Assembly: GCA_008330645.1 (NCBI GenBank)
Contig: VLTN01000057.1
Span: forward strand, 1 to 64,000
Reading direction: 5' to 3'
DNA: 64,000 bases
DNA from: Cafeteria roenbergensis
Lineage: Eukaryota > Sar > Bigyra > Bicosoecida > Cafeteriaceae
The notes under the pieces are model-generated. The model was not told the DNA's origin and ran no database searches. It saw only the letters and a list, made by a program, of their open reading frames with translations. The position numbers and the translations under genes are program-made. This document shows, in pieces, positions 1-64,000 of the stretch; position 1 is the stretch's first letter; each line of letters begins with the position of its first letter.

Positions 1-16
1 CTAACCTAACCTAACC
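1..16. repeat. Possible telomeric repeat, TTAGG type
   Basis: The window opens with three CTAAC units plus one C, equal to CCTAA repeats, or TTAGG read towards the chromosome end. The orientation is right for a left telomere. Only three units are present, so this may be the last bases kept by an assembly. TTAGG is the arthropod-type telomere; here the surrounding genes are clearly protist, so the variant is notable if real. Confidence 0.55.
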
Positions 17-17
17 G

Positions 18-135
18 TGCGCGCTGGGCCGTCCGCTGGCTGTCGAGGCTGAACGAGGTCATCGCCAAGGGACTGGCGACCCAGCTGATCGGGCAGACGC
101 AGTACCTGCGGCAGCAGGTGGAGCGTATGCGGTGA
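18..135 (+). pseudogene. Truncated 3' end of an unknown coding sequence next to the telomere-like repeat
   Basis: Directly after the CCTAA units an open frame runs to a TGA at 133-135 and would encode about 38 residues ending LIGQTQYLRQQVERMR. There is no start codon. The last part (from 82) occurs again in the second subtelomeric repeat unit at 327-380, ending in the same stop. It looks like the broken end of a subtelomeric gene capped by telomere repeats. I do not recognise the family; the amphipathic, Gln/Arg-rich tail suggests a helix. Confidence 0.35.
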
Positions 136-571
136 GCAGGGGCGGCTGTGTGGTGACTCGAGGCAGTGTGATGGCAGGGATCTGGGATTTGAGACCTGGG
201 ATTGTGGGTTTGGCGCGGTTTGTGACTCATCGGTGATGGAGTTGCTGGATTGGTGATTGGTGAGTCTGTGAATCGAGTGTGTGGCATGGTTTTGCGAGCT
301 TTTGACCCCCCCCAACGATGTTCATTCAGCTGATCGGGCAGACGCAGTACCTGCGGCAGCAGGTGGAGCGTATGCGGTGAGCAGGGGCGGCTGAGTGGCG
401 ACTCGAGGCAGTGTGATGGGAGGGAGCTGGGATTTGAGACTTGGGATTGTGGGCTTCGCGCGGTTTGTGACTCATCGGTGATGGAGTTGCTGGATTGGTG
501 ATTGGTGAGTCTGTGAATCGAGTGTGTGGTATGGTTACGCGAGTTTTCGACCCCCCCCAACGATGTTCATT
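82..571. repeat. Two tandem 245-bp subtelomeric repeat units
   Basis: Unit 1 spans 82-326 and unit 2 spans 327-571. Both start CAGCTGATCGGGCAGACG and end in a CCCCCCCCAACGATGTTCATT-like stretch, with only scattered substitutions between them. Each carries the end of a short coding sequence, its stop, then about 190 bp of G/T-rich sequence. After unit 2 comes a run of T, then the last recognisable exon of the GST-like gene. Unequal exchange near a telomere is the simple explanation. Confidence 0.85.
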
Positions 572-586
572 TCTTTTTTTTTTAAC

Positions 587-1321
587 CTTGGACTCCATCA
601 CCGTGGGGCAGACGCGGAGCAGGTCGTCGAAGAGGCAGAAAGCGCTGTAGTCGGCAACGGTTGCCTCGGTGGTGCCTGCGATGAACTTGCCTCCGAGTCG
701 GGCCGCCGCGTTGTTGAGGTGGGCAATCTTGCCCCCGTTGCGAGCGGAGGCGTCGGTGTGGGTTGCCGCAAACTCGGCGCACTTGCCCTCTTCGCAGCCC
801 TCCGTATACACCAGCTTGAGGTAGGCCTGGCGCACGTCCTCGACGGCCTCAAGGAACATGTCCACCTGCGTCATCTCTGCCTCAGTGGCGCCACATGCAC
901 CGTGCTTGCGCCCGATGTGGCGCAGGATCGCTGCGAGGAGCGGGGCGCGCGCGTTGTCGCGGTCGGGAGAGGCGGGAAACGTGGGCGGGGGAGCCGTGGC
1001 GGAGAGCGCTGCTGCTGACACGGCGCGGGAAAGCGATGCGAGCTGCGGCTGCCTCTCCTGCGACCGTGGCGAAGGGAAGTCGACCTCACCGTTCATCTGC
1101 CCAAACTTGCCATCCTCGTCGGCGTATGCGGGCAGCTGCGTGAACGGCAGGCTGCCGTCGGCGATGCCCTCGGCCTTGATCTTGGGCCACGCGGCAAAGT
1201 CAACCACGTGGTTTTCAAAGTCCACGCCGAGGTCCGTGAGGGCAACCCGGATGGGCTCGCCCTTGCCGCGAATGGCAAAGTAGCGCACAACAGGCTTCGT
1301 GGCGGCGGGGGCAGCGGCCAT
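587..1321 (-). CDS. Glutathione S-transferase-like protein, 3' end apparently lost in subtelomeric repeat
   Basis: Exons 1090-1321 and 587-930 on the minus strand join in phase across a 159-bp intron (GTGAGG...CAG). The product starts MAAAPAATKPVVRYFAIRGKG, a classic GST thioredoxin-fold N-terminus with the catalytic-type Tyr near residue 14. The ELPxL-like stretch is FTQLPAY, and the junction restores QMNAILRHIGRKHG, matching the sigma/alpha-like SNAIxRYL segment. The second exon gives the all-helical C-domain up to PTVMESK. About 192 residues are present; such GSTs normally have some 200-210, so roughly the last 15-20 are missing. The exon meets a poly-A run (minus strand) at 574-583 and then the subtelomeric repeat, into which the frame stays open. 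The gene may be damaged, or may use an altered C-terminus. Confidence 0.8.
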
Positions 1322-1609
1322 GGCGGGGAGCAAACGCTTCCGGGGGCGAGCAAGTGTGCGCAAGGCCGCCGTCGCGCGTGCTCGGGCTTTGCAGAGCCAG
1401 GATGGGCGCGCCACTTGTTTGCAGCTGTGCCAACCGAGCGCAACTCTGGGGAGCTCGCCAAAAGCCGGCGATGCTCACCACGCGCGCTACCTCTCGAGCA
1501 GTTCTCGATGACGCAAAGGGCTGGGCTATGGGGCGACGCTGGCGCGTCTTGGCAGCTCGAGCGCGCTGCCGGGGCAGCCGGCATAGGTTAGGTCTGGCCT
1601 GCGGACTGA
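1322..1609. other. Spacer upstream of the GST-like gene with a short TTAGG-like stretch
   Basis: No coding signal is convincing. At 1583-1593 the sequence TAGGTTAGG holds nearly two TTAGG units, in the opposite orientation to those at the window start. This could be chance or a relic of telomere repair. The region must hold the promoter of the GST-like gene and the 3' end of the next minus-strand gene. Confidence 0.4.
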
Positions 1610-3322
1610 CTACCATTCGTCCGCAGGACTGGTGGCCTGCGGAGCTTGCACCACAGAGGCCATGCTGTCGTGCACCAGCAAGCCGGCGCCGGGGGCTCGA
1701 GGAACAGCCCGGCGGAACGCCCTCCACCAGAGGGCAGCGGCTGCAAGGCCCACAGCACAGAGCGTGGCGCCGGCCGCTGCAGCGCCGATGGCAGCCCCGT
1801 CCACAGGGGTCGACCCGCCCGGAGCGCCGGCGCTGGCGCTCGCCGCGGGGCTCTGCTGCGCCGCCGTCGGCGAGGCAGAGGGCAGGGCCGGCGCTGGGCT
1901 GGCCGAGGCTGCGACGGCCGGGGCAACGCGCACAGCGACCAGGCGCGCTCCAGTCCCGCCCTCGCACCCGCTGAGGAGCACGGCCACAACGCCTGCACCC
2001 AAGTCCTGGATGTCGGCCTGGCGGCACGGCGGGCCCCCGAGCGGCAGCGATGCCGGCGCCGGGGCGGCCCGGCGTCCTGGCGGTGCGGTCGGGTCCAGCG
2101 TGAGGGTCAGAACCCCGTACTGCCACGGCACGGCTGGCGGATCCAAGTCCGGGCTGGGCTGCTCCCAGGTGGTGAGGGCGGCGACAGTGGTGAGCGGGGC
2201 CACGGGACCTTGTGCGAACACGGCGCGGAGGCTGGACACGTTTGCTGGCGCGCTCTGTCCAGCCGCGGCGGTGAGGTCTGCCCCGCAGGCCTCCCACAGG
2301 GGCTCCCCGTCGGCCGTCCGGAGCAGCGTGAGGCACGCGGACTTGCGACCCCACACGCAGCCCAGGGCGCTCATTGCAAAGGCGGACACGCCGCGCCCAG
2401 AGTCGGCGCTGGCCTGGATGGAGCCGTTGCAGGGCGGCCACAGCGCGCGGGTCCAAGGCAGGCGAGTGCTTGGCAGCACAGGAAGGTCCCCGGCCGTGGC
2501 CGCGAAGGCGAAGGCATTATGGTCCCTGAACCCCGCCGAGACGGCGACGCCGGCCAGGGCGTTGGGGCCCTCCGGCGCGTCCAGCACGGCGGCGTGGTCC
2601 GCGTCGCTCCCGAACGGCTGGCTTACGTAGGACAGGGCGGGGCCGAAGAGCTCCGGGGGGGACCACACCCCCCCCTGCCGCAGCACGGGGCTCACCGACA
2701 GCCCCGCGAGCAGGATGCGCAGTCCCAGGGAGGGCGCGACCTCCGACGCCCACTCGTTCTTGAACAAGGCCCCGCCGCGAGTCAGCCCTGCAAGCACGTT
2801 GACACCGTGTAGCGGCATGCTGCACGCGAGCGTGGTCTCTGACGCGGCGGCGGGTCCGGCGGTGCCGGTGCAGTTGAGCGACTGCCAACCCGCCTGTATC
2901 TGCGCCGGGCTGTACTGCACCGCGGTGGGCTCCTGGCGGTCGTCATCGGGCCACGTGACCAGAAACGCCAGGTCACCCGCGCCCATGAGCAACGTGAGGC
3001 CGTCGTCCTCTTCGGTGCGGCCCATGGGCCCGAGCAGCTTGAAATCGCCGCCCGGACCAATGGTCACGTTGGGGCGCTTGGGACAGGGGCCGCCGGTGGC
3101 AGCCTCGATGCAAGCAAGCGTGCCGCCAGGCTGGGCCGCAAACGCATGCCCTGTGGCGCGGTCGGCAACGACGAAGGCGCCGTTGAGAGCTGCGTGCAGC
3201 TGCACGTCGAACAGCAGTTGCGGTGCCGCAGCTTCCTGGGCTGCGGTGCTGCATTGCCCGGCGAGCATGGCCAACGAAAGGGCCACGCGGAGTGCTTGCA
3301 AACAGTGCTTGTGCCAGGGCAT
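1610..3322 (-). CDS. Unknown type I membrane glycoprotein
   Basis: An uninterrupted 570-residue frame. The first ATG (3320-3322) gives MPWHKHCLQALRVALSLAMLAG, a good signal peptide with cleavage likely near residues 20-26. The large ectodomain carries N-glycosylation sequons (NVT, NCT, NGS, NVS) and paired cysteines. Near the C-terminus a Ser/Pro/Ala-rich stalk leads into one hydrophobic span (about residues 505-530, ending ALWW) followed by Arg residues and a cytoplasmic tail of about 35 residues. The topology is therefore N-out. I recognise no family; the spaced Trp and Gly residues could suit a beta-propeller, but this is a guess. Codon use matches the neighbours. Confidence 0.7.
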   Translation of the reverse strand: MPWHKHCLQALRVALSLAMLAGQCSTAAQEAAAPQLLFDVQLHAALNGAFVVADRATGHAFAAQPGGTLACIEAATGGPCPKRPNVTIGPGGDFKLLGPMGRTEEDDGLTLLMGAGDLAFLVTWPDDDRQEPTAVQYSPAQIQAGWQSLNCTGTAGPAAASETTLACSMPLHGVNVLAGLTRGGALFKNEWASEVAPSLGLRILLAGLSVSPVLRQGGVWSPPELFGPALSYVSQPFGSDADHAAVLDAPEGPNALAGVAVSAGFRDHNAFAFAATAGDLPVLPSTRLPWTRALWPPCNGSIQASADSGRGVSAFAMSALGCVWGRKSACLTLLRTADGEPLWEACGADLTAAAGQSAPANVSSLRAVFAQGPVAPLTTVAALTTWEQPSPDLDPPAVPWQYGVLTLTLDPTAPPGRRAAPAPASLPLGGPPCRQADIQDLGAGVVAVLLSGCEGGTGARLVAVRVAPAVAASASPAPALPSASPTAAQQSPAASASAGAPGGSTPVDGAAIGAAAAGATLCAVGLAAAALWWRAFRRAVPRAPGAGLLVHDSMASVVQAPQATSPADEW

Positions 3323-3623
3323 GGAGCCCTGGCGCCGCCGCGCGCTGGCCGGGATCAATTCGGCGAAGGCAAGTGCAAGCCTCGCGCTGACGGTCTTGTG
3401 CGAAAGCAGCTCTGCCAGCGGGCCAAGTTGCTGTCAGGTGTCGGGGCCGGGGCCGGTGGCGTCAGGACCAGGGAGGAGGGTCGGGGGGGGGGAAGGGGTT
3501 GGCCCGACCAAGGCCGTCGCCTGAGCAGTGGTTCTGGCCGGCTCGCGGGCCGCTGTCGGAGCGCGTCGGTCGCACACGCGCTGCGGGTTTATCTCGGTCG
3601 AGTATTGCAGCAGCTCGCCAGCC

Positions 3624-4492
3624 TTAACGTCGGCGGCCTGCCTCCAGCGCCCTGGCCGCGAGGCGGTGTGCCTTGTTCTGGGACCGCGGCACCCACTGCA
3701 CAGATGTCCTGCAGCCAGCTGCCTCCAGGGCGACCGCGGCGTCCATGGCCAGCCGCTTCGGCGAGTGAGCTTGGCTGCCGTCACAAGGCGCAACGGAAGC
3801 CGGCATGGTCGCGACTGCGGCGCATTGGGGCAGGGCGGGGAGCGGGGGCAACGGGGGGCGGGGAGGCGGGCAGAAACGTTGCGGCTGCCAGCAGAGGGGG
3901 GCGCGCGCAGCCGCTGTTGTGCGTGCGTACGCATGGCGGCTTTCCCGGCACCTCGCCCACTCACGCCCCCCCTCCCCCGGCGGCAGTCGCACGGCTGGCA
4001 ACCGCTCCGAGCTGGACGCGCAAATGCCAAACTATGGAAGCAACCGGAGTGTGGTTGCCCGCGGCAATGTCAGGGAGCCAGGGGGACCATCCGCGCTCGA
4101 GTCGCTGTAGCGGGCTCACGCTGCTTGGCAACGCTCTTGCTGTCCGTGAAGAGCACGAGGGACCCCAGCTCCAGCTGGCGAGCCAGCCGCATGCCCTCTG
4201 CTGCTGCAAGCCACTCGGCGCACGTTGATCCGCGGACGGCCTGCACTGGGCGGCGCAAGCGCAGGTGCAAGCCCGACGCTGCGCAGTCTAGTGCGACCCC
4301 GACGGCGCACCTCCACAGGCCCAACGCTGTGCCGTCTTGCGACCCCGCGGCGCCGTCAACGTACATGACCGCCGTCTCGCGGCCAGGTCCGGCGCTGGAC
4401 GCGCAGCGCGACGCCGCTTGCGCCTGCGACGCGAGTGATGGCAGCCTTGTCCGCAGCGAGTACACGCAGGCGACGGCCCCGGACCGGAGCAT
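3624..4492 (-). CDS. RNase H-like fold protein
   Basis: Exons 4120-4492 and 3624-3814 join in phase (donor GTGAGC, acceptor CAG) to give 187 residues. YVDGAAG (about residue 44) is the first acidic motif of the RNase HI fold, AEWLAAAEG supplies the conserved Glu, and FTDSKSVA the next Asp. After the junction comes VQWVPRSQNKAHRLAARAL, the usual C-terminal strand and helix, as in plant reverse-transcriptase-like RNase H domains. The last catalytic Asp is replaced by His (NKAHRLA, where families often have NxxAD), so activity is uncertain. The first 40 residues are Arg/Ala/Ser-rich with few acids and could be an organelle-targeting peptide. No reverse transcriptase or integrase lies next to it, so it appears to be a host gene. 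Confidence 0.7.
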
Positions 4493-4739
4493 GGCGCGGG
4501 GCGGGTGTGTGCCTCAGGGCCCGCAAAGCTCTCGCGGCCAGCACACGCCGGAACGCGCAGTCGCGCGATTGGCTTGCCGTCGCGCCCGACCCGGCTGCAG
4601 AGCCCGCACCCGCCGCTGCCGACAAGCGAGGCGGCCGAGCAACTGGCCGAGCGGCGCCGGGACCAAGCCGGACGCCGCGCCCGCGGCCGCCACACCTGCA
4701 GCACAGCAGTCGCGGAGGCCGAGCCGCGCCTGTCCCGCA
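4493..4739. promoter_or_regulatory. Divergent intergenic spacer, RNase H-like gene / eRF3
   Basis: 247 bp separate the two start codons, so both promoters must lie here or overlap the genes. It is very GC-rich with no TATA box visible. Confidence 0.5.
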
Positions 4740-7074
4740 ATGGACCCCAACGCCCCAGCGTTCGACCCCGACGCGGCCGAGTTTGTTCCGGACGGCTATG
4801 ACTTCGCCCCCGCGCCGGCGCCGGTTGCGGCCGCCCCTGCGCCCGCCCCAGGTGAGCGCTACGTCCCCGACCCGTCGCATCGGGCTTGACCGTGCCTCCT
4901 CCCCGGCCAAAGCGCGTGGCTTGCTGCGGGGCTGTCTCATTCGCGAAGCCGGGGGCGTCGGAACGGAATTGCCTGTTCCAGCGCCGCCAGGAGGCCAGTT
5001 TGCACGCCACCGGAGGAAAACACCAAGCCGTGCACGGCAGCCGGCTGGGAGGGCAGGCCGCGGAGCGCATCGGAGCGCGGACTTGTTCTGAGCAAGTCCG
5101 TCCTGCCCGCTGGGCGTGGGCAAGCGCGGCAGTGCTTGTCGGACGCCTTTTTTTGGTGGTGGTGCGCTTTGCGGTGTGCCTTTTTCCTCTGTGCCCCTCG
5201 TGCAAGCCTCGCGGGCGCATCCCCCCAACCCTCACCTACCTTGGTTTGCCCCCCGCATCTCCTGTGTGGGCGCCCGCAGCTGCTGGCGGTCTCTTTGCGG
5301 CGAGCCTTGCTGGCAAGCCCGCGACGGTAGACCCGCGTGAGTTTGCGCTGCTCTCCGCCGAGCCGGCCTCGAGCGCGCACGTCGGCCCTGAAGCTGGGTT
5401 CATCCTTGCCCCGCCTTGACTGCTGCCGTGTCTGCCCCCTGTGAGGTCGCTTCCGGCTTTTCCGCCGCAGACGCTGCCCGACTCGCGGCCATGGCCGCCG
5501 AGTTCTCCAAGCCGGCACCGGCGCCTGCGCCTGCAGCTGCGGCGCCAGCGCCCGCCGCCGCTGCCCCGGCCCCTGCACCGACCCCGGCCCCGGCCCCTGC
5601 CCCGACCCCGGCCCCAGCACCGGCCCCAGCCCCCAAGCCTGCGGCGGCCGCTCCCGCCCCGGCGCCCGCCGCCGCTGCCGCTGCCGCTGCCTCGTCCGCC
5701 GCGGACGCCGACGAGACGTCCAGCAGCCTCACTAAGGAGGAGGTTGACGCCAAGCTCGCCGAGTGCGACCCGCGCGACCACGTGAACGTGGTGTTCATGG
5801 GCCACGTTGACGCCGGCAAGAGCACGCTCTCAGGCAACATCCTCTACCTCACGGGCATGGTCGACCAGCGCACCATCGACAAGTTCACGCGCGAGGCCAA
5901 GGCCAAGAACCGCGAGTCGTGGTTCCTCGCCTACATCATGGACACCGACGAGCAGGAGCGCGAGAAGGGCAAGACTGTCGAGGTGGGCCGAGCCCCCTTT
6001 GAGACGGAGAACCGCCGCTTCACGGTGCTGGACGCGCCCGGGCACAAGAGCTTCGTGCCCAACATGATCCAGGGGGCCTCCCAGGCCGACATCGGGGTGC
6101 TGGTCATCTCGGCCCGCAAGGGCGAGTTCGAGGCCGGCTTCGACAAGGGCGGCCAGACGCGCGAGCACGCCCAGCTGGCCAAAACGCTCGGCGTGAAGGA
6201 GCTCATCGTGGCGGTGAACAAGATGGACGACCCCACCGTGGAGTGGGGCGAGGAGCGCTTCGACGAGATCAAGACGGCCCTGGCCCCCTTCCTCAAGCAG
6301 TCGGGCTTCAGCAAGAAGCGCATCCGCTACATCCCCATCAGCGGCCTCACCGGCGCCAACGTGAAGGAGCCGCTCGCCGCCGGGGTGGCCGACTGGTTCA
6401 GCGGCCCCACGCTGCTCCAGGCCTTCGAGGACGTGAAGATCCCGGGCCGCGACCCGTACAGCGCCCTTCGCATGCCCATTCTGGACCGCTTCAACGAGCG
6501 CGGCACCATCGCCATGGGCAAGGTAGAGGCGGGCATCCTCTTCGAGGGCCAGCGCATCATGGTCATGCCCCTGCGTGAGCGCTGCCGCGTGGACAAGATC
6601 TTCCTGGACGACGAGACGGAGATCTCCGTGGCCAAGCCCGGCGAGAACGTCCGCGTGCGCCTCAAGGGCGTCACCGACGACGACGTCATGAAGGGGTACG
6701 TGCTCTGCGAGCCCCACGCCCCCGTGCACGCGGTGACCAAGTTCCAGGCCCAGCTGATGCTCTCCAACCTCGACCACAAGGGCATCTTCACGGCCGGGTA
6801 CAAGGCCATCATGCACGTCCACACGGCTGACGAGGAGGTCACCTGCGACAAGATCATCGCGGAGCTGAACAAGAAGACTGGCGAGGTCAAGGGCCGCGTC
6901 AGGTTCGTCCGCGACGGCGACCTCTGCACCGCCGTCCTCTCGCTCACCCGCCGCACGTGCCTGGAAAAGTACGACGACCTCCAGCAGCTCGGCCGCTTCA
7001 CCCTGCGCGACGAGGGCCGCACCATCGCCGTCGGCAAGGTCATTGGGCTCCCCAAGAGCGAGCTCGAGGGATAA
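4740..7074 (+). CDS. eRF3: Eukaryotic peptide chain release factor GTP-binding subunit eRF3 (Sup35)
   Basis: eRF3 is the GTPase that works with eRF1 to end translation at stop codons. Exons 4740-4851 and 5471-7074 join in phase (intron 619 bp, GTGAGC...CAG), giving 571 residues. The N-terminus has a PAM2-like motif, FDPDAAEFVP (residues 8-17), expected to bind the MLLE domain of poly(A)-binding protein as in other eRF3s. An Ala/Pro repeat tract follows (about 50-125). The GTPase core has GHVDAGKST (from about 148), KGKTVEVG (which marks eRF3 rather than eEF1A), DAPGHKSFVP, NKMDD and SGLTGAN. Domains 2 and 3 follow and the protein ends in LGRFTLRDEGRTIAVGKV as expected. The assignment is secure. 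Confidence 0.97.
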
Positions 7075-8487
7075 GCGCCGCTAACCGCCCCGCCGTCGCT
7101 CCCGCGCGACTGGACGTCGCGCCAATGGCCACTCAGCACCACGGCGTCGCTTTCGCGCCGTGGCCGTGGTCCCGCCACCATGTAAATGCGCCACGGCCCC
7201 TTGCAGCTCTTGGCCGCCGCTTCTTCTGGCCGCCGGCGCTTCGCCTCCCCCCCGCTCCCTCCTCTCAGACCATCAGCCTTGCGTGTTCACTTTGGCAGCG
7301 GGCCAACAGTTCGCCTGCCGCACTTTCCCTGCAGCCCGCCTGCCACTCGCATCCGCCAGCTGAGCAAGCGACCGGCCTTCCGAGCACTCACGCAAGCGGT
7401 GCTTTCCGTGCCGGGTGTAGCGGTGCGTGCCCACCGTGCAACGCTCTGCCGGTGGCACTGCCATCGGCTGGATTGTGCGCCCGAGATCGCACCGGGGTTG
7501 TTGCTTCAATGCGTGCCGCCCAATTCTGAGCGGCAGAGGCCTCAGAAGGTCTTGTGAACCGAATGCAACGCGCGAGCAGGTTGTGATGCATTCAGCGACG
7601 GGAATGCACGCACGGCAAAGGGGATTCGCAGGCGGCCAGGCCGAACGCGGTGCTCTGGTTTCAAGCAAGGCAACGAGGCTTTGTTTCACCCCTCCAGCGA
7701 ACCAAGTTCTGTGTTGAGTTGTCCTGAGCTTCCCCCAGCTCCGATGCACGCGGCAGCAGACAAATCCCACGAAGCATGGGGGGTCCTGCATGTTGCGCCA
7801 GGGTACACCAACCCAAGCTAGCGTGCCACGCGAAGGCTCGCCGGCAACTCAAGTCCGATTGGTTCAATCGGCGAGCAACGCTCTCACAGACAGAGTCTTC
7901 GTGCGGCTAGGTCGGGTGTTGCGCTGCTTTGGCCACGGGTTGCTCTTCGAGCCGAAGGAGGTTGCGCGACACTCGCCGAGTTTGCGCGGAACACTGCATC
8001 ATAGGGGCGAAAAACTCGTGTCCCCATTCCACACACTCGACTCACAAGCTCATCAAAACCAGTCCACCAAATCCATCAAGACGTTTGCGCGGCATGCATT
8101 TCTCAGGTGGGAGGCCTGCGTGTTTTCCAAATGGCTGTCCAATCGACGAAATTTGCTATCCAAGCCAGCGCCACCTCCCGGCCGGGGAGGTGTGTGCGGT
8201 CATTGCCCATAGCCGACGATGCGGCCAGCCACGTTCCGCTGCCGTGGCCCATGAGCACAAGCACGAAGCGAGGCCCCGCCTTTTTTTCGCGCGTGGTTGT
8301 GTGAAAATGAGGCATGGGCCGGGGGAGTGCGATGCCGAACAGGGTCCGCAGCTGCGGCGTTTCGAGACACACACGCTCACACAAATGCACTCACAGCCTT
8401 CAGCTGCAGCTGCAGCTGCGGCTGCGACAGCGACGGGAGCGCAGGGAGGCAAGCCGGCAACCATCGGCAGCGGGTGGGTTGCGCAGG
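7075..8487. other. Convergent intergenic region between eRF3 and CDC48
   Basis: About 1.4 kb, visibly lower in GC than the genes. I see no coding frame with conserved content and no clover-leaf RNA. It must hold both 3' UTRs. An AC-rich stretch (about 8360-8402), GT-rich on the CDC48 strand, lies just downstream of the CDC48 stop. A small hairpin with a CCGATT/AATCGG stem lies near 7857-7873. Confidence 0.6.
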
Positions 8488-11400
8488 TCAGTCAAAGAAC
8501 TCGTCCTCGTCGATAGCATCGGCGGCTGCGGTTGCCATGGCCGCGCCACCAGCAGAGGCGGCAGCTGCAAATGCCCCGGCGAGCTGCCCGACTGCGCCGC
8601 CGCTGCTGGCCGCCCCGCCCGTGGAGGCCTCGAAGCGGGCCTTGGAGTCAAGGTACTGCTGGAGCTGAGCACGGGTCACAGAGGCCTTGGAGGCTGCCCT
8701 TGCGCGCTGGAAGCAGTTGACGTTCATGGCCCAGTCGGCGGTGGCCGCCTTGGCCGCCTTGAGGGCCTTCTTGCCCTTGCCGCCGGCGGCGTGGAAGACC
8801 TCCATGACGCGCACGAGGCGCTCGCGCACGGAGATCTTGATGGCCATTTGGCAGAGCCCCGCGATGTCGGAGCCGGTGAAGCCGTCGCAGCTGTCGGAGA
8901 TGGCGTCCACGTCGACGTCGCGGGCGACGATGGACTTGCGGAGGACGGCCTTGAAGATGGACCGGCGGGCCTCAGGGTCGGGCATGGGCACGAAGATGAG
9001 CTGGTCGAGGCGGCCGGGGCGGCGCAGCGCCGGGTCGATGGCGTCGGGGAGGTTGGTGGCGCCCACCACGAAGACGGACTTGCGCTCGATCACGCCGTCC
9101 AGCTCGGTGAGGAGCTGGTTGACGATGCGGTCGTGCACTCCGCCGGCGGAGGAGGCGCCCCAGCCGCCGCGGGTGCGGGCGATGGAGTCGAGCTCGTCGA
9201 AGAAGAGGATGGCTGGGGCGGCCTGGCGGGCCTTGTTGAAGATGTCGCGAACGTTCTCCTCGGACTCGCCGAACCACTTGGTCATGAGCTGGGGGCCCTT
9301 GATGGAGATGAAGTTCACGCCGCACTCGTTGGCCATGGCCTTGGCGATGAGCGTCTTGCCGCAGCCAGGGGGCCCGTACATGAGGGCGCCGGCGGGGGGG
9401 CTGAGGCCCATCTGTTTGAACATGGCGGGGTACTTGACGGGCATCTCCACCATGTCGCGCATGGCCTTCTTGACCTCGTTCAGGCCGCCGATGTCGCGGA
9501 AGCGCGTGGAGGGGCGCTCGATGGCCACCTCGCGCATGGTGGAGGCGGTGGTCATGTCCAGCGCGGCCATAAAGTCGCTCTGCACGATGCGCATCTGGTC
9601 CAGCCACTCGGCGGGAATGTCGTCCTCGTCAAAGTCGAGGAGCATCATGGCCGACGAGTCGGGCTCCAGGCCGAAGGTCTCCTCCTCCTCCTCCTCCTCC
9701 TCCTGTTCTTTGCCCTCGGGCGCAGCGGCGGCGGCGGCGGCGTCGCCGCCCGCCGCGGCCGCCGCCGCGGCCGCCGCCGCGTCTGCCTCAGCGTGAGCCC
9801 GCTTGGCGTCCGCCGCCGCGGCCGCCACCTTGGACGTGGTCTCGCGCTCGGCCTCAGCCTGCTCGGGGTCGGCGCGCAGCATCTCGCGGACGCAGTTGAC
9901 GGCCGCCTTCATGCACACGGAGGCGAGGTCGGCGCCCACGTACCCGTGGGTGACCTCGGCCACGGCCCAGAGGTCGACCTTGTCGATGGGGTCCTCGAGC
10001 TCGAGGCGCATGCGGCGGGTGAGCTTGGAGAGGATGTCGAAGCGGGCCTCGCGGGAGGGGGCGGGGATGAGGATCTCGGTGTCGAAGCGGCCGGAGCGGC
10101 GGACGGCCGGGTCGAGGACGTTGGGCCTGTTGGTGGTCGCGATGACCATGACCCTGTCGGAGGTGCCCATGCCATCCATCTCCGTGAGGAGGGCGGTGAC
10201 AATCTGTTTGGCCTCGTCGCTCTTGGCGCGCTCGCGGCTGGGCGCGATGGAGTCCACCTCGTCCATGAAGATGAGGCACGCGCCCTCCTCGGAGGCGATC
10301 TTACGCGCCTCGCCGAAGACGGACTCGAGGCCCTTGGCGCCGTCGCCGGCGACGATGGAGGGGCCGTTGATGACGAGCATGCGGACGCCCGTCTCGTTCT
10401 CGAGCGCCTTGGCGATCATTGTCTTGCCGGTGCCGGGGGGCCCGTGGAGGAGCACGCCCGAGGGCGGCCTGACCCCCATGGTGGTGAAGAGGACGGGGTG
10501 CTTGAGGGGCAGCTCCACCACCTGCCTGATGCGGCGCACCTCCTCGTCCAGCCCGCCGATGTCGTCCCAGCCGATGGCGTTGAGCTGGTCCTCGCCCTGC
10601 GCCATGGGGATGGCGTCGAGCATCACGAGCTTGGTGGCGGCGGCGCCCTCCCCGGCGGGCACCACGCGGCCGTAGTCGCTGCCGTCCGGCGCCTCCACGT
10701 CCATGATCTTGCACCAGATGTCCTTCCCCGCGCCCTTGCAGCGGATGAGGTCGTGCTTGCGGACCACGCGGCGCTGGCCCGTGACCTCCTCGTGGGTGGT
10801 GGGGTGCGTCCAGGCTTCCGGCCGGAAGTACGGCAGCACGAACGTGTACCCGATGTCGCCGGTCAGGCCCTTGATGTACTCCTCGATGGGGGCGATGGCC
10901 ACCTCGGTGAGGTCTCCGGGGTTGGCCGTCTCCAACGTGACGTAGTCGGAGGGGGACACTCCCAGGTTGCGGCGCTGCGCGTCGTTGATTGCCACCACGT
11001 TGTCGGGGTGGGAGTCGTTGGGCGCAACCAGAAGCACGGTCTCGCGGCCCTTGCGCGCAATGATCCGCACGTAGTCGCCCTCGAAGAGCTCCAGCTTGTC
11101 GATCGTGGCCGCGTTCATCTCCACCACGCTGGACGCGCGCGGGTCGTCCACGTGCCGCTCCATCACGGCCACCACTGCGAGCGCGCGCGGGCCAAAACGT
11201 GTCGGGGGGAAAGAGGAAACACGGGTGGGTGCCCGGCCAGTGGGTGCAGGCCCCATGGGGGCGCGGCGGGCGACGGAATGCGGGGCGCGGTTCGCTGCAG
11301 AGCGCGCGCGGTCAAGGCTCCCCGCGCCGCGCAGCGCCACCAACGCGGCCCCAGGCCGCGCCCCACCACCAGTCCCGAGGAGATGTCCCCCCCCCCCGCC

Positions 11401-11746
11401 CCGGCACGCGGCGACTCGGGACGCCGGCCGCCCGGCTGCCGGGCGCCGCAAATTCTCTCAGGCCGCGCAAACTGCCTCCGCCACGAGTCAATCCACTGCT
11501 GGTTCGGCAGGCACATGGCACCGCCTCGTGCACTGGCGCCGGGGAGGTGCCGTGCGCGCCCCTGGAATCGGCGGGCACTCCCGGCTCCGCCGAGCGGCGG
11601 GGCCGTGGGGGCAGGGCCTGTCGGGCCAGCACTCGGCGCGGCCGCGAGCGGGAGCGGCGAGGGATCCGTGCAGAGTGTCAGTCTGCTGCCGGCAGGGCGC
11701 GCGGCCCGGGCTCACTGAGTTTGGTGTCACCTCCTGCGGCTGCCAT
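8488..11746 (-). CDS. CDC48: CDC48/p97-type AAA+ ATPase with an enlarged D1-D2 linker
   Basis: Cdc48 unfolds ubiquitinated proteins with the cofactors Ufd1-Npl4. A 31-nt exon (11716-11746, MAAAGGDTKL) joins in phase over a 541-bp intron to 8488-11174, giving 905 residues against about 806 in human p97. The N-domain runs to about residue 190. D1 has GPPGTGKT (about 254) and IFMDEVDSIAPSRE. D2 has GPPGCGKT (about 610), ILFFDELDSIA and a GRLD arginine-finger region. Between D1 and D2 (about 450-520) sits an Ala-rich then Glu-rich insertion that orthologues lack. The tail ends DEDEFFD instead of the usual Tyr-containing end, so C-terminal cofactor binding may differ. Start choice rests on the phase match and on the restored MVAV strand. 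Confidence 0.93.
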
Positions 11747-11997
11747 GGCTTCTGAGCTCGGCGTCCGCGGCCTGCTGGCGCGCGATCGCGGCAGAGTGCA
11801 GCGCGGCGGCGCGACCGCACTCAGCCAGCGCTCCCGACTCCTTGGAAAGCTCGGCTCTGCAGAGTTCGCCGGTGAACCGAGCAACGCGCGGCGATCCGCC
11901 TTGGTGTCGAGCCCCTTTTCGCGGCCGGCCCCTCCCGCGCCCTGGCCCCCGGGACACTCCCAGCCCGCAGCTCGCCCGAGCCGCCCCGCTTCTTGTC
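11747..11997. promoter_or_regulatory. Divergent spacer between CDC48 and UAP56
   Basis: 251 bp between the two start codons. It holds GC-rich direct and inverted elements such as CGCGATCGCGG but no TATA box. It very likely drives both housekeeping genes. Confidence 0.5.
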
Positions 11998-14511
11998 ATG
12001 GCCGCCGCCTCCGCGATCAAGGTGAGTCGCGCTTAACCCCCCCCGTCACGTGCGCGGGCGAGCGAGGCGCGCACGCGGCCCGCAAGGTGCCAAAGTTCGC
12101 AGCGTTTTCGAACCCGAGCGGCCTGCTCGCCGCGGCCGGTGGCCGCCGCCCCGGACCGGGCCCCCGTGCCAAGCGGGCGCCAGACCGCTCGCAGCACGAC
12201 GCCTGGGCCGTGGCGCGCCTGGGCTCCACTGTGCCGCCCTGTGGCCCTGAGTTGCGGCTTGCCACTCGCAGACCGAGGACGACATTCTGCTCGAGTACGA
12301 GGAGACTGAGGAGGCTCCCGCCGGCGCCGCCGCGGCCGCCGCCGCCTCGTCTGGCGCCGACGCCGAAACCAAGTGCGTCTCCCGGCTGCACTCGTGAAAG
12401 CCGCCTCCCCGCTTCGCGGCGGCAGCACCGAATGAACACAACGGGCCCCGCGCAAAACTGCTTGGTTCCAACGACGGCGGCTCGAGGCCATCGCCCTGGC
12501 GCGCCCCGGGGCTTTCAGCCTGCGCCGAGCGACCTGTCGCCCCCTTGGCGCTGCTCCCGGCTGACCCGGCCGCTGCCGGGGGCGCGCGGGGGCAAGGGCC
12601 GACGCTCTTGCGGTCGCCTCCGGCCAGGGAGGACGGCTCTTGTCTCTGTCGGACCTGTGGCCGTCGTCGCGGCCCCGCTGCCGCTCGCCGTTTCGGCGGA
12701 CGCGAGGCACACTCCTTCGGACAAAAGAGTCGTCCCGCCTCGCGGGTGCGGGCGCGGGTGCAGGCGCTGGTGCCCCCCGCTGCGTCGTCTTGAGCCGGAG
12801 CCGCCGTCGCCTCCGCCGCGGTGGGCCGCAAGCACCCCCACGCTGGCCGTCCCTGTCTTGGCATGTTGTCAGTCATCCTTTCTCCCTTTTCTCTCTCTCT
12901 GTCTCTCTGTCCCCCTGTTCCTCTGTCCCTGCCCCCCCCGCTCTCCCCCGCTCTCTCCCGCCTCCCCCCCCCGCTCTCCGTCCTCCCCTCTCGTCGGCCT
13001 TGCCCTCCCCCTCCACCGTGCCTGCGCGCCGGACCACACTCACGCCTTTCGCCGCCGGGGATCCGCAGGGGGGACTACGCAGGTGTGCACGCCGCCGAGT
13101 TCAAGGACTTCATCCTCAAGCCCGAGGTCCTCCGCGCCATCGCCGACGCCGGCTTCGAGCACCCCTCCGAAGTGCAAAACCAGGCCATCCCCCACGCCCT
13201 CTCCGGCATGGACGTGCTCTGCCAGGCGCGCTCCGGCATGGGCAAGACGGCCGTGTTCGTGCTGTCCACCCTGAACCAGCTCCAGCCCAAGGACAAGCAG
13301 GTCTCCGTGATCGTGCTCTGCCACACCCGCGAGATGGCCTTCCAGATCGGGCTCGAGTACCAGCGCTTCGCCAAGTTCCTCCCCGCCGTCAAGTCCGCCG
13401 TGCTCTTCGGCGGCGTGCCGCGCCAGAACCACATCGAGCTCCTCAAGGCCACCCCGCCGCACATCGTCGTCGGCACCCCGGGCCGCGTCATGGACATGAT
13501 CGAGGAGGGCGTGCTTGACGTCTCGGCCGTCAAGTTCTTCGTCCTCGACGAGTGCGACAAGATGCTCGAGGCGGTCGACATGCGCCGCCAGGTCATGAAG
13601 GTCTTCATGAAGACGCCCCCCCAGAAGCAGGTGATGATGTACTCGGCCACCATCGACGACAAGATCAGGCCCATCTGCCACAAGTTCCTCCAGGACGTGA
13701 GCCTTGTCTTCCCCGCGCACTCTTCAGCGGCCCGCTGCCCCCTCCCGCAACGGGCCTGCCCGTCGGCCCCAGCGCGACTGCAGCCCGTTGGCCCCCCGCT
13801 CGCTCGCTCGCTCGCTGCGCCAGCCCAGGGGGGCCCGTGGCCGTGCCGCGGCTGCCCGCGGCGCCGTGCTGCGCGTCGCCTCCCGCTCTTGCCGCGCCCT
13901 CGCCTCGACCTCCGCCAGCCAAGCCCGCCCCGACTGTGCCCGCCCCGCAGCCGCACGAGATCCGCGTGGAGGACGGCAAGCTGACCCTGCACGGCCTGCA
14001 GCAGTACTTCGTCGAGCTGCCCGCGGAGAAGAAGAACCGCAAGCTCACCAACCTCCTCGACAACCTGGACTTCAACCAGGTCATCATCTTCGTGTCCTCC
14101 GTGGCCCGCTGCGAGGAGCTCAACAGGCTGCTCGTGGACAGCAACTTCCCCTCCATGGCCATCCACGGCCGCATGCCCCAGAAGGACCGCGTGAGCCAGT
14201 ACACGGCCTTCAAGAAGAACGACAGCCGCATCCTCGTCACCACCAACCTCTTCGGCCGCGGCATCGACATCGAGCGCGTGAACATTGTCATCAACTACGA
14301 CTTCCCCGCTGACGACGAGCGCTCCGGCGCTCACGCTGCCGACACCTACCTGCACCGCGTCGGCCGCGCCGGCCGCTTCGGCACCAAGGGCCTCGCCATC
14401 TCCTTCGTCACCACTGACGAGGACAAGGCCGCGCTCGCCGACGTGCAGGCTCGTTTTGCCGTGGAGATCCCAGCTCTCCCGGACACCATCGACACCAAGA
14501 CGTACATGTGA
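11998..14511 (+). CDS. UAP56: DEAD-box RNA helicase UAP56/Sub2 (DDX39)
   Basis: UAP56 acts in spliceosome assembly and, in the TREX complex, in mRNA export. Four exons (11998-12021, 12272-12372, 13069-13696, 13951-14511) all join in phase to give 437 residues, about the family length. The acidic N-terminus [11 protein letters not shown] matches the family, then [20 protein letters not shown] and the Q-motif region HPSEVQ. Walker A is RSGMGKT (about 95), motif II is DECD (about 202), motif III is SAT, and the C-lobe ends with [10 protein letters not shown]. Introns are 250, 696 and 254 bp; the second has a long CT-rich tract (about 12880-13010). The first coding exon is only eight codons. Confidence 0.97.
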
Positions 14512-15002
14512 AGACTGTGTGCCAGCCGCCGCGCGCCACGCAAGCCTCTTCCCCTCTTCTCGCCACACCTTCCCCCACCCCCCCCCCCCTCCCTCCTGTT
14601 TTGCACCGTGCGCGCCCACTCTTGTCACACGGCACGCGCTCCTCATGCCAGCAACGCCCGCGGCCTCCGTCGCTGCCTACGCTTGGGGCACTCCGCGGCG
14701 CATTTCAATCGCGCTTTGGGGCACTCCGCGCCGCAACACCAAGCACGGGGTATCGCGCACACCAAGCGGCGTCCACTAGAGTACTGTCCCCCTCTCGTTG
14801 CTGCCATCAGCTGATTGCAGCGGGGAGGGGCCTGAGGCGGCAGCGCGCGCCCGCGCCTCGCCACTCGCAGGCTGAATTCTTCGCGGAACCCAATATGCTG
14901 CAGAGCTGCTCTGCCGGCAGATGCGCCCGCGCGGATGACAACGCAGAGCCGCCGGACCGCCGCCCGAATCGCACTCCCCAAAAAGCAAAGCAGCAAGCAG
15001 CA
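14512..15002. other. UAP56-actin intergenic spacer
   Basis: 491 bp holding the UAP56 3' UTR and the actin promoter. A pyrimidine-rich tract with a C run (14565-14597) follows the UAP56 stop, and a 16-17 bp near-direct repeat of GGGGCACTCCGCG type lies at about 14684-14736. No gene is seen. Confidence 0.55.
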
Positions 15003-16595
15003 ATGGTGAGCTCCGCCCGCGCCCCAGCGGCGGCTTCCGGCAGCCATCGTTGCCCCGGCAGCCCGCGCGTGAACCCCGCGCCGCCGGGAGGCGGGCAGGA
15101 CGGGAGTGCCGCGCGAGTGGCACTTGCCTGCGGAAGGACTTGGCGCGCGAGGATCGCAACGCCCCCTCGCCCCCGCGCCGGCCCGGGCCGCCTCCAGCTG
15201 CCCCGCACTCCAGCCCCACGCGCCCTGCTCGGCGCCGGGGAGGGGGGAGGGGCAGGATAGGGCGCAAGGCGGAGGTCCGACCGCCGGCGAGGCTGGTGTC
15301 ATCCGGGCCGATGCTTTGCTTGAAGCTGGCGCGATCTTTGGAGTTGCTCGGTTTCCAAACCCCACGTGTCCCCGCCCGCGCGGCCTGTCCCCACCCCCCC
15401 CCCTTCCCGCGCCATCCCACGCCCTCCTCCCCTTCCCCTGCAATCTGGTTCGACGTTCTCCGCGCAGGCCGACGAAGATGTGCAGCCTCTGGTGGTGGAC
15501 AACGGGTCCGGCATGTGCAAGGCCGGCTTCTCCGGCGACGACGCCCCCCGCGCCGTCTTCCCCTCCATCGTGGGCCGCCCGCGCCACCAGGGCGTGATGG
15601 TCGGCATGGACCAGAAGGATGCCTATGTGGGCGACGAGGCGCAGTCCAAGCGCGGCGTGCTCACCCTCAAGTACCCCATCGAGCACGGCATCGTGACCAA
15701 CTGGGACGACATGGAGAAGATCTGGCACCACACCTTCTACAACGAGCTCCGCGTCGCGCCCGAGGAGCACCCGGTCCTCCTCACCGAGGCCCCGCGCAAC
15801 CCCAAGTCCAACCGCGAGCGCATGACCCAGATCATGTTCGAGACCTTCAACGTGCCCGCCATGTACGTGAACATCCAGGCCGTGCTCTCCCTGTACGCCT
15901 CCGGCCGCACCACCGGTGCCGTGCTTGACTCCGGCGACGGCGTGACCCACACCGTGCCCATCTACGAGGGCTACGCCCTCCCCCACGCCATCAAGCGCAT
16001 CGACCTCGCCGGCCGGGACCTCACCGAGCACATGATGAAGCTCCTCACCGAGCGCGGCCACTCCTTCACCACGACCGCCGAGCGCGAGATCGTGCGTGAC
16101 ATCAAGGAGCGCCTCACCTACGTCGCCCTCGACTTCGACGCCGAGATGGCCACCGCCGCCGACAGCTCCGAGCTCGAGAAGACGTACGAGCTCCCGGACG
16201 GCAACACCGTGACCATCGGCAACGAGCGCTTCCGCTGCCCCGAGGCCCTCTTCCAGCCGTCTCAGCTCGGCAAGGAGGCCGAGGGCATCCACAAGGCTAC
16301 CTTCGACACCATCATGTCGTGCGACGTGGACATCCGCAAGGACCTCTACGCCAACATCGTGCTGTCCGGCGGCACCACCATGTACCCCGGCATCGCCGAG
16401 CGCCTCACCAAGGAGGTGACCGCCCTTGCCCCGCCCACCATGAAGATCAAGGTGGTCGCTCCCCCCGAGCGCAAGTACTCCGTCTGGATCGGCGGCTCCA
16501 TCCTCTCGTCCCTCTCCACCTTCCAGCAGATGTGGATCTCCAAGGAGGAGTACGAGGAGGCCGGCCCCAGCATCGTGCACCGCAAGTGCTTCTGA
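15003..16595 (+). CDS. ACT: Actin
   Basis: Cytoskeletal actin of 376 residues, the normal length. The reading frame from 15468 to the TGA at 16593-16595 begins [15 protein letters not shown] and ends VHRKCF. It contains [40 protein letters not shown] and WIGGSIL, all canonical. It has no in-frame ATG at its start. The only ATG that fits lies at 15003-15005, directly followed by GTGAGC, with a 462-bp intron ending CGCGCAG. The first coding exon is therefore just the start codon, in phase 0. The intron ends in a C-rich pyrimidine tract. The start assignment is inference but the phase is exact and the product length is right. Confidence 0.97.
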
Positions 16596-17174
16596 GCGCA
16601 TCGCTGCACAGCTGTCGCGTGCGCGAGCACGCGGGGATGTGTCGTAGCCGCTGAGCCCCGGGTGCGTCGTCAATCAAGCACTGGAAGCGGACCGGTTAGA
16701 GGGCTCCAGACTGAGGCAGGAGGGGTGGAGGCGCGGGATCCGTCCCGCGCCCCTTCCCCCTCCCGTTCCCAGCTGGCGCTTGCCCGCCGCACTGCGCTGC
16801 CAAGCTGGCAGAAGCAGCGCAGCAGTCGGCAGGCACAGGTGGCGCTTCGGCGCCCCTGCCTCCCGCGCTTTGCAGTGTGAATGAGTGACGATGTGATTCC
16901 TGTGGGATCTATCAACCAGCGACCACGACGACTGCGCATGCCTCAATCTCTCGAGCACACGCAACGCCATATCATCAAGTATCCAACACGCTGAAATTTG
17001 TGCGCGTGCATATTATGGTACCGCGGCCGGGGGTGAGCGTTCCGTTCGTGCAAGGCGTTGCTGGCCGAGCCAACGATTGCGAAGCACGGTGTGCCCCCGG
17101 CCAGCGCTGGCACGCATGGTTGCCAGGCACAGACATGCGCCTTCGCCGCAAGCGCCTGCGGGCCTTGGCCCTCG
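16596..17174. other. Convergent intergenic region between actin and RecQ
   Basis: 579 bp, lower in GC (especially 16870-17015) than the genes around it. No coding or structured RNA signal is visible; it should hold both 3' UTRs. Confidence 0.55.
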
Positions 17175-20100
17175 TCACCCTGTCGCGGAGACGGCCGCTC
17201 CGTCGCCGCTGGGCCGCCTGACCGTGCCGTCGGCCCGCAGCGGAATGAGCCTCCCCGCCGACGTCTGCTGCACGATGACCGCCCATCGCCGCTCCACCTG
17301 CTGCTGGAACGTCGCGTCGGCCGACGCAGGGGGGCCGCCGCTCCTCCGAGCCTGCCTATCCGCCAGCCTTCGCGCCGCCTTGACGATGGCCGAGGCTGCC
17401 CCGCCGACGCACCGGCTCAGCGCGGCGCCCGTGGCCTGGCCGCCGCACTTCTTCTGGTTCGCCAGCAGCGCCGCCGCCAGGCGGGCAGCGGCAGCGGTGT
17501 CGCTGCGAGCAGCCTCGTCGTCAGCCCGAGTGGCCGCATCGCCTCCGGCAGCGCCACCGGCGGCAGCAGCAGCTGGTGTGGCGCCCGCGCTGCCAGCCGG
17601 GGCGTGGACGGCCGCCCCCACAGCGCCGGCAGCAGCAGCGGCGGCTGAGGTTGCCGCAGCGGATGAGGTTGACGCAGCGGATGAGGTTGTCGCAGCGGAA
17701 GGGTCACCGCTCTGCACGCCGCCGCCGCCGCCGCCGCCGCCACAGCCGCCACTGCCGCCGCCGGCAGCGGCTTCACGGTCTCCGACTGGCGGCTCCACGG
17801 GCCGGGGTGCCTTGAAGCCTGCCGCCCGCCCCCGGCGCCGCCGTGCGAGCCGCAGGCGGTACTCAGCCAGCGCCACCTCCCGCTGCGAGCCGACGGCCCG
17901 AGCATGCTCCAGGTCGGCCTCGCGCGCCGACGTGTCGCCGCTCGCGCTGGCGGGGCCGGAGTCCGCAGCGGCCGCCGCCGCAGAGGCCGCGTCCTCGGCC
18001 GCCACAACGGCGTCGATGCCGGACCCCCGAGGGGCGGCTCTGCCGGCAGAGCCCGGCCCGCAGACGCCCGCACTGTCTTGGTCGATCGCAAAGGAGCCGG
18101 ATGACGGTCCATGCACGCCCACGCGCGTTGCTCGGAGCCGCTTGGCGCCGGCCCCCTGAAGCAACCTGCCGCCGCCGTCTGGTCCGGCGTCTCCGTCAGA
18201 ATCGTCGGCGCTGCCGTCTTCGTCGTCGTCGTCTGGATTCCCGCTGTAGAACCCGCCCCCGCCCCCGCTCCCGCCGCCCTCGCGCCGGCGCCGACGTCGC
18301 TTCACCGCCTTATCCGCCGCACTGCCCCGTTCAACGGCAAAGTCGCCTCCGCGCCTCGTTGCCGCCATAGCCCGGCGAACGGCTCTGATGTCCTCGCAGA
18401 CGTCGCAGAGACGGACGTCAACCGCAGGGGTCCCGCCGGGGGCCCTCCCAGCTGACAGGAAACTGGAGTGCCTCTGCCGGCAGGTGGCAGAGCTCTCGCC
18501 GAAGTGACCGACAATCGCAGCGCGGCGGCACTTCGCGGACATGAGCGTCGACTCGACCGCCGCCAGGTCCGCAACGGACACCTCCAGCTGGTCCTGCAGC
18601 TCCCGAACCCGCGCGGCCCGTTCGGCAGAGCTGGTGGCCGACTCCATCACAGCCTGCTCCTTCCGACGAGCGTCTAGGCCCAGGAGCCGCGAAACCGCTC
18701 CAAAGTCCTGCCTCCTGACGAAGCACCACCACTCGGCAGCAGCCCCGTCGCGGCCGGCTCTGCCGGCCTCCTGCGCCAACGAGTCCATCGTGCCGGGCAC
18801 GGACCACCGGATGACGGTCCGGACGTCGGCGCGATCGATCCCGAGCCCGAACCCGATGGTGGCCACCATCACCGACTGCGGCTGGCTCTGCCAGGCCGCC
18901 TGTGCCGCCTCGCGCCGGGCCTTGGGGAGGCCGGAGTGGTACACGTGAATGCAACTGGCGCCGAAGGCCGTCCCGCCGCCGCTGCCAGCGCCGCCGCTGC
19001 CAGCACCGCCAGCACCGCCAGCACCAGCACCGCCAGCGCCAGCACCGCCAGCACCAGCGCCGCCGCCAGAAGCGGATCCGAGCGGGGCTAAGCCCGAGCC
19101 ATTAAACCCTAACCCCGCCTGCTCAGCCCTGCGGGCTGCGGCCGCGGCAGCCACCTGCCCCAGCCGCGCCGCCACGTCCTCGGCGTCGTCCTTCCTTCGC
19201 ACGTACACGATGGCGGCGGCCCGCTTCACGGCCGCCCCGGGGCCCCAGCCGCCTCCGGCAGGGCCGCTACAGCCGGCACGGCCGCTACAGCCGGCAGGGC
19301 CGCTACAGCCGGCGGGGCCCGTGCCGGCAGGGCCCGTGCCGGGGGCCCTCGGGCAGAGCATGCCGACGAGACTTCTTGTCCCAGCAGCTGCCGCTCTCAG
19401 ACTGGCAGAGCCAGCAGAGCCAGCAGAGCCGCCTCCGCGCGACCGGGCGCTCGCTGGCCGCGGCCCCGCAACGGCCGATGCGCTAGCTGCTCGGGAGGCT
19501 GTCGTGAAACCGCCGGGAAGGGGGGCGTCGTCGTCCTGGGTCGCGGCCTGAGACGGCTTGAACGCTGCAGCAGTCGTGAAACCGCCGGCAGCGGCGACGA
19601 TGGAGGACGCCGTCCTGAACGCCGACCCGCCCGCGCGCCCCGCCCGCCCTCGCCCCGCCGCCCCCGCCGCCCCTGCCGCCGCCCGCCCTCCCCCCTCCCC
19701 CCCACCGTCGTCGTCATCATCGTCGTCGTCACCGCCGCACGCCCCCTCCCTGCCCCCCGCCCCGCCCTCGTCGCCCGCGGCGGGCATCAGGTCTGGGACC
19801 GCTCGCCGGAGGAGCGCTACCAGCTTGCGCAGAGCCGCAGCGTCGCTCATCCCGTCGGCGTAGACAGCCCCGTAGCGGAGATTCGGCCTGTCCATGGTCG
19901 ATCGCAGCACGGCGCCCGACTCGATGCCCAGGCTCTGCCGGACAAGGGCGACGGTGCGCTTGCTAGCCGTGGCTGTCACGGCCAGGATGGGCAGAGCCGC
20001 GCCTGGCCCCGCCGCCCCCACGAGCTGGTCCCGCATCCGCCCTATCGCCTGGTAGGCCGGGCGAAAGGCTGCGCCCCAGCTGTCGACGCAGTGGGCCTCG

Positions 20101-20621
20101 TCCACGGCAAGCGCAAGCACCCGCCCCCGCCCCAGCGCCGCGGCAACGGCCCCGAACAGCGACGGCGTCTGCAGCGACTCGGGCGTCGTGAACACCACCG
20201 GCGGCAGGCCTGGCTCGGGCCCGGCGGCAGAGCCCGCGGGGACGCCTCGCAACGCAGCCAGCAGCCGCTCGCGAGGCGCGCCAGCGACGTCCGACGACAC
20301 CTGCCCGGCACGCAGGCCGCGCGCCTCCATGCCCTTGGCCTGGTCGGCGATGAGGGCCTTGGTCGGGGAGAGCACGATCACGGTGCAGCCGGCGCGGGCG
20401 TTGGCCACCACTGCGGGCAGCTGGAACGTCAGCGACTTGCCACCGCCCGTGGGCATGAGCACCAGGGTGTCCTTGCCCTCCAGCACGCGCAGGCAGGCCT
20501 CGCGCTGCTCTGGCGAGCGGAAGCTCGCGAACCCGAACGCGCTGCGCAAGTGCTCCGACAGCAGCTCATCCAGCGCCTCCCGGCCCCGCGACCGCAGCGC
20601 CGCCGCCCCCGACAGCAGCAT
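17175..20621 (-). CDS. RecQ-family DNA helicase with long low-complexity insertions
   Basis: RecQ enzymes are 3'-5' DNA helicases used in recombination repair. The ATG at 20619-20621 gives a 1148-residue protein with no intron. SPEQREACLRVLEGKD is the Q/0 motif, MPTGGGKS is Walker A (about residue 59), VDEAHCVDSWG is motif II (about 175) and AVTATA is motif III. An Asp/Gly/Ala/Ser-rich insertion of about 200 residues separates the lobes. The second lobe has IVYVRRKD (about 470), YHSGL, GFGLGID and QEAGRAGRDG (about 620). A RecQ zinc site follows, KCRRAAIVGHFGE and CDVC (about 738). The last 350 residues are Ala/Gly-rich with a basic patch; no HRDC domain is visible. The frame also stays open far upstream of the ATG, over sequence that looks non-coding. 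Confidence 0.92.
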   Translation of the reverse strand: MLLSGAAALRSRGREALDELLSEHLRSAFGFASFRSPEQREACLRVLEGKDTLVLMPTGGGKSLTFQLPAVVANARAGCTVIVLSPTKALIADQAKGMEARGLRAGQVSSDVAGAPRERLLAALRGVPAGSAAGPEPGLPPVVFTTPESLQTPSLFGAVAAALGRGRVLALAVDEAHCVDSWGAAFRPAYQAIGRMRDQLVGAAGPGAALPILAVTATASKRTVALVRQSLGIESGAVLRSTMDRPNLRYGAVYADGMSDAAALRKLVALLRRAVPDLMPAAGDEGGAGGREGACGGDDDDDDDDGGGEGGGRAAAGAAGAAGRGRAGRAGGSAFRTASSIVAAAGGFTTAAAFKPSQAATQDDDAPLPGGFTTASRAASASAVAGPRPASARSRGGGSAGSAGSASLRAAAAGTRSLVGMLCPRAPGTGPAGTGPAGCSGPAGCSGRAGCSGPAGGGWGPGAAVKRAAAIVYVRRKDDAEDVAARLGQVAAAAAARRAEQAGLGFNGSGLAPLGSASGGGAGAGGAGAGGAGAGGAGGAGSGGAGSGGGTAFGASCIHVYHSGLPKARREAAQAAWQSQPQSVMVATIGFGLGIDRADVRTVIRWSVPGTMDSLAQEAGRAGRDGAAAEWWCFVRRQDFGAVSRLLGLDARRKEQAVMESATSSAERAARVRELQDQLEVSVADLAAVESTLMSAKCRRAAIVGHFGESSATCRQRHSSFLSAGRAPGGTPAVDVRLCDVCEDIRAVRRAMAATRRGGDFAVERGSAADKAVKRRRRRREGGGSGGGGGFYSGNPDDDDEDGSADDSDGDAGPDGGGRLLQGAGAKRLRATRVGVHGPSSGSFAIDQDSAGVCGPGSAGRAAPRGSGIDAVVAAEDAASAAAAAADSGPASASGDTSAREADLEHARAVGSQREVALAEYRLRLARRRRGRAAGFKAPRPVEPPVGDREAAAGGGSGGCGGGGGGGGVQSGDPSAATTSSAASTSSAAATSAAAAAAGAVGAAVHAPAGSAGATPAAAAAGGAAGGDAATRADDEAARSDTAAAARLAAALLANQKKCGGQATGAALSRCVGGAASAIVKAARRLADRQARRSGGPPASADATFQQQVERRWAVIVQQTSAGRLIPLRADGTVRRPSGDGAAVSATG

Positions 20622-21596
20622 GGCGCCCCCCTTGCCCCCGCACCGATCCAAACTGCGCACGGGGCAAGGCCCAGAGCCGGGCGGCCGCTGTGCCCCGCGG
20701 GTGGCTGCATCACCGGCGTGCGCACTTGCCCGGCCGGCAGAGCCCGCTGCAAGGCGCACACCGAAACGCGATGCTCGCCGCCCGTCCGTGCCCCAGGTGC
20801 CGAGGAGGCGTGGGCTGGCGCGGGATCCCTTCACACACCCCGGCGAGGCACGGCAGTGTCGCGCGCCGCTTCGTGCGGGCGCACTGGCGCCGCGGTTGCA
20901 GGCGCGTGGAGTGCCGGCCCGCGCTGCGCGGTTTCGGGGCGGAGAACTGCGAGGCCGACGCTGAGTGGTGCGGGCTGCCCGCCCCCCTGACGAAGGCGAC
21001 GGGGCCTCTGTGACGAGGGCCAGGCACCGTGTGGCTGCCGGTGGCGGACCGCAGCGCCACCACGGCACCCGCGGCTGTGCGAGGAGCACACAAGCTGCTG
21101 TACCAGCTGCGAAACCACGTCGCTCACGGTGGCGCAGTGTCGGGCAGCGCTGAAGCAGCTGCCACGATGCAGAAATACTTTTTCCAGGTCGGTTGGCGAG
21201 CAGCACCCTGACTTCGCCCGCGCAGTGTCCACGATGGCAATCTGGCGCCTGCACGAGGGCAAGTGCGCTGAAGCCCTTGAGCAGCTGACCAGGAGCGCGG
21301 ATATCCTTGCCTCTTCGCTGGGCGAGCATCATCCGCAGGTTCTGCAAACTCGCCGGCTCATCGAGGCTTGCTTGCAATAGCTTGTCTTGCGTCAGCCGTT
21401 TCGAGATTGCTGTGGCGGCGTGGCCTGGCTCGTGCGGGGTCGTCTTGTGCGATGCTGGCTTGGAAAGGCGCGCGCCTCGCTTCCAACCTCGGTCGGCATT
21501 GGGCCGCGTGCCTGGCGCTCGTGTCACGGCTCCAGGCCCGCCGCTCAAGCTTTCAATTGGGCCAGTCACAAGACCGCCCGCCCCCAGCGCCGCCGC
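20622..21596. other. RecQ upstream region / MDR gene downstream region
   Basis: 975 bp between two minus-strand genes. Apart from the plus-strand TPR remnant at 21029-21380 I see no gene; the left half should hold the RecQ promoter. Confidence 0.5.
21029..21380 (+). pseudogene. Small TPR (kinesin-light-chain type) fragment
   Basis: The plus frame ending at the TAG 21378-21380 encodes VGEQHPDFARAVSTMAIWRL, then KCAEALEQLTRSADILASSL and GEHHPQVLQTRRLIEACLQ. This has the GxHHP and A...L spacing of kinesin-light-chain TPR repeats, about one and a half units. The part before it (21029-21150) is suggestive only in another frame. No ATG with a signal or splice partner was found. It may be a gene remnant or one exon of an unseen gene. 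Confidence 0.5.
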
Positions 21597-23788
21597 TCAT
21601 TCGGCTGCCACCCTGATGACGTACTTGCCGAGGTTCTCCGACCGGCGCATGCGCGCAAACGCTTCGGCCACGGCGTCCAGGCCGTCCAGCGTGTCCTCGA
21701 TCACAGGCCGCAGGGGCGCGGAGCCGGCGGGGGCGGCGTCGCCCGTGGCCGACACGCTGGTGGCGGCTGCGGACGGGGCGGCGATGCGCGGCATCACGTT
21801 GGCAGCGAGGCCGGCGGCAAGGCCCGCCTTGTACGCGTCGCTGCGGGCGCGGAGAGTGGTGGCGCGCAGCTGGATGCGCTTGCGCAGAAGCATGCCGAGA
21901 GCGGGTCCGGGGGCGCTGGGGCCTCCTGCGTGGCGCCAATATTGAGGAGGGTCCACAGAACAACGGGCGGGAACCAACATATCGATTCGCACGGGGCGCG
22001 TGCAGCGGGGCTTAAGGGTCGCTGCGAAGGCCAAGCCACCGCGCTGCGCCGCGTCGAGGCGCGGCAGTGCACATTCCGCCCTCCAGCCCATCGCGCGCCC
22101 GCGCCCGCTCACCGAGCAGGCCATACAGCACCCACACGCCGTCAGTGCGCAGCAGCTTAGCGGTGGACTCGAAGAAGGAGCCTCCAACGCAGTCCAGCAC
22201 CAGGTGGGCGCCCCCGGGCACGGCCGCCGCCACCGTGTCTGCGGGGGGGGGGGGGGGGGGGGGTTGGCGGGGGGCAGCGGGCAGCGCATCTCAGAGCAGC
22301 GCATCTCAGAGCAGCGCATCTCAGAGCAGCGCATCTCAGAGCAGCGCATCTCAGAGCAGCGCATCTCAGAGCAGCGCATCTCAGAGCAGCGCATCTCAGA
22401 GCAGCGCATCTCAGAGCAGCGCATCTCAGAGCAGCGCATCTCAGAGCAGCGCATCTCAGAGCAGCGCATCTCAGAGCAGCGCATCTCAGAGCAGCGCATC
22501 TCGGAGCAGCGCATCTCAGAGCAGCGCATCTCAGAGCAGCGCATCTCGGAGCAGCGCATCTCAGAGCAGCGCATCTCAGAGCAGCGCATCTCAGAGCAGC
22601 GCATCTCAGCGCAGCGCAGCACAGGTCGCAAGCGCGCCTGGCCGGCTCAGCCCTCGGCCACCAGCCGCGCCCCTGCGCCCCTCACGCGCAGCGCCCACAC
22701 AACCCAGCGGCGCATCCCGCCCCCCGGCAGCAGATCAGACTCGGTCGCGGCCGGGCGAGGGTGGTTGCGCGCGGCAAGGACAGGCTTGCGATAGCCGCGC
22801 GCCGAGCCTGGGGCCCACCCTTCCGCGTCGCTCACCTGCCCAGGCGGCGTCCTCCTTGTAGTTCACCGTCACGGCCGCTCCCAGCTCCGCCGCCTTGGCA
22901 AGCTTGTCTGCCCTGCCCGCAACGGCAACGGACCGACGGCCCGTCATCCGGAGCAGCTGCAATGCCGCCGTGCCGACCCCGCTCCCGGCCGCGTAAACCA
23001 CGACGGTTTCGTCGCCGCCTGCCACGTCCAGGCCGCCCACCTCGAACAGCAGCTGATACGCGGTGGTCCACTGCTCGGGCAACGCCGCGGCCACTTCGAG
23101 GGGGAGTCCGGCCGGAACCGGCACCAGCGCCGTGACGGGGACACACACGAACTCTGCCTGGCCGCCGCCGGTGACGATTGCGATGGCCCGGAGGCCGATT
23201 GCGGGGGGCGCGCCGCCTGCGGTGCTGAGCGACGCGGCGTCGCTCCCGAGCGCGACCACCACGCCGGCCGCCTCGAGACCCATGATGTCCGTGGCGCCGG
23301 CGGGCAGGGGAACCTTGCCGCTGCGCGTGCGTTGGCGTTGGCGTTGGCGGCAGAGCAGGTGCGCGTGAGGAGCGGGCGGAGCGAATGCGGGCGGAGCGAA
23401 CGCGGGCGGAGCGAACGCGTGCGAGCGCGCGGCCGCGAGGGGCCAACACGCGCTGTCGCAGCAGCGATGGGCTCGCGATGGAGCTTTCGCGCTCGTCCGG
23501 CCGCCGCCGCCGCAGTCTGCGGAGGCGGCAGCGCCCGCAGGCAAGACGCGTGCAGAAACGGCGGCCGCACCGTGCGCCACCGCGCTGCGCGACTCACGCG
23601 GCCTGCATGATCTCCGCCCGGTTGGTGCCCGTTGCCACCACCCGAAGCAGCACCTCGGCGGGGCCCGGCACGGGCACAGGGCGGTCCACGACCTCCACGG
23701 CGGGCGTGCCGTCGGCGCCGGGCTTGGCCACAAGCGCGCGCATGGTCGTGGGGAGGGGGCCGTCGGTGGCGGAGGCGGTGCTGGCCAT
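21597..23788 (-). CDS. Quinone oxidoreductase-like zinc-independent MDR protein (PIG3/TP53I3-like)
   Basis: A medium-chain NADPH-dependent reductase. Four exons (23598-23788, 22836-23320, 22113-22238, 21597-21925) join in phase to give 376 residues. GTNRAEIMQAAGKVPLPAGA and GLEAAG match the PIG3/ToxD quinone-reductase group, including the Asn-Arg-Ala active-site strand. EQWTTAYQLLFEVGG precedes the nucleotide-binding AGSGVGTAALQLLR. LVLDCVGGSFFE and the end ENLGKYVIRV also fit. About 40 extra N-terminal and internal residues are Ala/Gly-rich. Intron 2 (22239-22835) is filled by a 15-bp minisatellite and ends in a run of 21 C. No zinc-site cysteines are present, as expected. Confidence 0.92.
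22243..22263. repeat. G21 homopolymer (C21 on the coding strand)
   Basis: Twenty-one consecutive G on the plus strand. On the minus strand it reads as C21 followed by GCAG, so it sits exactly where the polypyrimidine tract of MDR intron 2 should be. Confidence 0.95.
22276..22611. repeat. 15-bp minisatellite, about 22 units, inside an intron
   Basis: Unit TCAGAGCAGCGCATC repeats head to tail about 22 times with almost no variation; two units have TCGGAG. The near identity implies recent expansion or homogenisation. The period is a multiple of three, so several frames stay open (for example SASQS or EQRIS), but the array lies in intron 2 of the minus-strand MDR gene and I do not regard those frames as coding. 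Confidence 0.95.
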
Positions 23789-24301
23789 GAGCGCTACCTG
23801 CGGTGCGCGCGAGGGCGCGTGCATGCGCTCACGGCGGGGTCGAGCGGGGCCAGGTGCGGCGAGGGCGGGAATGCCGAGGCTGGCGCCGTGGCGACACTTG
23901 GCCGCCCATCCACGCGCACGCCCTCCCCTTCGCGCCTAGCGGCGGCCGCCAAGGCAGCCCGCGGCGTACACCCAACCACTTTACCCGCTTTCACTGGTGA
24001 CAGTGGCCGGGCGCCAGGGGTGCGGAAGGGGAATGGGAGCGCAGGGAGCGCGTGCGCCGCGCACAGCATGGCCTCGCTCGCGAACGCACGGTCACAACGG
24101 CCACACAGCCCCCCAGCACGCGTAACCTCATCAGACGCCTCACCGCAGGGGCTCGGAGAGTGGGCGAGCGCCCGCCACCGCCACCTGGACTGACCGACGC
24201 TCGCCCAACCTCAAGCCTTGGCCACGACAAATCTGCCATGGCAGAGCCCCCCAGCTCGCAACGCGCGCCGCGCTCCAAGGGCCAGCACAGCGCCGGGGGC
24301 C
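23789..24301. promoter_or_regulatory. Divergent spacer between the MDR gene and SKI8
   Basis: 513 bp between start codons of opposite genes. No coding signal. Probably carries both promoters; no TATA box is seen. Confidence 0.45.
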
Positions 24302-25572
24302 ATGTTCCGCACGCTGCTGAACGACCCTGCGTGCCACACCGATACGGTGACGGCGCTGGCGTGGGGCCGCGACGGCTCGCTCGTCACCGCCTCCATCGAC
24401 GAGACCCTGACCATCCAGTGAGCACGATGCTGCCGCCCTGCTCCTGCCCCTGCGTCGCTTTCGGGCATCGGCAGGCGTGTGCGGACCGCTCGAAGGGACC
24501 GGCGCGATCTGGTCTGGCCGGGAGCCAGATTGCGCGGGGCACTGCTGCTTGCCACGGCCGGTGCACCGCGGCGCACGGCCGGGCACGGCCAAAGGCGCGC
24601 CTTGCTTCCCCGCCATCTCTCCCACGCCTACTCACGCCCCGCCCGTTGGTGTGCGCGCGCGTGCCACTTCTGCTTTGGCTGCCTGCACCGCCGCTGTCGC
24701 TGCTACTAGCGCGTTTGTTGCCTCTGCTTTCGCGCGCATTGCGCAGCGACGTGGCTGCCCCCGAAAGCGATGGAGCCGCTGCCGACTCGGGCGCCTCCTC
24801 GGCGATCGCTCTCACGCCGCGGCACGTTGTGAAGGACCTCGACCTCGGAATCGTGTCCCTGTCAGCGGCCCATCACGCGAACATCGTGGCAGGGGCGACG
24901 ATGGACAGCGTCGTGAAGGTGTGGGCCCTCGACTCGGGGGAGGAGCTGCTCTCCGTGGACCCGGGGGCTCTGCAGGCATGGTGCGTTGACTGGCACCCCT
25001 CCAAGCCCATCCTCGCAGCCACCACACACTCGGGCGCGGTTTCGCTGCTGGACGGAGAGACTGGCGAGAAGCGGCGAGCCATCGACACGCGGGCCGGATT
25101 CGCATCCTGCGTGGCGTTCAGCCCGGACGGCGGGGCCGTCGCGACGGCGTCCCTGGAGGGCAAGGTGTCCGTTATGGACGTTGAGACCGGCGCTTTGCTC
25201 CACTCGGCAGAGCCGCACCGGCGCCCCATCAGGTCGCTTGTGTGGGCGCCTGACGGCACTAGGCTGCTCACAGGCTCAGATGACGCGCGCGTGACCGTGC
25301 TTGACGTCGGGTCGACCGGCCTGTCCGCTGTGCACTCGCTGGCGGGTCACACCGCACCAGTTACCGCAGTCGCAATGCGCCCCGACGGGCTGCAGGCAGT
25401 GTCAGCGTCGGCCGACACCACCGCCCGGCTGTGGGACCTGCGCGCCAGAGAGCCGGTGCACACTTTCCGGTCGCACGAGGAGCGCATCGGGGCAGCTGAC
25501 TACTCCGCCGACGGCGTGAGGGTGGCGACGGGCGACGACGCCGGCCGCGTGTGCGTGCATGCTGCCAACTGA
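24302..25572 (+). CDS. SKI8: SKI8/WDR61 WD40-repeat protein
   Basis: In other eukaryotes Ski8/WDR61 is a scaffold of the cytoplasmic SKI complex that feeds mRNA to the exosome, and of the nuclear Paf1 complex. Exons 24302-24417 and 24747-25572 join in phase (329-bp intron, GTGAGC...CAG) to give 313 residues, close to the 305 of human WDR61. Seven blades can be seen: HTDTVTALAWG near the N-terminus, then VVKVWALDSGEEL, DAW-like LQAWCVDWHPSKP, SLLDGETGEK, FASCVAFSPDG, VDxETGALLHSAEPH with RPIRSLVWAPDG, GHTAPVTAVAMRPDG and a last ADYSADGVRVATGDDAG. The order and the RPIRSL strand are typical of WDR61. An Ala/Ser-rich insert of about 20 residues sits at the exon junction. Confidence 0.88.
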
Positions 25573-26220
25573 GTGCGTGGCTGCTGCGAGGCTTCGCGCC
25601 CGCCTCGCATCGCTCCAGAGTCCAATCCGAAATATGCATGCATCCAGTCCGCTGGCCGGTTGCGGCCGACCACACGACGGATCGCAACAGCAACCCCGAG
25701 CCGCGCAGCTATTGGCAACGCGTTGCGATCGAGCACAGCAAAGCAATGGGCAGCGCGATCGAGCACAGCAAAGCAATGAGCAGCGCGATCGAGCATTGTG
25801 CATCAATAAGCAGTGTGATCGAGCACAGCAAAGCAATGACCGGCGCGATTCAGCATTGCAACACAATTCGCAGCGCAGTGCGATCAAGCACGGCATATCT
25901 ATTCGCAGTGCAGCACGACAAAGCGCAAGAAAGCAATTCGCGGCTCTTCAAATGTGGGTGTCATCGCGCACTCTGTTGGCAGCATGCACGATACCACACC
26001 GACACGAAAACACAAAGCGTGACGCAGCGCTTCGCTGGGCTGCAGGCTGTCAATTTGCGGCGTGTGACTGCAGCCAACCCGCTCCATTTGCAGTGATTTT
26101 TTGTGTGGTTGGGCGCGCGACTTGATTGCTGACAATTCGCTGGCGAAAGCAAGCGTGGCCGCCGCTCCAGCTCCACACAAGCTCGAGTCGATGCGACCGT
26201 CACTTCCGCCCGCCGGCCAC
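25573..26220. other. Convergent spacer between SKI8 and the ARM-like gene, AT-richer, with 30-bp repeats
   Basis: 648 bp, clearly less GC-rich than the flanks. It is occupied largely by the decaying 30-bp array (separate entry). No gene is seen. Confidence 0.6.
25725..25940. repeat. Degenerate 30-bp tandem repeat array
   Basis: Units of 30 bp start at 25725, 25755, 25785, 25815 and 25845, of the type GCGATCGAGCACAGCAAAGC followed by AATGAGCAGC. Further decayed units continue to about 25940. Unit 1 and unit 2 differ by one base; later ones diverge progressively. The GCGATC(G) core is kept longest. It sits just past the SKI8 stop, in the convergent spacer. Confidence 0.85.
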
Positions 26221-28044
26221 TCAGAGTACCGCTTCTCGCAGGGCAGGCGTCGCGGCGAGCGCGCCCTCCAGCGCCTCCTTCAGCTCGCTGTCGGACCGGA
26301 GCAGCGCCCGCACATCGGAGAGCGACGCGGCCGAACCGCTGCACAGAGCCACCAAGACTTTTCCCAGCCGCATCACCGTCGCATCATCGCCACAGCCAGA
26401 GGCAAGCACCGACCCGCGCAGCAGCGCCTCGCCCGCACCCGTCACGCTGGACAGCGCGGCCAGGCCGGGCGGAAGGCTGTCGCCGCCGCCCCCCGACCCG
26501 CCCAGGGAGCCGGCTGCGCTCCAGCCCGGCCCCCACAGGCGACTCACCCCGTCCGCGTGGCCGGCGGCGAAACGCTCCTCCAGCCCCGCCCTGACGCCGG
26601 CGGCGGACGCCACTTCCGGGAAGGCCTCGCTGAGCTCTGCCAGCAGAGCCGACGCGAGGGCACGGTCCCCGCCCTCGACCTCGTCCGAGGCCACTGCCGC
26701 TGCCGCAGGCCAAGCCACGGCTGGCCCCAGGTGGCGGCACACGATGGCACCGGCCTCGCTGGCGGTTTCGCCGGCCTCAGCGTGGGCCAGGAGCGCCGCT
26801 CTCACGATGGACCACAGCTGCGGGCAGATCCTTCCGGGGCCGAGCGACGCGGCAGAGCCGGGCTGACCGACGAGCGACGCGGATCGGCAGAGCCCGCAGA
26901 GCGCGAGCACTGCGTCCGATGTGCCGATCGGTTCCTGCTTCCCCGTTGTGAGAGACGCGAGTCCCTCAGCCATCACCGCCACATCACGCGCCATCACCGC
27001 CCTCTCACCGCAAGGCGTGGCGAGCACCGCCGCCAGCGCCGCGGCAGCAGCGCGCCGGTGAGCCGGCGTCGCGCTGGGCCCAAGCCACCCCACGAGCGAG
27101 CCGGCGGCGCCTGTTGCTGCTGCCGCCTCAATGGCCTTCGCGCCGCCGGCAGTGCAGAGCCGCGCGAAACAAGCCAGCACTTCAACGGACAAGCCGGCCG
27201 ACCCCAGCGACGGACAGAGGTCTGACGCGAAACCGCGCGGCAGGGGCGCTGGAGGGCGGAGGGAGTTGCCTCCGGCTCTGGCTCCGCCGACAGCCACCGC
27301 CCCGGGCCAGGCTTCCACTTCGTCCAAGGCGGCGGCCATGAAGATGGCGAGCGACGTGGCCAGGCCCGAGCTGAGCAACTCCATCGCGAAACCGCCGCAG
27401 AGGTTTCGGACGGTGGTGATGAGGCGGGCGTTTCCGGGAAGGGCGCGGACGAGGCGTTCAACGGCTGGCGGGACGCTGGCTCGGGCGGCGGCGGCGGCGG
27501 CAGTGGGCTCCCCGGCAGCGGCAGAGCCGGCTGGTGTCTCTGCGGACTCCGACGGAATCCTTCCGTCCGCATGGGCGACGAGGTGGGCATGCTCGCCGAA
27601 CGCCGTGATGGTGGCGAGGACGTCGGCGGCAGCGTGACGGCACGCGGGACCGTCGTCGTTCCCAGCCATGCTGATGAGAGTGGCCACCGCCCCGGGCGCC
27701 GCGGCGGCCAGCCTGTCGCGGGCAAGCCGGACGGTGCAGAGCCGGCACAGCAGCGCTGCAGCGAGCGCTCGCACGCCCTCCTCGCTGCTCGCTCGGATCA
27801 CGTGCGCGCAGGCCTCCACGCCGCCAGCGCGAACTGTGGCGGCCTTGTCCTGCTGGCTGGAAGACAGGTTGATGAGGTGCATGAGCGCCGCGCTCTTCTC
27901 AGGAGCGGTCGTGTCGTCGATTGCAACCACGCGAACCAGCTTCTCGGGGGCGCGGCGGCCGAAGGCGAGCGCCGCCTCGTGAGGGTCGTCAGCGACGCTG
28001 GCATGGATCACGTGGACCTCGCCGGAGGCTGACAGAGTTGCCAT
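26221..28044 (-). CDS. ARM/HEAT-like helical repeat protein
   Basis: A single 607-residue frame starting at the ATG 28042-28044 (MATLSASGEVHVIH). It is built of short Ala/Leu-rich helices in the armadillo rhythm, for example ALMHLINLSSSQQDKAATVRAG followed by GVEACAHVIRASSEEGVRAL. Similar pairs recur at intervals of roughly 40 residues. There is no signal peptide, membrane span or catalytic motif. ARM proteins of this type act as scaffolds (radial-spoke RSPH14, Vac8 and importin-alpha are examples), but no subfamily can be fixed. It carries many copies of the GGCAGAGCC and GAAACCGC words. An in-frame extension to 28110 is possible but less likely. Confidence 0.75.
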   Translation of the reverse strand: MATLSASGEVHVIHASVADDPHEAALAFGRRAPEKLVRVVAIDDTTAPEKSAALMHLINLSSSQQDKAATVRAGGVEACAHVIRASSEEGVRALAAALLCRLCTVRLARDRLAAAAPGAVATLISMAGNDDGPACRHAAADVLATITAFGEHAHLVAHADGRIPSESAETPAGSAAAGEPTAAAAAARASVPPAVERLVRALPGNARLITTVRNLCGGFAMELLSSGLATSLAIFMAAALDEVEAWPGAVAVGGARAGGNSLRPPAPLPRGFASDLCPSLGSAGLSVEVLACFARLCTAGGAKAIEAAAATGAAGSLVGWLGPSATPAHRRAAAAALAAVLATPCGERAVMARDVAVMAEGLASLTTGKQEPIGTSDAVLALCGLCRSASLVGQPGSAASLGPGRICPQLWSIVRAALLAHAEAGETASEAGAIVCRHLGPAVAWPAAAAVASDEVEGGDRALASALLAELSEAFPEVASAAGVRAGLEERFAAGHADGVSRLWGPGWSAAGSLGGSGGGGDSLPPGLAALSSVTGAGEALLRGSVLASGCGDDATVMRLGKVLVALCSGSAASLSDVRALLRSDSELKEALEGALAATPALREAVL

Positions 28045-28582
28045 GACCCGTGTAGGCTGGCGGGGCCGGCAATTTGCAGAAGCCGCAGCAGCGGAACTGG
28101 CGCGGCACACTCGACCGCGTCAAAAGGCAGCCGCCAAGGGGGCACGGGCTTGGTCCGGCCCGCGGATCTGGCGTGCAGCGGGCCCTCTGGCGCTCAAAGC
28201 AGGCTCGCTCGCAGGAAGCGGGCTGTGGCGCAGCCTGTGCGGGTGGCGGTGCTGGCGCGAGTTGCGCTCCACCGGAAACGGCTCTGCCGCAGCGAACAAG
28301 CGCGGCGCCCAGCGTGGCAAAGCTCGGTTGGCTTTGCAGCCCGCCCCCGCCATTGTGCTGCTGTTGTTGCTGCGCGTATGCCTGTGTGTCTGAATGCGTG
28401 TGTCTGCGTGTGGATGTGTGCGGATGTGAGTGCAGTGTGCGTGCGTTTGCGGCGTTGCCCCGCGCCGCTGTCGCTGCTGGTGTGCTGTACAGGTACTTGC
28501 AAATGCGGCCGGTCACGCAGCGCGCCACGCCTATGGATCCTCACGCGCCTGATGAAGCAGCCGGCCCCTGCAGACGGCCGCC
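28045..28582. other. Spacer between the ARM-like and JmjC genes
   Basis: 538 bp holding the ARM gene promoter and the JmjC gene 3' end. A GT-rich microsatellite-like stretch lies at about 28375-28455 (plus strand). No gene is seen. Confidence 0.55.
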
Positions 28583-31096
28583 TCAGGACCTGCGGGCGTC
28601 GCCCAGCGACCGCGACCGGCCCTTGTCGCGCAGCACCGCAACCATTGCCTCGTGGTCGGAGAGCAGGCATCGGTCGGCGGGCCGCGCTGCTGCGGCCGCC
28701 TCCATCGCTGTGGCGGACGCGACCCAGCCCTGAAGCCCCTGCGCGCGCCCCGGGTCCTGAGAGGGCCGGCCCACTGCCCGCGAAACCGCCCCGCGGTCCT
28801 CCCGCCTCGCCGCGGCCCGCATGTCGGCCGCGGCCGGGCTCCGAAGCCAGGCGGCCGTGGCGTTGCTGCCTGCCGCCGCAGGCACCCAGCGGTGCGTCGC
28901 CAGCCCGAAGCCGTCCTCCCACCACTGCAAGCACCGCTCATAGTGCCTGCACAGGTCCGCTGACGGCTGGATGAAGTCCAGAGGGGCGCTCTGTGAGCCC
29001 GCCGCTCGCCGGCCGCCCTCTGACGCGGCCGCATCGGCGCACGAGGCTCGCAGCTGCCTCGCGAGGTGGGCGCCGTTCCGGGGCCCAACGAGCGACCCCG
29101 ACAGCGAAACCGTCCAGTCGTACAGATTGTCGGTTTCGTGCCAAAACTCCCGCGGGTAGAAGACAGCCTCTCCCTCCATCACGTCGTCCACGAAGCAGTC
29201 CAGAGAGCGCAGCGACGGGTACCGACCGTAGTCCGGGCGAAACAGCGACAGGCGGCCCGCGCCGCCGTTGTCCGTCGCAAAGGCGTTCCCGAGCGCGTCA
29301 AGCACGCGGTCGTGCACTGGCGAGCACAGGTGCCATCGTTTCGCACCCTGCAGCTGGAGCTGGTAGCTTGTCGTTTGAAGCGTATCTTTGTGGTTGAACA
29401 TGCCCGAGCCCTTGCGGCCCACGAGCAGCATGCGCCAGTGCGTGGTGAGGAAGTGCTCTGACACGAGGCCCCTCTGGGGGCCGCCCCCGCTGACGCCGGC
29501 CCGTGCGGGGGGCGGCCTCTCGTGCTTCGACGCCCGCCCGAGGCTCGCCGGCCCCGACGCCAGCCGGCGCCGCCGATCCTTCCCACGGACCCTTCCGCCC
29601 TCGGTTTCGCCGCCGTGGCCGTCGGGGTCCGCGGCCGCGTCCCCGAGACACCCGTCGATCCAGTCCTCATCCGACGTGAACATGGGCGTCAGCGGGCCCA
29701 TGCGCGGGGCGAGGTGGCCGTACCAGTGCCCTGCCCCTGCGTTCAGCTGGATGTACGGCGACGTCTGCGGGCCGGCAGAGCCGAGCGCCTGCACCGCTGT
29801 GCGGAACGGCACGATTGTCGGGTGACCGTTGAGTTTGAGGTTTCCGGGGTAGTAATCGGCGGAGGCGTCTCCAAGAGCGTTCACCAGCCAGTCAAGGCCC
29901 CACTGCTGGTGTGTCACGCCCCAGGATGTTGGTCTGCTCCCTGCGCCCGAGTGACCCCGGGCCTGGAGTCGCTCAGCTCGCAGCCGAGCGATGCGGTACC
30001 GCAACTCCGCCTCCGCGCGCGCACCGGCGGCGGAGTCCGTGCCGCTCCCGGCTGCAGAGCCGGGGGCGCCGACGCTCGTGGTCAGCTGGCCGGAGGCGCC
30101 CTCCCTACCGCTAACATCGCCGCTGTCGCGGCCACTGATGGGATCCTGACCGACCGATGACTTGTTGGTGATGTCCTTGAGACGTCGCCTTAGTGCCCTG
30201 CCCTGCTCCTTAGCGGCCATGGCCTCGCGCCGGAGAGCGGACCAGTGCTCGAACACGCCGGTGACGACAAACGGCGAGGTGCCCCGGGCGAGCCATGCGT
30301 TTTCGGGCAAATGAATGGCCGATGCCGCGACGCGCGGGAGGGGTCTGACCCTGTGTCGGATGTGCCTGGTTGAGTCCCGCCATTCCGCGTCTCGAAGGCC
30401 GTCGTCGTCGCGGATTCGGGTCACTGCCTCGTGAGTGACGTCCGCCTGACGCAGCATCGACGCAAGACCGGACCACGACGCCCCGGACGCACTGGCAGAG
30501 CCATCGGCAGAGCCATCGGCAGAGCCAGCGGCAGAGCCAGCGGGCGACGGAGCGGACGACGAGGGCGAGCGGGATGAAGCGCCTCCTCCAGCCGACGCCG
30601 GCGGAGAGTCCACCGTCGAAGCCGGCGACGCTGGCGCTGCCGCCGCTGCCGCCGCTGCGGTGCCGGTATTGGCGCTGCGGCGCTGCACTGTCAAGCGCTG
30701 GACAGCATCCGCAATTTCAGGCTTGACACCCGCCCGCGCAACTGCCCGACCCGCCGCGCCGCCGGTGTAGGCGAACAGGTCCGCAAGGTTGCCCACGGCG
30801 TCGTTGTCCATGGAGGGCCTCAGCTTGAGGGAAGCCAGAAAGGCTTTGCGGGCATCGCCCATCTGTCCAGTGCGCATCAGGACCACGCCCAGGTTGTTGT
30901 GCAGGAATGCGGACGAAGGATCCAGCGCCACCGCCCCGCGCAAGGCTTCGAGAGCAGGCCGGAAATCGTTCCTCTGCGCCAGGGCGATTCCCTCGTCGTT
31001 CATTGCCTGGGCACGCGTCCGCGCGTCGTCGCTGACGCCGCCCACCGCTGTCACCAGCGCCAGCCCAGCGACAGCCCACAGAAGCGCCCGCCTCAT
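28583..31096 (-). CDS. Secretory-pathway TPR plus JmjC-type oxygenase
   Basis: A single 837-residue frame from the ATG 31094-31096. MRRALLWAVAGLALVTAVGG is a signal peptide. Residues 30-100 hold about two TPR units, with NEGIALAQRNDFRPAL-like and NNLGVVLMRTGQMGDARKAF segments. A Ser/Ala/Gly-rich linker follows. The C-terminal half is a cupin/JmjC domain with THWRMLLVGRKGSG, the iron-binding HKD in MFNHKDTLQTTSYQLQLQG (about 568), KRWHLCSP and the distal His in YPREFWHETD (about 651). That suggests an active Fe(II)/2-oxoglutarate hydroxylase or demethylase-like enzyme acting in the ER, Golgi or outside the cell. No KDEL-type tail is visible. TPR plus 2OG domains recall prolyl 3-hydroxylases, but the oxygenase here is JmjC-type. 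Confidence 0.8.
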   Translation of the reverse strand: MRRALLWAVAGLALVTAVGGVSDDARTRAQAMNDEGIALAQRNDFRPALEALRGAVALDPSSAFLHNNLGVVLMRTGQMGDARKAFLASLKLRPSMDNDAVGNLADLFAYTGGAAGRAVARAGVKPEIADAVQRLTVQRRSANTGTAAAAAAAAPASPASTVDSPPASAGGGASSRSPSSSAPSPAGSAAGSADGSADGSASASGASWSGLASMLRQADVTHEAVTRIRDDDGLRDAEWRDSTRHIRHRVRPLPRVAASAIHLPENAWLARGTSPFVVTGVFEHWSALRREAMAAKEQGRALRRRLKDITNKSSVGQDPISGRDSGDVSGREGASGQLTTSVGAPGSAAGSGTDSAAGARAEAELRYRIARLRAERLQARGHSGAGSRPTSWGVTHQQWGLDWLVNALGDASADYYPGNLKLNGHPTIVPFRTAVQALGSAGPQTSPYIQLNAGAGHWYGHLAPRMGPLTPMFTSDEDWIDGCLGDAAADPDGHGGETEGGRVRGKDRRRRLASGPASLGRASKHERPPPARAGVSGGGPQRGLVSEHFLTTHWRMLLVGRKGSGMFNHKDTLQTTSYQLQLQGAKRWHLCSPVHDRVLDALGNAFATDNGGAGRLSLFRPDYGRYPSLRSLDCFVDDVMEGEAVFYPREFWHETDNLYDWTVSLSGSLVGPRNGAHLARQLRASCADAAASEGGRRAAGSQSAPLDFIQPSADLCRHYERCLQWWEDGFGLATHRWVPAAAGSNATAAWLRSPAAADMRAAARREDRGAVSRAVGRPSQDPGRAQGLQGWVASATAMEAAAAARPADRCLLSDHEAMVAVLRDKGRSRSLGDARRS

Positions 31097-31364
31097 CGAG
31101 AGGGCGCCTGGGTTCGTTGCACGCAAGTTACGTCCCACGCCCTTGCGCGGGCTGGCCCAGGTGGTGCCGCGCCGGTTGCCACAGAACGCCCAGGCAATTA
31201 TTGGGATGCCAGCGAGCATTGGGCGATGAGCAGAGCGAACTCTCGCTGCGAGCCTTGCGGCGGCATGCCGGGGCTGGGCACCCGCGCAAGCCGGGCCACG
31301 CCCTTGAGCTCGGGCAGCAGCCGTTTCGGCCGCTGCCTGCGCTGTGGTCGGCCCTCAGCTCCAA
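31097..31364. promoter_or_regulatory. Divergent spacer between the JmjC and LDLa-type genes
   Basis: 268 bp between opposite start codons; presumably both promoters. Nothing else is visible. Confidence 0.4.
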
Positions 31365-32411
31365 ATGCATGGCTCCCGTCGACGGGCACCGGTGCAGCCG
31401 GGCGCGAGCCGTCGGCAAGCACTCGCAACGCTGTCCGTCCCGCAATTGGCGGCCGTTTGCCTCGGCATGGTGCTCTTCCTCGTGGGAATGGGCCTCTTCC
31501 TGATCGCGCGCCACGCTCCCCACGACTCCTCGGCCGTGTTGGGGTCAGAGTCGCCGCTCACCCTCCCAGGCGCTTTGCAATTGCAGCCGGACGAGGCAGA
31601 CGCATCCCACGGCACGACGACTGCGTCAGGCGGATCACGGGGCAGCCTTGCGTCCGACGCATCAGCCCCCCTCCACGGCGCTCTCCGCGGCGGCGGCGGC
31701 CCCGTCTCTGGCTCTGGCGCCGGCACTGACGCACCGCTAGTTGACCGCTACCAGCAGGCTCGACAGCAGATTCAGCACAGCCTGCCGCGCACGCCTCAGC
31801 CGAACGAATTGGTCCACCGTCTCGACTCGCAAGTGTTCCACCGGCAGCAGCAGCAGCAGCAGCCGTCGCCGGGCGAGCCGTCGTCCAGCGAGCCGTCGCA
31901 CAGCGATGCGTCGCCCAGCGATACGTCGCCCAGCGATACGTCGCCGTCGTGCGACGTGCTGCAGCGCGCGATTCCGCCGGCGCCTGGGCCCAAGGCGCCC
32001 CCGCAGCTGATCCAGGCCACCGCCGACGCTGTGGCCGCCGTTGATGCCTGCTGCGACGCCAAAAGCCAGGCCGGATCCAGCGGTTTCGCGGGCGGTTTCC
32101 GATGTGCGGACGGGTCCGGTCGGACCGTGGCCTGCTCACGCGTCGGCGACGGTTTCGCCGACTGCGCGGACGCGAGCGACGAGCCGCTGCTTCGGGACGG
32201 CGGAGGGTACCGTTGCCAGGCCGGAGCAGCGGTTTCGTGGCTGCAGGCGTCGACGGCGCGCGGACATGCCAGCGCCCCGTTGGGCAGGCAGTGGCGGGAG
32301 GCGATGCTGTCGGGCGTGGTTCCGGTGTTGTGGGTGGGCGACGGGGTGTGCGACTGCCAGGGCTGCGACGACGAGGACGAGGCCCTGCTCCAGGCGGCAG
32401 GGCTCCGCTAG
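31365..32411 (+). CDS. Type II membrane protein with LDLa/glucosidase-II-beta-like Cys modules
   Basis: A single 348-residue frame; the first ATG is 31365-31367, and an unseen upstream exon cannot be excluded. A basic N-terminus (residues 1-26) precedes one hydrophobic span (about 27-48, LAAVCLGMVLFLVGMGLF). No cleavage site is evident, so it is probably a signal anchor with the bulk in the lumen. A Ser/Thr/Gln-rich stem contains Gln and SPSDT repeats. The C-terminal 120 residues hold two Cys/Asp modules: FRCADGS ... DGFADCADASDEP (from about 240) and WVGDGVCDCQGCDDEDE (about 322-338). These resemble the calcium-binding repeats at the N-terminus of glucosidase II beta. The stem-and-head layout is that of Golgi proteins. 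Confidence 0.65.
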   Translation: MHGSRRRAPVQPGASRRQALATLSVPQLAAVCLGMVLFLVGMGLFLIARHAPHDSSAVLGSESPLTLPGALQLQPDEADASHGTTTASGGSRGSLASDASAPLHGALRGGGGPVSGSGAGTDAPLVDRYQQARQQIQHSLPRTPQPNELVHRLDSQVFHRQQQQQQPSPGEPSSSEPSHSDASPSDTSPSDTSPSCDVLQRAIPPAPGPKAPPQLIQATADAVAAVDACCDAKSQAGSSGFAGGFRCADGSGRTVACSRVGDGFADCADASDEPLLRDGGGYRCQAGAAVSWLQASTARGHASAPLGRQWREAMLSGVVPVLWVGDGVCDCQGCDDEDEALLQAAGLR

Positions 32412-32913
32412 GCCGGGTGACTGGCACTTGACTGGCTCTTGATGGACCGGCAGCAGGTCATGGCCGTGTCCAAGGCGGGGCGGCGTGGCGGCCCGGCGAG
32501 GCCTGGTTGTCCGATTGCGTGTCGTGTCGTGTCGTGTTGTGTTGTTGCGACGAAAACGGCCTTCGCTGGAGAAAGCGGCCAAATCCTTGTCATGCCCTGG
32601 CCCGATTGCACGCTCAGCCGTGGCCTGCGCAGATGCGCGATTGTCGAACGAGAGTTCTGCGTGCTGTGACCGCGGCCGGCCCCTCTCGTGCACAGAGCCG
32701 CGCGTGATGCGTGTTTGGGTGCGGCTGCGGGGCGTTGGTGGGGGAGTGGTGCGGGGGGGGGGGTTCGCGGGGGGCGCGGGGGGCGCGGGGGGGCGTGTGG
32801 ACTCCTGCTTGCATCCGTGCGCTGGCCGGGAGAGGTGCTGTCAGTCGGTCGGGCACGCGCAACGGACACTCGGTCAAGGCACGCAGAGCGGTCACGCCCT
32901 AATCACCAGCCAA
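32412..32913. other. Convergent spacer with G-run block
   Basis: 502 bp between the LDLa-type gene and 5-oxoprolinase. It has a GTGTC microsatellite (about 32518-32545) and a plus-strand block of G runs at 32740-32798 that could form a G-quadruplex. No gene is seen. Confidence 0.6.
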
Positions 32914-35900
32914 TCACGCGGAAAGCTGGTCGCTGGCGAACTTGCCGAGCGAGCCGCCGCCCTCGCGCCGGGGCACGCGCTCCGCCTGCTGCGACGCCGC
33001 CAGCCCGCCCGGCGCCGGCACGGGCACGGGGCCGAAAACGGTTCCGTCTTCGTCGGCCTCCGCGGCGTCCGGGGCGCCGAAACCGCCGCCGCCCGGGGTC
33101 CGGATTTCGAGAGATTCCCCCGCCTCCACCTGCACTGTGGACTTGCCGCCGAGGCTGACGATCCTGCCGTCGGTGCGGTGGAGGAGGTTGATGCCGCGCT
33201 GACCGGGTCCGCCGCCCTCGAGGCCGAACGGAGCGAGGGTGCGTCGCTCTGAGAGGATGCTCACGGTGAGCGGCCGGCGGAACTCCAGCCAGCGCACGGC
33301 GCCGCAGCCGCCGCGCCACCGCCCCGCGCCGCCGCTGCCGTCCCGCAGCGAGAACCGCCGCAGCACCACGGGGTAGCGTCGCTCCAACACCTCCACGTCC
33401 GTTGCGCGAGTGTTGGTCATGTGCACCTGTGTCCCGCTGCGGCCGTCGAACCCTCGCCCCGCGCCGGCACCGCCACAGATGGTCTCGTAATAGCCGAGCG
33501 TCGCGTCCCCGAAGGTCAGGTTGTTCATGCACCCCTGCGATGCGGCGGTTTCGCCAAATGCCTTGAGGACGACGTCGACCACCCGCTGGGAGGTGAGGAC
33601 GTTCCCGCCCACCACGGCGGCGCCCACGGAGGGGTGGAGGAGTGACCCGGGCGGGATGGCGATGGTGACCGGCTCCAGACAGCCCTGGTTCAGGGGGACG
33701 TCGTCGTCGATCAGCGCGCGAAGCACGTAGATCACAGCAGAGTGCGAAACCGCCGGGGGCGCGTTGGTGTTCCCGTACACCTCCGGGCCCGTGCCGGCGA
33801 AATTAAACTCCGCCGAGCGCGTCGCCTCGTCAACGGTGATTCGAAGCTTGATCGGCGTGCCGTCGTCCATGCGGTCAGACGCCTCAACGGCCATCTTGCG
33901 GTGGCCCACTTCGCCGGCAGAGCCGTCGGGCAGAGCCAGACCGGCGGACGACCTCCACCCGCGGCGGTCTGCGAACCGCATCAGCAGGCCTCTGACCGCC
34001 TCTGCCGCGGTTTCGCGGATGAACCGCATGTACGCGTGGACACGTGGCAGGGAGTACTCGGCGATGAGCTCGCGAACGAGGCTGATGCCGCGCTGATTGG
34101 CCGCGACCTGGGCCCTGAGGTCTGAGAGCGAGTCGGGGAGGTTTCGCGACCCTGAGCAGCCCGGGACTCCGGACTTGCCGGGGGCCAGCAGCAGCTCGGA
34201 CACCTCCTCCTCGCGAAACCGCCCGTCTCTGACGAGCTTGAAGGCTACGATGGCCGCGCCCTCCTCGGCGAGGCGCTTCGACATGGGAGGCATGGACCCC
34301 GGAGCGATGCCGCCGATGTCGGCGTGATGGCCCCGTGACGCGACGAAGAAGCAGACGGCGGCAGAGCCGCTGGCGCCGGGCTCCGCGAACACCGGCGTGA
34401 TCACGGTGATGTCCGGTAGATGGGACCCGCCTGCCAGCTGAGGGTGGTTGGACATCAGGACGTCGCCGTCGCGAATGTCGTCACCCCAGTGCCGCAGCTG
34501 GCAGCGCACCGCCTCGGACATGGCGCCTAGGTGAACGGGCAGGTGCGGCGCGTTGGCGACGAGCCCCCCGTCGGGCGCAAAGAGGGCGCAGCTGAAGTCG
34601 AGCCGCTCCTTGATGTTCACGCTGATGCTGGTGCGCTGAAGCGTGCGACCCATCTGCTCCGCGATGCCCATGAACCGGTGGCCGAACAGCGACAGCTGCA
34701 CTGGGTCGCACGTGAAACCGCTCGCGGGCGCGGCGGCCGGTGCTGCCGGTGCAGGCGGTGCAGGCGGTGCAGCCGGTGCAGGCGGTGGTGAGCTTACCGT
34801 GCCAGCGGGTGGAAGGATCCGGGCAGCGGACGGCTCTGCCCACAGGTCCTTCATGACGACGTCGCCATGGGCTGAGAGTCGCGCGCGGAACCCCGGCTCC
34901 ACCAGCACGGTTGCGGTTTCGTCGACGAGGAGGGCGGGGCCGTCGACGCGCTGGCCGCGGCGGAGAGAGGCCAGTTTGAAGACGGGCGTGGCGAGGCGGC
35001 CCTGCGCGAAGACGACGCTGGCGACCACGAGGGGGGCGGGAAGTGGCTCCGAGGTGCGCTCCATGATGTCGCGGTGACCGGCTCCTGACGCGGACACAAC
35101 ACGGACCCGAACGTCCTCCACGAGGAGAGCTCTGCCGGAGAGCGTGAAACCGTACTCGCGGAAGTACTGTGCGACAAAGGTAGCCGGCGCAGCCGAAACC
35201 GCGGCGGACAGGGCCCCCAGGGGCCCGTCCACGGCGTCCGACAGCAACCACCCTGCGCCGTCTCCGCACGGAACCATCAGCGCCGTGTCAGTGCCCTCGT
35301 ACCGGACGTTGGCAAACACCGTGACCTTGATACCAGAGGCCGCGTAACCGCGCGAAGTGAGCTTGGCCCCTGCCGCGGCGGCGAGGGAACGCGCACGCTC
35401 CGCCACTGCCGCTGCCACGTCATCGCAAGCGCTTAGCTCAGCCGAGGCAGCACCTGCCCCCGGCTCTGCAGCAGCCGACGTCGTATTCGGCAGAGCCAGC
35501 TTGGCGGAGAAGGGCTCCTGTGCCTCCTCCACGATGTTCGCGAGGCCGATGCCGACGGCGGAAAGAATGCCCGAAAAGCGCTGCATGAATACGCGGCGCA
35601 TGCCGAGCGTGCGCGCGATGGCACAAGCGTGCTGTCCGGCGGCGCCGCCGAAGCATGCGAGGGTGTGCTTGGAGGCGTCGAAGCCGCGCATCTGCGTGAG
35701 GGCGCGGATGGGCCGGCACATGGCCTCGTTGGCGACGCGGATGAAACCCAGGGCGACGTCCTCGGCAGAGCGGGTGGAAGTGGCAGAGCCGGGCTTGGGA
35801 CCCGACGAGGCAGCGGCATCGGCGGCGACGGTGGCGTCTGCATCGGCATCGGCGGCATCGGCAGTGGCGGCCGCAGTCGATGTCGCAGCCGATGCCGCAG

Positions 35901-37817
35901 CGGCGGGAGCCGGGGGCAGTGTGTCTGCGAGCCGTTGCATGGCGCGCCTTGCGCCGTCGACGTCGAGGGGCTGGTCCTCCCGCGGGCCGAAGATTGACGG
36001 GAAGAACTCGGGGAGGAGTCGGCCGAGGACGGCGTTGGCATCGGTTACGGCCAGGTGACCGCCCTTGCGGTAGCAGACGGGCCCCGGGTGGGCCCCCGCG
36101 CTCTCCGGCCCAACGGACAGCATGCCCGCCCTCACGAAGAGCCGCGACCCGCCCCCCGCCGCCACCGTGTGGATGTCCAGCTGCGGAGCCTGCACCGTCA
36201 CCCCAGCCGTTGTGGTCTCGTATACGTGCTCCATGGCCACGCCGTCGAACCGGCTCACGTCCGTGGAGGTCCCCCCCATGTCCAGCCCCACCACGGGGTG
36301 GGGTGGCAGGGCGAGCAGAGCCTCTTCGGAAAGCGGCTCTGCAGATCCTGCCTCGACCTCGTCCTCGTCAACGTCGTCTTCCTCCGGGCGGGTCGTGGTC
36401 CTCGCGAAACCGACCACGCCTCCCGCTGGCCCGGAGAGGATGGCGCGGTGACCGGAGAAGCCTCTGCCGTCAGTCATTCCGCCATCGCTCTGCATGAAAA
36501 GGACCTCCACTCCCCGCAGCTCGTCCGCGAAACCGGACGCGAAACTCCGCAGGTAGCGGTCGATGTGCGGAGTCAGGTAGGCGTCGGCGCAGGCAGTATT
36601 ACCCCTGGCGACAGCCTTCACCATCGGCATCACCTGATGGCTCAGCGACACCTGCTCGAACCCCAGCTCCCGGCAGAGCCGTCCCACTTCCACTTCGTGG
36701 CGAGGCACGGCGTAGGCGTGCAGCAGCACAACCGCAACGCTCTTCAGACCGGCAGAGCGGGCGGCCTCCAGCTCTGCCCGCAGAGCCACCTCGTCAAGGG
36801 GCTTGCGGATCACAAACTCTTCGCCGTTGTCGCCTCGAACGGTTTCGCCAGTTTCGGGTGCGCTTCCTGGCCCCGGCGCGGGCACGACCCGCTCAGATGC
36901 CTCGATGACTCGCTGGTAGAGCGTTTCTGGGGCGCGGATGGCGAGGTCGAAGATGCGGGGGCGAGCCTGCGTTCCGATGTGCAGCAGGTCCCGGAATCCG
37001 GCGGTGACGACGAGCGCGGTGGGCTCGCCCTTGCGCTCGAGGAGGGCGTTGGTCGCCACTGTGGTGCCCATGCGGATGCTGGTGATGTTGGCGGTCGGCA
37101 CGGGCTCGGTGGGGGGCAGCGACCGGCCGAGGGCCTCCTGCAGCACGCGGCGAATGCCCTCGCGGGGCGCGTCCGGGTAGTTGTCGGGGTCCTCACTCAG
37201 CAGCTTGAGAACGCGGCGGGTGAAGGCCCCGGGGCCGGTCTCGATCTCGCAGAACACTGCGCGCTCGCGGGAAAGCAAACGGGGCGTGGGGTGAGACGGA
37301 GGGGGGAGGGGAGGGGAGGAACACAGGCTGGAGCACTGGATATTTGCAGCTGTGCAGCTATTTGCGCTCAGGGCGCTGGGGCGCGTGCGCTGTTGCGGGG
37401 CCCAAGAGCCCGGCTGGCGGCAGCGGGGCGTTGACGGGCCGAGGCTGGTGCGCGCAAGATGCGGCTGCGGGGCAGGCCGGGTGGTGCCCGGATCCGCCGG
37501 CAGCGGCCCGCACCGCGGCGACGGCTGTCGAACTCGTCAGAGCAAGGGTTGCCGATGCGGAAGCGAGAGCAGCGGCGGCGCAGAGTGGGCCGCCTCAGCC
37601 GGAGCGGGTGGCCGCGCGAGGAGCGGGGGAGGGGCGACGGGAGCCGGGAGCTGGGCCCCGGTCGCGCAGGGAGCCTCGCTGCAGCGGCCCGCGGGCAAGG
37701 GCAAGGGCGCCAGCGCTGCCAGCGGCGCGGCAGCGCGTCAAGCTCACCGTCGCAAAACGTGCCGCCGCGGTCGATGGCGAAGCGCAGGCGCGGAAAGGGA
37801 GCCGGAGACGCTGCCAT
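32914..37817 (-). CDS. OPLAH: 5-oxoprolinase (ATP-hydrolysing)
   Basis: 5-oxoprolinase opens 5-oxoproline to glutamate with ATP in glutathione breakdown. A 70-nt exon (37748-37817) gives MAASPAPFPRLRFAIDRGGT and FCD. It joins in phase across a 491-bp intron to 32914-37256 to make a 1470-residue protein. The HyuA half begins FAIDRGGTF and RVLKLLSEDPDNYPDAPREG and has SIRMGTTVATNALLERKGE, FRDLLHIGTQARP and the acetone-carboxylase/hydantoinase core VVGLDMGGTSTDVSRFDG. The HyuB half has FMGIAEQMGRTLQRTSISVN, IKERLDFSCALF, HLPVHLGAMSEAV and HRKMAVEASD. It is longer than the usual ~1290 because of Ala/Asp and Pro/Ala inserts between and within the halves. The residue before VFCEI is Cys rather than the usual Thr (GTFCD for GTFTD). 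Confidence 0.96.
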
Positions 37818-38024
37818 GTGCCCGCGCAGTCCGGAGAGGGCGCGCCTCGTCCCTGGGGGGGGCGTGTGCGCCGCGTTTGCGCGCCGGGGCAAGGAGCGAG
37901 CGTCGTCGCTGCTGCGGCGGCTCTGCCGGCTGGGCACGGGTTTGGCGAGGCTGACTGCGCACCAGTCGGCGGTCTGGAGGGCGGCCCCGGAGGACCCGCC
38001 TGCCGATCGCTCGCGCGCCCCGTG
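37818..38024. promoter_or_regulatory. Divergent spacer between 5-oxoprolinase and the C2 gene
   Basis: 207 bp between opposite start codons, with one GGCTCTGCC word at about 37919. Probably both promoters. Confidence 0.45.
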
Positions 38025-41000
38025 ATGGACATCCGCGGGTTCCCCCTGGGAGGGCACGACGCGATGGCGGAGTCCAGGGTCAAGTCCCCGGAGGCCACGC
38101 GTTGTGTCCAGCTCGCGGTTCTGACAGCGAGAGGCGTGGGAAGCGAATTGGCCACGCGCTGCTTCGTCCAGGTCACCCTGTTCGGCACCACCATGGAGGG
38201 CCCAATCGACGAGGAAGGCGGGCGCAACCCGGGTGAGCCCACGTTGCCAGAGGGCTGCCAGCGACCCTCGGCGGCGCGTCGGGTCAGCTCGCGCATCGGC
38301 GCCGCGGCCACGTCGTCGGCTGGAGCGCCCGGGGCGGCGCTCGGCCGAGAGCTCGCCGCCGGGCCTCGGTTAGTGGCCGCGTCGCACCACCGGCGCGCGC
38401 CTCGCTCTGGTCCCAAGCTGCCGTCGCAGACTGGTTCGCCGTGGAGACGGGGCCAATCTTTGTGGACGTGCCTCAGCTGTGAGCGGGTGCTCGCCGCTGC
38501 TGTCGCCCCCCGCCCCCTCGCTGCCGGCGCGCGCTCTCATTCCCGATTGCCCGCAGTCGCCGAGCTGCGCGCAAGCTTGCCGCTCAGCTCCGCGCGTGGC
38601 GCTGCCGCTGCGGGCGGGCCGGCCGGCGTTTGCCGCTGGCTTGCCGCTCGGCGCCGCAACTGCAGCGGAACAAGGCGCAGTGCTCCCCAGCAAGCCACTC
38701 CGACCCAACTCCCAACCGCTCTCTCTCTCGCGACGACCCGCCCCCTCCTCCCCGCAACCTTGGGCCCACAGGCAACACGAGTACATGACCATTGTGATTT
38801 GCGGCTTCGAGCCGGGCACGGAGTGAGACCTTGGGGGCAAGTGAACCCGAGCCTGACACACGCGCTGCCGTCGGACTCGGCTTGCCCGGCGAAGCTGCCC
38901 CTGCCGCCGGCGCGCGCGCCGTGGTGGGGGTGGCGGGGGCTCGTCCCGTGCCCTTCTTGCCGCGACGCTGGCCTGGCGCCCCCGCGCGGGCGCGGGTGCG
39001 GGGCGCTGCCAATGGCCGGCGCAATCTTGTCTCGGATTTTGCGCTGTCCCTGGAGGGTGGCGGCGACAGCTGTGTGCCGCCAGGCCTCGGCCGCACGCGC
39101 GCCACGCCTGGAGCCCAGCCCTGCCGCGGCGGGATCGCCCGGGAGGCCGCGCCATTCGCCGCATTGTTGCCGCCGCAGCCACCTGCTTGCAGCGTGCGGG
39201 AAGGGCGCGCGTGCGCCGCGAACGTCGCGTTTGCTCCCCGATGGTTCTCCGCGCCGGGCCCGCCGCCTCCACGCCTGGTTCGTCTCTTTTTTGCGCCATT
39301 CTGCTGGCCCCTTCACCGCAGTGACCCGGTGGCGCTTGGCACGGCTCATTTCCCGTTCAGCAGGCTCGCGGACGACGCCGGCATTCACGACGAGTGGCTG
39401 CACCTCGACGCAGGCGGCGACGTGCGCGTGCTTTCGCGCGCATCCATCCTCACGGGCGTGGACACGGAGGGGCGGCCCATCCTGGCCACGGAGCTGCCCA
39501 CCACCGTGCGCGCGCACGAGGGCGCAAGGCGGCAGCGCGCCGGCCTCGACAGCGCCGCGACGTTCAGCGCGGGGCCGTCGGGGCATGGCTTCGGCGCCGA
39601 TGGCAGCGGCGGCGGCAGGGGCGGGGGCGGCGGCGGTGCTGCGGGAGGCTTCGGAAGGCAGCGTGGTCGCGGCATGCCCGGCAGGGGCGACTCTGGCCTG
39701 GGCAGCGGGCAGATGCGCTGGGCCGGCGGCCAACGCGGCGGAGGCGGGGGCGGAGGTGGGGGCGGGGGCGGCCTGTGGGGCGGCGACCCGGGTGCTGGCG
39801 GCGGCGTCGCGCACGGCCAGGGGGGGTGGCATGGGGCGCCTCACCACTTCGCCGGGCAGAGCCACTTCGCAAGCCCGCCCGTGGCGGCCCTCGAAGCCCC
39901 CAGGGGGTTCGGCCCCGGCATGCAGTACGGCGGCGGCGGGCCGGCGGGGGGCGGCCACTTCGCGAGCGGAATGGCCCCTTCCGGCGGCGGCGTGCCTGGG
40001 CCGTCGCACGGCCGTGACGGCATGGTGCCGACGTCGCCGTCGGTCCGCCACGTGGTGCTCCCCTACTCGCATGGCCTCTCAGCCATGGTCACGCTCCCCG
40101 TGTCGGCGTCCCCGGCCGAGGCGCCCGCCGTCATGGAGGCAGCGGGCAGGCACGGGGCCCAGCAGGGAAGGCCCCTCACCGTGGCCCTCCCGTCAGGTGC
40201 AACTGCGACTGTGGTGTTCGTGCCGGACTCACACGCCGCAGCGTCGGCAGCCGTGGCAGCCGCTGCCGTCACTTCAATGGCCCCAGGTCCGTCTGACGTG
40301 CGTGTTGTCGGCAGCGGAGGCGGAGGCGGAGGCGGCGGGGGCGGAGGCGGGGGCGGAGGCGGCGGAGGCGGGCACCCGTCCTACCAACCGTACCAGCCGT
40401 ACCAGCCATACCCGCCGTACCAGCCATACCAGCCGTACGGGTCACACCAAGCCCTGCCCGGCCACGTGACCGTCTCGCCCGGCCTCATCGACGGATCGGC
40501 ATCGGGGTCAGCGCGGCTGGCGGCTATGCGGGCGGCTGCGTCGGCGGGCGTGGAGTACGAGCCCTCCGTCACCTCAAGCGGCGGCGGCGGCGGGGGCGGC
40601 GGCGGGGGCGGCGATGCGGCCAGCGGCTTCTCGGACCCTAGACGGTCACCGCCCTCCTCAATCACGCAAGGCAGGGTCTTTGGCCCCGGCAGCAGCGGCG
40701 GCGGCCCCGGCAGCGGCGGGGGCGGCGGCGGCGGCAGTGGCGGGTTCGGTGCTGGCGCTGGTTCTGGCGGCAGGCTCGCTTCATCGGGAGCGTCGTCGGT
40801 GTCGGACCACCACAGCCAGTCGGGGGTTCGCGAAGCGTCTGACAGGCATGCGATGCACGGGGGACTTGGCAGGGACGGCGGTTTCAGCAGCCTCCCCGTA
40901 TCAGCCCCCTTCTCCGCAGGTGCGGAGCTGGGTCCCGGCGGTTTCACCGCTGCGGAGCGCGAGCACCTGAGGGAGCAAGCGGCCGCTGCGGCTGCTGCTG

Positions 41001-42325
41001 CGGCCGGCGGTGCCGACGGCCCGGGTGGCGCCGCCTCAACGGCTATCCAGCAGCGGTCCCGGCGGTCGGGGTCAGACTCCTCCGCGATGATGCGAGCTGC
41101 CCTGCAGCGCCGGCTGGCGGCGGCGCAACGGGCCTCCGAGCAGACGGCTGCCCGCGCCCAGCGGCACCGCATCGACGAGGCGGAGTCTGAGGGCGGCAGC
41201 GGCAACGCCGCGCTGTCCATGGCTCTGCCTCTGAGCTCCCTGGAGCTGGGCCTGGCGCCCTTCGCCGCGCTGGACGCAACGGACTTTGGCCGTGGTGCCG
41301 GTGGCGGTGGCGTTGGCGGCGGCGGCCTCGGGTCCGGTGGCGGCGGCGGCGGCGGCATCGGCGGGTGGGGCCGGCTCCCAGAGTCAGCGTCTCCTAGTTC
41401 TGCATTTGCGCAGCCAACTAACAGCCTGAGTCAGCCCAGCAGATTTGTCGACCTGTCGCACCCCTCCACCTCCTCCCCCCTCACGTCAGCTGACCGCGGC
41501 CACGGCCCCCACACGGGCACCGACACCGCCCCGGGCGCCGCGCCCCACCTCCACACCAGCCACCACCCCGTAACCTCCACGTTTGACCCCTTCGGCGGCC
41601 TCGGCGCCCGCCGCGGCAGCGGCTCCGCGGCCTTCTCGCCCCGCGCCGCAGACGCCCTCCTCCGCTCAGAGGAGACCGGCCGACTCGGCCTCAGCCCGCG
41701 CCTGGCCGCCCTCTCGCTCGTCGACGACCAGCACCCCACGCTCACCGGAGCGAGACACCCCCTCACGCTGGCCTCCGCCTCAGTCTCGCCGGCAACCCCT
41801 TCGGCGCTCCTGCCGCTCGGAGACGTCGACCCCGGCGCCGTGTCGGCCCTCCCGGGCCCCGCGCTAGGCTCGCGCGCAGAGGTCTCCGCCCCCACCGGGC
41901 GCTCTGCAGGCGGGCTCACAGCAACGGGCTGGGGCGTCGGCAGTGGCGCCGGCGGCGGATCCGGCGGCGGCGGCAATGGCGCCGGCCGCGGGGGCGGGGA
42001 TGCTGCGGATACCGCCGGCTCTGCCGCCCTGTCGGGCCTGGAGGACATCATCGGCCGCCAGGCCGGCGCGCGCCGCCGTGCGCTCACCACGCCGGCGCAG
42101 CCCTCCGCCGCCAGGGCGTGGGCTCGCAACGACGCTGACGCCGTCCTCGCCTCCGCCGCCGTCGACCCCCACAGTCCCCTGGACGGGGTGACGTCGGCGG
42201 TGGTGGACGTCGACGCGGAGGACTGGATGTCGTCGCTCCCCGCACCCCGCACGCGCGCGCTCACCACCACCAGCCGCTACGCAGACCACCACGACGGAAC
42301 CGACGCCTCCCTGCACACGCAGTGA
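38025..42325 (+). CDS. C2-domain protein with very long Gly/Ser-rich tail
   Basis: Four exons (38025-38232, 38430-38478, 38772-38822, 39322-42325) join in phase to give 1103 residues. The first three short exons and the start of the fourth rebuild one C2 domain (about residues 28-140): CVQLAVLTARGV, RCFVQVTLFGTT, GRNPDWFAVETGPIFVDVP, YMTIVICGFEPGTDDPVALG and DEWLHLD. None of the separate exons shows this alone, which supports the splicing model. Acidic loop residues are partly kept, so calcium binding is possible but not certain. The remaining ~950 residues are low complexity: Gly runs, a YQPY repeat (about residue 510) and Ser/Pro/Gly stretches, with a short Arg/Ala-rich helix (LQRRLAAAQRASEQ). 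Likely a membrane-binding, largely disordered protein. Exon borders use GTGAGC, GTGAGC and GTGAGA donors. Confidence 0.72.
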
Positions 42326-42968
42326 GGCGCACGGGATGCGGCCGGACGCGAGGCGGGAACGGGCATCGCGCCCCCGCTGGCCCCTCGCCAGCCCGTGCGG
42401 CCATTGTGGGGCTGAACCCGCGCCCAACTTGGAGCGGCGAGCCGGCCGCGCTGTCTGCGGGGCGGTCTATTGACTGCCTTGCTTCGTCCCAGCTATGTTA
42501 CTGCCCCCCTCCCCATCACCCCGCTGCGGGGCGCCGCGATATGGGTGGACTGCGCTCCGCGCGGGCGCAGCCTTGTTCCCCCGGTCGCAGCGCCCCCTGC
42601 GAATGCGGCGGGGGCGCGACCGACAAACTGCAAGCCACCGAGCTGGTGCAGTTGCCAGGGCATGCCCCACGCTTTCGTGTTTGGGCTGACCGGTTCGATT
42701 CATCATCGCCCAACCAGCGTTGCAGCTGTGAGACAACCAGAGCGATCCAACAACAAGACCGAGTCTGATGCCGCTCCTCCATGCTGCGACGGCTGCCGCA
42801 GCCGGCGTGCCCCACGCGAGCAAGCGCACGCGGGCCAAACCAATGCGGCCTTCGCCAGCCGGAGGGCGCGCGCGCTCACACGGCGGAGACACCGAACAAC
42901 ACTTGGGCAGAGCACGCCACAAGCCCAGGCGCGCGCGCCCCGCCCCGCCCCGCCGCGCACTTGGAGTC
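42326..42968. other. Spacer between the C2 and ankyrin genes
   Basis: 643 bp, same strand on both sides. No gene is seen. A GGTTCGATTC stretch near 42690 resembles a tRNA T-loop but has no paired arms around it. Confidence 0.5.
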
Positions 42969-45214
42969 ATGTCCACGACGCGCATGAGCGCCGACGAGAT
43001 GGGGTACTGGCTGCACGACGCAGCAGAAGCGGGCAATGCAGCCGAAGTGCAACGCTTGCTGGGCGCGGGCGCTCCTGCTGACTGGGACGGGAACGTGAGC
43101 GCGGCGCGCGCTGACTGGGACGGGAACGTGAGCGCGGCGCGCGCTGACTGGGACGGGAACGTGAGCGCGGCGCGCGCCAGCCCGGCATTGCTTGCCTCCG
43201 AGGCTGCTACCCGGGGCCGGTGGAGCCGTGCGATGCCAGAGCGGGCCGTGCGAATCGCGGCTGGGGGTGCTTCGTGTCCGCAGCAGGGGACAACGGCACT
43301 CCACATCGCCGCACAATGGGGGCACGCTGCCGTCGTGCGCGCGCTCTTGGACCATGGCGCCGACACGGAGGTTGAAGACTCCGTGAGCACGCGTGTTTGC
43401 GTACGGGGGCTCGCTGCTCGTGATGCCGCTCGCCTGACGACGGGGAGAGGAGGCCGGCACGCCGCGCTTCAACGCCTCGCAAGGTTGCCTACGCGATTCC
43501 AGCGCACAGGCGGCACGGCGCGAGGGTGGCACAGCGCTTGTGCACCGTGGTGGGGTCGCGTGCGAGAGCTGGTGGGGGCTGGGGGGAGCGCTCGCGCGGG
43601 TTCAAGGCTTCGTGCTGCTGCCGCATGGCAACGGCGCAGGAGGGAGCGACAGCGCTGCTGATGGCCGCCGCACAAGGTAACATGGACGTGATACGGATGC
43701 TTCTGGCGCATGGCGCCAATGTCGAGGCAACGGACAGTGTGAGCACGCACGCAAGCCTCCAATCCAAGGCTCCCAGCATCATGCCGCCGTAGCGCGCCAG
43801 TCAGTGGCAGAGGGCGCTGCCTCGCTGGGCTGGCCAAGAGATGACGCTCTCTTGCTCTTGGGAGCGACCAACCTGGGAGGCGGCGGGGGCAGCAGCCGGT
43901 GTGAAGACGCTAGCACTAGAGCTCACAGCTGTAAACCGATCACCGCTGACCAATGCTGGGCTCGCCGCGCTGGGTGTGTCGCAGGACCGCGAAACAGCCC
44001 TCACCTTGGCTGCGGGCGTGGGTCGACCGGAGGCCGTTGCCTTGCTCCTGGGCCACGGTGCGAAGGTGGACGCTACGGACATTGTGAGCGCGCGAGCTCC
44101 GTCGCTGGGCCTCCGAGCCTCCGGCCAGCCCGGATCAGCGCAAACGCTGCGTGCTGTCAGGGGCACCAAGGCCCGACGCGGGGCCATGCCAAGAGGCCGC
44201 TCGCCGGCTTGCTGGGCGTGGGCTGGCTCGTTGCCGGTGTCGCTGCGCGATTGACCTCGAAGAGGGAACGCGCGCGTGGTCGCTGCGCACCCGCGCAGGT
44301 GAACCAAACAGCACTGCTGCTGGCGGCCGGAAACGGGCACACGGACACGATCCGCCTGCTGCTGGGCAACGGCGCCAACATTGAGGCCAAGGAGCAAGTC
44401 AGCTTGCGCGGCGGCGCGGACCGGACCGTGGCTGTGGCGCTGTCCAGCAACCCAGGACGTTCTGGCGGAAGCGGTGGCGCCCCTGCCGCAGAATAGGGCG
44501 AGGCGCGGCGGGTTGACTGCTGCCGACGAGCAAGCATCGCGTGGCTTGGGAGCGTGTGGTGCCTCGCAGGACGGGAGAACGGCCCTCATGCTTGCGGCCA
44601 TGTGCGGCAGTCTCGACTGCGTCAGCATACTGTTGGAGAGCGGCGCCAGCTTGGAGGCGAGGGACAACGTAAGCCCGCACACCCGCGCAGCAACCACACC
44701 GGGAGGGGGGGGGGCGTGCGGGCTCGCAAACCCCATGCCTTGAAACTCCGCGGCACAGCAAGCCCCAACTACTTTGCGGCATAGGCTCGTGACAAGCGCC
44801 CATTGACGCCGATGCGCAGGGTCGTCTGACAGCTCTGTCCCACGCTGCCACGATGGGCAATGCTGGAGTCATGCGCCTGCTGCTGGAGCACGGGGCCGAC
44901 GTGGAAACTGTGAGCCACGCCGTTTGTGGGAGCCCCGCTCGCCAGCCGGCGCGCCCTTTTGCGACAGCACAATACGAGCCCGGTGTGAATTGGCGCTGCC
45001 CGCCTGCGGCAGGCTCGATGCAGCACGAGCGCTGGCGTGCGGATCCCATGCTCTGACAGACTCGCGCCGCTGTGACCTGATGGCCAAGTCGCAGGCCACT
45101 CTTGGCTGTGATAGCGAGGCCATTCTATGCGAGGAGTGCATGTCGATGATGCGCGATGCCGAGCGCATTCAGCGATGGCGCCGCCGCCGCTCGCTCGCCG
45201 TTTGGGCGCACTGA
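42969..45214 (+). CDS. Ankyrin-repeat protein, one repeat per exon
   Basis: Eight exons: 42969-43094, 43284-43382, 43640-43738, 43985-44083, 44299-44397, 44570-44668, 44820-44909 and 45095-45214. All are phase 0 and they make a 276-residue protein. Exon 1 holds a cap repeat (LHDAAEAGNAAEVQRLLGAG). Exons 2-6 are each exactly 99 bp and encode one 33-residue ankyrin repeat, for example EGATALLMAAAQGNMDVIRM followed by LLAHGANVEATDS. Exon 7 is a 30-residue repeat, and exon 8 is a Cys/Arg-rich tail with CEECMSMM. No membrane span or enzyme domain; a protein-binding adaptor is likely. The donor of intron 1 is repeated three times in frame, and exon 2 begins at a CAGCAG (NAGNAG) acceptor, so isoforms are expected. 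Introns are 151-257 bp. Confidence 0.88.
43076..43172 (+). repeat. 33-bp tandem repeat carrying the 5' splice site
   Basis: The unit GCTGACTGGGACGGGAACGT plus GAGCGCGGCGCGC occurs three times head to tail. Each copy contains the donor GAAC|GTGAGC, at 43094, 43127 and 43160. Because 33 is a multiple of three, use of the second or third donor adds 11 or 22 residues in frame (VSAARADWDGN type). Confidence 0.9.
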
Positions 45215-45466
45215 CAACACCACTGCAATTCGTCGTGCGCCGCTTGCTCACGCGCGAACCAAGCGTTGCCCAATGCAGCGGCGTGTGGTTGCCAGCCGCA
45301 TCTGCAATCAAGTCCTTCGCTGCCGAACGCTGCGAACAAATATACTCATCAGCCCTGCACGCCCCCCCCTCCCGCCGCGCGGGCACACGCTCCGAATTGA
45401 CGGGACCCCCAGGGGGAATCCCAAGGCACAGCAACGATGAAGGCCAAGCGCCCTCACGCCGCACCC

Positions 45467-48169
45467 TCACTTCGCGTCCGTCACGCGCGCAGTGGGCCGC
45501 CCGCTCGTCCGCTCGGCCACCATGCCGTCAGCTCGCGTCGGCTCCGCAGTGATCTTAAACTTGCACCCGATGTCGTCTGCTCGCACCACCAGCAGCCGGC
45601 CGTCCGCCGGCTGGCCGGCGCCCTCGCTGGCCTGCAGAGCCGCAGCCGCTTCGTCCAGCTCCGCGCCTGGGCGAGCTGTGCGCGGCTCCATGTCGACACG
45701 GTCGCCGTCCTCAGACACCCTCACCCAGTGGAACGCGCACGGACCCGGTGACCCCCCCCAGTACCACGTGCGGGCTCGGAGGACGCCGCCCGGTGCCGCG
45801 GCGCCGTCGATCCACAGCTCGCGGCAGCGGGGCGGTGCCGCCTCGACCGTGTCCGAGGGGCTCGACCACCACTGGTGCCCGTCTGAACGACGCGTGACTC
45901 GCACAACGACGCGCCGTCCCGTCAGCGACGGCACGAGCGGGAGTGACGCCGGGTCGCTCAGCGCCGTCACCACGTCCGCAAGCCACTGGCCGCACGCGCC
46001 AGCACTGCTAAAGGTGGGTTGCACGTCGGCGGCGCCGGCTCCGCCGCGCCGCAGCGCCATGCAAGCTCGGAGGATCGTTGCGGCGGGAAGCGGTTTCATG
46101 TCCGTTGGGACGCCGGCGAAACGAAACACCGCCGCCCAGTCGTCTGGGAGGTCCGCCTCGCTGCCCTCAGGCAAGGCGAGATCCTTCCAGCCGCGCGGGG
46201 TCGGCGTCCGCTTCACACGGACAAACGCGCTGCCGCCAACGTCCACGGCGCCGCCGCTGTCCACGTCGGTGGCCGGAGCACCGCCCGTCGCTCCAGGTTC
46301 CGCAGACACGAACCACTCAACTGCGACCGCGTCGCTCGATGCGGCGGCCCGCAGGCGATCGGCCAACGGCCCAGCGGCAGCGGCGGTTGCTGTGACGCAG
46401 TTTCCCTCGCGAAACCGCCCTTCAGCCGTGCACACACGAAGCGTGCGGTCGCAATAGCGGCTGTGATGGTGGGGCGACACGGTGATGCGCACCTGATTCG
46501 GGTCTGACCCGCCGGCTGGGCGAGTCACAGCGCCCGGGCCGGAGCCGGCAACGTTGGCGGTTGCCGCAGGGACAGGCGTGGACCCACGCGGCGTGCCGAC
46601 CGAAGCGGTAGCTGGTGTCGACGCAGCCGCTGCAGCAGCCGGGCCGCTGCCTGGGGCGGGGGCGCGGCGGGTGGCCGCTGCCACGGCTCTGGCCTGGTGG
46701 GGCGTCGACTGGGACGACGAAACCGCGCCGGCAAGCCGGGCCGCCATGGCGGCGGCGGCGGCATCCCCTGTAGTTGCAGTTGCAGTTGATGTTGCAGTTG
46801 CAGTTGCAGTTGCGGCGTTGCTCCCAGCCTGCTGCTTGCTGTCCCGGGAAGACGACGCCGAGTCTGGCGCGTCGGCACATTGTTCCGCCGAGGACGTCGT
46901 TCCCCGGGTGGGGCTCAGAGGCGCGGCGCTTCGGTCGATGACGAGCCGAAGGCTGTCCTTGCGGAGAATCGCCCGCTTGCCGTCAGAGGCGGCCCCGGGG
47001 GGCTCGGTGGTGCCTGACACGTACACAACAGCGCCGGGAAGGTCCTCCGCGGTGGATCCCGCCCCAGCTGAGGTGACCACCTCGTCGAGCGCGAAGGCGT
47101 CTCTCAGCTGCACCGCCGCCCCCACCCGGTCGAGGTCGACCGGGTGCGTCGCGGCCACGGCAGACACCGCCTCGGCGGCGTCGCCCGAGGCGAACCACTC
47201 TGGAAGGATCGCTACCCAGGCTGACGGTGGGCCGTCGGCCGCGTCGACGTCGGCGTCGACGTCGCTGAAGATCTCGACCAGTAGCACCGTCCACGCGGTT
47301 ACGCGGCAGGTGAACTCACTGCCCCACGCCCACGCAGCCACTCCACCCGTGGTCGCTGCCGGTTCCGCTGCCGGTTCCGCTGCAGTTGCAGTTGCAGACG
47401 AAACCGTGAGCTGGTCGCCTGGTGTTGCTGGTGCTGCGCTGTCGATGGGGGAGGCAACAGCGCTGTGCTCGGAGCCCGAGTCAGCTGACTCGATGATGAC
47501 GTCGGGCTTCACAATGGAGGGAGCCGACGTCGAGCTGGCGGGATCCTTGAGCGAGCGGACGGGGGGCGACGTCTTGGCGGCGGCCGGCTTGCCGCCTGAG
47601 GCGACGGGCGCGGGGCCCGTGGTGGCAGTGTTCGAGGACGGCTTGGCGGCGTCTGCCGGCGAAGCCGGGCCGGGTCTGCTTGTGACGGCGGGGTGGGCGG
47701 TTGCCTTGGCGCTGGCAGGGGCCGCCCCTGAGGCTGGGGCGCCGCCCACCACGGCGCCTTGCACCGCGGTCACGCCCCCGAGCGGAGTACGCTCGAACAG
47801 GGCGTCGTCGAGCAGTGCCGATACCGCCGCGGCGCCCGGAGAGTTGGTTTTGGCGCCAGCCAACCTTGCGCGCGTTGCACGCGACACAGACTCGGCGCCC
47901 GTCAGCGCGGCCACAACGACGGACCTGCTTGACACGCCCCTGCCCTCGCACGCCCAAAGGCGCACTCCAAACTTGCGGTGGGGCCCGTCCGCGCTGAGCC
48001 CTGCAGCCGAGAGCACGCTGAGGCGGAGCGGAACCGCCACCCGGCTCAGCGCCGAGCCGGAATCCGAGCGCGCCTGCCGCCCTGACCGCCGCAGCGGGCT
48101 CTCCGTGGCCGTCTCGCTCGACCTGCTGTCGCCCCGGTTCCGCCTCATGCGCCGCAGCACTTGGCCCAT
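45467..48169 (-). CDS. Unknown protein with a C2-like N-terminus and AIR9-like C-terminal domain
   Basis: A single 900-residue frame from the ATG 48167-48169. The basic start (MGQVLRRMRRNRGD) has a Gly at position 2, so N-myristoylation is possible. Residues about 45-75 (VAVPLRLSVLSAAGL, then FGVRLWACEG) resemble the first strands of a C2 domain. The middle is Ala/Ser/Thr/Pro-rich, with an ordered block around AWTVLLVEIFSDVDADVDAA. Near the C-terminus, ARTWYWGGSPGPCAFHWVRV, then LLVVRADDIGCKFKITAEPT, follows the pattern of the AIR9/A9-type Ig-like repeats (GxxLRAxxYxxGGxxGxxxxxW ... DxGxxxxxxxxP) of plant and protist proteins. Function unknown; a cortical or microtubule-linked role would be only an analogy with AIR9. 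Confidence 0.6.
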   Translation of the reverse strand: MGQVLRRMRRNRGDSRSSETATESPLRRSGRQARSDSGSALSRVAVPLRLSVLSAAGLSADGPHRKFGVRLWACEGRGVSSRSVVVAALTGAESVSRATRARLAGAKTNSPGAAAVSALLDDALFERTPLGGVTAVQGAVVGGAPASGAAPASAKATAHPAVTSRPGPASPADAAKPSSNTATTGPAPVASGGKPAAAKTSPPVRSLKDPASSTSAPSIVKPDVIIESADSGSEHSAVASPIDSAAPATPGDQLTVSSATATAAEPAAEPAATTGGVAAWAWGSEFTCRVTAWTVLLVEIFSDVDADVDAADGPPSAWVAILPEWFASGDAAEAVSAVAATHPVDLDRVGAAVQLRDAFALDEVVTSAGAGSTAEDLPGAVVYVSGTTEPPGAASDGKRAILRKDSLRLVIDRSAAPLSPTRGTTSSAEQCADAPDSASSSRDSKQQAGSNAATATATATSTATATTGDAAAAAMAARLAGAVSSSQSTPHQARAVAAATRRAPAPGSGPAAAAAASTPATASVGTPRGSTPVPAATANVAGSGPGAVTRPAGGSDPNQVRITVSPHHHSRYCDRTLRVCTAEGRFREGNCVTATAAAAGPLADRLRAAASSDAVAVEWFVSAEPGATGGAPATDVDSGGAVDVGGSAFVRVKRTPTPRGWKDLALPEGSEADLPDDWAAVFRFAGVPTDMKPLPAATILRACMALRRGGAGAADVQPTFSSAGACGQWLADVVTALSDPASLPLVPSLTGRRVVVRVTRRSDGHQWWSSPSDTVEAAPPRCRELWIDGAAAPGGVLRARTWYWGGSPGPCAFHWVRVSEDGDRVDMEPRTARPGAELDEAAAALQASEGAGQPADGRLLVVRADDIGCKFKITAEPTRADGMVAERTSGRPTARVTDAK

Positions 48170-48486
48170 GGGTGCCTAGTCCGTCGCGGGAGCCGCGCGA
48201 ATCCGGCACCAGCAGTTCTGCCGCTGCCGCCGCCGCCAGTGACCCCCCTCCAGCCTGAGTGCGAAGACGCCTCGAGTTTGCCCTCGCAAGGCCCCTGGCG
48301 CAGCGCCGGGGCGGCAACAAGCAACCGCCACCTGCCGAGGCGGCTGCCCGGCTGCCCGTTCCCCCCGCGGGCGGCAAGCGCCGGTGCAAGCCGCGTCTCG
48401 CACAGCACCTCGCCCGTCGTTGAATTGACGGCAGAGCCGCGCGCCCGCCTAGTCCGAGCGCTGCGCGTTTTCACTGCGGCGGCCCC
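48170..48486. promoter_or_regulatory. Divergent spacer between the AIR9-like gene and the unknown gene
   Basis: 317 bp between opposite start codons, with one GGCAGAGCC word near 48431. No other signal. Confidence 0.4.
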
Positions 48487-50516
48487 ATGTGGGCCAGCCC
48501 GGAGACCTCCCTCGCGGGCGTGAGCCGCGCCTTCTTTGCCAACCCCCTCCCGGAGGACGATGGGCTGCGGCGGGCGGTGGCAGCCTGCATCGCTGAGCGC
48601 AAGTTCGGCCATGTGGTGCAGCTGCGCTCTCAAGGTGAGGCTGCTCCGCCCACTCGCCTCCACGCCCCGGTGACTGCCACGGGCGCTCGCAAGCGGCAGC
48701 AGTCGCTTCTCTTGCGGGGAGCCTGGGGTGTGCGCGGGCAGCTCGAGGGTGGGGGAGCAAGTGGGTAGCGCGGCGGGATGCTGCCGAGGCGCAACTGCCC
48801 CGCGCGCGCGCGCGCCAAGCTGGCTTCCCCGTGCCGGCCTGAGCGTTAGCGCCCTCCGAGGCACGCTCGGCCGTCTCTTCCGCGCGTGGCGCGTGTCCCG
48901 CTGCTGCCACCGGCGCCGCTCCTGCGCCCACGCCGTCGCTGCTCATCTGGGTTCCGCCCCGACCTGGCGCGCGCGCCGTCGCAGTGGAACACGCTGGCGT
49001 CACCTTTCACGACCTGATCCGGGCCGAGGCGGCGCTTCCGCCCGACGCCGACGCGACGGCATCGAGGGCTGCCCTCCGCTCGCGAGTGACACAGCTGAAG
49101 GCTCTCAAAGCAGCCCTGCGCACGCAGACCCGGCAGAGCTCCAGCCTCCGCCGCCAGCGACGGGCCCTCACGCAGCTGCTCAAGGCAGTCACGGCCAATC
49201 GTTCCGCCGCTGGGACCCTGCCAGAGGTCCCCGACGTGACGTCGCCCCCGCCCCTGCCTGGAGCAGCGGCACCGCGTCCCACTGCAACTTCAACTGCAAC
49301 TGCAACTGTGTCTGCACCTTCAACTGCAGCCAAGGCTACGACTACAACTGCACGGGCTGCTACGGGTGCGTCGGCCGCTGCGACGGCCACCGTCGCCGTG
49401 GCGGCTGCTGAGAGAACTACGGTGGTTGGCGGCCCGCTGGTGGCCGGCGCAGCGGCCGCTACACCAGCTGCAGCCGCCGGGGCCGATTCAGTCTACAATT
49501 CAGACTGCGACACGCCGTCAGACTGCGTTCCAACGCACGTCAGCTCGCCATCACCCGGTCTGTCAGGCATCCCTGGGGCCGGCGTGCCAGTGCTCGAAAC
49601 CGCCGCGGCGGCCAAGCCCGGCCGGCCCGCTCAGCCCCCTGCCACCCTGCTGGCCCGTCGTGGCTCCGCCGTGGATAGCTCTGCCGATGCAGAGCCGCCA
49701 AAGCCGACGTCGGCGCCCCCGCCCATTTCGGCTGCGCCCCCCCGGCGCCCGCCGCCGATATCGGCGACACCTGTTCGGAGGGATCGGCCGCCGATCGCTG
49801 CCGCGTCACCGCGCAATCAGCCCCCCATCCTCGCGGCAGCGCCGATGCGCAGGCCGCCTGCCACTCTGTCGGCTGAGCCGGCCACAGGCCCCTTGCAACC
49901 CCGCTTCTACGACCGTCACTCGTCGGCAGGAGGCTGGTCGGGCGACAGGGGGCGGTTTGGCCGCGACGTCGGCGCCTCTCCGCCGGCCGATGGCTTTGCC
50001 GGCGAGGGGCTGTCAGGGGGCCAGGCGGCGCACGGCCACGGCCACGGCCCGGCGCGGCGCCCCCCTCCAGCTGTCGTCCGTGTCACGTCCTGGAGGTCGC
50101 GGTCTGGGCAGTGGAACGCCGGGGATCGTTCCGCCGGCGTGCCTGCCGCGTCGCCCGTGTCGGCTGGGCACAGCGCCGGATCCACGACGCCCCGGGGGCC
50201 GCCAGCAGGCTCCCTCACCCCAGCCGGTGACAGGTTCGGTGGGGCTGCGCACGGGGCAGCGCCCGGTGCGGCGGCGCTGGCGAGGGGCGGCACCGGCGCG
50301 GGCGCTGGAGGGGCGGCAGGCGAGTTTGCGGGCCGTGACGAAGACAGGGCGGCGGCTGCCGGCGCCTCCTCGGGCGCACCGGGGGGCAGCGCGCAGTCGC
50401 GCCATGCCGCCTGGGGCGATGCTGCCTCGCGAAGGCATTGGGGCGCAGCCAGGCCAGGCGGGACCGCTGATGGCGGGCCTTCGTCCCGTGGACCCGGGTA
50501 CCACCGGTGGCGGTAG
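48487..50516 (+). CDS. Unknown protein with a short helical N-domain and Pro/Ala-rich tail
   Basis: Exons 48487-48634 and 48985-50516 join in phase (350-bp intron, GTGAGG...CAG) to give 559 residues. Residues 1-115 look folded and helical: FANPLPEDDGLRRAVAACIA, FGHVVQLRSQVEHAGVTFHD, LIRAEAALPPDADATASRAA, then RVTQLKALKAALRTQTRQSS as a short coiled coil ending about 110. The rest is low complexity, rich in Ala, Thr, Pro, Gly and Ser, with Arg spaced as RRPP and PRR. I do not recognise the N-domain. An uncharacterised adaptor or RNA-linked protein is possible. Confidence 0.65.
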
Positions 50517-51319
50517 CGCTGCGCATCGGCGTGTTCAGAGGGCCAGGATGAGTGTGTGCGGGCGCGTCAGAGTGCCAAGCCGGCTGTTGTGCTCGCGCTG
50601 CGTACCACCACTCCGCCGAACGCGCCGCCGTGGGCCTTGACCTCCCCCCTGTCGCGAGCCCTCGAGGCGCAGCACAGAACGTGGGTTTGCGCCCGCTCCA
50701 CACCACTGCCGGGGACCTCTTCGGCGCACGCAACGCACCGGCTAGCGCAGGCCCTTTTCGGGGTTGCCCCGCGGGCAGACAGGGTGGATGAGGGGCGGCG
50801 GGGCCTGCGGTCTCGGTCGCGTGCTGCTTGACGTGTCGAGCCGCGAGTGTGAGTCCGTCACCCGAGCGCTGCCACAGGGCTCGCGCCTGCGCGCGGACCA
50901 GCTCACGCGCGGCCGGCTCGCTGCCCTCGGGCGCGGCGCAGGACTCGATTTGCTGCCGCGCTTGCCAGGCCTCGTCCCTCGTCCGGCGGCAGGGCCTTGA
51001 GGGACTGCCTGGCCGAGGGCTTTGCCGGACGGCAGCGTGAGGCAGAGCGCTTTGCACGCGCCCAGCTGCCTCGCAGGGCACACTTCCCAAGCCTGCGAAC
51101 GCGCAGCCCAAGTCCGCCGTGAGTGCGGCGGTCCGCAGCCGGGGGTGCGCAGGGTTTTGTCGGGCCGCCTGGGGTTTGCCGATCGTCGACGATCGAAGGG
51201 CTTGCGCGCCCGCTCGATCGTCGACGATCGGCCACGGCCGCTTCGCCGATCGTCGCGCGCCTGCTCTCAGCGTTTTGCTCCGGTGCCGTGGGCGATGCGC
51301 ATGCCTCGCAGGCAACCCG
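50517..51319. promoter_or_regulatory. Spacer upstream of the COG0523 gene, with duplicated palindromes
   Basis: 803 bp between two plus-strand genes. No coding signal is convincing. The right half holds two copies of a perfect 16-bp palindrome plus a partial third (separate entry), about 90-140 bp upstream of the COG0523 start. Confidence 0.55.
51178..51257. promoter_or_regulatory. Twin palindrome CGATCGTCGACGATCG with partial third copy
   Basis: The perfect palindrome lies at 51180-51195 and again at 51215-51230, 35 bp centre to centre. With flanks the pair forms a longer inverted repeat (GCCGATCGTCGACGATCGA against its complement, 51178-51232). A half copy, GCCGATCGTCG, follows at 51246-51256. 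The even spacing and position just upstream of a metal-homeostasis-type gene suggest binding sites for a dimeric regulator, though a hairpin-forming repeat is also possible. Confidence 0.6.
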
Positions 51320-53282
51320 ATGGCAGCCGCTGCGCCCGCTAGCCCCAAGTCCGCCTCGGCCAAGCGCGAGCGGGAGGCCCGCATTGGCGTCACGGTGCTC
51401 TCTGGGTTCCTTGGCTCCGGGAAAACGACCCTCCTCTCTCGCCTGCTCAACGAGAGCCACGGCAAGCGCCTTGCGGTCATCGTCAACGACATGTCGGAGC
51501 TGAACCTGGACGCCCGGGCGGCAAGCAAGCTCGTGCAAGCGGAGCAGAAGCTCGTCGCGATGCAGGTAAGCAAGGCCGCGAACGATGCCGGCCGCCGACG
51601 TCCGGACTGATCTTGCCAAAGCAAAGAAACGCCTCGGGATCGTCGGCTCTCGCCCGCGCGCTCCCAGCGATTGCGCCGCCCGGCCCCGGCCCCGGCCCCG
51701 GCCCCGGCCCCGGCCCCGCCCCCGCGCTCAATCACATCGTGTTTTCTTCTTCTCGCCGTCGTCTTTTTGCGTCGGCCTGAGCGCGCAGAACGGCTGCATC
51801 TGCTGCACGCTCCGCGAGGACCTGCTGGAGGAGGTCGCGAAGCTTGCGCGCAGCGGCAAGTTCGACTACCTGGTCATCGAGTCCACGGGGATCGCGGAGC
51901 CCCTGCCTGTCGCGGAGACGTTTTCCTTCGACTCTGAAGGTGCGTCACTGTCCGACCTGGCCCGGCTTGACACCATGGTGACGATGGTCGACGCCCACAG
52001 CTTCCTGCACGACCTGGACACCCTCGAGAGCCTGGACGACCGCGGGTGGGAGGAGGAGCAGGAGGACGCCGAGCAGCACGTGTCCACGCTGCTTGTGGAG
52101 CAGATCGAGTTTGCCAACGTCGTCGTCATCAACAAGTGCGACCTGGTATCCGAGGCAGAGGCGGCCCGCGTCGAGGCGGCCGTGCGCGGCCTCAACCCGG
52201 AGGCAAAGGTCATCCGCGCCACCAAGGCAGCCGTCCCCCTGGATGCCGTGATGAACACCGGGCTCTTTTCCATGGAAAAGGCTTCGACGGTAAGCAATCC
52301 TGCTTTTGTGCGATGGCCGGCCAAAGCCTCGCGTGTGGTCGCCGCCGGCACATGCCATCGCTCGTTTGCGCGCTGCTGCTCCCTTGGAGTCATTCTGTCC
52401 CCGCAGGCTGCCGGCTGGCTCAAGGAAGCTCGCGGCGAGCACGTCCCGGAGACTGTCGAGTACGGCATCAGCTCCTTCGTGTTCCGCTCCAAACGTCCCT
52501 TCCACCCTGGCCGGCTTGGCTTGCTGCTCGAGTCCCGCGCCTTCTCGTCGGGCACGTCGTCCCAGGCCCCTCCCCGTCGCCGAGCCGGCGCAGACGGCAA
52601 GGCCCTGCCGCCCGCTGCCGCCTCCGACGCCGAGGGAGAAGCGAAGGCCGGCGACGTTGACGACGACGACGAAGACAACGCCGCGCTGATGGCCAAGGCA
52701 GCCTCGGAGCCTCTGGCGCTGCAGGCTGCCATGCGAGGCGAGTACGGCTTCGTGATCCGGTCCAAGGGCATCGCGTGGCTCGCCGGCTCCGAGGCCGGAA
52801 GCAACTCGTTTGCCGGCGAGTGGTCGCACTCCGGCCGCCGGGTGTCACTCACGCCCACCGGCCAGTGGATGGCATCTGTCCCCGAGGCCGACCGTCCCAA
52901 GGACGAGGAGTTTGTGCGCTCTTGGAGCGACGAGCCGGGCGTCGGGGACAGGTGCAACGAGGTGGTGATCATCGCGTTCGACCTCAAGGTCGACGAGTTC
53001 CGGGCCGCGCTGCAGGCATGCCAGGTCACGGACGCCGAGTGGGAGGCCGGACCCGCCTCTTGGGCAAAGATCGAAGACCCCATCTGGGGGGACGTCGACT
53101 GGGAGGCGTTCATCGAGGCCATGACCGCCGCCGACGACGACGACGACGAGGAAGGCGGGGCTGCAGGCCACCACCACCATCACGACCACGGGGCATGCAG
53201 CCTGCCCGTGGCCGGGGGCGAAGACCGCGAGCCGGAGTCGAAGCGCGCGGCAAGCAGCTCCCCCGTCGGCGACTCCGCATAG
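51320..53282 (+). CDS. COG0523/CobW-family GTPase, putative metal chaperone
   Basis: Members of this family (CobW, YeiR, ZNG1) use GTP to deliver metals such as zinc to client enzymes. Exons 51320-51565, 51789-52289 and 52407-53282, all phase 0, give 540 residues. Walker A is GFLGSGKT (29-36). The family signature NGCICCTLREDLL is at 83-95, with the metal-binding CxCC at 85-88, and exon 2 begins precisely at this motif. ESTGIAEPLPV and NKCDLVSE follow. The C-domain has the usual CobW_C start (EYGISSFVFRSKRPFHPGRL). The protein is longer than bacterial members because of Asp/Ala inserts, and ends in a His cluster (HHHHHDHG, about 504) that could bind Zn or Ni. Cytosolic; no targeting peptide. 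Confidence 0.93.
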
Positions 53283-53667
53283 CTCGGCCGCCCAACGCCT
53301 GGTGCCGGGCGCTCCTGCCTCTTGATTGAGCGCCGGCCCCAGGCCCGCCGGCCAGCCTGAGCTTTCGGGCCGGTGCGGATGCGGAACGCAGCTCAAGGGA
53401 CTCCCGGTTGTGAGACACCTACGGGGACGGACTCCCCTGGGAGTGTGAGCGCGAGCGAGTGTGTGTTTTTGAGTGTGTTTGTGAGTGCCTGAGCGCGCTC
53501 GCGCCCCATGTGTGGTGGCCATTTCACAAAGTGTGGGGCGGCCACGCCGGCATAGGACTTCACACCCCCGGAGACGCATTGTGCAACGAAAGCACGCACA
53601 CAAAGCCATGCACCAAACAGGCACGACGAGTCACCAGGCACCCACGCAAGCTCGCATGCGCCGCGCA
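53283..53667. other. Convergent spacer between COG0523 and MCM2
   Basis: 385 bp with a GT-rich microsatellite-like stretch at about 53438-53494. It should hold both 3' UTRs. No gene is seen. Confidence 0.55.
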
Positions 53668-56600
53668 TCAGATGGTCTTGACCACGTTGCTGCCCTCCAC
53701 GCGGAACCCGTGCGAGCGGAACTCGCCGCTGCCGAGGAAGTCGTCGAGCGACGTCACGTCGTACCGGGCGGCAACGGCTCGCAGCTCCTTGATGGGCACC
53801 CGGATGTCGCGATCGGCCGCCTCGCCCAGGGCCGCCGCCTCGTCGTGCTTGCGAAGCAGGTTTGCGAGCGAGGACCTCGCCTTGACGAGCCCGTTGAGCT
53901 CGTGCAGGAGCAGCTGCCGGAAGTCGCGGTGGTAGTCGAGGTACTTGGAGAACTGCCTCCTGAGTTGGCGCATCACGCTGAACTTCTGGGCTTGGATGAA
54001 GGACTCGAGCATCGTGCGAATGGCCATGTTCACGTCGGCGTCCGTCACCGCCGGCCTGAAGTGCATGCGCGCGTGCGACTCTGACATCCGGATGATGGAC
54101 TCGATGTGACGCACGGCGATGGGGATGCCGTCGCTGACCTCCGACTCTCTCCGCAGCTCCGCGTACAGCTTCGCGATCCGCGCCTGGTTGATGTCTGTCA
54201 GGGAGGGGCGGCACGTGGCGCGGGCGTGCACAATGTACTTTTGCAAGAGCTCCTGCGGGATGAGCGACGGGTCGCTCAGGCGCCGCGCCGCGTCCAGAGC
54301 CGTTTGGCCACGCCCCCCGGCCGCGGCGCCGGCCGCAGCAGCAGCAGCAGACGACGAGGAGGAGGAAGAGGAGGAGGACGGCCCGTCCCCGGCAGAGCTG
54401 CGGTGGTCGTGGCCCGCGGACGACGCGCCGGCGGCCGCAGCTGCCGCCCTGGCGGGGGAAGGCACATCCGAGGTGACGGCCGAGCGATGACCTCCGCGTT
54501 CCGATGTGCCGTCCGTCGCCACCGCCCCGCCGGCCGCCGCCGCGGCGGCCGCGGCTGGGGCCGTCGCCCCGTCCGTGGCCCCCGCCGCGGCGTCGTCGCG
54601 CTCAGCGTCGGGGTGCGACCGCACGTGCGAGGCCACAACGAAGCGCGCGAGCTCCTCGTCTCTCACCGGGTCCACGGTGTCCTGCAGCACACAGAGGATG
54701 TCGAACCGCTGCAGGATGGGGTCCGTGAGCTGGACGTTCTCGGCGAACGTCTTGGAAGGATCGTACCGGCCCCCGATGGGGTTGGCCGCCGCGATGACGG
54801 AGCAGCGTGCCTGCAGCGAGGTGACGATGCCGGCCTTGGAGATGGAGATTGACTGCTGCTCCATCGCCTCGTGGATGGACGTCCGGTCGGCGTCGTTCAT
54901 CTTGTCAAACTCGTCGATGAGGCAGACGCCGCGGTCCGCCAGCACCAGCGCGCCCCCCTCCAGGGTCCACTCGCCAGTCATCGGGTCGCGGTGCACCGCC
55001 GCCGTCAGACCCACCGCGGAGGCCCCCTTGCCCGTTGAGTACACTGCCCTGGACGCAGTCTTCTCAACATACTTGAGCACCTGGCTCTTGGCCGTACCAG
55101 GGTCCCCGAGCAGCAGCACGTTGATGTCGCCGCGAATGCGGTGCTTCCCGGAAACGTCCTTCTGCCTGCCCCCGAACATGGCCAGGGCAACCGCCAGCTT
55201 GGCGTGCTCGTTGCCGAAGATGGAGGGGGCGATTGAGCGGACGATGCGCTGGCCGATGGCCGGGTCGCGCGCGAGCTCCTCGATCTGACGCTTGTCCTCG
55301 TCGGTGAGGCCCTTGGAGGCCAGCGCGTCGCCCCGCTTGCGGACGCTGTTGGCCTCCAGAACCGTGGCGAAAACGGGGAACCCCTGCCTGCTGTTGAGAG
55401 ACGCGTCATAGGAGTTGGAGAAGATTCCCGTCACCTCCACCTCCTCGCCCGGCCGCGCCGCATCGATGAGGTCGCCCAGCAGAATCACCTCCTTGTATCG
55501 AGGCACGCGGCCCGCGGGAACCGATCCGGGCGCCTCCTGCAGCGAGATCTTCTGGTAGTTGCGGTAGACGGTTTGCTCGCTGTTGAGAGCGAAGGGGCCG
55601 CGCGCCTGGCACTCCGTGCAGGCGCCCAAACGGGCCTCGCCGTCGCGGCCCACCACCACAGGCTCGGTGACGTTCCCGCACTTGGTGCACGTGTACCGCG
55701 CCACCTTGAGCTGCGGGAATACCCCGGTGCGCCTGGTGACCACGCCCGACACGCGCACCAGCACGTTGAGGTGCTCGTGCCGCAGGTCGCGCAGCGAGTC
55801 CAGGATGGGAAAGTCCCCGATTCTGACGTAGATCTCGTCGTGGATGCTCTCATAGTCGGGGTACATTGCGAGCACCTTCTCCTTGGCAACGCCGTCCATG
55901 AGCGCGAGCATCTCGCGCGGCGCATCGGCCGCCCACACGGCGAGCAGCGGCACCGCCTGCGTCATTGCCAGGTAGGACACGGCGAGCGTCTGGTTGTTCT
56001 CCGCGCACATGGTCTCAATGCTCTCCTGGTGCACGTTCACGCCCTTGGCGTCGGTGTAGTTGTCCAAAAACCACCGGAATCGGCGGCGAACCTCGGCGCG
56101 GGTCTGCTCCTGGGCGATCCACTCGCGCAGCGGCACGCTGTACGTGCCCAGCTCGAACGGGGCGTACTGCGAGGAACGAGGGGGCCGAGGGCGGGGCTCA
56201 GTGGGCGATGCCGTCGTCGGCCGCTGCTGCGGCCAGCACACCGGCACACAAGCGCCCACGACAGCAGCAGCAGCGGCAGCCAGGCACGGAGGGCGCAGGC
56301 GGCGCGAGTGGCGGCCGGTGCGAGCGGGCGTGGGAAGCGCACGCGGGCGCAGCGAAGCGCTTCGCCGGCGGCGGGCAAGTGCCTCACGTCCTCAGGCTCG
56401 TCGCCGGCAGCGGCCTTGCGCATGCGCTTCAGGCGCCGCTGGCGGTCCTGGTACGTCTCGTCCTGGTCCTCGTCAAAGTAGTCGTCGTCGTCGAGTCCCT
56501 GGGGGCGCAGGCCACGCGCGGCGTCCCTGCGAGCCATTTCGATCTCGGCAGCCCGCCTGGCGTCGTGGTCCACGGCTGCGTCGCCGTCCGCCGCGAGCAT

Positions 56601-57217
56601 CGTGGGGTCGTACTGGTCGAGCTCCTGGATGGCGCGGTAGTCGGCCTGCATCTTGGCGTCGTCCATGAGGTCCTCGCCCTCGCTGTCCTCGTCGGGCATG
56701 CGGCGCGAGCTCCGGTCGTCGAGCACGCTGCGCCCGGCAGCGGCGTCCATGGCCGAGCTCTCGTCCTCAGACGTGGCGCGCGCCCGCTTGGCGCGGCGCG
56801 GGGACGAATCCGCCTGCGGCCCAACAGCGGGAAGAGGAGCGCCGTCAGACGCGCGGGGACGGGGGGGAAATGGCGGGGGCAGCCATTGCGCGGCCGATTC
56901 GCTGGGCGACCGACTGGCACCGCGCCGGGGCCTCGCACGGCGCACGCTGCCGAGCGCGCGCCGCGCAGGGGCGCGGTGGGGCTGTGTCGGAGCGCATATC
57001 GGAGACCCCTCGCGCGGCCGCCTACCCGCGGGGCAGCTGGGGCATGCGATTGCAGAGTCGCCCGCCGACGCTGAGCCCCGAGCACCAGCGCCACCACCGC
57101 CCGCCCCTCGCCGGGCCCCGGAGCGAGGCAGCGCCCGCAGTGGGGGCTGTGCGCGGCACAGCCGGCTGGCAGCAAGCCGAGGCGGCCCGCGCGCCGCGAG
57201 GCCCTCGCGCTCACCAT
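53668..57217 (-). CDS. MCM2: DNA replication licensing factor MCM2
   Basis: MCM2 is one of six subunits of the replicative helicase. Exons 57215-57217, 56388-56813 and 53668-56166, all phase 0, give 975 residues. Exon 1 is the ATG alone, followed by GTGAGC. The acidic N-terminus has DEDSEGEDLMDDAKMQADYR then AIQELDQYDP, typical of MCM2. The zinc finger is CTKC...CTEC (about 299). Walker A is GDPGTAKSQ (about 493), Walker B CLIDEFDKM (about 559), and RFDILCVLQDTVDPVRDEEL marks MCM2 among MCMs. The arginine-finger motif reads LQRFD where LSRFD is usual. A ~110-residue Ala/Ser/Asp insert (about 665-775, with an S10 run) lies between the AAA+ core and the winged helix. Confidence 0.95.
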
Positions 57218-57394
57218 TTCTGAAGCAGCCGGCCGGTGGCGGCCGCTCGTCGGGCGACTCCCGGCTGCCGCGGCTCTGCCGGCCCGGCTGGTCCTTGCGG
57301 CGAGGCGAATATCTGCGCTGGCGCAGAAACCATATATTGCACGCGCGGCAAGGAACGGCGCGGCGGCGATTGGCAAAGGGCGCACGCTGGCAGC
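57218..57394. promoter_or_regulatory. 177-bp divergent promoter, MCM2 / SNW1
   Basis: Only 177 bp lie between the MCM2 start codon (57217, minus) and the SNW1 start codon (57395, plus). Elements visible: an AT-rich island with ATATAT at 57331-57336, an ATTGG (inverted CCAAT) at 57369-57373, TTGGCAAA at 57370-57377, which resembles a relaxed E2F site, and a GGCTCTGCC word near 57273. These are pattern matches only. Confidence 0.6.
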
Positions 57395-59559
57395 ATGGCC
57401 GGGTCGCTCGCCAGGTGAGGCTCTCGCGCGCCCCTCGCCTCGACTCGTCCCCGCGGGGGCGGCGCACCACCGGCCCGCGGCGAGCCGCTGCCGGCCTCGT
57501 CTCTGCCGCGGGCGGCAAGGCGTGCGAGACGGCGGCCCCGAGCAGAAGCGCCTAGCCAGCTTTCGCCCCCTGCCCTGCCCCCTCCTGCTGCTGCTCCCTC
57601 GGCCCTCGCAGTCTGCTCCCGCGCCCCACGAAGCTCTACGATGTGTACGACGACTCGGGCGCCTCGTCGGCGGTAGCGGCGCTGGCCTCGGCCGCTCACG
57701 GGCCGGAGCCGCCGCCGTACGGCAAGCGGCAGGGCTTCCGCCCGAGCGGGCCCGAGGACTTTGGCGGGGGCGGCGCGTTCCCCGAGATCCACTCGCCGCA
57801 GTACCCGCGCAACATGGGGAACCCGTCGGGCGCGAGGCGCGGCAAGACCATCGGGGTTGCGGTGGACGCGCAGAGCGGCGCCGCGGCCCACGACGCCCTG
57901 GTGCTGCGTGGCGGCGACAACAGCGGCAGGCGCGTCTTCACGCGCTTCGAGGACGTCGTCGAGCGGCGCGGGGGCGTGCCGCTGGAGCCCCCGTCGCAGG
58001 AGGAGGTCGACGAGACGCTGGCGCGGACGCAGGCGGCGCTCATGGCCATCGTTGACAAGGCCTCCGCCGCCGGCAGGGGCGTGCAGCTCCCGACGCAGTC
58101 GCGGAACCGCCACAACCAGAGCCGCTTCGTGCGCCTCACAGCCTCGGAGGAGGCTGCCGGGTACAACCCCGACGCAAAGCACCGCCTCGTGCGGGTGGTC
58201 GAGGCCCCGCAGGACCCCCTTGAGCCCCCCAAGCACAAGCACAAGAAGGCCCCCGCGGGGCCCCCCGAGGACCCCGTCCCCGTCCAGCACGCCCCGGCCG
58301 GGAAGGTGTCCGCCGCGGATCAGCAGGCATGGGAGATCCCCCCCGCCATCTCCAACTGGAAGAACGCCCACGGTTTCACCATCCCGCTCCACGTGCGCAT
58401 GGCGGCCGACGGCCGGCGCCTCCAGGAAACGGTCACGAACGAGCGACACGCGGCGCTCACCCACGACCTCGACGTCGCCGAGGCCCTGGCGAGGAAGGAG
58501 GTCGACGCACGCGCGCGCCTCCAGCAGCGCCTGGTGCTCCAGGAGAAGGAGGCGAAGGAGGCGGAGATGCGCGAGCTCGCGGCCAGGGCGCGGCTGGAGC
58601 GCACCGGCATCGTGCCGAGGGCGCCCGTTGGCACGGGGGCCGCCGCCGCATCCGCCGCCGCTGGCGCCGCCGCCTCCGGCCCTGCTGGGGCGGCTGGAGC
58701 TGCACCGGGGGCCGCGGTGGCAGGGCTCGGCGGCGCAGACTCGGGCGGTTTCACGGGCGCTGCCGGCGCTCCTGCGTTCGCGGGGGGCGCAGCCGAGGCG
58801 CATGGGCCTGCTGACGACGGGGTGTCGGATCGCGAGACCATGCGGGCGGAGCGGAAGCGCCAGCGGGAGCGGGAGCTCCGCCAGGAACAATCCGGGAAAC
58901 GCGCTCGCGGTCCCGCCGGAGGTCGGGACGACCGGGACGTGTCGGAGAAGATCGCTCTCGGGATGTCGGCCGCGCCCTCGCTGCGCGGGGAGGCGGCGTT
59001 CGACACGCGGCTCTTCGCAGGGGGCGGGGGGGTTGGCTCCGGGTTCGGCGGGGACGGGGACGACAACGCCTACAGCGCGCCCTGGCGCACGGCCGCGGTT
59101 TCGAGCATTTACCGGCCCCGTGGGGACGTCGGCGGCGCCGGGGACGCGGACGCGGCGCTGGCTAAGCTCAAGGGCGCCGCGGCCAAGTTCACGGCCGACG
59201 TCGACTTTGAGGGCGTCGGCGCGGGGGCGGGGGCTGGCGCGGCGGCGGCGGCAGCGAGGCCGGCTGGGGCGGGGCTGGGCTCCGGCGGCGCTGGAGTTGC
59301 CGCGCCGGCGCGGGACGGGCCTGTCGAGTTCGTGCGGGCGGAGGGGAGGCCTGCCGGCGCTGGGGCGGACGGCGAGGCGGATGCGGGAGGGGACCCATTC
59401 GCGGCCATGGGGGCTGGCGAGGCGCGCGGGGGGGGGCGCGGCCTGGAGGGCGTCGGGCATGGCGGCGGCATGCGAGCTGCTGCAGGCGGCGGAAGCGGCG
59501 GGGGCGGCAGCGGGCGTGACGCCGGCAGGACGCTCGACGACGACTTTACGACGGGCTGA
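57395..59559 (+). CDS. SNW1: SNW1/SKIP (Prp45) splicing factor
   Basis: SNW1/Prp45 is a spliceosome component that also acts as a transcription co-regulator. Exons 57395-57414 and 57612-59559 join in phase (197-bp intron) to give 655 residues; human SNW1 has 536. The N-terminus LLPRPTKLYDVY is followed by PEPPPYGKRQGFRPSGPEDF and GGGGAFPEIHSPQYPRNMG, the conserved SKIP opening. IPPAISNWKNAHGFTIPLHV contains the family-defining SNWKN motif (about 253). Then come RLQETVTNERHAALTHDLDV, a charged coiled-coil stretch, and RERELRQEQSGKRA. Extra length comes from Gly/Ala-rich inserts after about residue 325 and at the end. The start exon is only 20 nt. Confidence 0.95.
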
Positions 59560-60296
59560 CCAGACGAGAGGTCGGATGCATTGCAAGCCCGCCGCGCGAG
59601 CCATTGAGGGGGGCGGGGGGAGGGGCGTGAAAGCAGAGTGAACCCTCGCGCTCCTGAGCGGTCGTCCTCAGTGGATGCGAGCACGGGCAATGTGCCCCGC
59701 TCCGTGCGACGAGTCCGTGAGGGGGGGGGGGTATGTGGACAGAGAAGGCCGTGCATGCACGCACGTTTGTGTCTGTGTGCGTGTTCACGGGGGAGGGGGC
59801 AGGCAGCGCTGCGCCCGGGGTGCTGGTGGTTCCAAACGCAACAGGTTTCGACGCGTCTTCCGCCGCTCCCTCAAGCAACAGCAGCGCCTCGCCAGCACCC
59901 TCACAAGAGCACGCCAAGCCAGGGAGTCGAGGCAAGTTGACCCAGTCAGCGCGCTTGCGCGGCACTGCAGACCTGGGTGTCAATCGCCGCTTGCACCCGC
60001 AAGTGCTACTGCTGCTGGCTCGGGCTTCTGCTCGAAACTGCAAGCGCGCCGGGTCGCACGCAACGCTGGCCCGCGCCCGCAGCGGCCCGCGTCGGACTGC
60101 GGCGCCGGCAATCGCTGCCCGCCTGCCCTCCCTCCTTCGCAGCCCCCCGTGCGCGCGGCCCGTCGGCCTCCGAGGCGAGGCTCGCGGCGCTCGAAACTCG
60201 AAGCTCGATCCGCAGCGCGACCGCCGGCAGAGCCGCCGGCTCGGAGGACAGGAGCCGGCTTGAGCACTCGGCGGCTCGCAGGAAAGAGCCTTCGCC
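59560..60296. other. Spacer between SNW1 and the five-TM protein gene
   Basis: 737 bp between plus-strand genes. A GT-rich stretch (about 59755-59790) follows the SNW1 stop, and one GGCAGAGCC word lies near 60228. No gene is seen; the right part should be a promoter. Confidence 0.5.
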
Positions 60297-62411
60297 ATGT
60301 TCGCCTCCGCGATGCGCATGCTGATGGAGGCCCTGCCCCAGTACACCCCTGACGGCGCCATCACGTGGCTGCACGAGCAGCCGCGCATCGTCGGGTCCAA
60401 CGAGCTGCCGGTGAGCCGTCTTGCCTTGTCCGATTGACCCTCGCGAATGGATGTCTCGACGTTGACCCCAGCCAGCCCCGGTGCTCCTCGGGGGGGACAG
60501 CCGTCGTCGGCGCGCTTGCGCGAGATTGCGGCGCGTTGGGCTAAGGGCGCGGGGGCTGGAGCGGGGCAGCCAGGCCGTCCGAGAGCCTGCCGAAGCGACG
60601 CTCAGGAAGCTTCCGGTCAAACCTGTCTCGGCGTCGCAGCACGCCTCACCCTTCGCCCCGCCCAGCGTCTTGCCTGCCTCCACCGTGGCCCTCTCGCGCA
60701 GGTGGACGCGCTCTTCTCGGGCTTCGCGACCCCCGCAGCGAACGAGTACGCGCAGGGCATTGCGGCCATGCCCCTCATCGCCCTCGTAATCGGGCTGCTG
60801 CTCCTCCTCATCGTGAGCCTCGAGGCCCCGCCCGCCGGCGCAGCCCGGCCCGGCTCAGCCCAGCGCACCCACGCTGCTCAGCCTTCGGGGTTCCCGGCGT
60901 CGCCACCGTGCGGGGGCGGCACAGAGTCCCCCGAGACTGCTGCTGAGCAGAAGACGCCTGACGCCAAGGCACTTGTCGCCTGCTTTTCACGACCGACCCT
61001 CGACGGGTCCCTCAGCCGCCGCCGCCCGAGTGTTCCCGCCTGCCCGGCAAGCCGGCATCGCTCCCCCCCCGCCAACTCTTTGCCTCGACGCGGTGGTTTT
61101 TGGTTGCCTTTGTTTCTGCTGCCGCTGCCGCAGATTGCCATCGCCTCGTGCTGCGCGTGCTGCCGGTGCTGCTGCTGCTCCAAGTGCGGCTCCTACGAGC
61201 GCGGGTTCACCCGCACCGTGATGCTCATCTCCCTCCTCGTCCTCACCGGGTCCCTGGTCGTGCTCGGCTATGTGGCAGTCGCGCCGCTCACCAGCGCAAA
61301 GGACGGCTTTGATGGCGCGGTCCGCGGAATCGGCGGCGTCGGGGACCTTTTCGCAAACACGGCCACGCGCCTCGATGCTGTGCAGGCCTCCTTCAACGAC
61401 CTCTCCTCCAGCGCGGCGACCCTCGCGAACAAGGTCCGCCAGTCTTCCCAGGGCACCCCCGCCTCGCGCAACGCGGTCGCAGACCAGATCGAGAACGACA
61501 TGATCCCCAAGGTGGACGACGCCTCCACCGTCATGGACGGCATCGGCGAGACCCTCAACAAGGTCGCCCGCCCCATCCGCGAGTTCGTCGGCACCCTCAA
61601 CGACCCCACCATCTCCGAGCAGTACACCTCGGCGCTGCCAATCGCGGCCGCAGTCACCTTCGCGTCGTGCTCCGTGATCCTCCTGCTCACGCTCATCCCG
61701 CTCTCGCTCTGCCGCCTCTTCCACGTGCCCGCCTCCGTCCTCGTCTTCGTGTTCGGCACCGTCATCTGGATCGTCATCGCCGTGGTGCTCGCCGCCGGCC
61801 TCGTGCTGTCCGACATCTGCTACGACCCCGTCCAGCCCCTCACGCGCATCGCCCAGCGGGCCAGCAGCGCGCCCATCCTGGCCGACTCCATCAACTACAT
61901 GACTGACTGCAACGCCTCCTCCCCGCTCCCGGGAGACCTCCACGTCATCACCAGCTCCGACGCCGCCGTCAGCGACATCAACGCCTCCTTCGCCCCCGCC
62001 CTCCAGGACATCCGCACCACCTTCTCGGATGACGTGGCCGTCGTCTCCGCCGCCAACGGCGTCGAGGCCTCTCTCTCGACCTCCCTCATGGCAGTGGAGG
62101 ACGCCGCCTCCTCCTTCGGCTGCCGCCAGGCGCGAGGCATGTGGGTCCCCATCGCTGACTCCTTCTGCAACAAGCTCGTGGCCCAGGGCCTCGTCGGCTA
62201 CTGGACCATCCAGCTCGCAGTCGGCATCGTCCTCGTATTGTCCCTCTGCTGCAACATGCCCGTCTGCTTCAGGCACACGGCACAGGACTTCACCGCCCCG
62301 GCCGACGACGCGGTGGCAGGCGACGACGTCGCAAACCCGCTCCCCGCCAACGTTGGCGCGGGCAGCGCGGGCAACTACTCCAAGCCCCTCACCAAGGCGC
62401 CCCCCGCCTGA
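60297..62411 (+). CDS. Five-span membrane protein of tweety/prominin-like topology
   Basis: Exons 60297-60410, 60702-60812 and 61134-62411, all phase 0, give 500 residues. Hydrophobic spans lie at about 58-80, 103-124, 243-266, 278-302 and 428-450. Two large loops (about 125-242 and 303-427) fall between spans 2-3 and 4-5. The second has N-glycosylation sequons (NAS) and paired Cys, so it is probably outside. Straight after span 1 comes a Cys cluster (CCACCRCCCCSKCG, about 81-94), which looks like a palmitoylation patch at the inner face. This five-span layout with two large ectodomains is shared by tweety anion channels and prominins; prominins also have such a Cys patch after span 1. Sequence alone does not decide between them. 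Confidence 0.75.
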
Positions 62412-63025
62412 GCTCCACGCTATCGCGCCCCCTCCACGGCAAGCGCCGCTTCTCGACGCCGGGAGGCGGCGCCGGGACCCGCCTCCCCCCCCCGCGCTCA
62501 GCCTGGCCGGCCGCGACCGGTAGCCGCCCGCACGGGGGCTCATGGCCCACGGGATCGCAAGGAGCTCCGCGCAGGGACGCCGCAAGGCCGCCCCTGGGCA
62601 AGCGTGGGGGGCGAGCTGGTGCTTGCACGCGGATGCGCGCGCGCGTATGCCGTTGCGTGTACTGGCAGGGATCGTTGCATGTGCGCCATGGCGTTGCGCC
62701 CACCCCGCCGGGCCGCGGCCACCGCGTGCGTGGCTCAGAGTTGAATCGTCGATAGCACCCACACGGCATTGTCTCCCCCCCTCCGCGCCATGTCCACCCA
62801 GCTCCCCGAGCCCGCGTCTTCAGACCAAGCGCGATGGTTCAAATGAGCACGGCAAGCTCGCGTTGGCCTACGCACAGCTTGGCCCCGCCCGGCGCTGCGG
62901 TTGCCCCTGCCGCGCGGCCGCGCCGCAAGCGCTCTGCCCCATCCGAGTGCGGCGGCAGCCCCGCGGGCTCCTCTGCTGCAGCGGAGCTTCGCACCCAGCC
63001 CCGCACTCGAGGGTGCAAGTCGCCA
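62412..63025. other. Spacer between the five-TM gene and the CHID1-like gene
   Basis: 614 bp between plus-strand genes. In-frame sequence continues upstream of the CHID1-like ATG to 62834 but lacks conservation. No separate gene is seen. Confidence 0.5.
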
Positions 63026-64000
63026 ATGAAATCGCTGCTTTGGTGTCTGGTGGCTGCGGCGGCTGTCGCCGGCCTGGGGGACAGCGCGGCCGCAATGCGT
63101 GGCGTGGACCGCTCGGCGCTGTCCCTGGTCTCCCAAAAGCTCAACTGGAAGACCTCTATCGTGAACGAGCATGACAAGCACAGTCATGACGTCGACGAGC
63201 GCCACTTTGGCGGCGAGGCCTTGGCCTTTGTGACCCCCTGGAACAACCACGGGTGAGCGAGGCACAGCCTGCCTGCGACGCGCACCAGCAAGACGCCCAG
63301 ATCTCGCCGGCGTTCAGCCACTCTTTGGCGAGCGCGTTCGCTTCGGGGCGGCTCGGCCGGTTTTGGAGGGTCGGCGCTTCGCGGCCATCTCGGTGTCGGG
63401 GAGCACCAGGCCTGAGCGGGGTTTGCTGAGAGCCGTGCCGGCTGCGTCGGGGCCTCAGCAACGCCTGTGGCGCTCGCGAAGCATGGGCTGGCGCTTGCGA
63501 CAGCACTGTTGTCCGCGGATCCCATGCTCATCCGCAGGTACGCGGTTGCCAAGCGCTTCGGCTCAAAGTTCTCGTGGGTCGCCCCGGTGTGGCTGCAGGC
63601 ACGAGTGTCGCCGGAGGGGCCCGTCACAGTGACGGGAACGCACGACATCGACGCTGCCTGGATGGCCGAGGTGCGGAAGGCGTGCGCCCGAGGGGGACCG
63701 GCCGCCCCCGCGCTGGCAGCCGCGCTCGACGGGGCGGAGGCGCAGAGAGCTGGTCGCGACCACGGCGCCGGCAAGCCAAACCCGCCGGCGGAACAGTCGC
63801 GCCGCATCCTCGGCTCGTCGGGGTGGCCAGCCGACCGGCCGCTCGCCCCGGCTTGTCCCAAATTCGTGCCGCGGCTTGCCTGGGAGGCAGCAGTGAGCCC
63901 GCAAGATATGCTTCGGTCAGTTCCCGTGATTGCCGACGTCATCGAAAATCGCAACTTTGACGGGCTCACGCTGGAGGTCCCCGTCAGTTCCGCGACACTG
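63026..64000 (+). CDS. CHID1: CHID1-like secreted GH18-family protein, 5' part only
   Basis: Chitinase-domain-containing protein 1 is a catalytically doubtful glycoside hydrolase 18 relative of the secretory and lysosomal route. Exon 1 (63026-63252) gives MKSLLWCLVAAAAVAGLGDS, a clear signal peptide, then ERHFGGEALAFVTPWNNHG, matching the CHID1 RHFAGDVLGYVTPWNSHG region. It joins in phase (285-bp intron, GTGAGC...CAG) to exon 2 from 63538: YAVAKRFGSKFSWVAPVWLQ, VTGTHDID, then an Ala/Gly-rich insert, FVPRLAWE and NFDGLTLEV. The frame is open at the window end, so the catalytic-barrel remainder lies outside. An upstream in-frame ATG is less likely than the one that starts the signal peptide. 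Confidence 0.88.

What the first reader, a model, noticed from the sequence alone, without database searches (positions are those of the whole stretch)
17175..50516. Two short DNA words are massively repeated inside the less conserved genes
GGCAGAGCC or its complement GGCTCTGCC occurs more than 30 times by eye, against about two expected by a rough GC-rich background estimate. A second word, GAAACCGC/GCGGTTTC, usually as GCGAAACCGCC, also occurs dozens of times. Both appear on both strands and in different reading frames (for example as GSA, AEP or QSR), so they are not protein motifs. They crowd RecQ, the ARM gene, JmjC, LDLa, 5-oxoprolinase and AIR9-like genes, and are nearly absent from eRF3, CDC48, UAP56, actin, COG0523 and MCM2. 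At 18037-18054 the two strands of the first word abut as a perfect 18-bp palindrome, and at about 30489-30535 four copies lie in a row. This resembles uptake-signal or HIP1-type words of bacteria, which I do not know from eukaryotes.
Basis: partly seen in the sequence, partly recalled or inferred. Interest (0 to 1): 0.75.

Follow-up and report, generated by a model that had tools for sequence, protein, structure and literature searches.

The report
DNA words inside a protist's genes
In a GC-rich single-celled eukaryote, a few exact short DNA words have been written thousands of times into the genome, chiefly into the protein-coding parts of one group of genes, on either strand and in any reading frame, which looks like a hidden second code whose reader and purpose are unknown.

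Summary
GGCAGAGCC occurs 35 times in the window (about 2.5 expected) and 10,998 times in the 36.3-Mb genome, against 994 for the reversed control word; GCGAAACCGCC 818 against 76. Size and GC fit Cafeteria burkhardae BVI (inferred). The words are sharply defined, dispersed and strand-symmetric; they exceed synonymous-codon shuffles (66 vs 4.5; 17 vs 0.7), in 11 of 12 frame/orientation classes; codon pairs do not explain them. A third word, GTCAGCTGAC (428 vs 43), shares the genes. Word load is very uneven: 10 of 59 ORFs at 7-12x, 42 at 2.6x or less; words cluster in domains, yet noncoding DNA there is no richer than elsewhere. In 5-oxoprolinase, 11 of 12 GAAACCG copies lie in columns shared with bacterial homologues. 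Two GGCAGAGCC abut head-to-head as an 18-bp palindrome at 36 places (21 examined: unrelated flanks); the equal-composition tail-to-tail form was absent among the 50 of 92 pairs listed. Best explanation: half-sites of dimeric DNA-binding protein(s) marking the bodies of roughly 15% of genes. Uptake- or HIP1-type drive is a weaker rival. Protein, function, sister strains and expression were not testable here.

The parts
17175..21569 (-). RecQ-like helicase ORF, word-rich (9 GGCAGAGCC)
26221..28110 (-). ORF with a weak ARM hit, word-rich
28583..31219 (-). TPR/cupin ORF, word-rich
31344..32411 (+). LDLa-like ORF, word B only
32914..37278 (-). 5-oxoprolinase ORF, word-rich (7 GGCAGAGCC, 12 GAAACCG)
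38831..42325 (+). ORF without Pfam hit, moderately word-rich (3.9x)
45467..48169 (-). AIR9-like ORF, word B, GTCAGCTGAC and GGAAGGATC (A+B 4.8x)
18036..18053 (.). Head-to-head palindrome GGCTCTGCCGGCAGAGCC, one of 36 in the genome
30494..30543 (+). 12-bp tandem array GGCAGAGCCAGC x4.2 (four word A copies)
8850..8858 (+). word A GGCAGAGCC
18036..18044 (-). word A
18045..18053 (+). word A
18756..18764 (-). word A
18884..18892 (-). word A
19404..19412 (+). word A
19931..19939 (-). word A
19990..19998 (+). word A
20226..20234 (+). word A
20736..20744 (+). word A
24240..24248 (+). word A
25206..25214 (+). word A
26851..26859 (+). word A
26886..26894 (+). word A
27520..27528 (+). word A
28280..28288 (-). 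word A
29774..29782 (+). word A
30494..30502 (+). word A
30506..30514 (+). word A
30518..30526 (+). word A
30530..30538 (+). word A
33916..33924 (+). word A
33929..33937 (+). word A
34360..34368 (+). word A
34832..34840 (-). word A
35489..35497 (+). word A
35782..35790 (+). word A
36672..36680 (+). word A
37919..37927 (-). word A
39855..39863 (+). word A
41221..41229 (-). word A
42017..42025 (-). word A
48430..48438 (+). word A
57272..57280 (-). word A
60226..60234 (+). word A
18691..18698 (+). word B GAAACCGC
19506..19513 (+). word B
19578..19585 (+). word B
20928..20935 (-). word B
25036..25043 (-). word B
26762..26769 (-). word B
27229..27236 (+). word B
27388..27395 (+). word B
28782..28789 (+). 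word B
32080..32087 (-). word B
32092..32099 (-). word B
32229..32236 (-). word B
33079..33086 (+). word B
33545..33552 (-). word B
33746..33753 (+). word B
34007..34014 (-). word B
34215..34222 (+). word B
34714..34721 (+). word B
34913..34920 (-). word B
35195..35202 (+). word B
40878..40885 (-). word B
40938..40945 (-). word B
46090..46097 (-). word B
46411..46418 (+). word B
46719..46726 (+). word B
49596..49603 (+). word B
58745..58752 (-). word B
59095..59102 (-). word B
41485..41494 (.). third word, palindrome GTCAGCTGAC
47480..47489 (.). third word, palindrome GTCAGCTGAC

Best explanation
The words are binding half-sites for one or more sequence-specific, dimer-forming DNA-binding proteins that act on the bodies of a distinct class of genes, roughly 15% of the genome's genes, grouped in chromosomal domains. 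Shown: the words are specific DNA strings, strand- and frame-independent, beyond codon and codon-pair effects, concentrated in coding sequence of some genes, and word A favours one exact dyad geometry. Supported by alignment to distant homologues in one gene: word B arose by point substitution. Inferred: a dimeric protein reads them; dense arrays (median gap about 100 bp) suggest it coats or marks gene bodies (a chromatin or expression class) rather than acting at a promoter; the sites are kept by weak selection on synonymous and conservative changes. The protein and its effect are unknown.
For: Genome-wide excess: GGCAGAGCC 10,998 vs 994, GCGAAACCGCC 818 vs 76, GTCAGCTGAC 428 sites vs 43. Specificity: in 12 rich ORFs the 21 internal one-mismatch forms sum to 38 vs 51.8 expected for GGCAGAGCC and 30 vs 26.9 for CGAAACCGC, while the words are 78 vs 5.9 and 34 vs 2.1; outer positions are soft, D..H and Y..H. 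Codon shuffle in 11 ORFs: GGCAGAGCC 66 vs 4.5 (maximum 10 of 400 shuffles), GCGAAACCGC 17 vs 0.7; codon-pair model in 12 rich ORFs: 78 vs 8.1, maximum 19 of 60. 11 of 12 frame/orientation classes enriched. Uneven gene load and one mapped gene-level border. Coding in five rich loci A 161/15.6, B 64/2.6; noncoding there A 18/7.1, B 1/1.1, the same ratios as noncoding in 18 other loci (29/11.3, 2/2.0). Word B in homologous columns. Geometry: head-to-head abutment 36 of 117 pairs, 17 of the 50 listed, vs 0 of 50 listed (of 92) tail-to-tail, same composition; flanks of 21 palindromes unrelated (0 of 210 pairs at E 1e-3 with the palindrome masked). GTCAGCTGA: 17 counts (most sites counted twice) in 42 kb of rich ORFs vs 0 in 150 kb of 54 others.
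Against: No binding, expression or chromatin data, and no candidate protein. About 10,000 sites is many for selection on each. Word A shows a mild noncoding excess everywhere (about 2.5x). The rich genes share no obvious function (RecQ, Cdt1, RAP, 5-oxoprolinase, cupin/TPR). Rich ORFs were picked by word A and B counts, so their A/B ratios are inflated; in the 20 blind loci ORFs give A 54 vs 25.8 and B only 5 vs 3.6. Gene load is not cleanly two-state: 7 of 59 ORFs lie between 3.1x and 6.7x, and expected counts are small. The minor words were found by scanning the same rich sequence; only GTCAGCTGAC was then tested genome-wide. A few one-mismatch forms are above expectation on small counts (GTAGAGC 8 vs 2.1). 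Tail-to-tail abutment was seen for only 50 of 92 pairs. For word B, tail-to-tail spacing 0-2 is also frequent (7 of 25) and head-to-head spacing 7 rests on 4 of 10 pairs. In the two alleles compared, two GGCAGAGCC copies differ by 1-bp indels.
Confidence: 0.45

Rival explanations
1. Molecular drive: word-bearing alleles are favoured by a recombination-, mismatch-repair- or uptake-coupled bias, as proposed for bacterial uptake sequences and HIP1, without benefit to the host.
For: Thousands of identical dispersed copies on both strands, word B by substitution in one aligned gene; low in GC3-high genes; domain clustering.
Against: Noncoding DNA of rich loci is not enriched for word B and no more than elsewhere for A, though drive should load the least constrained DNA first; one-mismatch forms not enriched overall; a gene-level border at C36.
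Confidence: 0.25
2. RNA-level code: words and their complements in mRNAs pair with each other, within or between messages, and group the mRNAs of one gene class.
For: Coding preference, both orientations inside one message, and self-complementary palindromes.
Against: Head-to-head and tail-to-tail abutments should pair equally well as RNA, yet 17 of 50 vs 0 of 50 listed. Sense and antisense excess are alike (A 30/2.0 and 48/3.6, B 16/2.3 and 47/5.4, summed), with no balancing of the two.
Confidence: 0.1
3. Rich genes or domains came from, or were recently exchanged with, a lineage whose genome carries the words throughout.
For: Uneven gene load and domain clustering.
Against: Noncoding DNA of rich loci lacks the extra words; rich and poor ORFs alternate within a few kb.
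Confidence: 0.07
4. A context-dependent mutation process makes these strings.
For: Strand symmetry; the neighbour GGCCGAGCC is scarce, 1 vs 8.8 expected.
Against: Excess limited to coding sequence of some genes; several unrelated words; exact dyad geometry; word B at conserved residues.
Confidence: 0.07
5. Ordinary causes: codon pairs, peptide repeats, minisatellites or assembly errors.
For: One 12-bp array at 30494 and similar arrays elsewhere.
Against: Codon and codon-pair controls, frame independence, TRF masking; no in-frame stop in the 11 tested ORFs.
Confidence: 0.03

Closest known systems
DNA uptake sequences (DUS/USS) of Neisseriaceae and Pasteurellaceae
   Same: Hundreds to thousands of copies of an exact 9-12-mer, arising by point mutation, in permissive coding regions; DUS also form close inverted pairs (PMC1939737 passages and section 10; PMC2397512 passages).
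   Different: Here a eukaryote; several words; very uneven by gene; one-mismatch forms not enriched overall (they are in the uptake-sequence tables; background models differ); noncoding DNA not loaded. Uptake sequences are biased to gene ends in Pasteurellaceae (PMC2346458, abstract); here the first tenth of ORFs is poor (tentative).
HIP1 (GCGATCGC) of cyanobacteria
   Same: Massively repeated short word; a repair-biased ratchet has been proposed (PMC4390886, passages).
   Different: HIP1 is a palindrome linked to methyltransferases; the two main words are not palindromes, a methyltransferase link was not tested, and CpG o/e is near 1.
Over-represented eukaryotic 8-9-mers listed in PMC1939737 Table 7 (section read)
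   Same: Eukaryotic 9-mers far above expectation, e.g. one of unknown function on C. elegans chromosome V (1022 vs 13) and a human one in Alu-like repeats.
   Different: The table gives no gene, frame or coding analysis, so no comparison could be made; the human case is a repeat family, which the words here are not.
PATC DNA of C. elegans
   Same: A DNA signal inside some genes that acts on their expression state (PMC7725773, abstract and passages).
   Different: PATC is periodic A/T noncoding DNA, not exact words in codons.
Exonic transcription-factor sites ('duons'; recalled, no paper read)
   Same: DNA-protein recognition overlapping codons.
   Different: I recall no case with arrays of the same word about every 100 bp through a gene class.

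Membership tests
DNA uptake sequence (DUS/USS) | exact 9-12-mer in large genomic excess on both strands | tested here: met
   11-fold over the reversed word, strands 5553/5445
DNA uptake sequence (DUS/USS) | graded excess of one-mismatch forms | tested here: not met
   internal forms sum to 38 vs 51.8 (A) and 30 vs 26.9 (B) in rich ORFs
DNA uptake sequence (DUS/USS) | accumulation in noncoding and unconstrained DNA | tested here: not met
   noncoding of rich loci: B 1 vs 1.1; A 18 vs 7.1, no more than elsewhere
DNA uptake sequence (DUS/USS) | preferential uptake by competent cells | not testable with these tools
   needs an uptake assay
HIP1-type word | palindromic 8-mer | tested here: not met
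   A and B are not palindromes; only GTCAGCTGAC is
HIP1-type word | embedded methyltransferase target | not tested
   no methylation data; CpG o/e about 1.0
Codon-pair or peptide motif | excess explained by codon choice or one frame | tested here: not met
Tandem or dispersed repeat family | shared flanks beyond the word | tested here: not met
   21 palindromes: 0 of 210 masked pairs at E 1e-3; only weak flank preferences
Exonic splicing enhancer or mRNA motif | sense strand only | tested here: not met
   antisense more frequent: A 48 vs 30, GAAACCG 47 vs 16
Dimeric DNA-binding protein site | fixed dyad orientation and spacing | tested here: met
   word A head-to-head spacing 0: 36 of 117 pairs; tail-to-tail 0 of 50 listed of 92
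Dimeric DNA-binding protein site | a protein that binds it | not testable with these tools
   needs pull-down or ChIP
PATC | periodic A/T clusters in noncoding DNA | tested here: not met
   GC-rich exact words, mainly in coding DNA

The most novel reading that the evidence does not exclude
A eukaryote carries a DNA address code written through its codons: at least three exact words, read by dimeric proteins, mark the bodies of about 1,200 genes as one class, and evolution bends synonymous and conservative amino-acid choices to keep the words.
Probability: 0.4. Interest if true: 0.9.

Novelty: categorically new. Interest (0 to 1): 0.8.

Why it matters
Exact words of this strength spread through coding sequence are known to me from bacteria. 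Over-represented eukaryotic 9-mers have been listed before (PMC1939737 Table 7), but my searches brought up no eukaryotic case of several words embedded in codons of one group of genes; these searches cover open-licence papers only. The words may reveal an unknown gene-body recognition system, and they appear to shape protein sequences. Four sequenced strains exist (PMC6972860, passages), so the rival models of word gain are directly testable with public data.

Tried and rejected
Generic hairpins: among GGCnnnGCC loops AGA/TCT is 4.6-fold, the next 1.9-fold. Palindromes as fold-back duplications: of the 20 fetched and the window's own, symmetry extends 9 bases further on each side in one (L046), 4 in one (L038), 0-2 in 19. 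CpG methylation decay: CpG o/e 1.01-1.07. Regular spacing: gaps overdispersed, median 99, mean 171 bp. Avoidance of gene 5' ends: first decile 1.6x vs 4.1-9.6x, but start codons are uncertain and the bp-binned test is weak. Second alleles: none found for window 17501-37000 or for C12:120001-130000; contig C100 is an allele of part of C36 (4,185- and 1,912-column alignments, 98.9% and 99.3%); 5 of 7 GGCAGAGCC are shared in the first stretch, the other two differ by 1-bp indels that I judge, without reads, to be assembly errors; too few differences for a test of gain or loss. Rfam: nothing at gathering scores. GGCAGAGCC or GAAACCGCC as whole words in papers: none.

Caveats: GTCAGCTGA is nearly palindromic, so its strand-summed counts count most sites twice; one search gives sites. 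The reversed control of YGAAACCGH (5374 vs 2651) contains GCCAAAG-type strings, some of them enriched, so that ratio is low. ORFs were called by my own codon score, trained partly on rich genes, not from RNA; 'noncoding' is whatever that score left out, so it holds parts of real ORFs, and in the window it also holds DNA beside poor genes. L053, L054 and L138 were fetched because they were dense. In one search the 39 poor ORFs were chosen for zero A and B; 'all other' means 54 ORFs over 700 bp. The BLAST table was cut in the output; one search repeats the test with the palindrome masked.


Full report
What was checked. The window is contig C57:1-64000 of a 36,303,456-bp, 167-contig genome; the window is 70.7% GC. 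Published values for Cafeteria burkhardae (roenbergensis) strain BVI are 170 contigs, 36,327,047 bp and 70.1% GC (PMC6972860, table passage read). The species is inferred from this match alone.

The observation. Genome-wide A is 10,998 against 994 for the reversed word, GCGAAACCGCC 818 against 76. TRF masking of the window plus 20 blind 10-kb loci leaves the two words as the strongest non-homopolymer 9-mers. Flanks show only weak preferences beyond the word, such as C before GCAGAGC's leading base in half the cases.

Specificity. In the pooled sample, internal one-base variants of A are mostly near expectation while the ends are soft. In 12 rich ORFs against synonymous shuffles the motifs sharpen to DGCAGAGCH and YGAAACCGH; the 21 internal one-mismatch forms sum to 38 vs 51.8 expected for A and 30 vs 26.9 for CGAAACCGC, though single ones with small counts exceed expectation (GTAGAGC 8 vs 2.1). 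Among GGCnnnGCC loops only AGA/TCT stands out, so this is not a generic hairpin.

Not codons, not proteins. Synonymous-codon shuffles of 11 ORFs predict 4.5 copies of A (maximum 10 of 400) where 66 are seen, and 0.7 of GCGAAACCGC where 17 are seen; six control words are at 0-1.5-fold. By frame and orientation in 12 rich ORFs, GAAACCG is 7.6-9.7-fold in five of six classes, the sixth having 0 against 0.34 expected; A is 2.8- to 31-fold in all six. A model that keeps amino acids and codon-pair frequencies, trained with the rich ORFs included, predicts 8.1 (maximum 19 of 60) against 78. In six ORFs with Pfam domains, inside the domains GCAGAGC is 25 vs 3.4 and GAAACCG 12 vs 1.5; outside 83 vs 13.6 and 30 vs 3.2.

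Substitution. The 5-oxoprolinase ORF (32914-37278, minus) was aligned with 78 of 80 fetched bacterial homologues (37-52% identity in the best segment). 11 of 12 GAAACCG copies lie in columns present in most homologues, including the invariant Gly-Phe pair at residues 710-711 spelled GGT TTC, and beside conservative differences from the consensus (consensus Tyr, here Phe, at 291; Asp, here Glu, at 787 and 1089; Thr, here Ser, at 1178). Word A is different: 22 of 48 residues touched by GCAGAGC are in Cafeteria-specific insertions, against 192 of 1370 untouched residues and 3 of 36 for B. So B looks substituted in place; A partly so, and partly sits in inserted, poorly constrained segments.

Uneven genes. 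Over 59 ORFs longer than 900 bp, observed/expected for A plus B is 7.3-12.5 in 10, 3.1-6.7 in 7 and 2.6 or less in 42 (a small constant is added to the expectation). At C36 a 5.06-kb ORF holds 29 of 34 words found in 12.5 kb; the other 7.4 kb has five. On contig C1, A clusters (variance/mean 4.98 per 50 kb) and B lies near A: median 2,547 bp against about 7,500 under rotation, 3 of 5000 rotations as small (the 100 listed plus-strand A sites and 86 listed B sites up to 1.22 Mb). GC3-high genes avoid the words, yet genes of ordinary GC3 also lack them, for instance a DNA-PKcs-like and a TIG-domain ORF. From 10,998 copies, a background of about 0.8 per 10 kb and 18 per 10 kb in rich ORFs I estimate 4-4.5 Mb of rich coding sequence, roughly 1,200 genes or 15% of the 8,483 annotated for BVI (arithmetic; the rich density comes from loci chosen partly for density, so this is rough).

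Mainly coding. In five rich loci (window, L013, L024, L053, L054) coding DNA has A 161 vs 15.6 and B 64 vs 2.6 expected (order-2 model); noncoding DNA there has A 18 vs 7.1 and B 1 vs 1.1. In 18 other loci coding has 33 vs 29.4 and 3 vs 3.2, noncoding 29 vs 11.3 and 2 vs 2.0. Noncoding DNA is thus alike in both settings; only coding DNA differs. A process acting on all DNA of a region predicts otherwise.

More words. In rich ORFs the codon-shuffle scan also shows GTCAGCTGA, GAGCGACGC and GGAAGGATC, besides triplet repeats and one tandem array. They were not used to choose the rich ORFs, but they were found by scanning the same sequence. GTCAGCTGA has 17 counts (most sites counted twice) in 42 kb of rich ORFs and none in 150 kb of 54 others; GGAAGGATC 10 vs 2, GAGCGACGC 29 vs 8. 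Only the first was then tested genome-wide: GTCAGCTGAC has 428 sites against 43 for its reversed control.

Geometry. GGCTCTGCC followed by GGCAGAGCC within 0-30 bp occurs 117 times, 36 at spacing 0, about 2.7 per other spacing. The tail-to-tail order occurs 92 times; among the 50 pairs listed none is at spacing 0, against 17 of 50 head-to-head (Fisher p 3e-6). Direct pairs number 309+327 and include tandem arrays. Both abutments have the same composition and the same central CCGG, and by my reading equally ordinary peptides. The 20 fetched palindromes and the window's own have unrelated flanks: 0 of 210 pairs at E 1e-3 with the palindrome masked. I infer a protein that reads the dyad, rather than RNA pairing or cruciforms, which should treat both orders alike. 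For B, head-to-head pairs favour spacing 7 (4 of 10; Monte Carlo 0.006 for any spacing) and tail-to-tail pairs spacing 0-2 (7 of 25), a weaker and mixed hint.

Explanation. I read the words as half-sites of dimeric DNA-binding protein(s) that mark or coat the bodies of a gene class. That the words are a DNA-level feature of coding sequence is well supported; a protein reader is inferred from specificity and geometry; the consequence (chromatin, expression, replication) is a guess. Drive of the uptake or HIP1 kind is the main rival. For uptake sequences PMC1939737 reports graded excess of mismatched forms and names noncoding and unconstrained coding DNA as the susceptible parts (passages and section 10); neither fits here. 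PMC4390886 proposes repair-directed gain for HIP1 (passages); by my reasoning it should not spare noncoding DNA.

Limits. About 0.33 Mb of 36.3 Mb was read, some of it chosen for density. Sister strains, reads, RNA and binding data were out of reach. Novelty rests on paper searches, which cover open-licence papers only; PMC1939737 does list over-represented eukaryotic 9-mers.

Noticed in passing
window 82-571: A 245-bp unit in tandem (95% alike), also present at about 91% identity at the end of contig C1 (L009 1152-1463, 3354-3663); possibly a subtelomeric repeat.
   Followed up: no
window 22281-22618: A 15-bp minisatellite, 22.5 copies at 98% identity, inside an ORF with a weak Decapeptide-repeat hit.
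   Followed up: no
C100:4170-8088 (L137, L139) against C36 near 163.6 kb (L138, L140): C100 is a second allele of part of C36 and carries about 3.9 kb that the C36 allele lacks, a heterozygous insertion or deletion.
   Followed up: partly
contigs C6:28648, C7:174593, C8:159349, C20:65179, C20:65610: The 23-mer GGCAGAGCCAGAGCGGCTCTGCC recurs, probably a repeat family built around two copies of word A.
   Followed up: no
word-poor ORFs and the pooled sample: AGTCTGACG and CGGTCCAAG and GCCAAAGTCC are mildly over-represented, perhaps other words of other gene classes.
   Followed up: no
L053 5456-9367 and L138 819-5882: Among the densest word genes are a Cdt1-like replication factor and a gene with a BRCA2 OB-fold hit below the curated cut-off.
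   Followed up: no
window 32914-37278: The 5-oxoprolinase is about 50% identical to SAR324 and deltaproteobacterial proteins; a bacterial origin was not tested.
   Followed up: no
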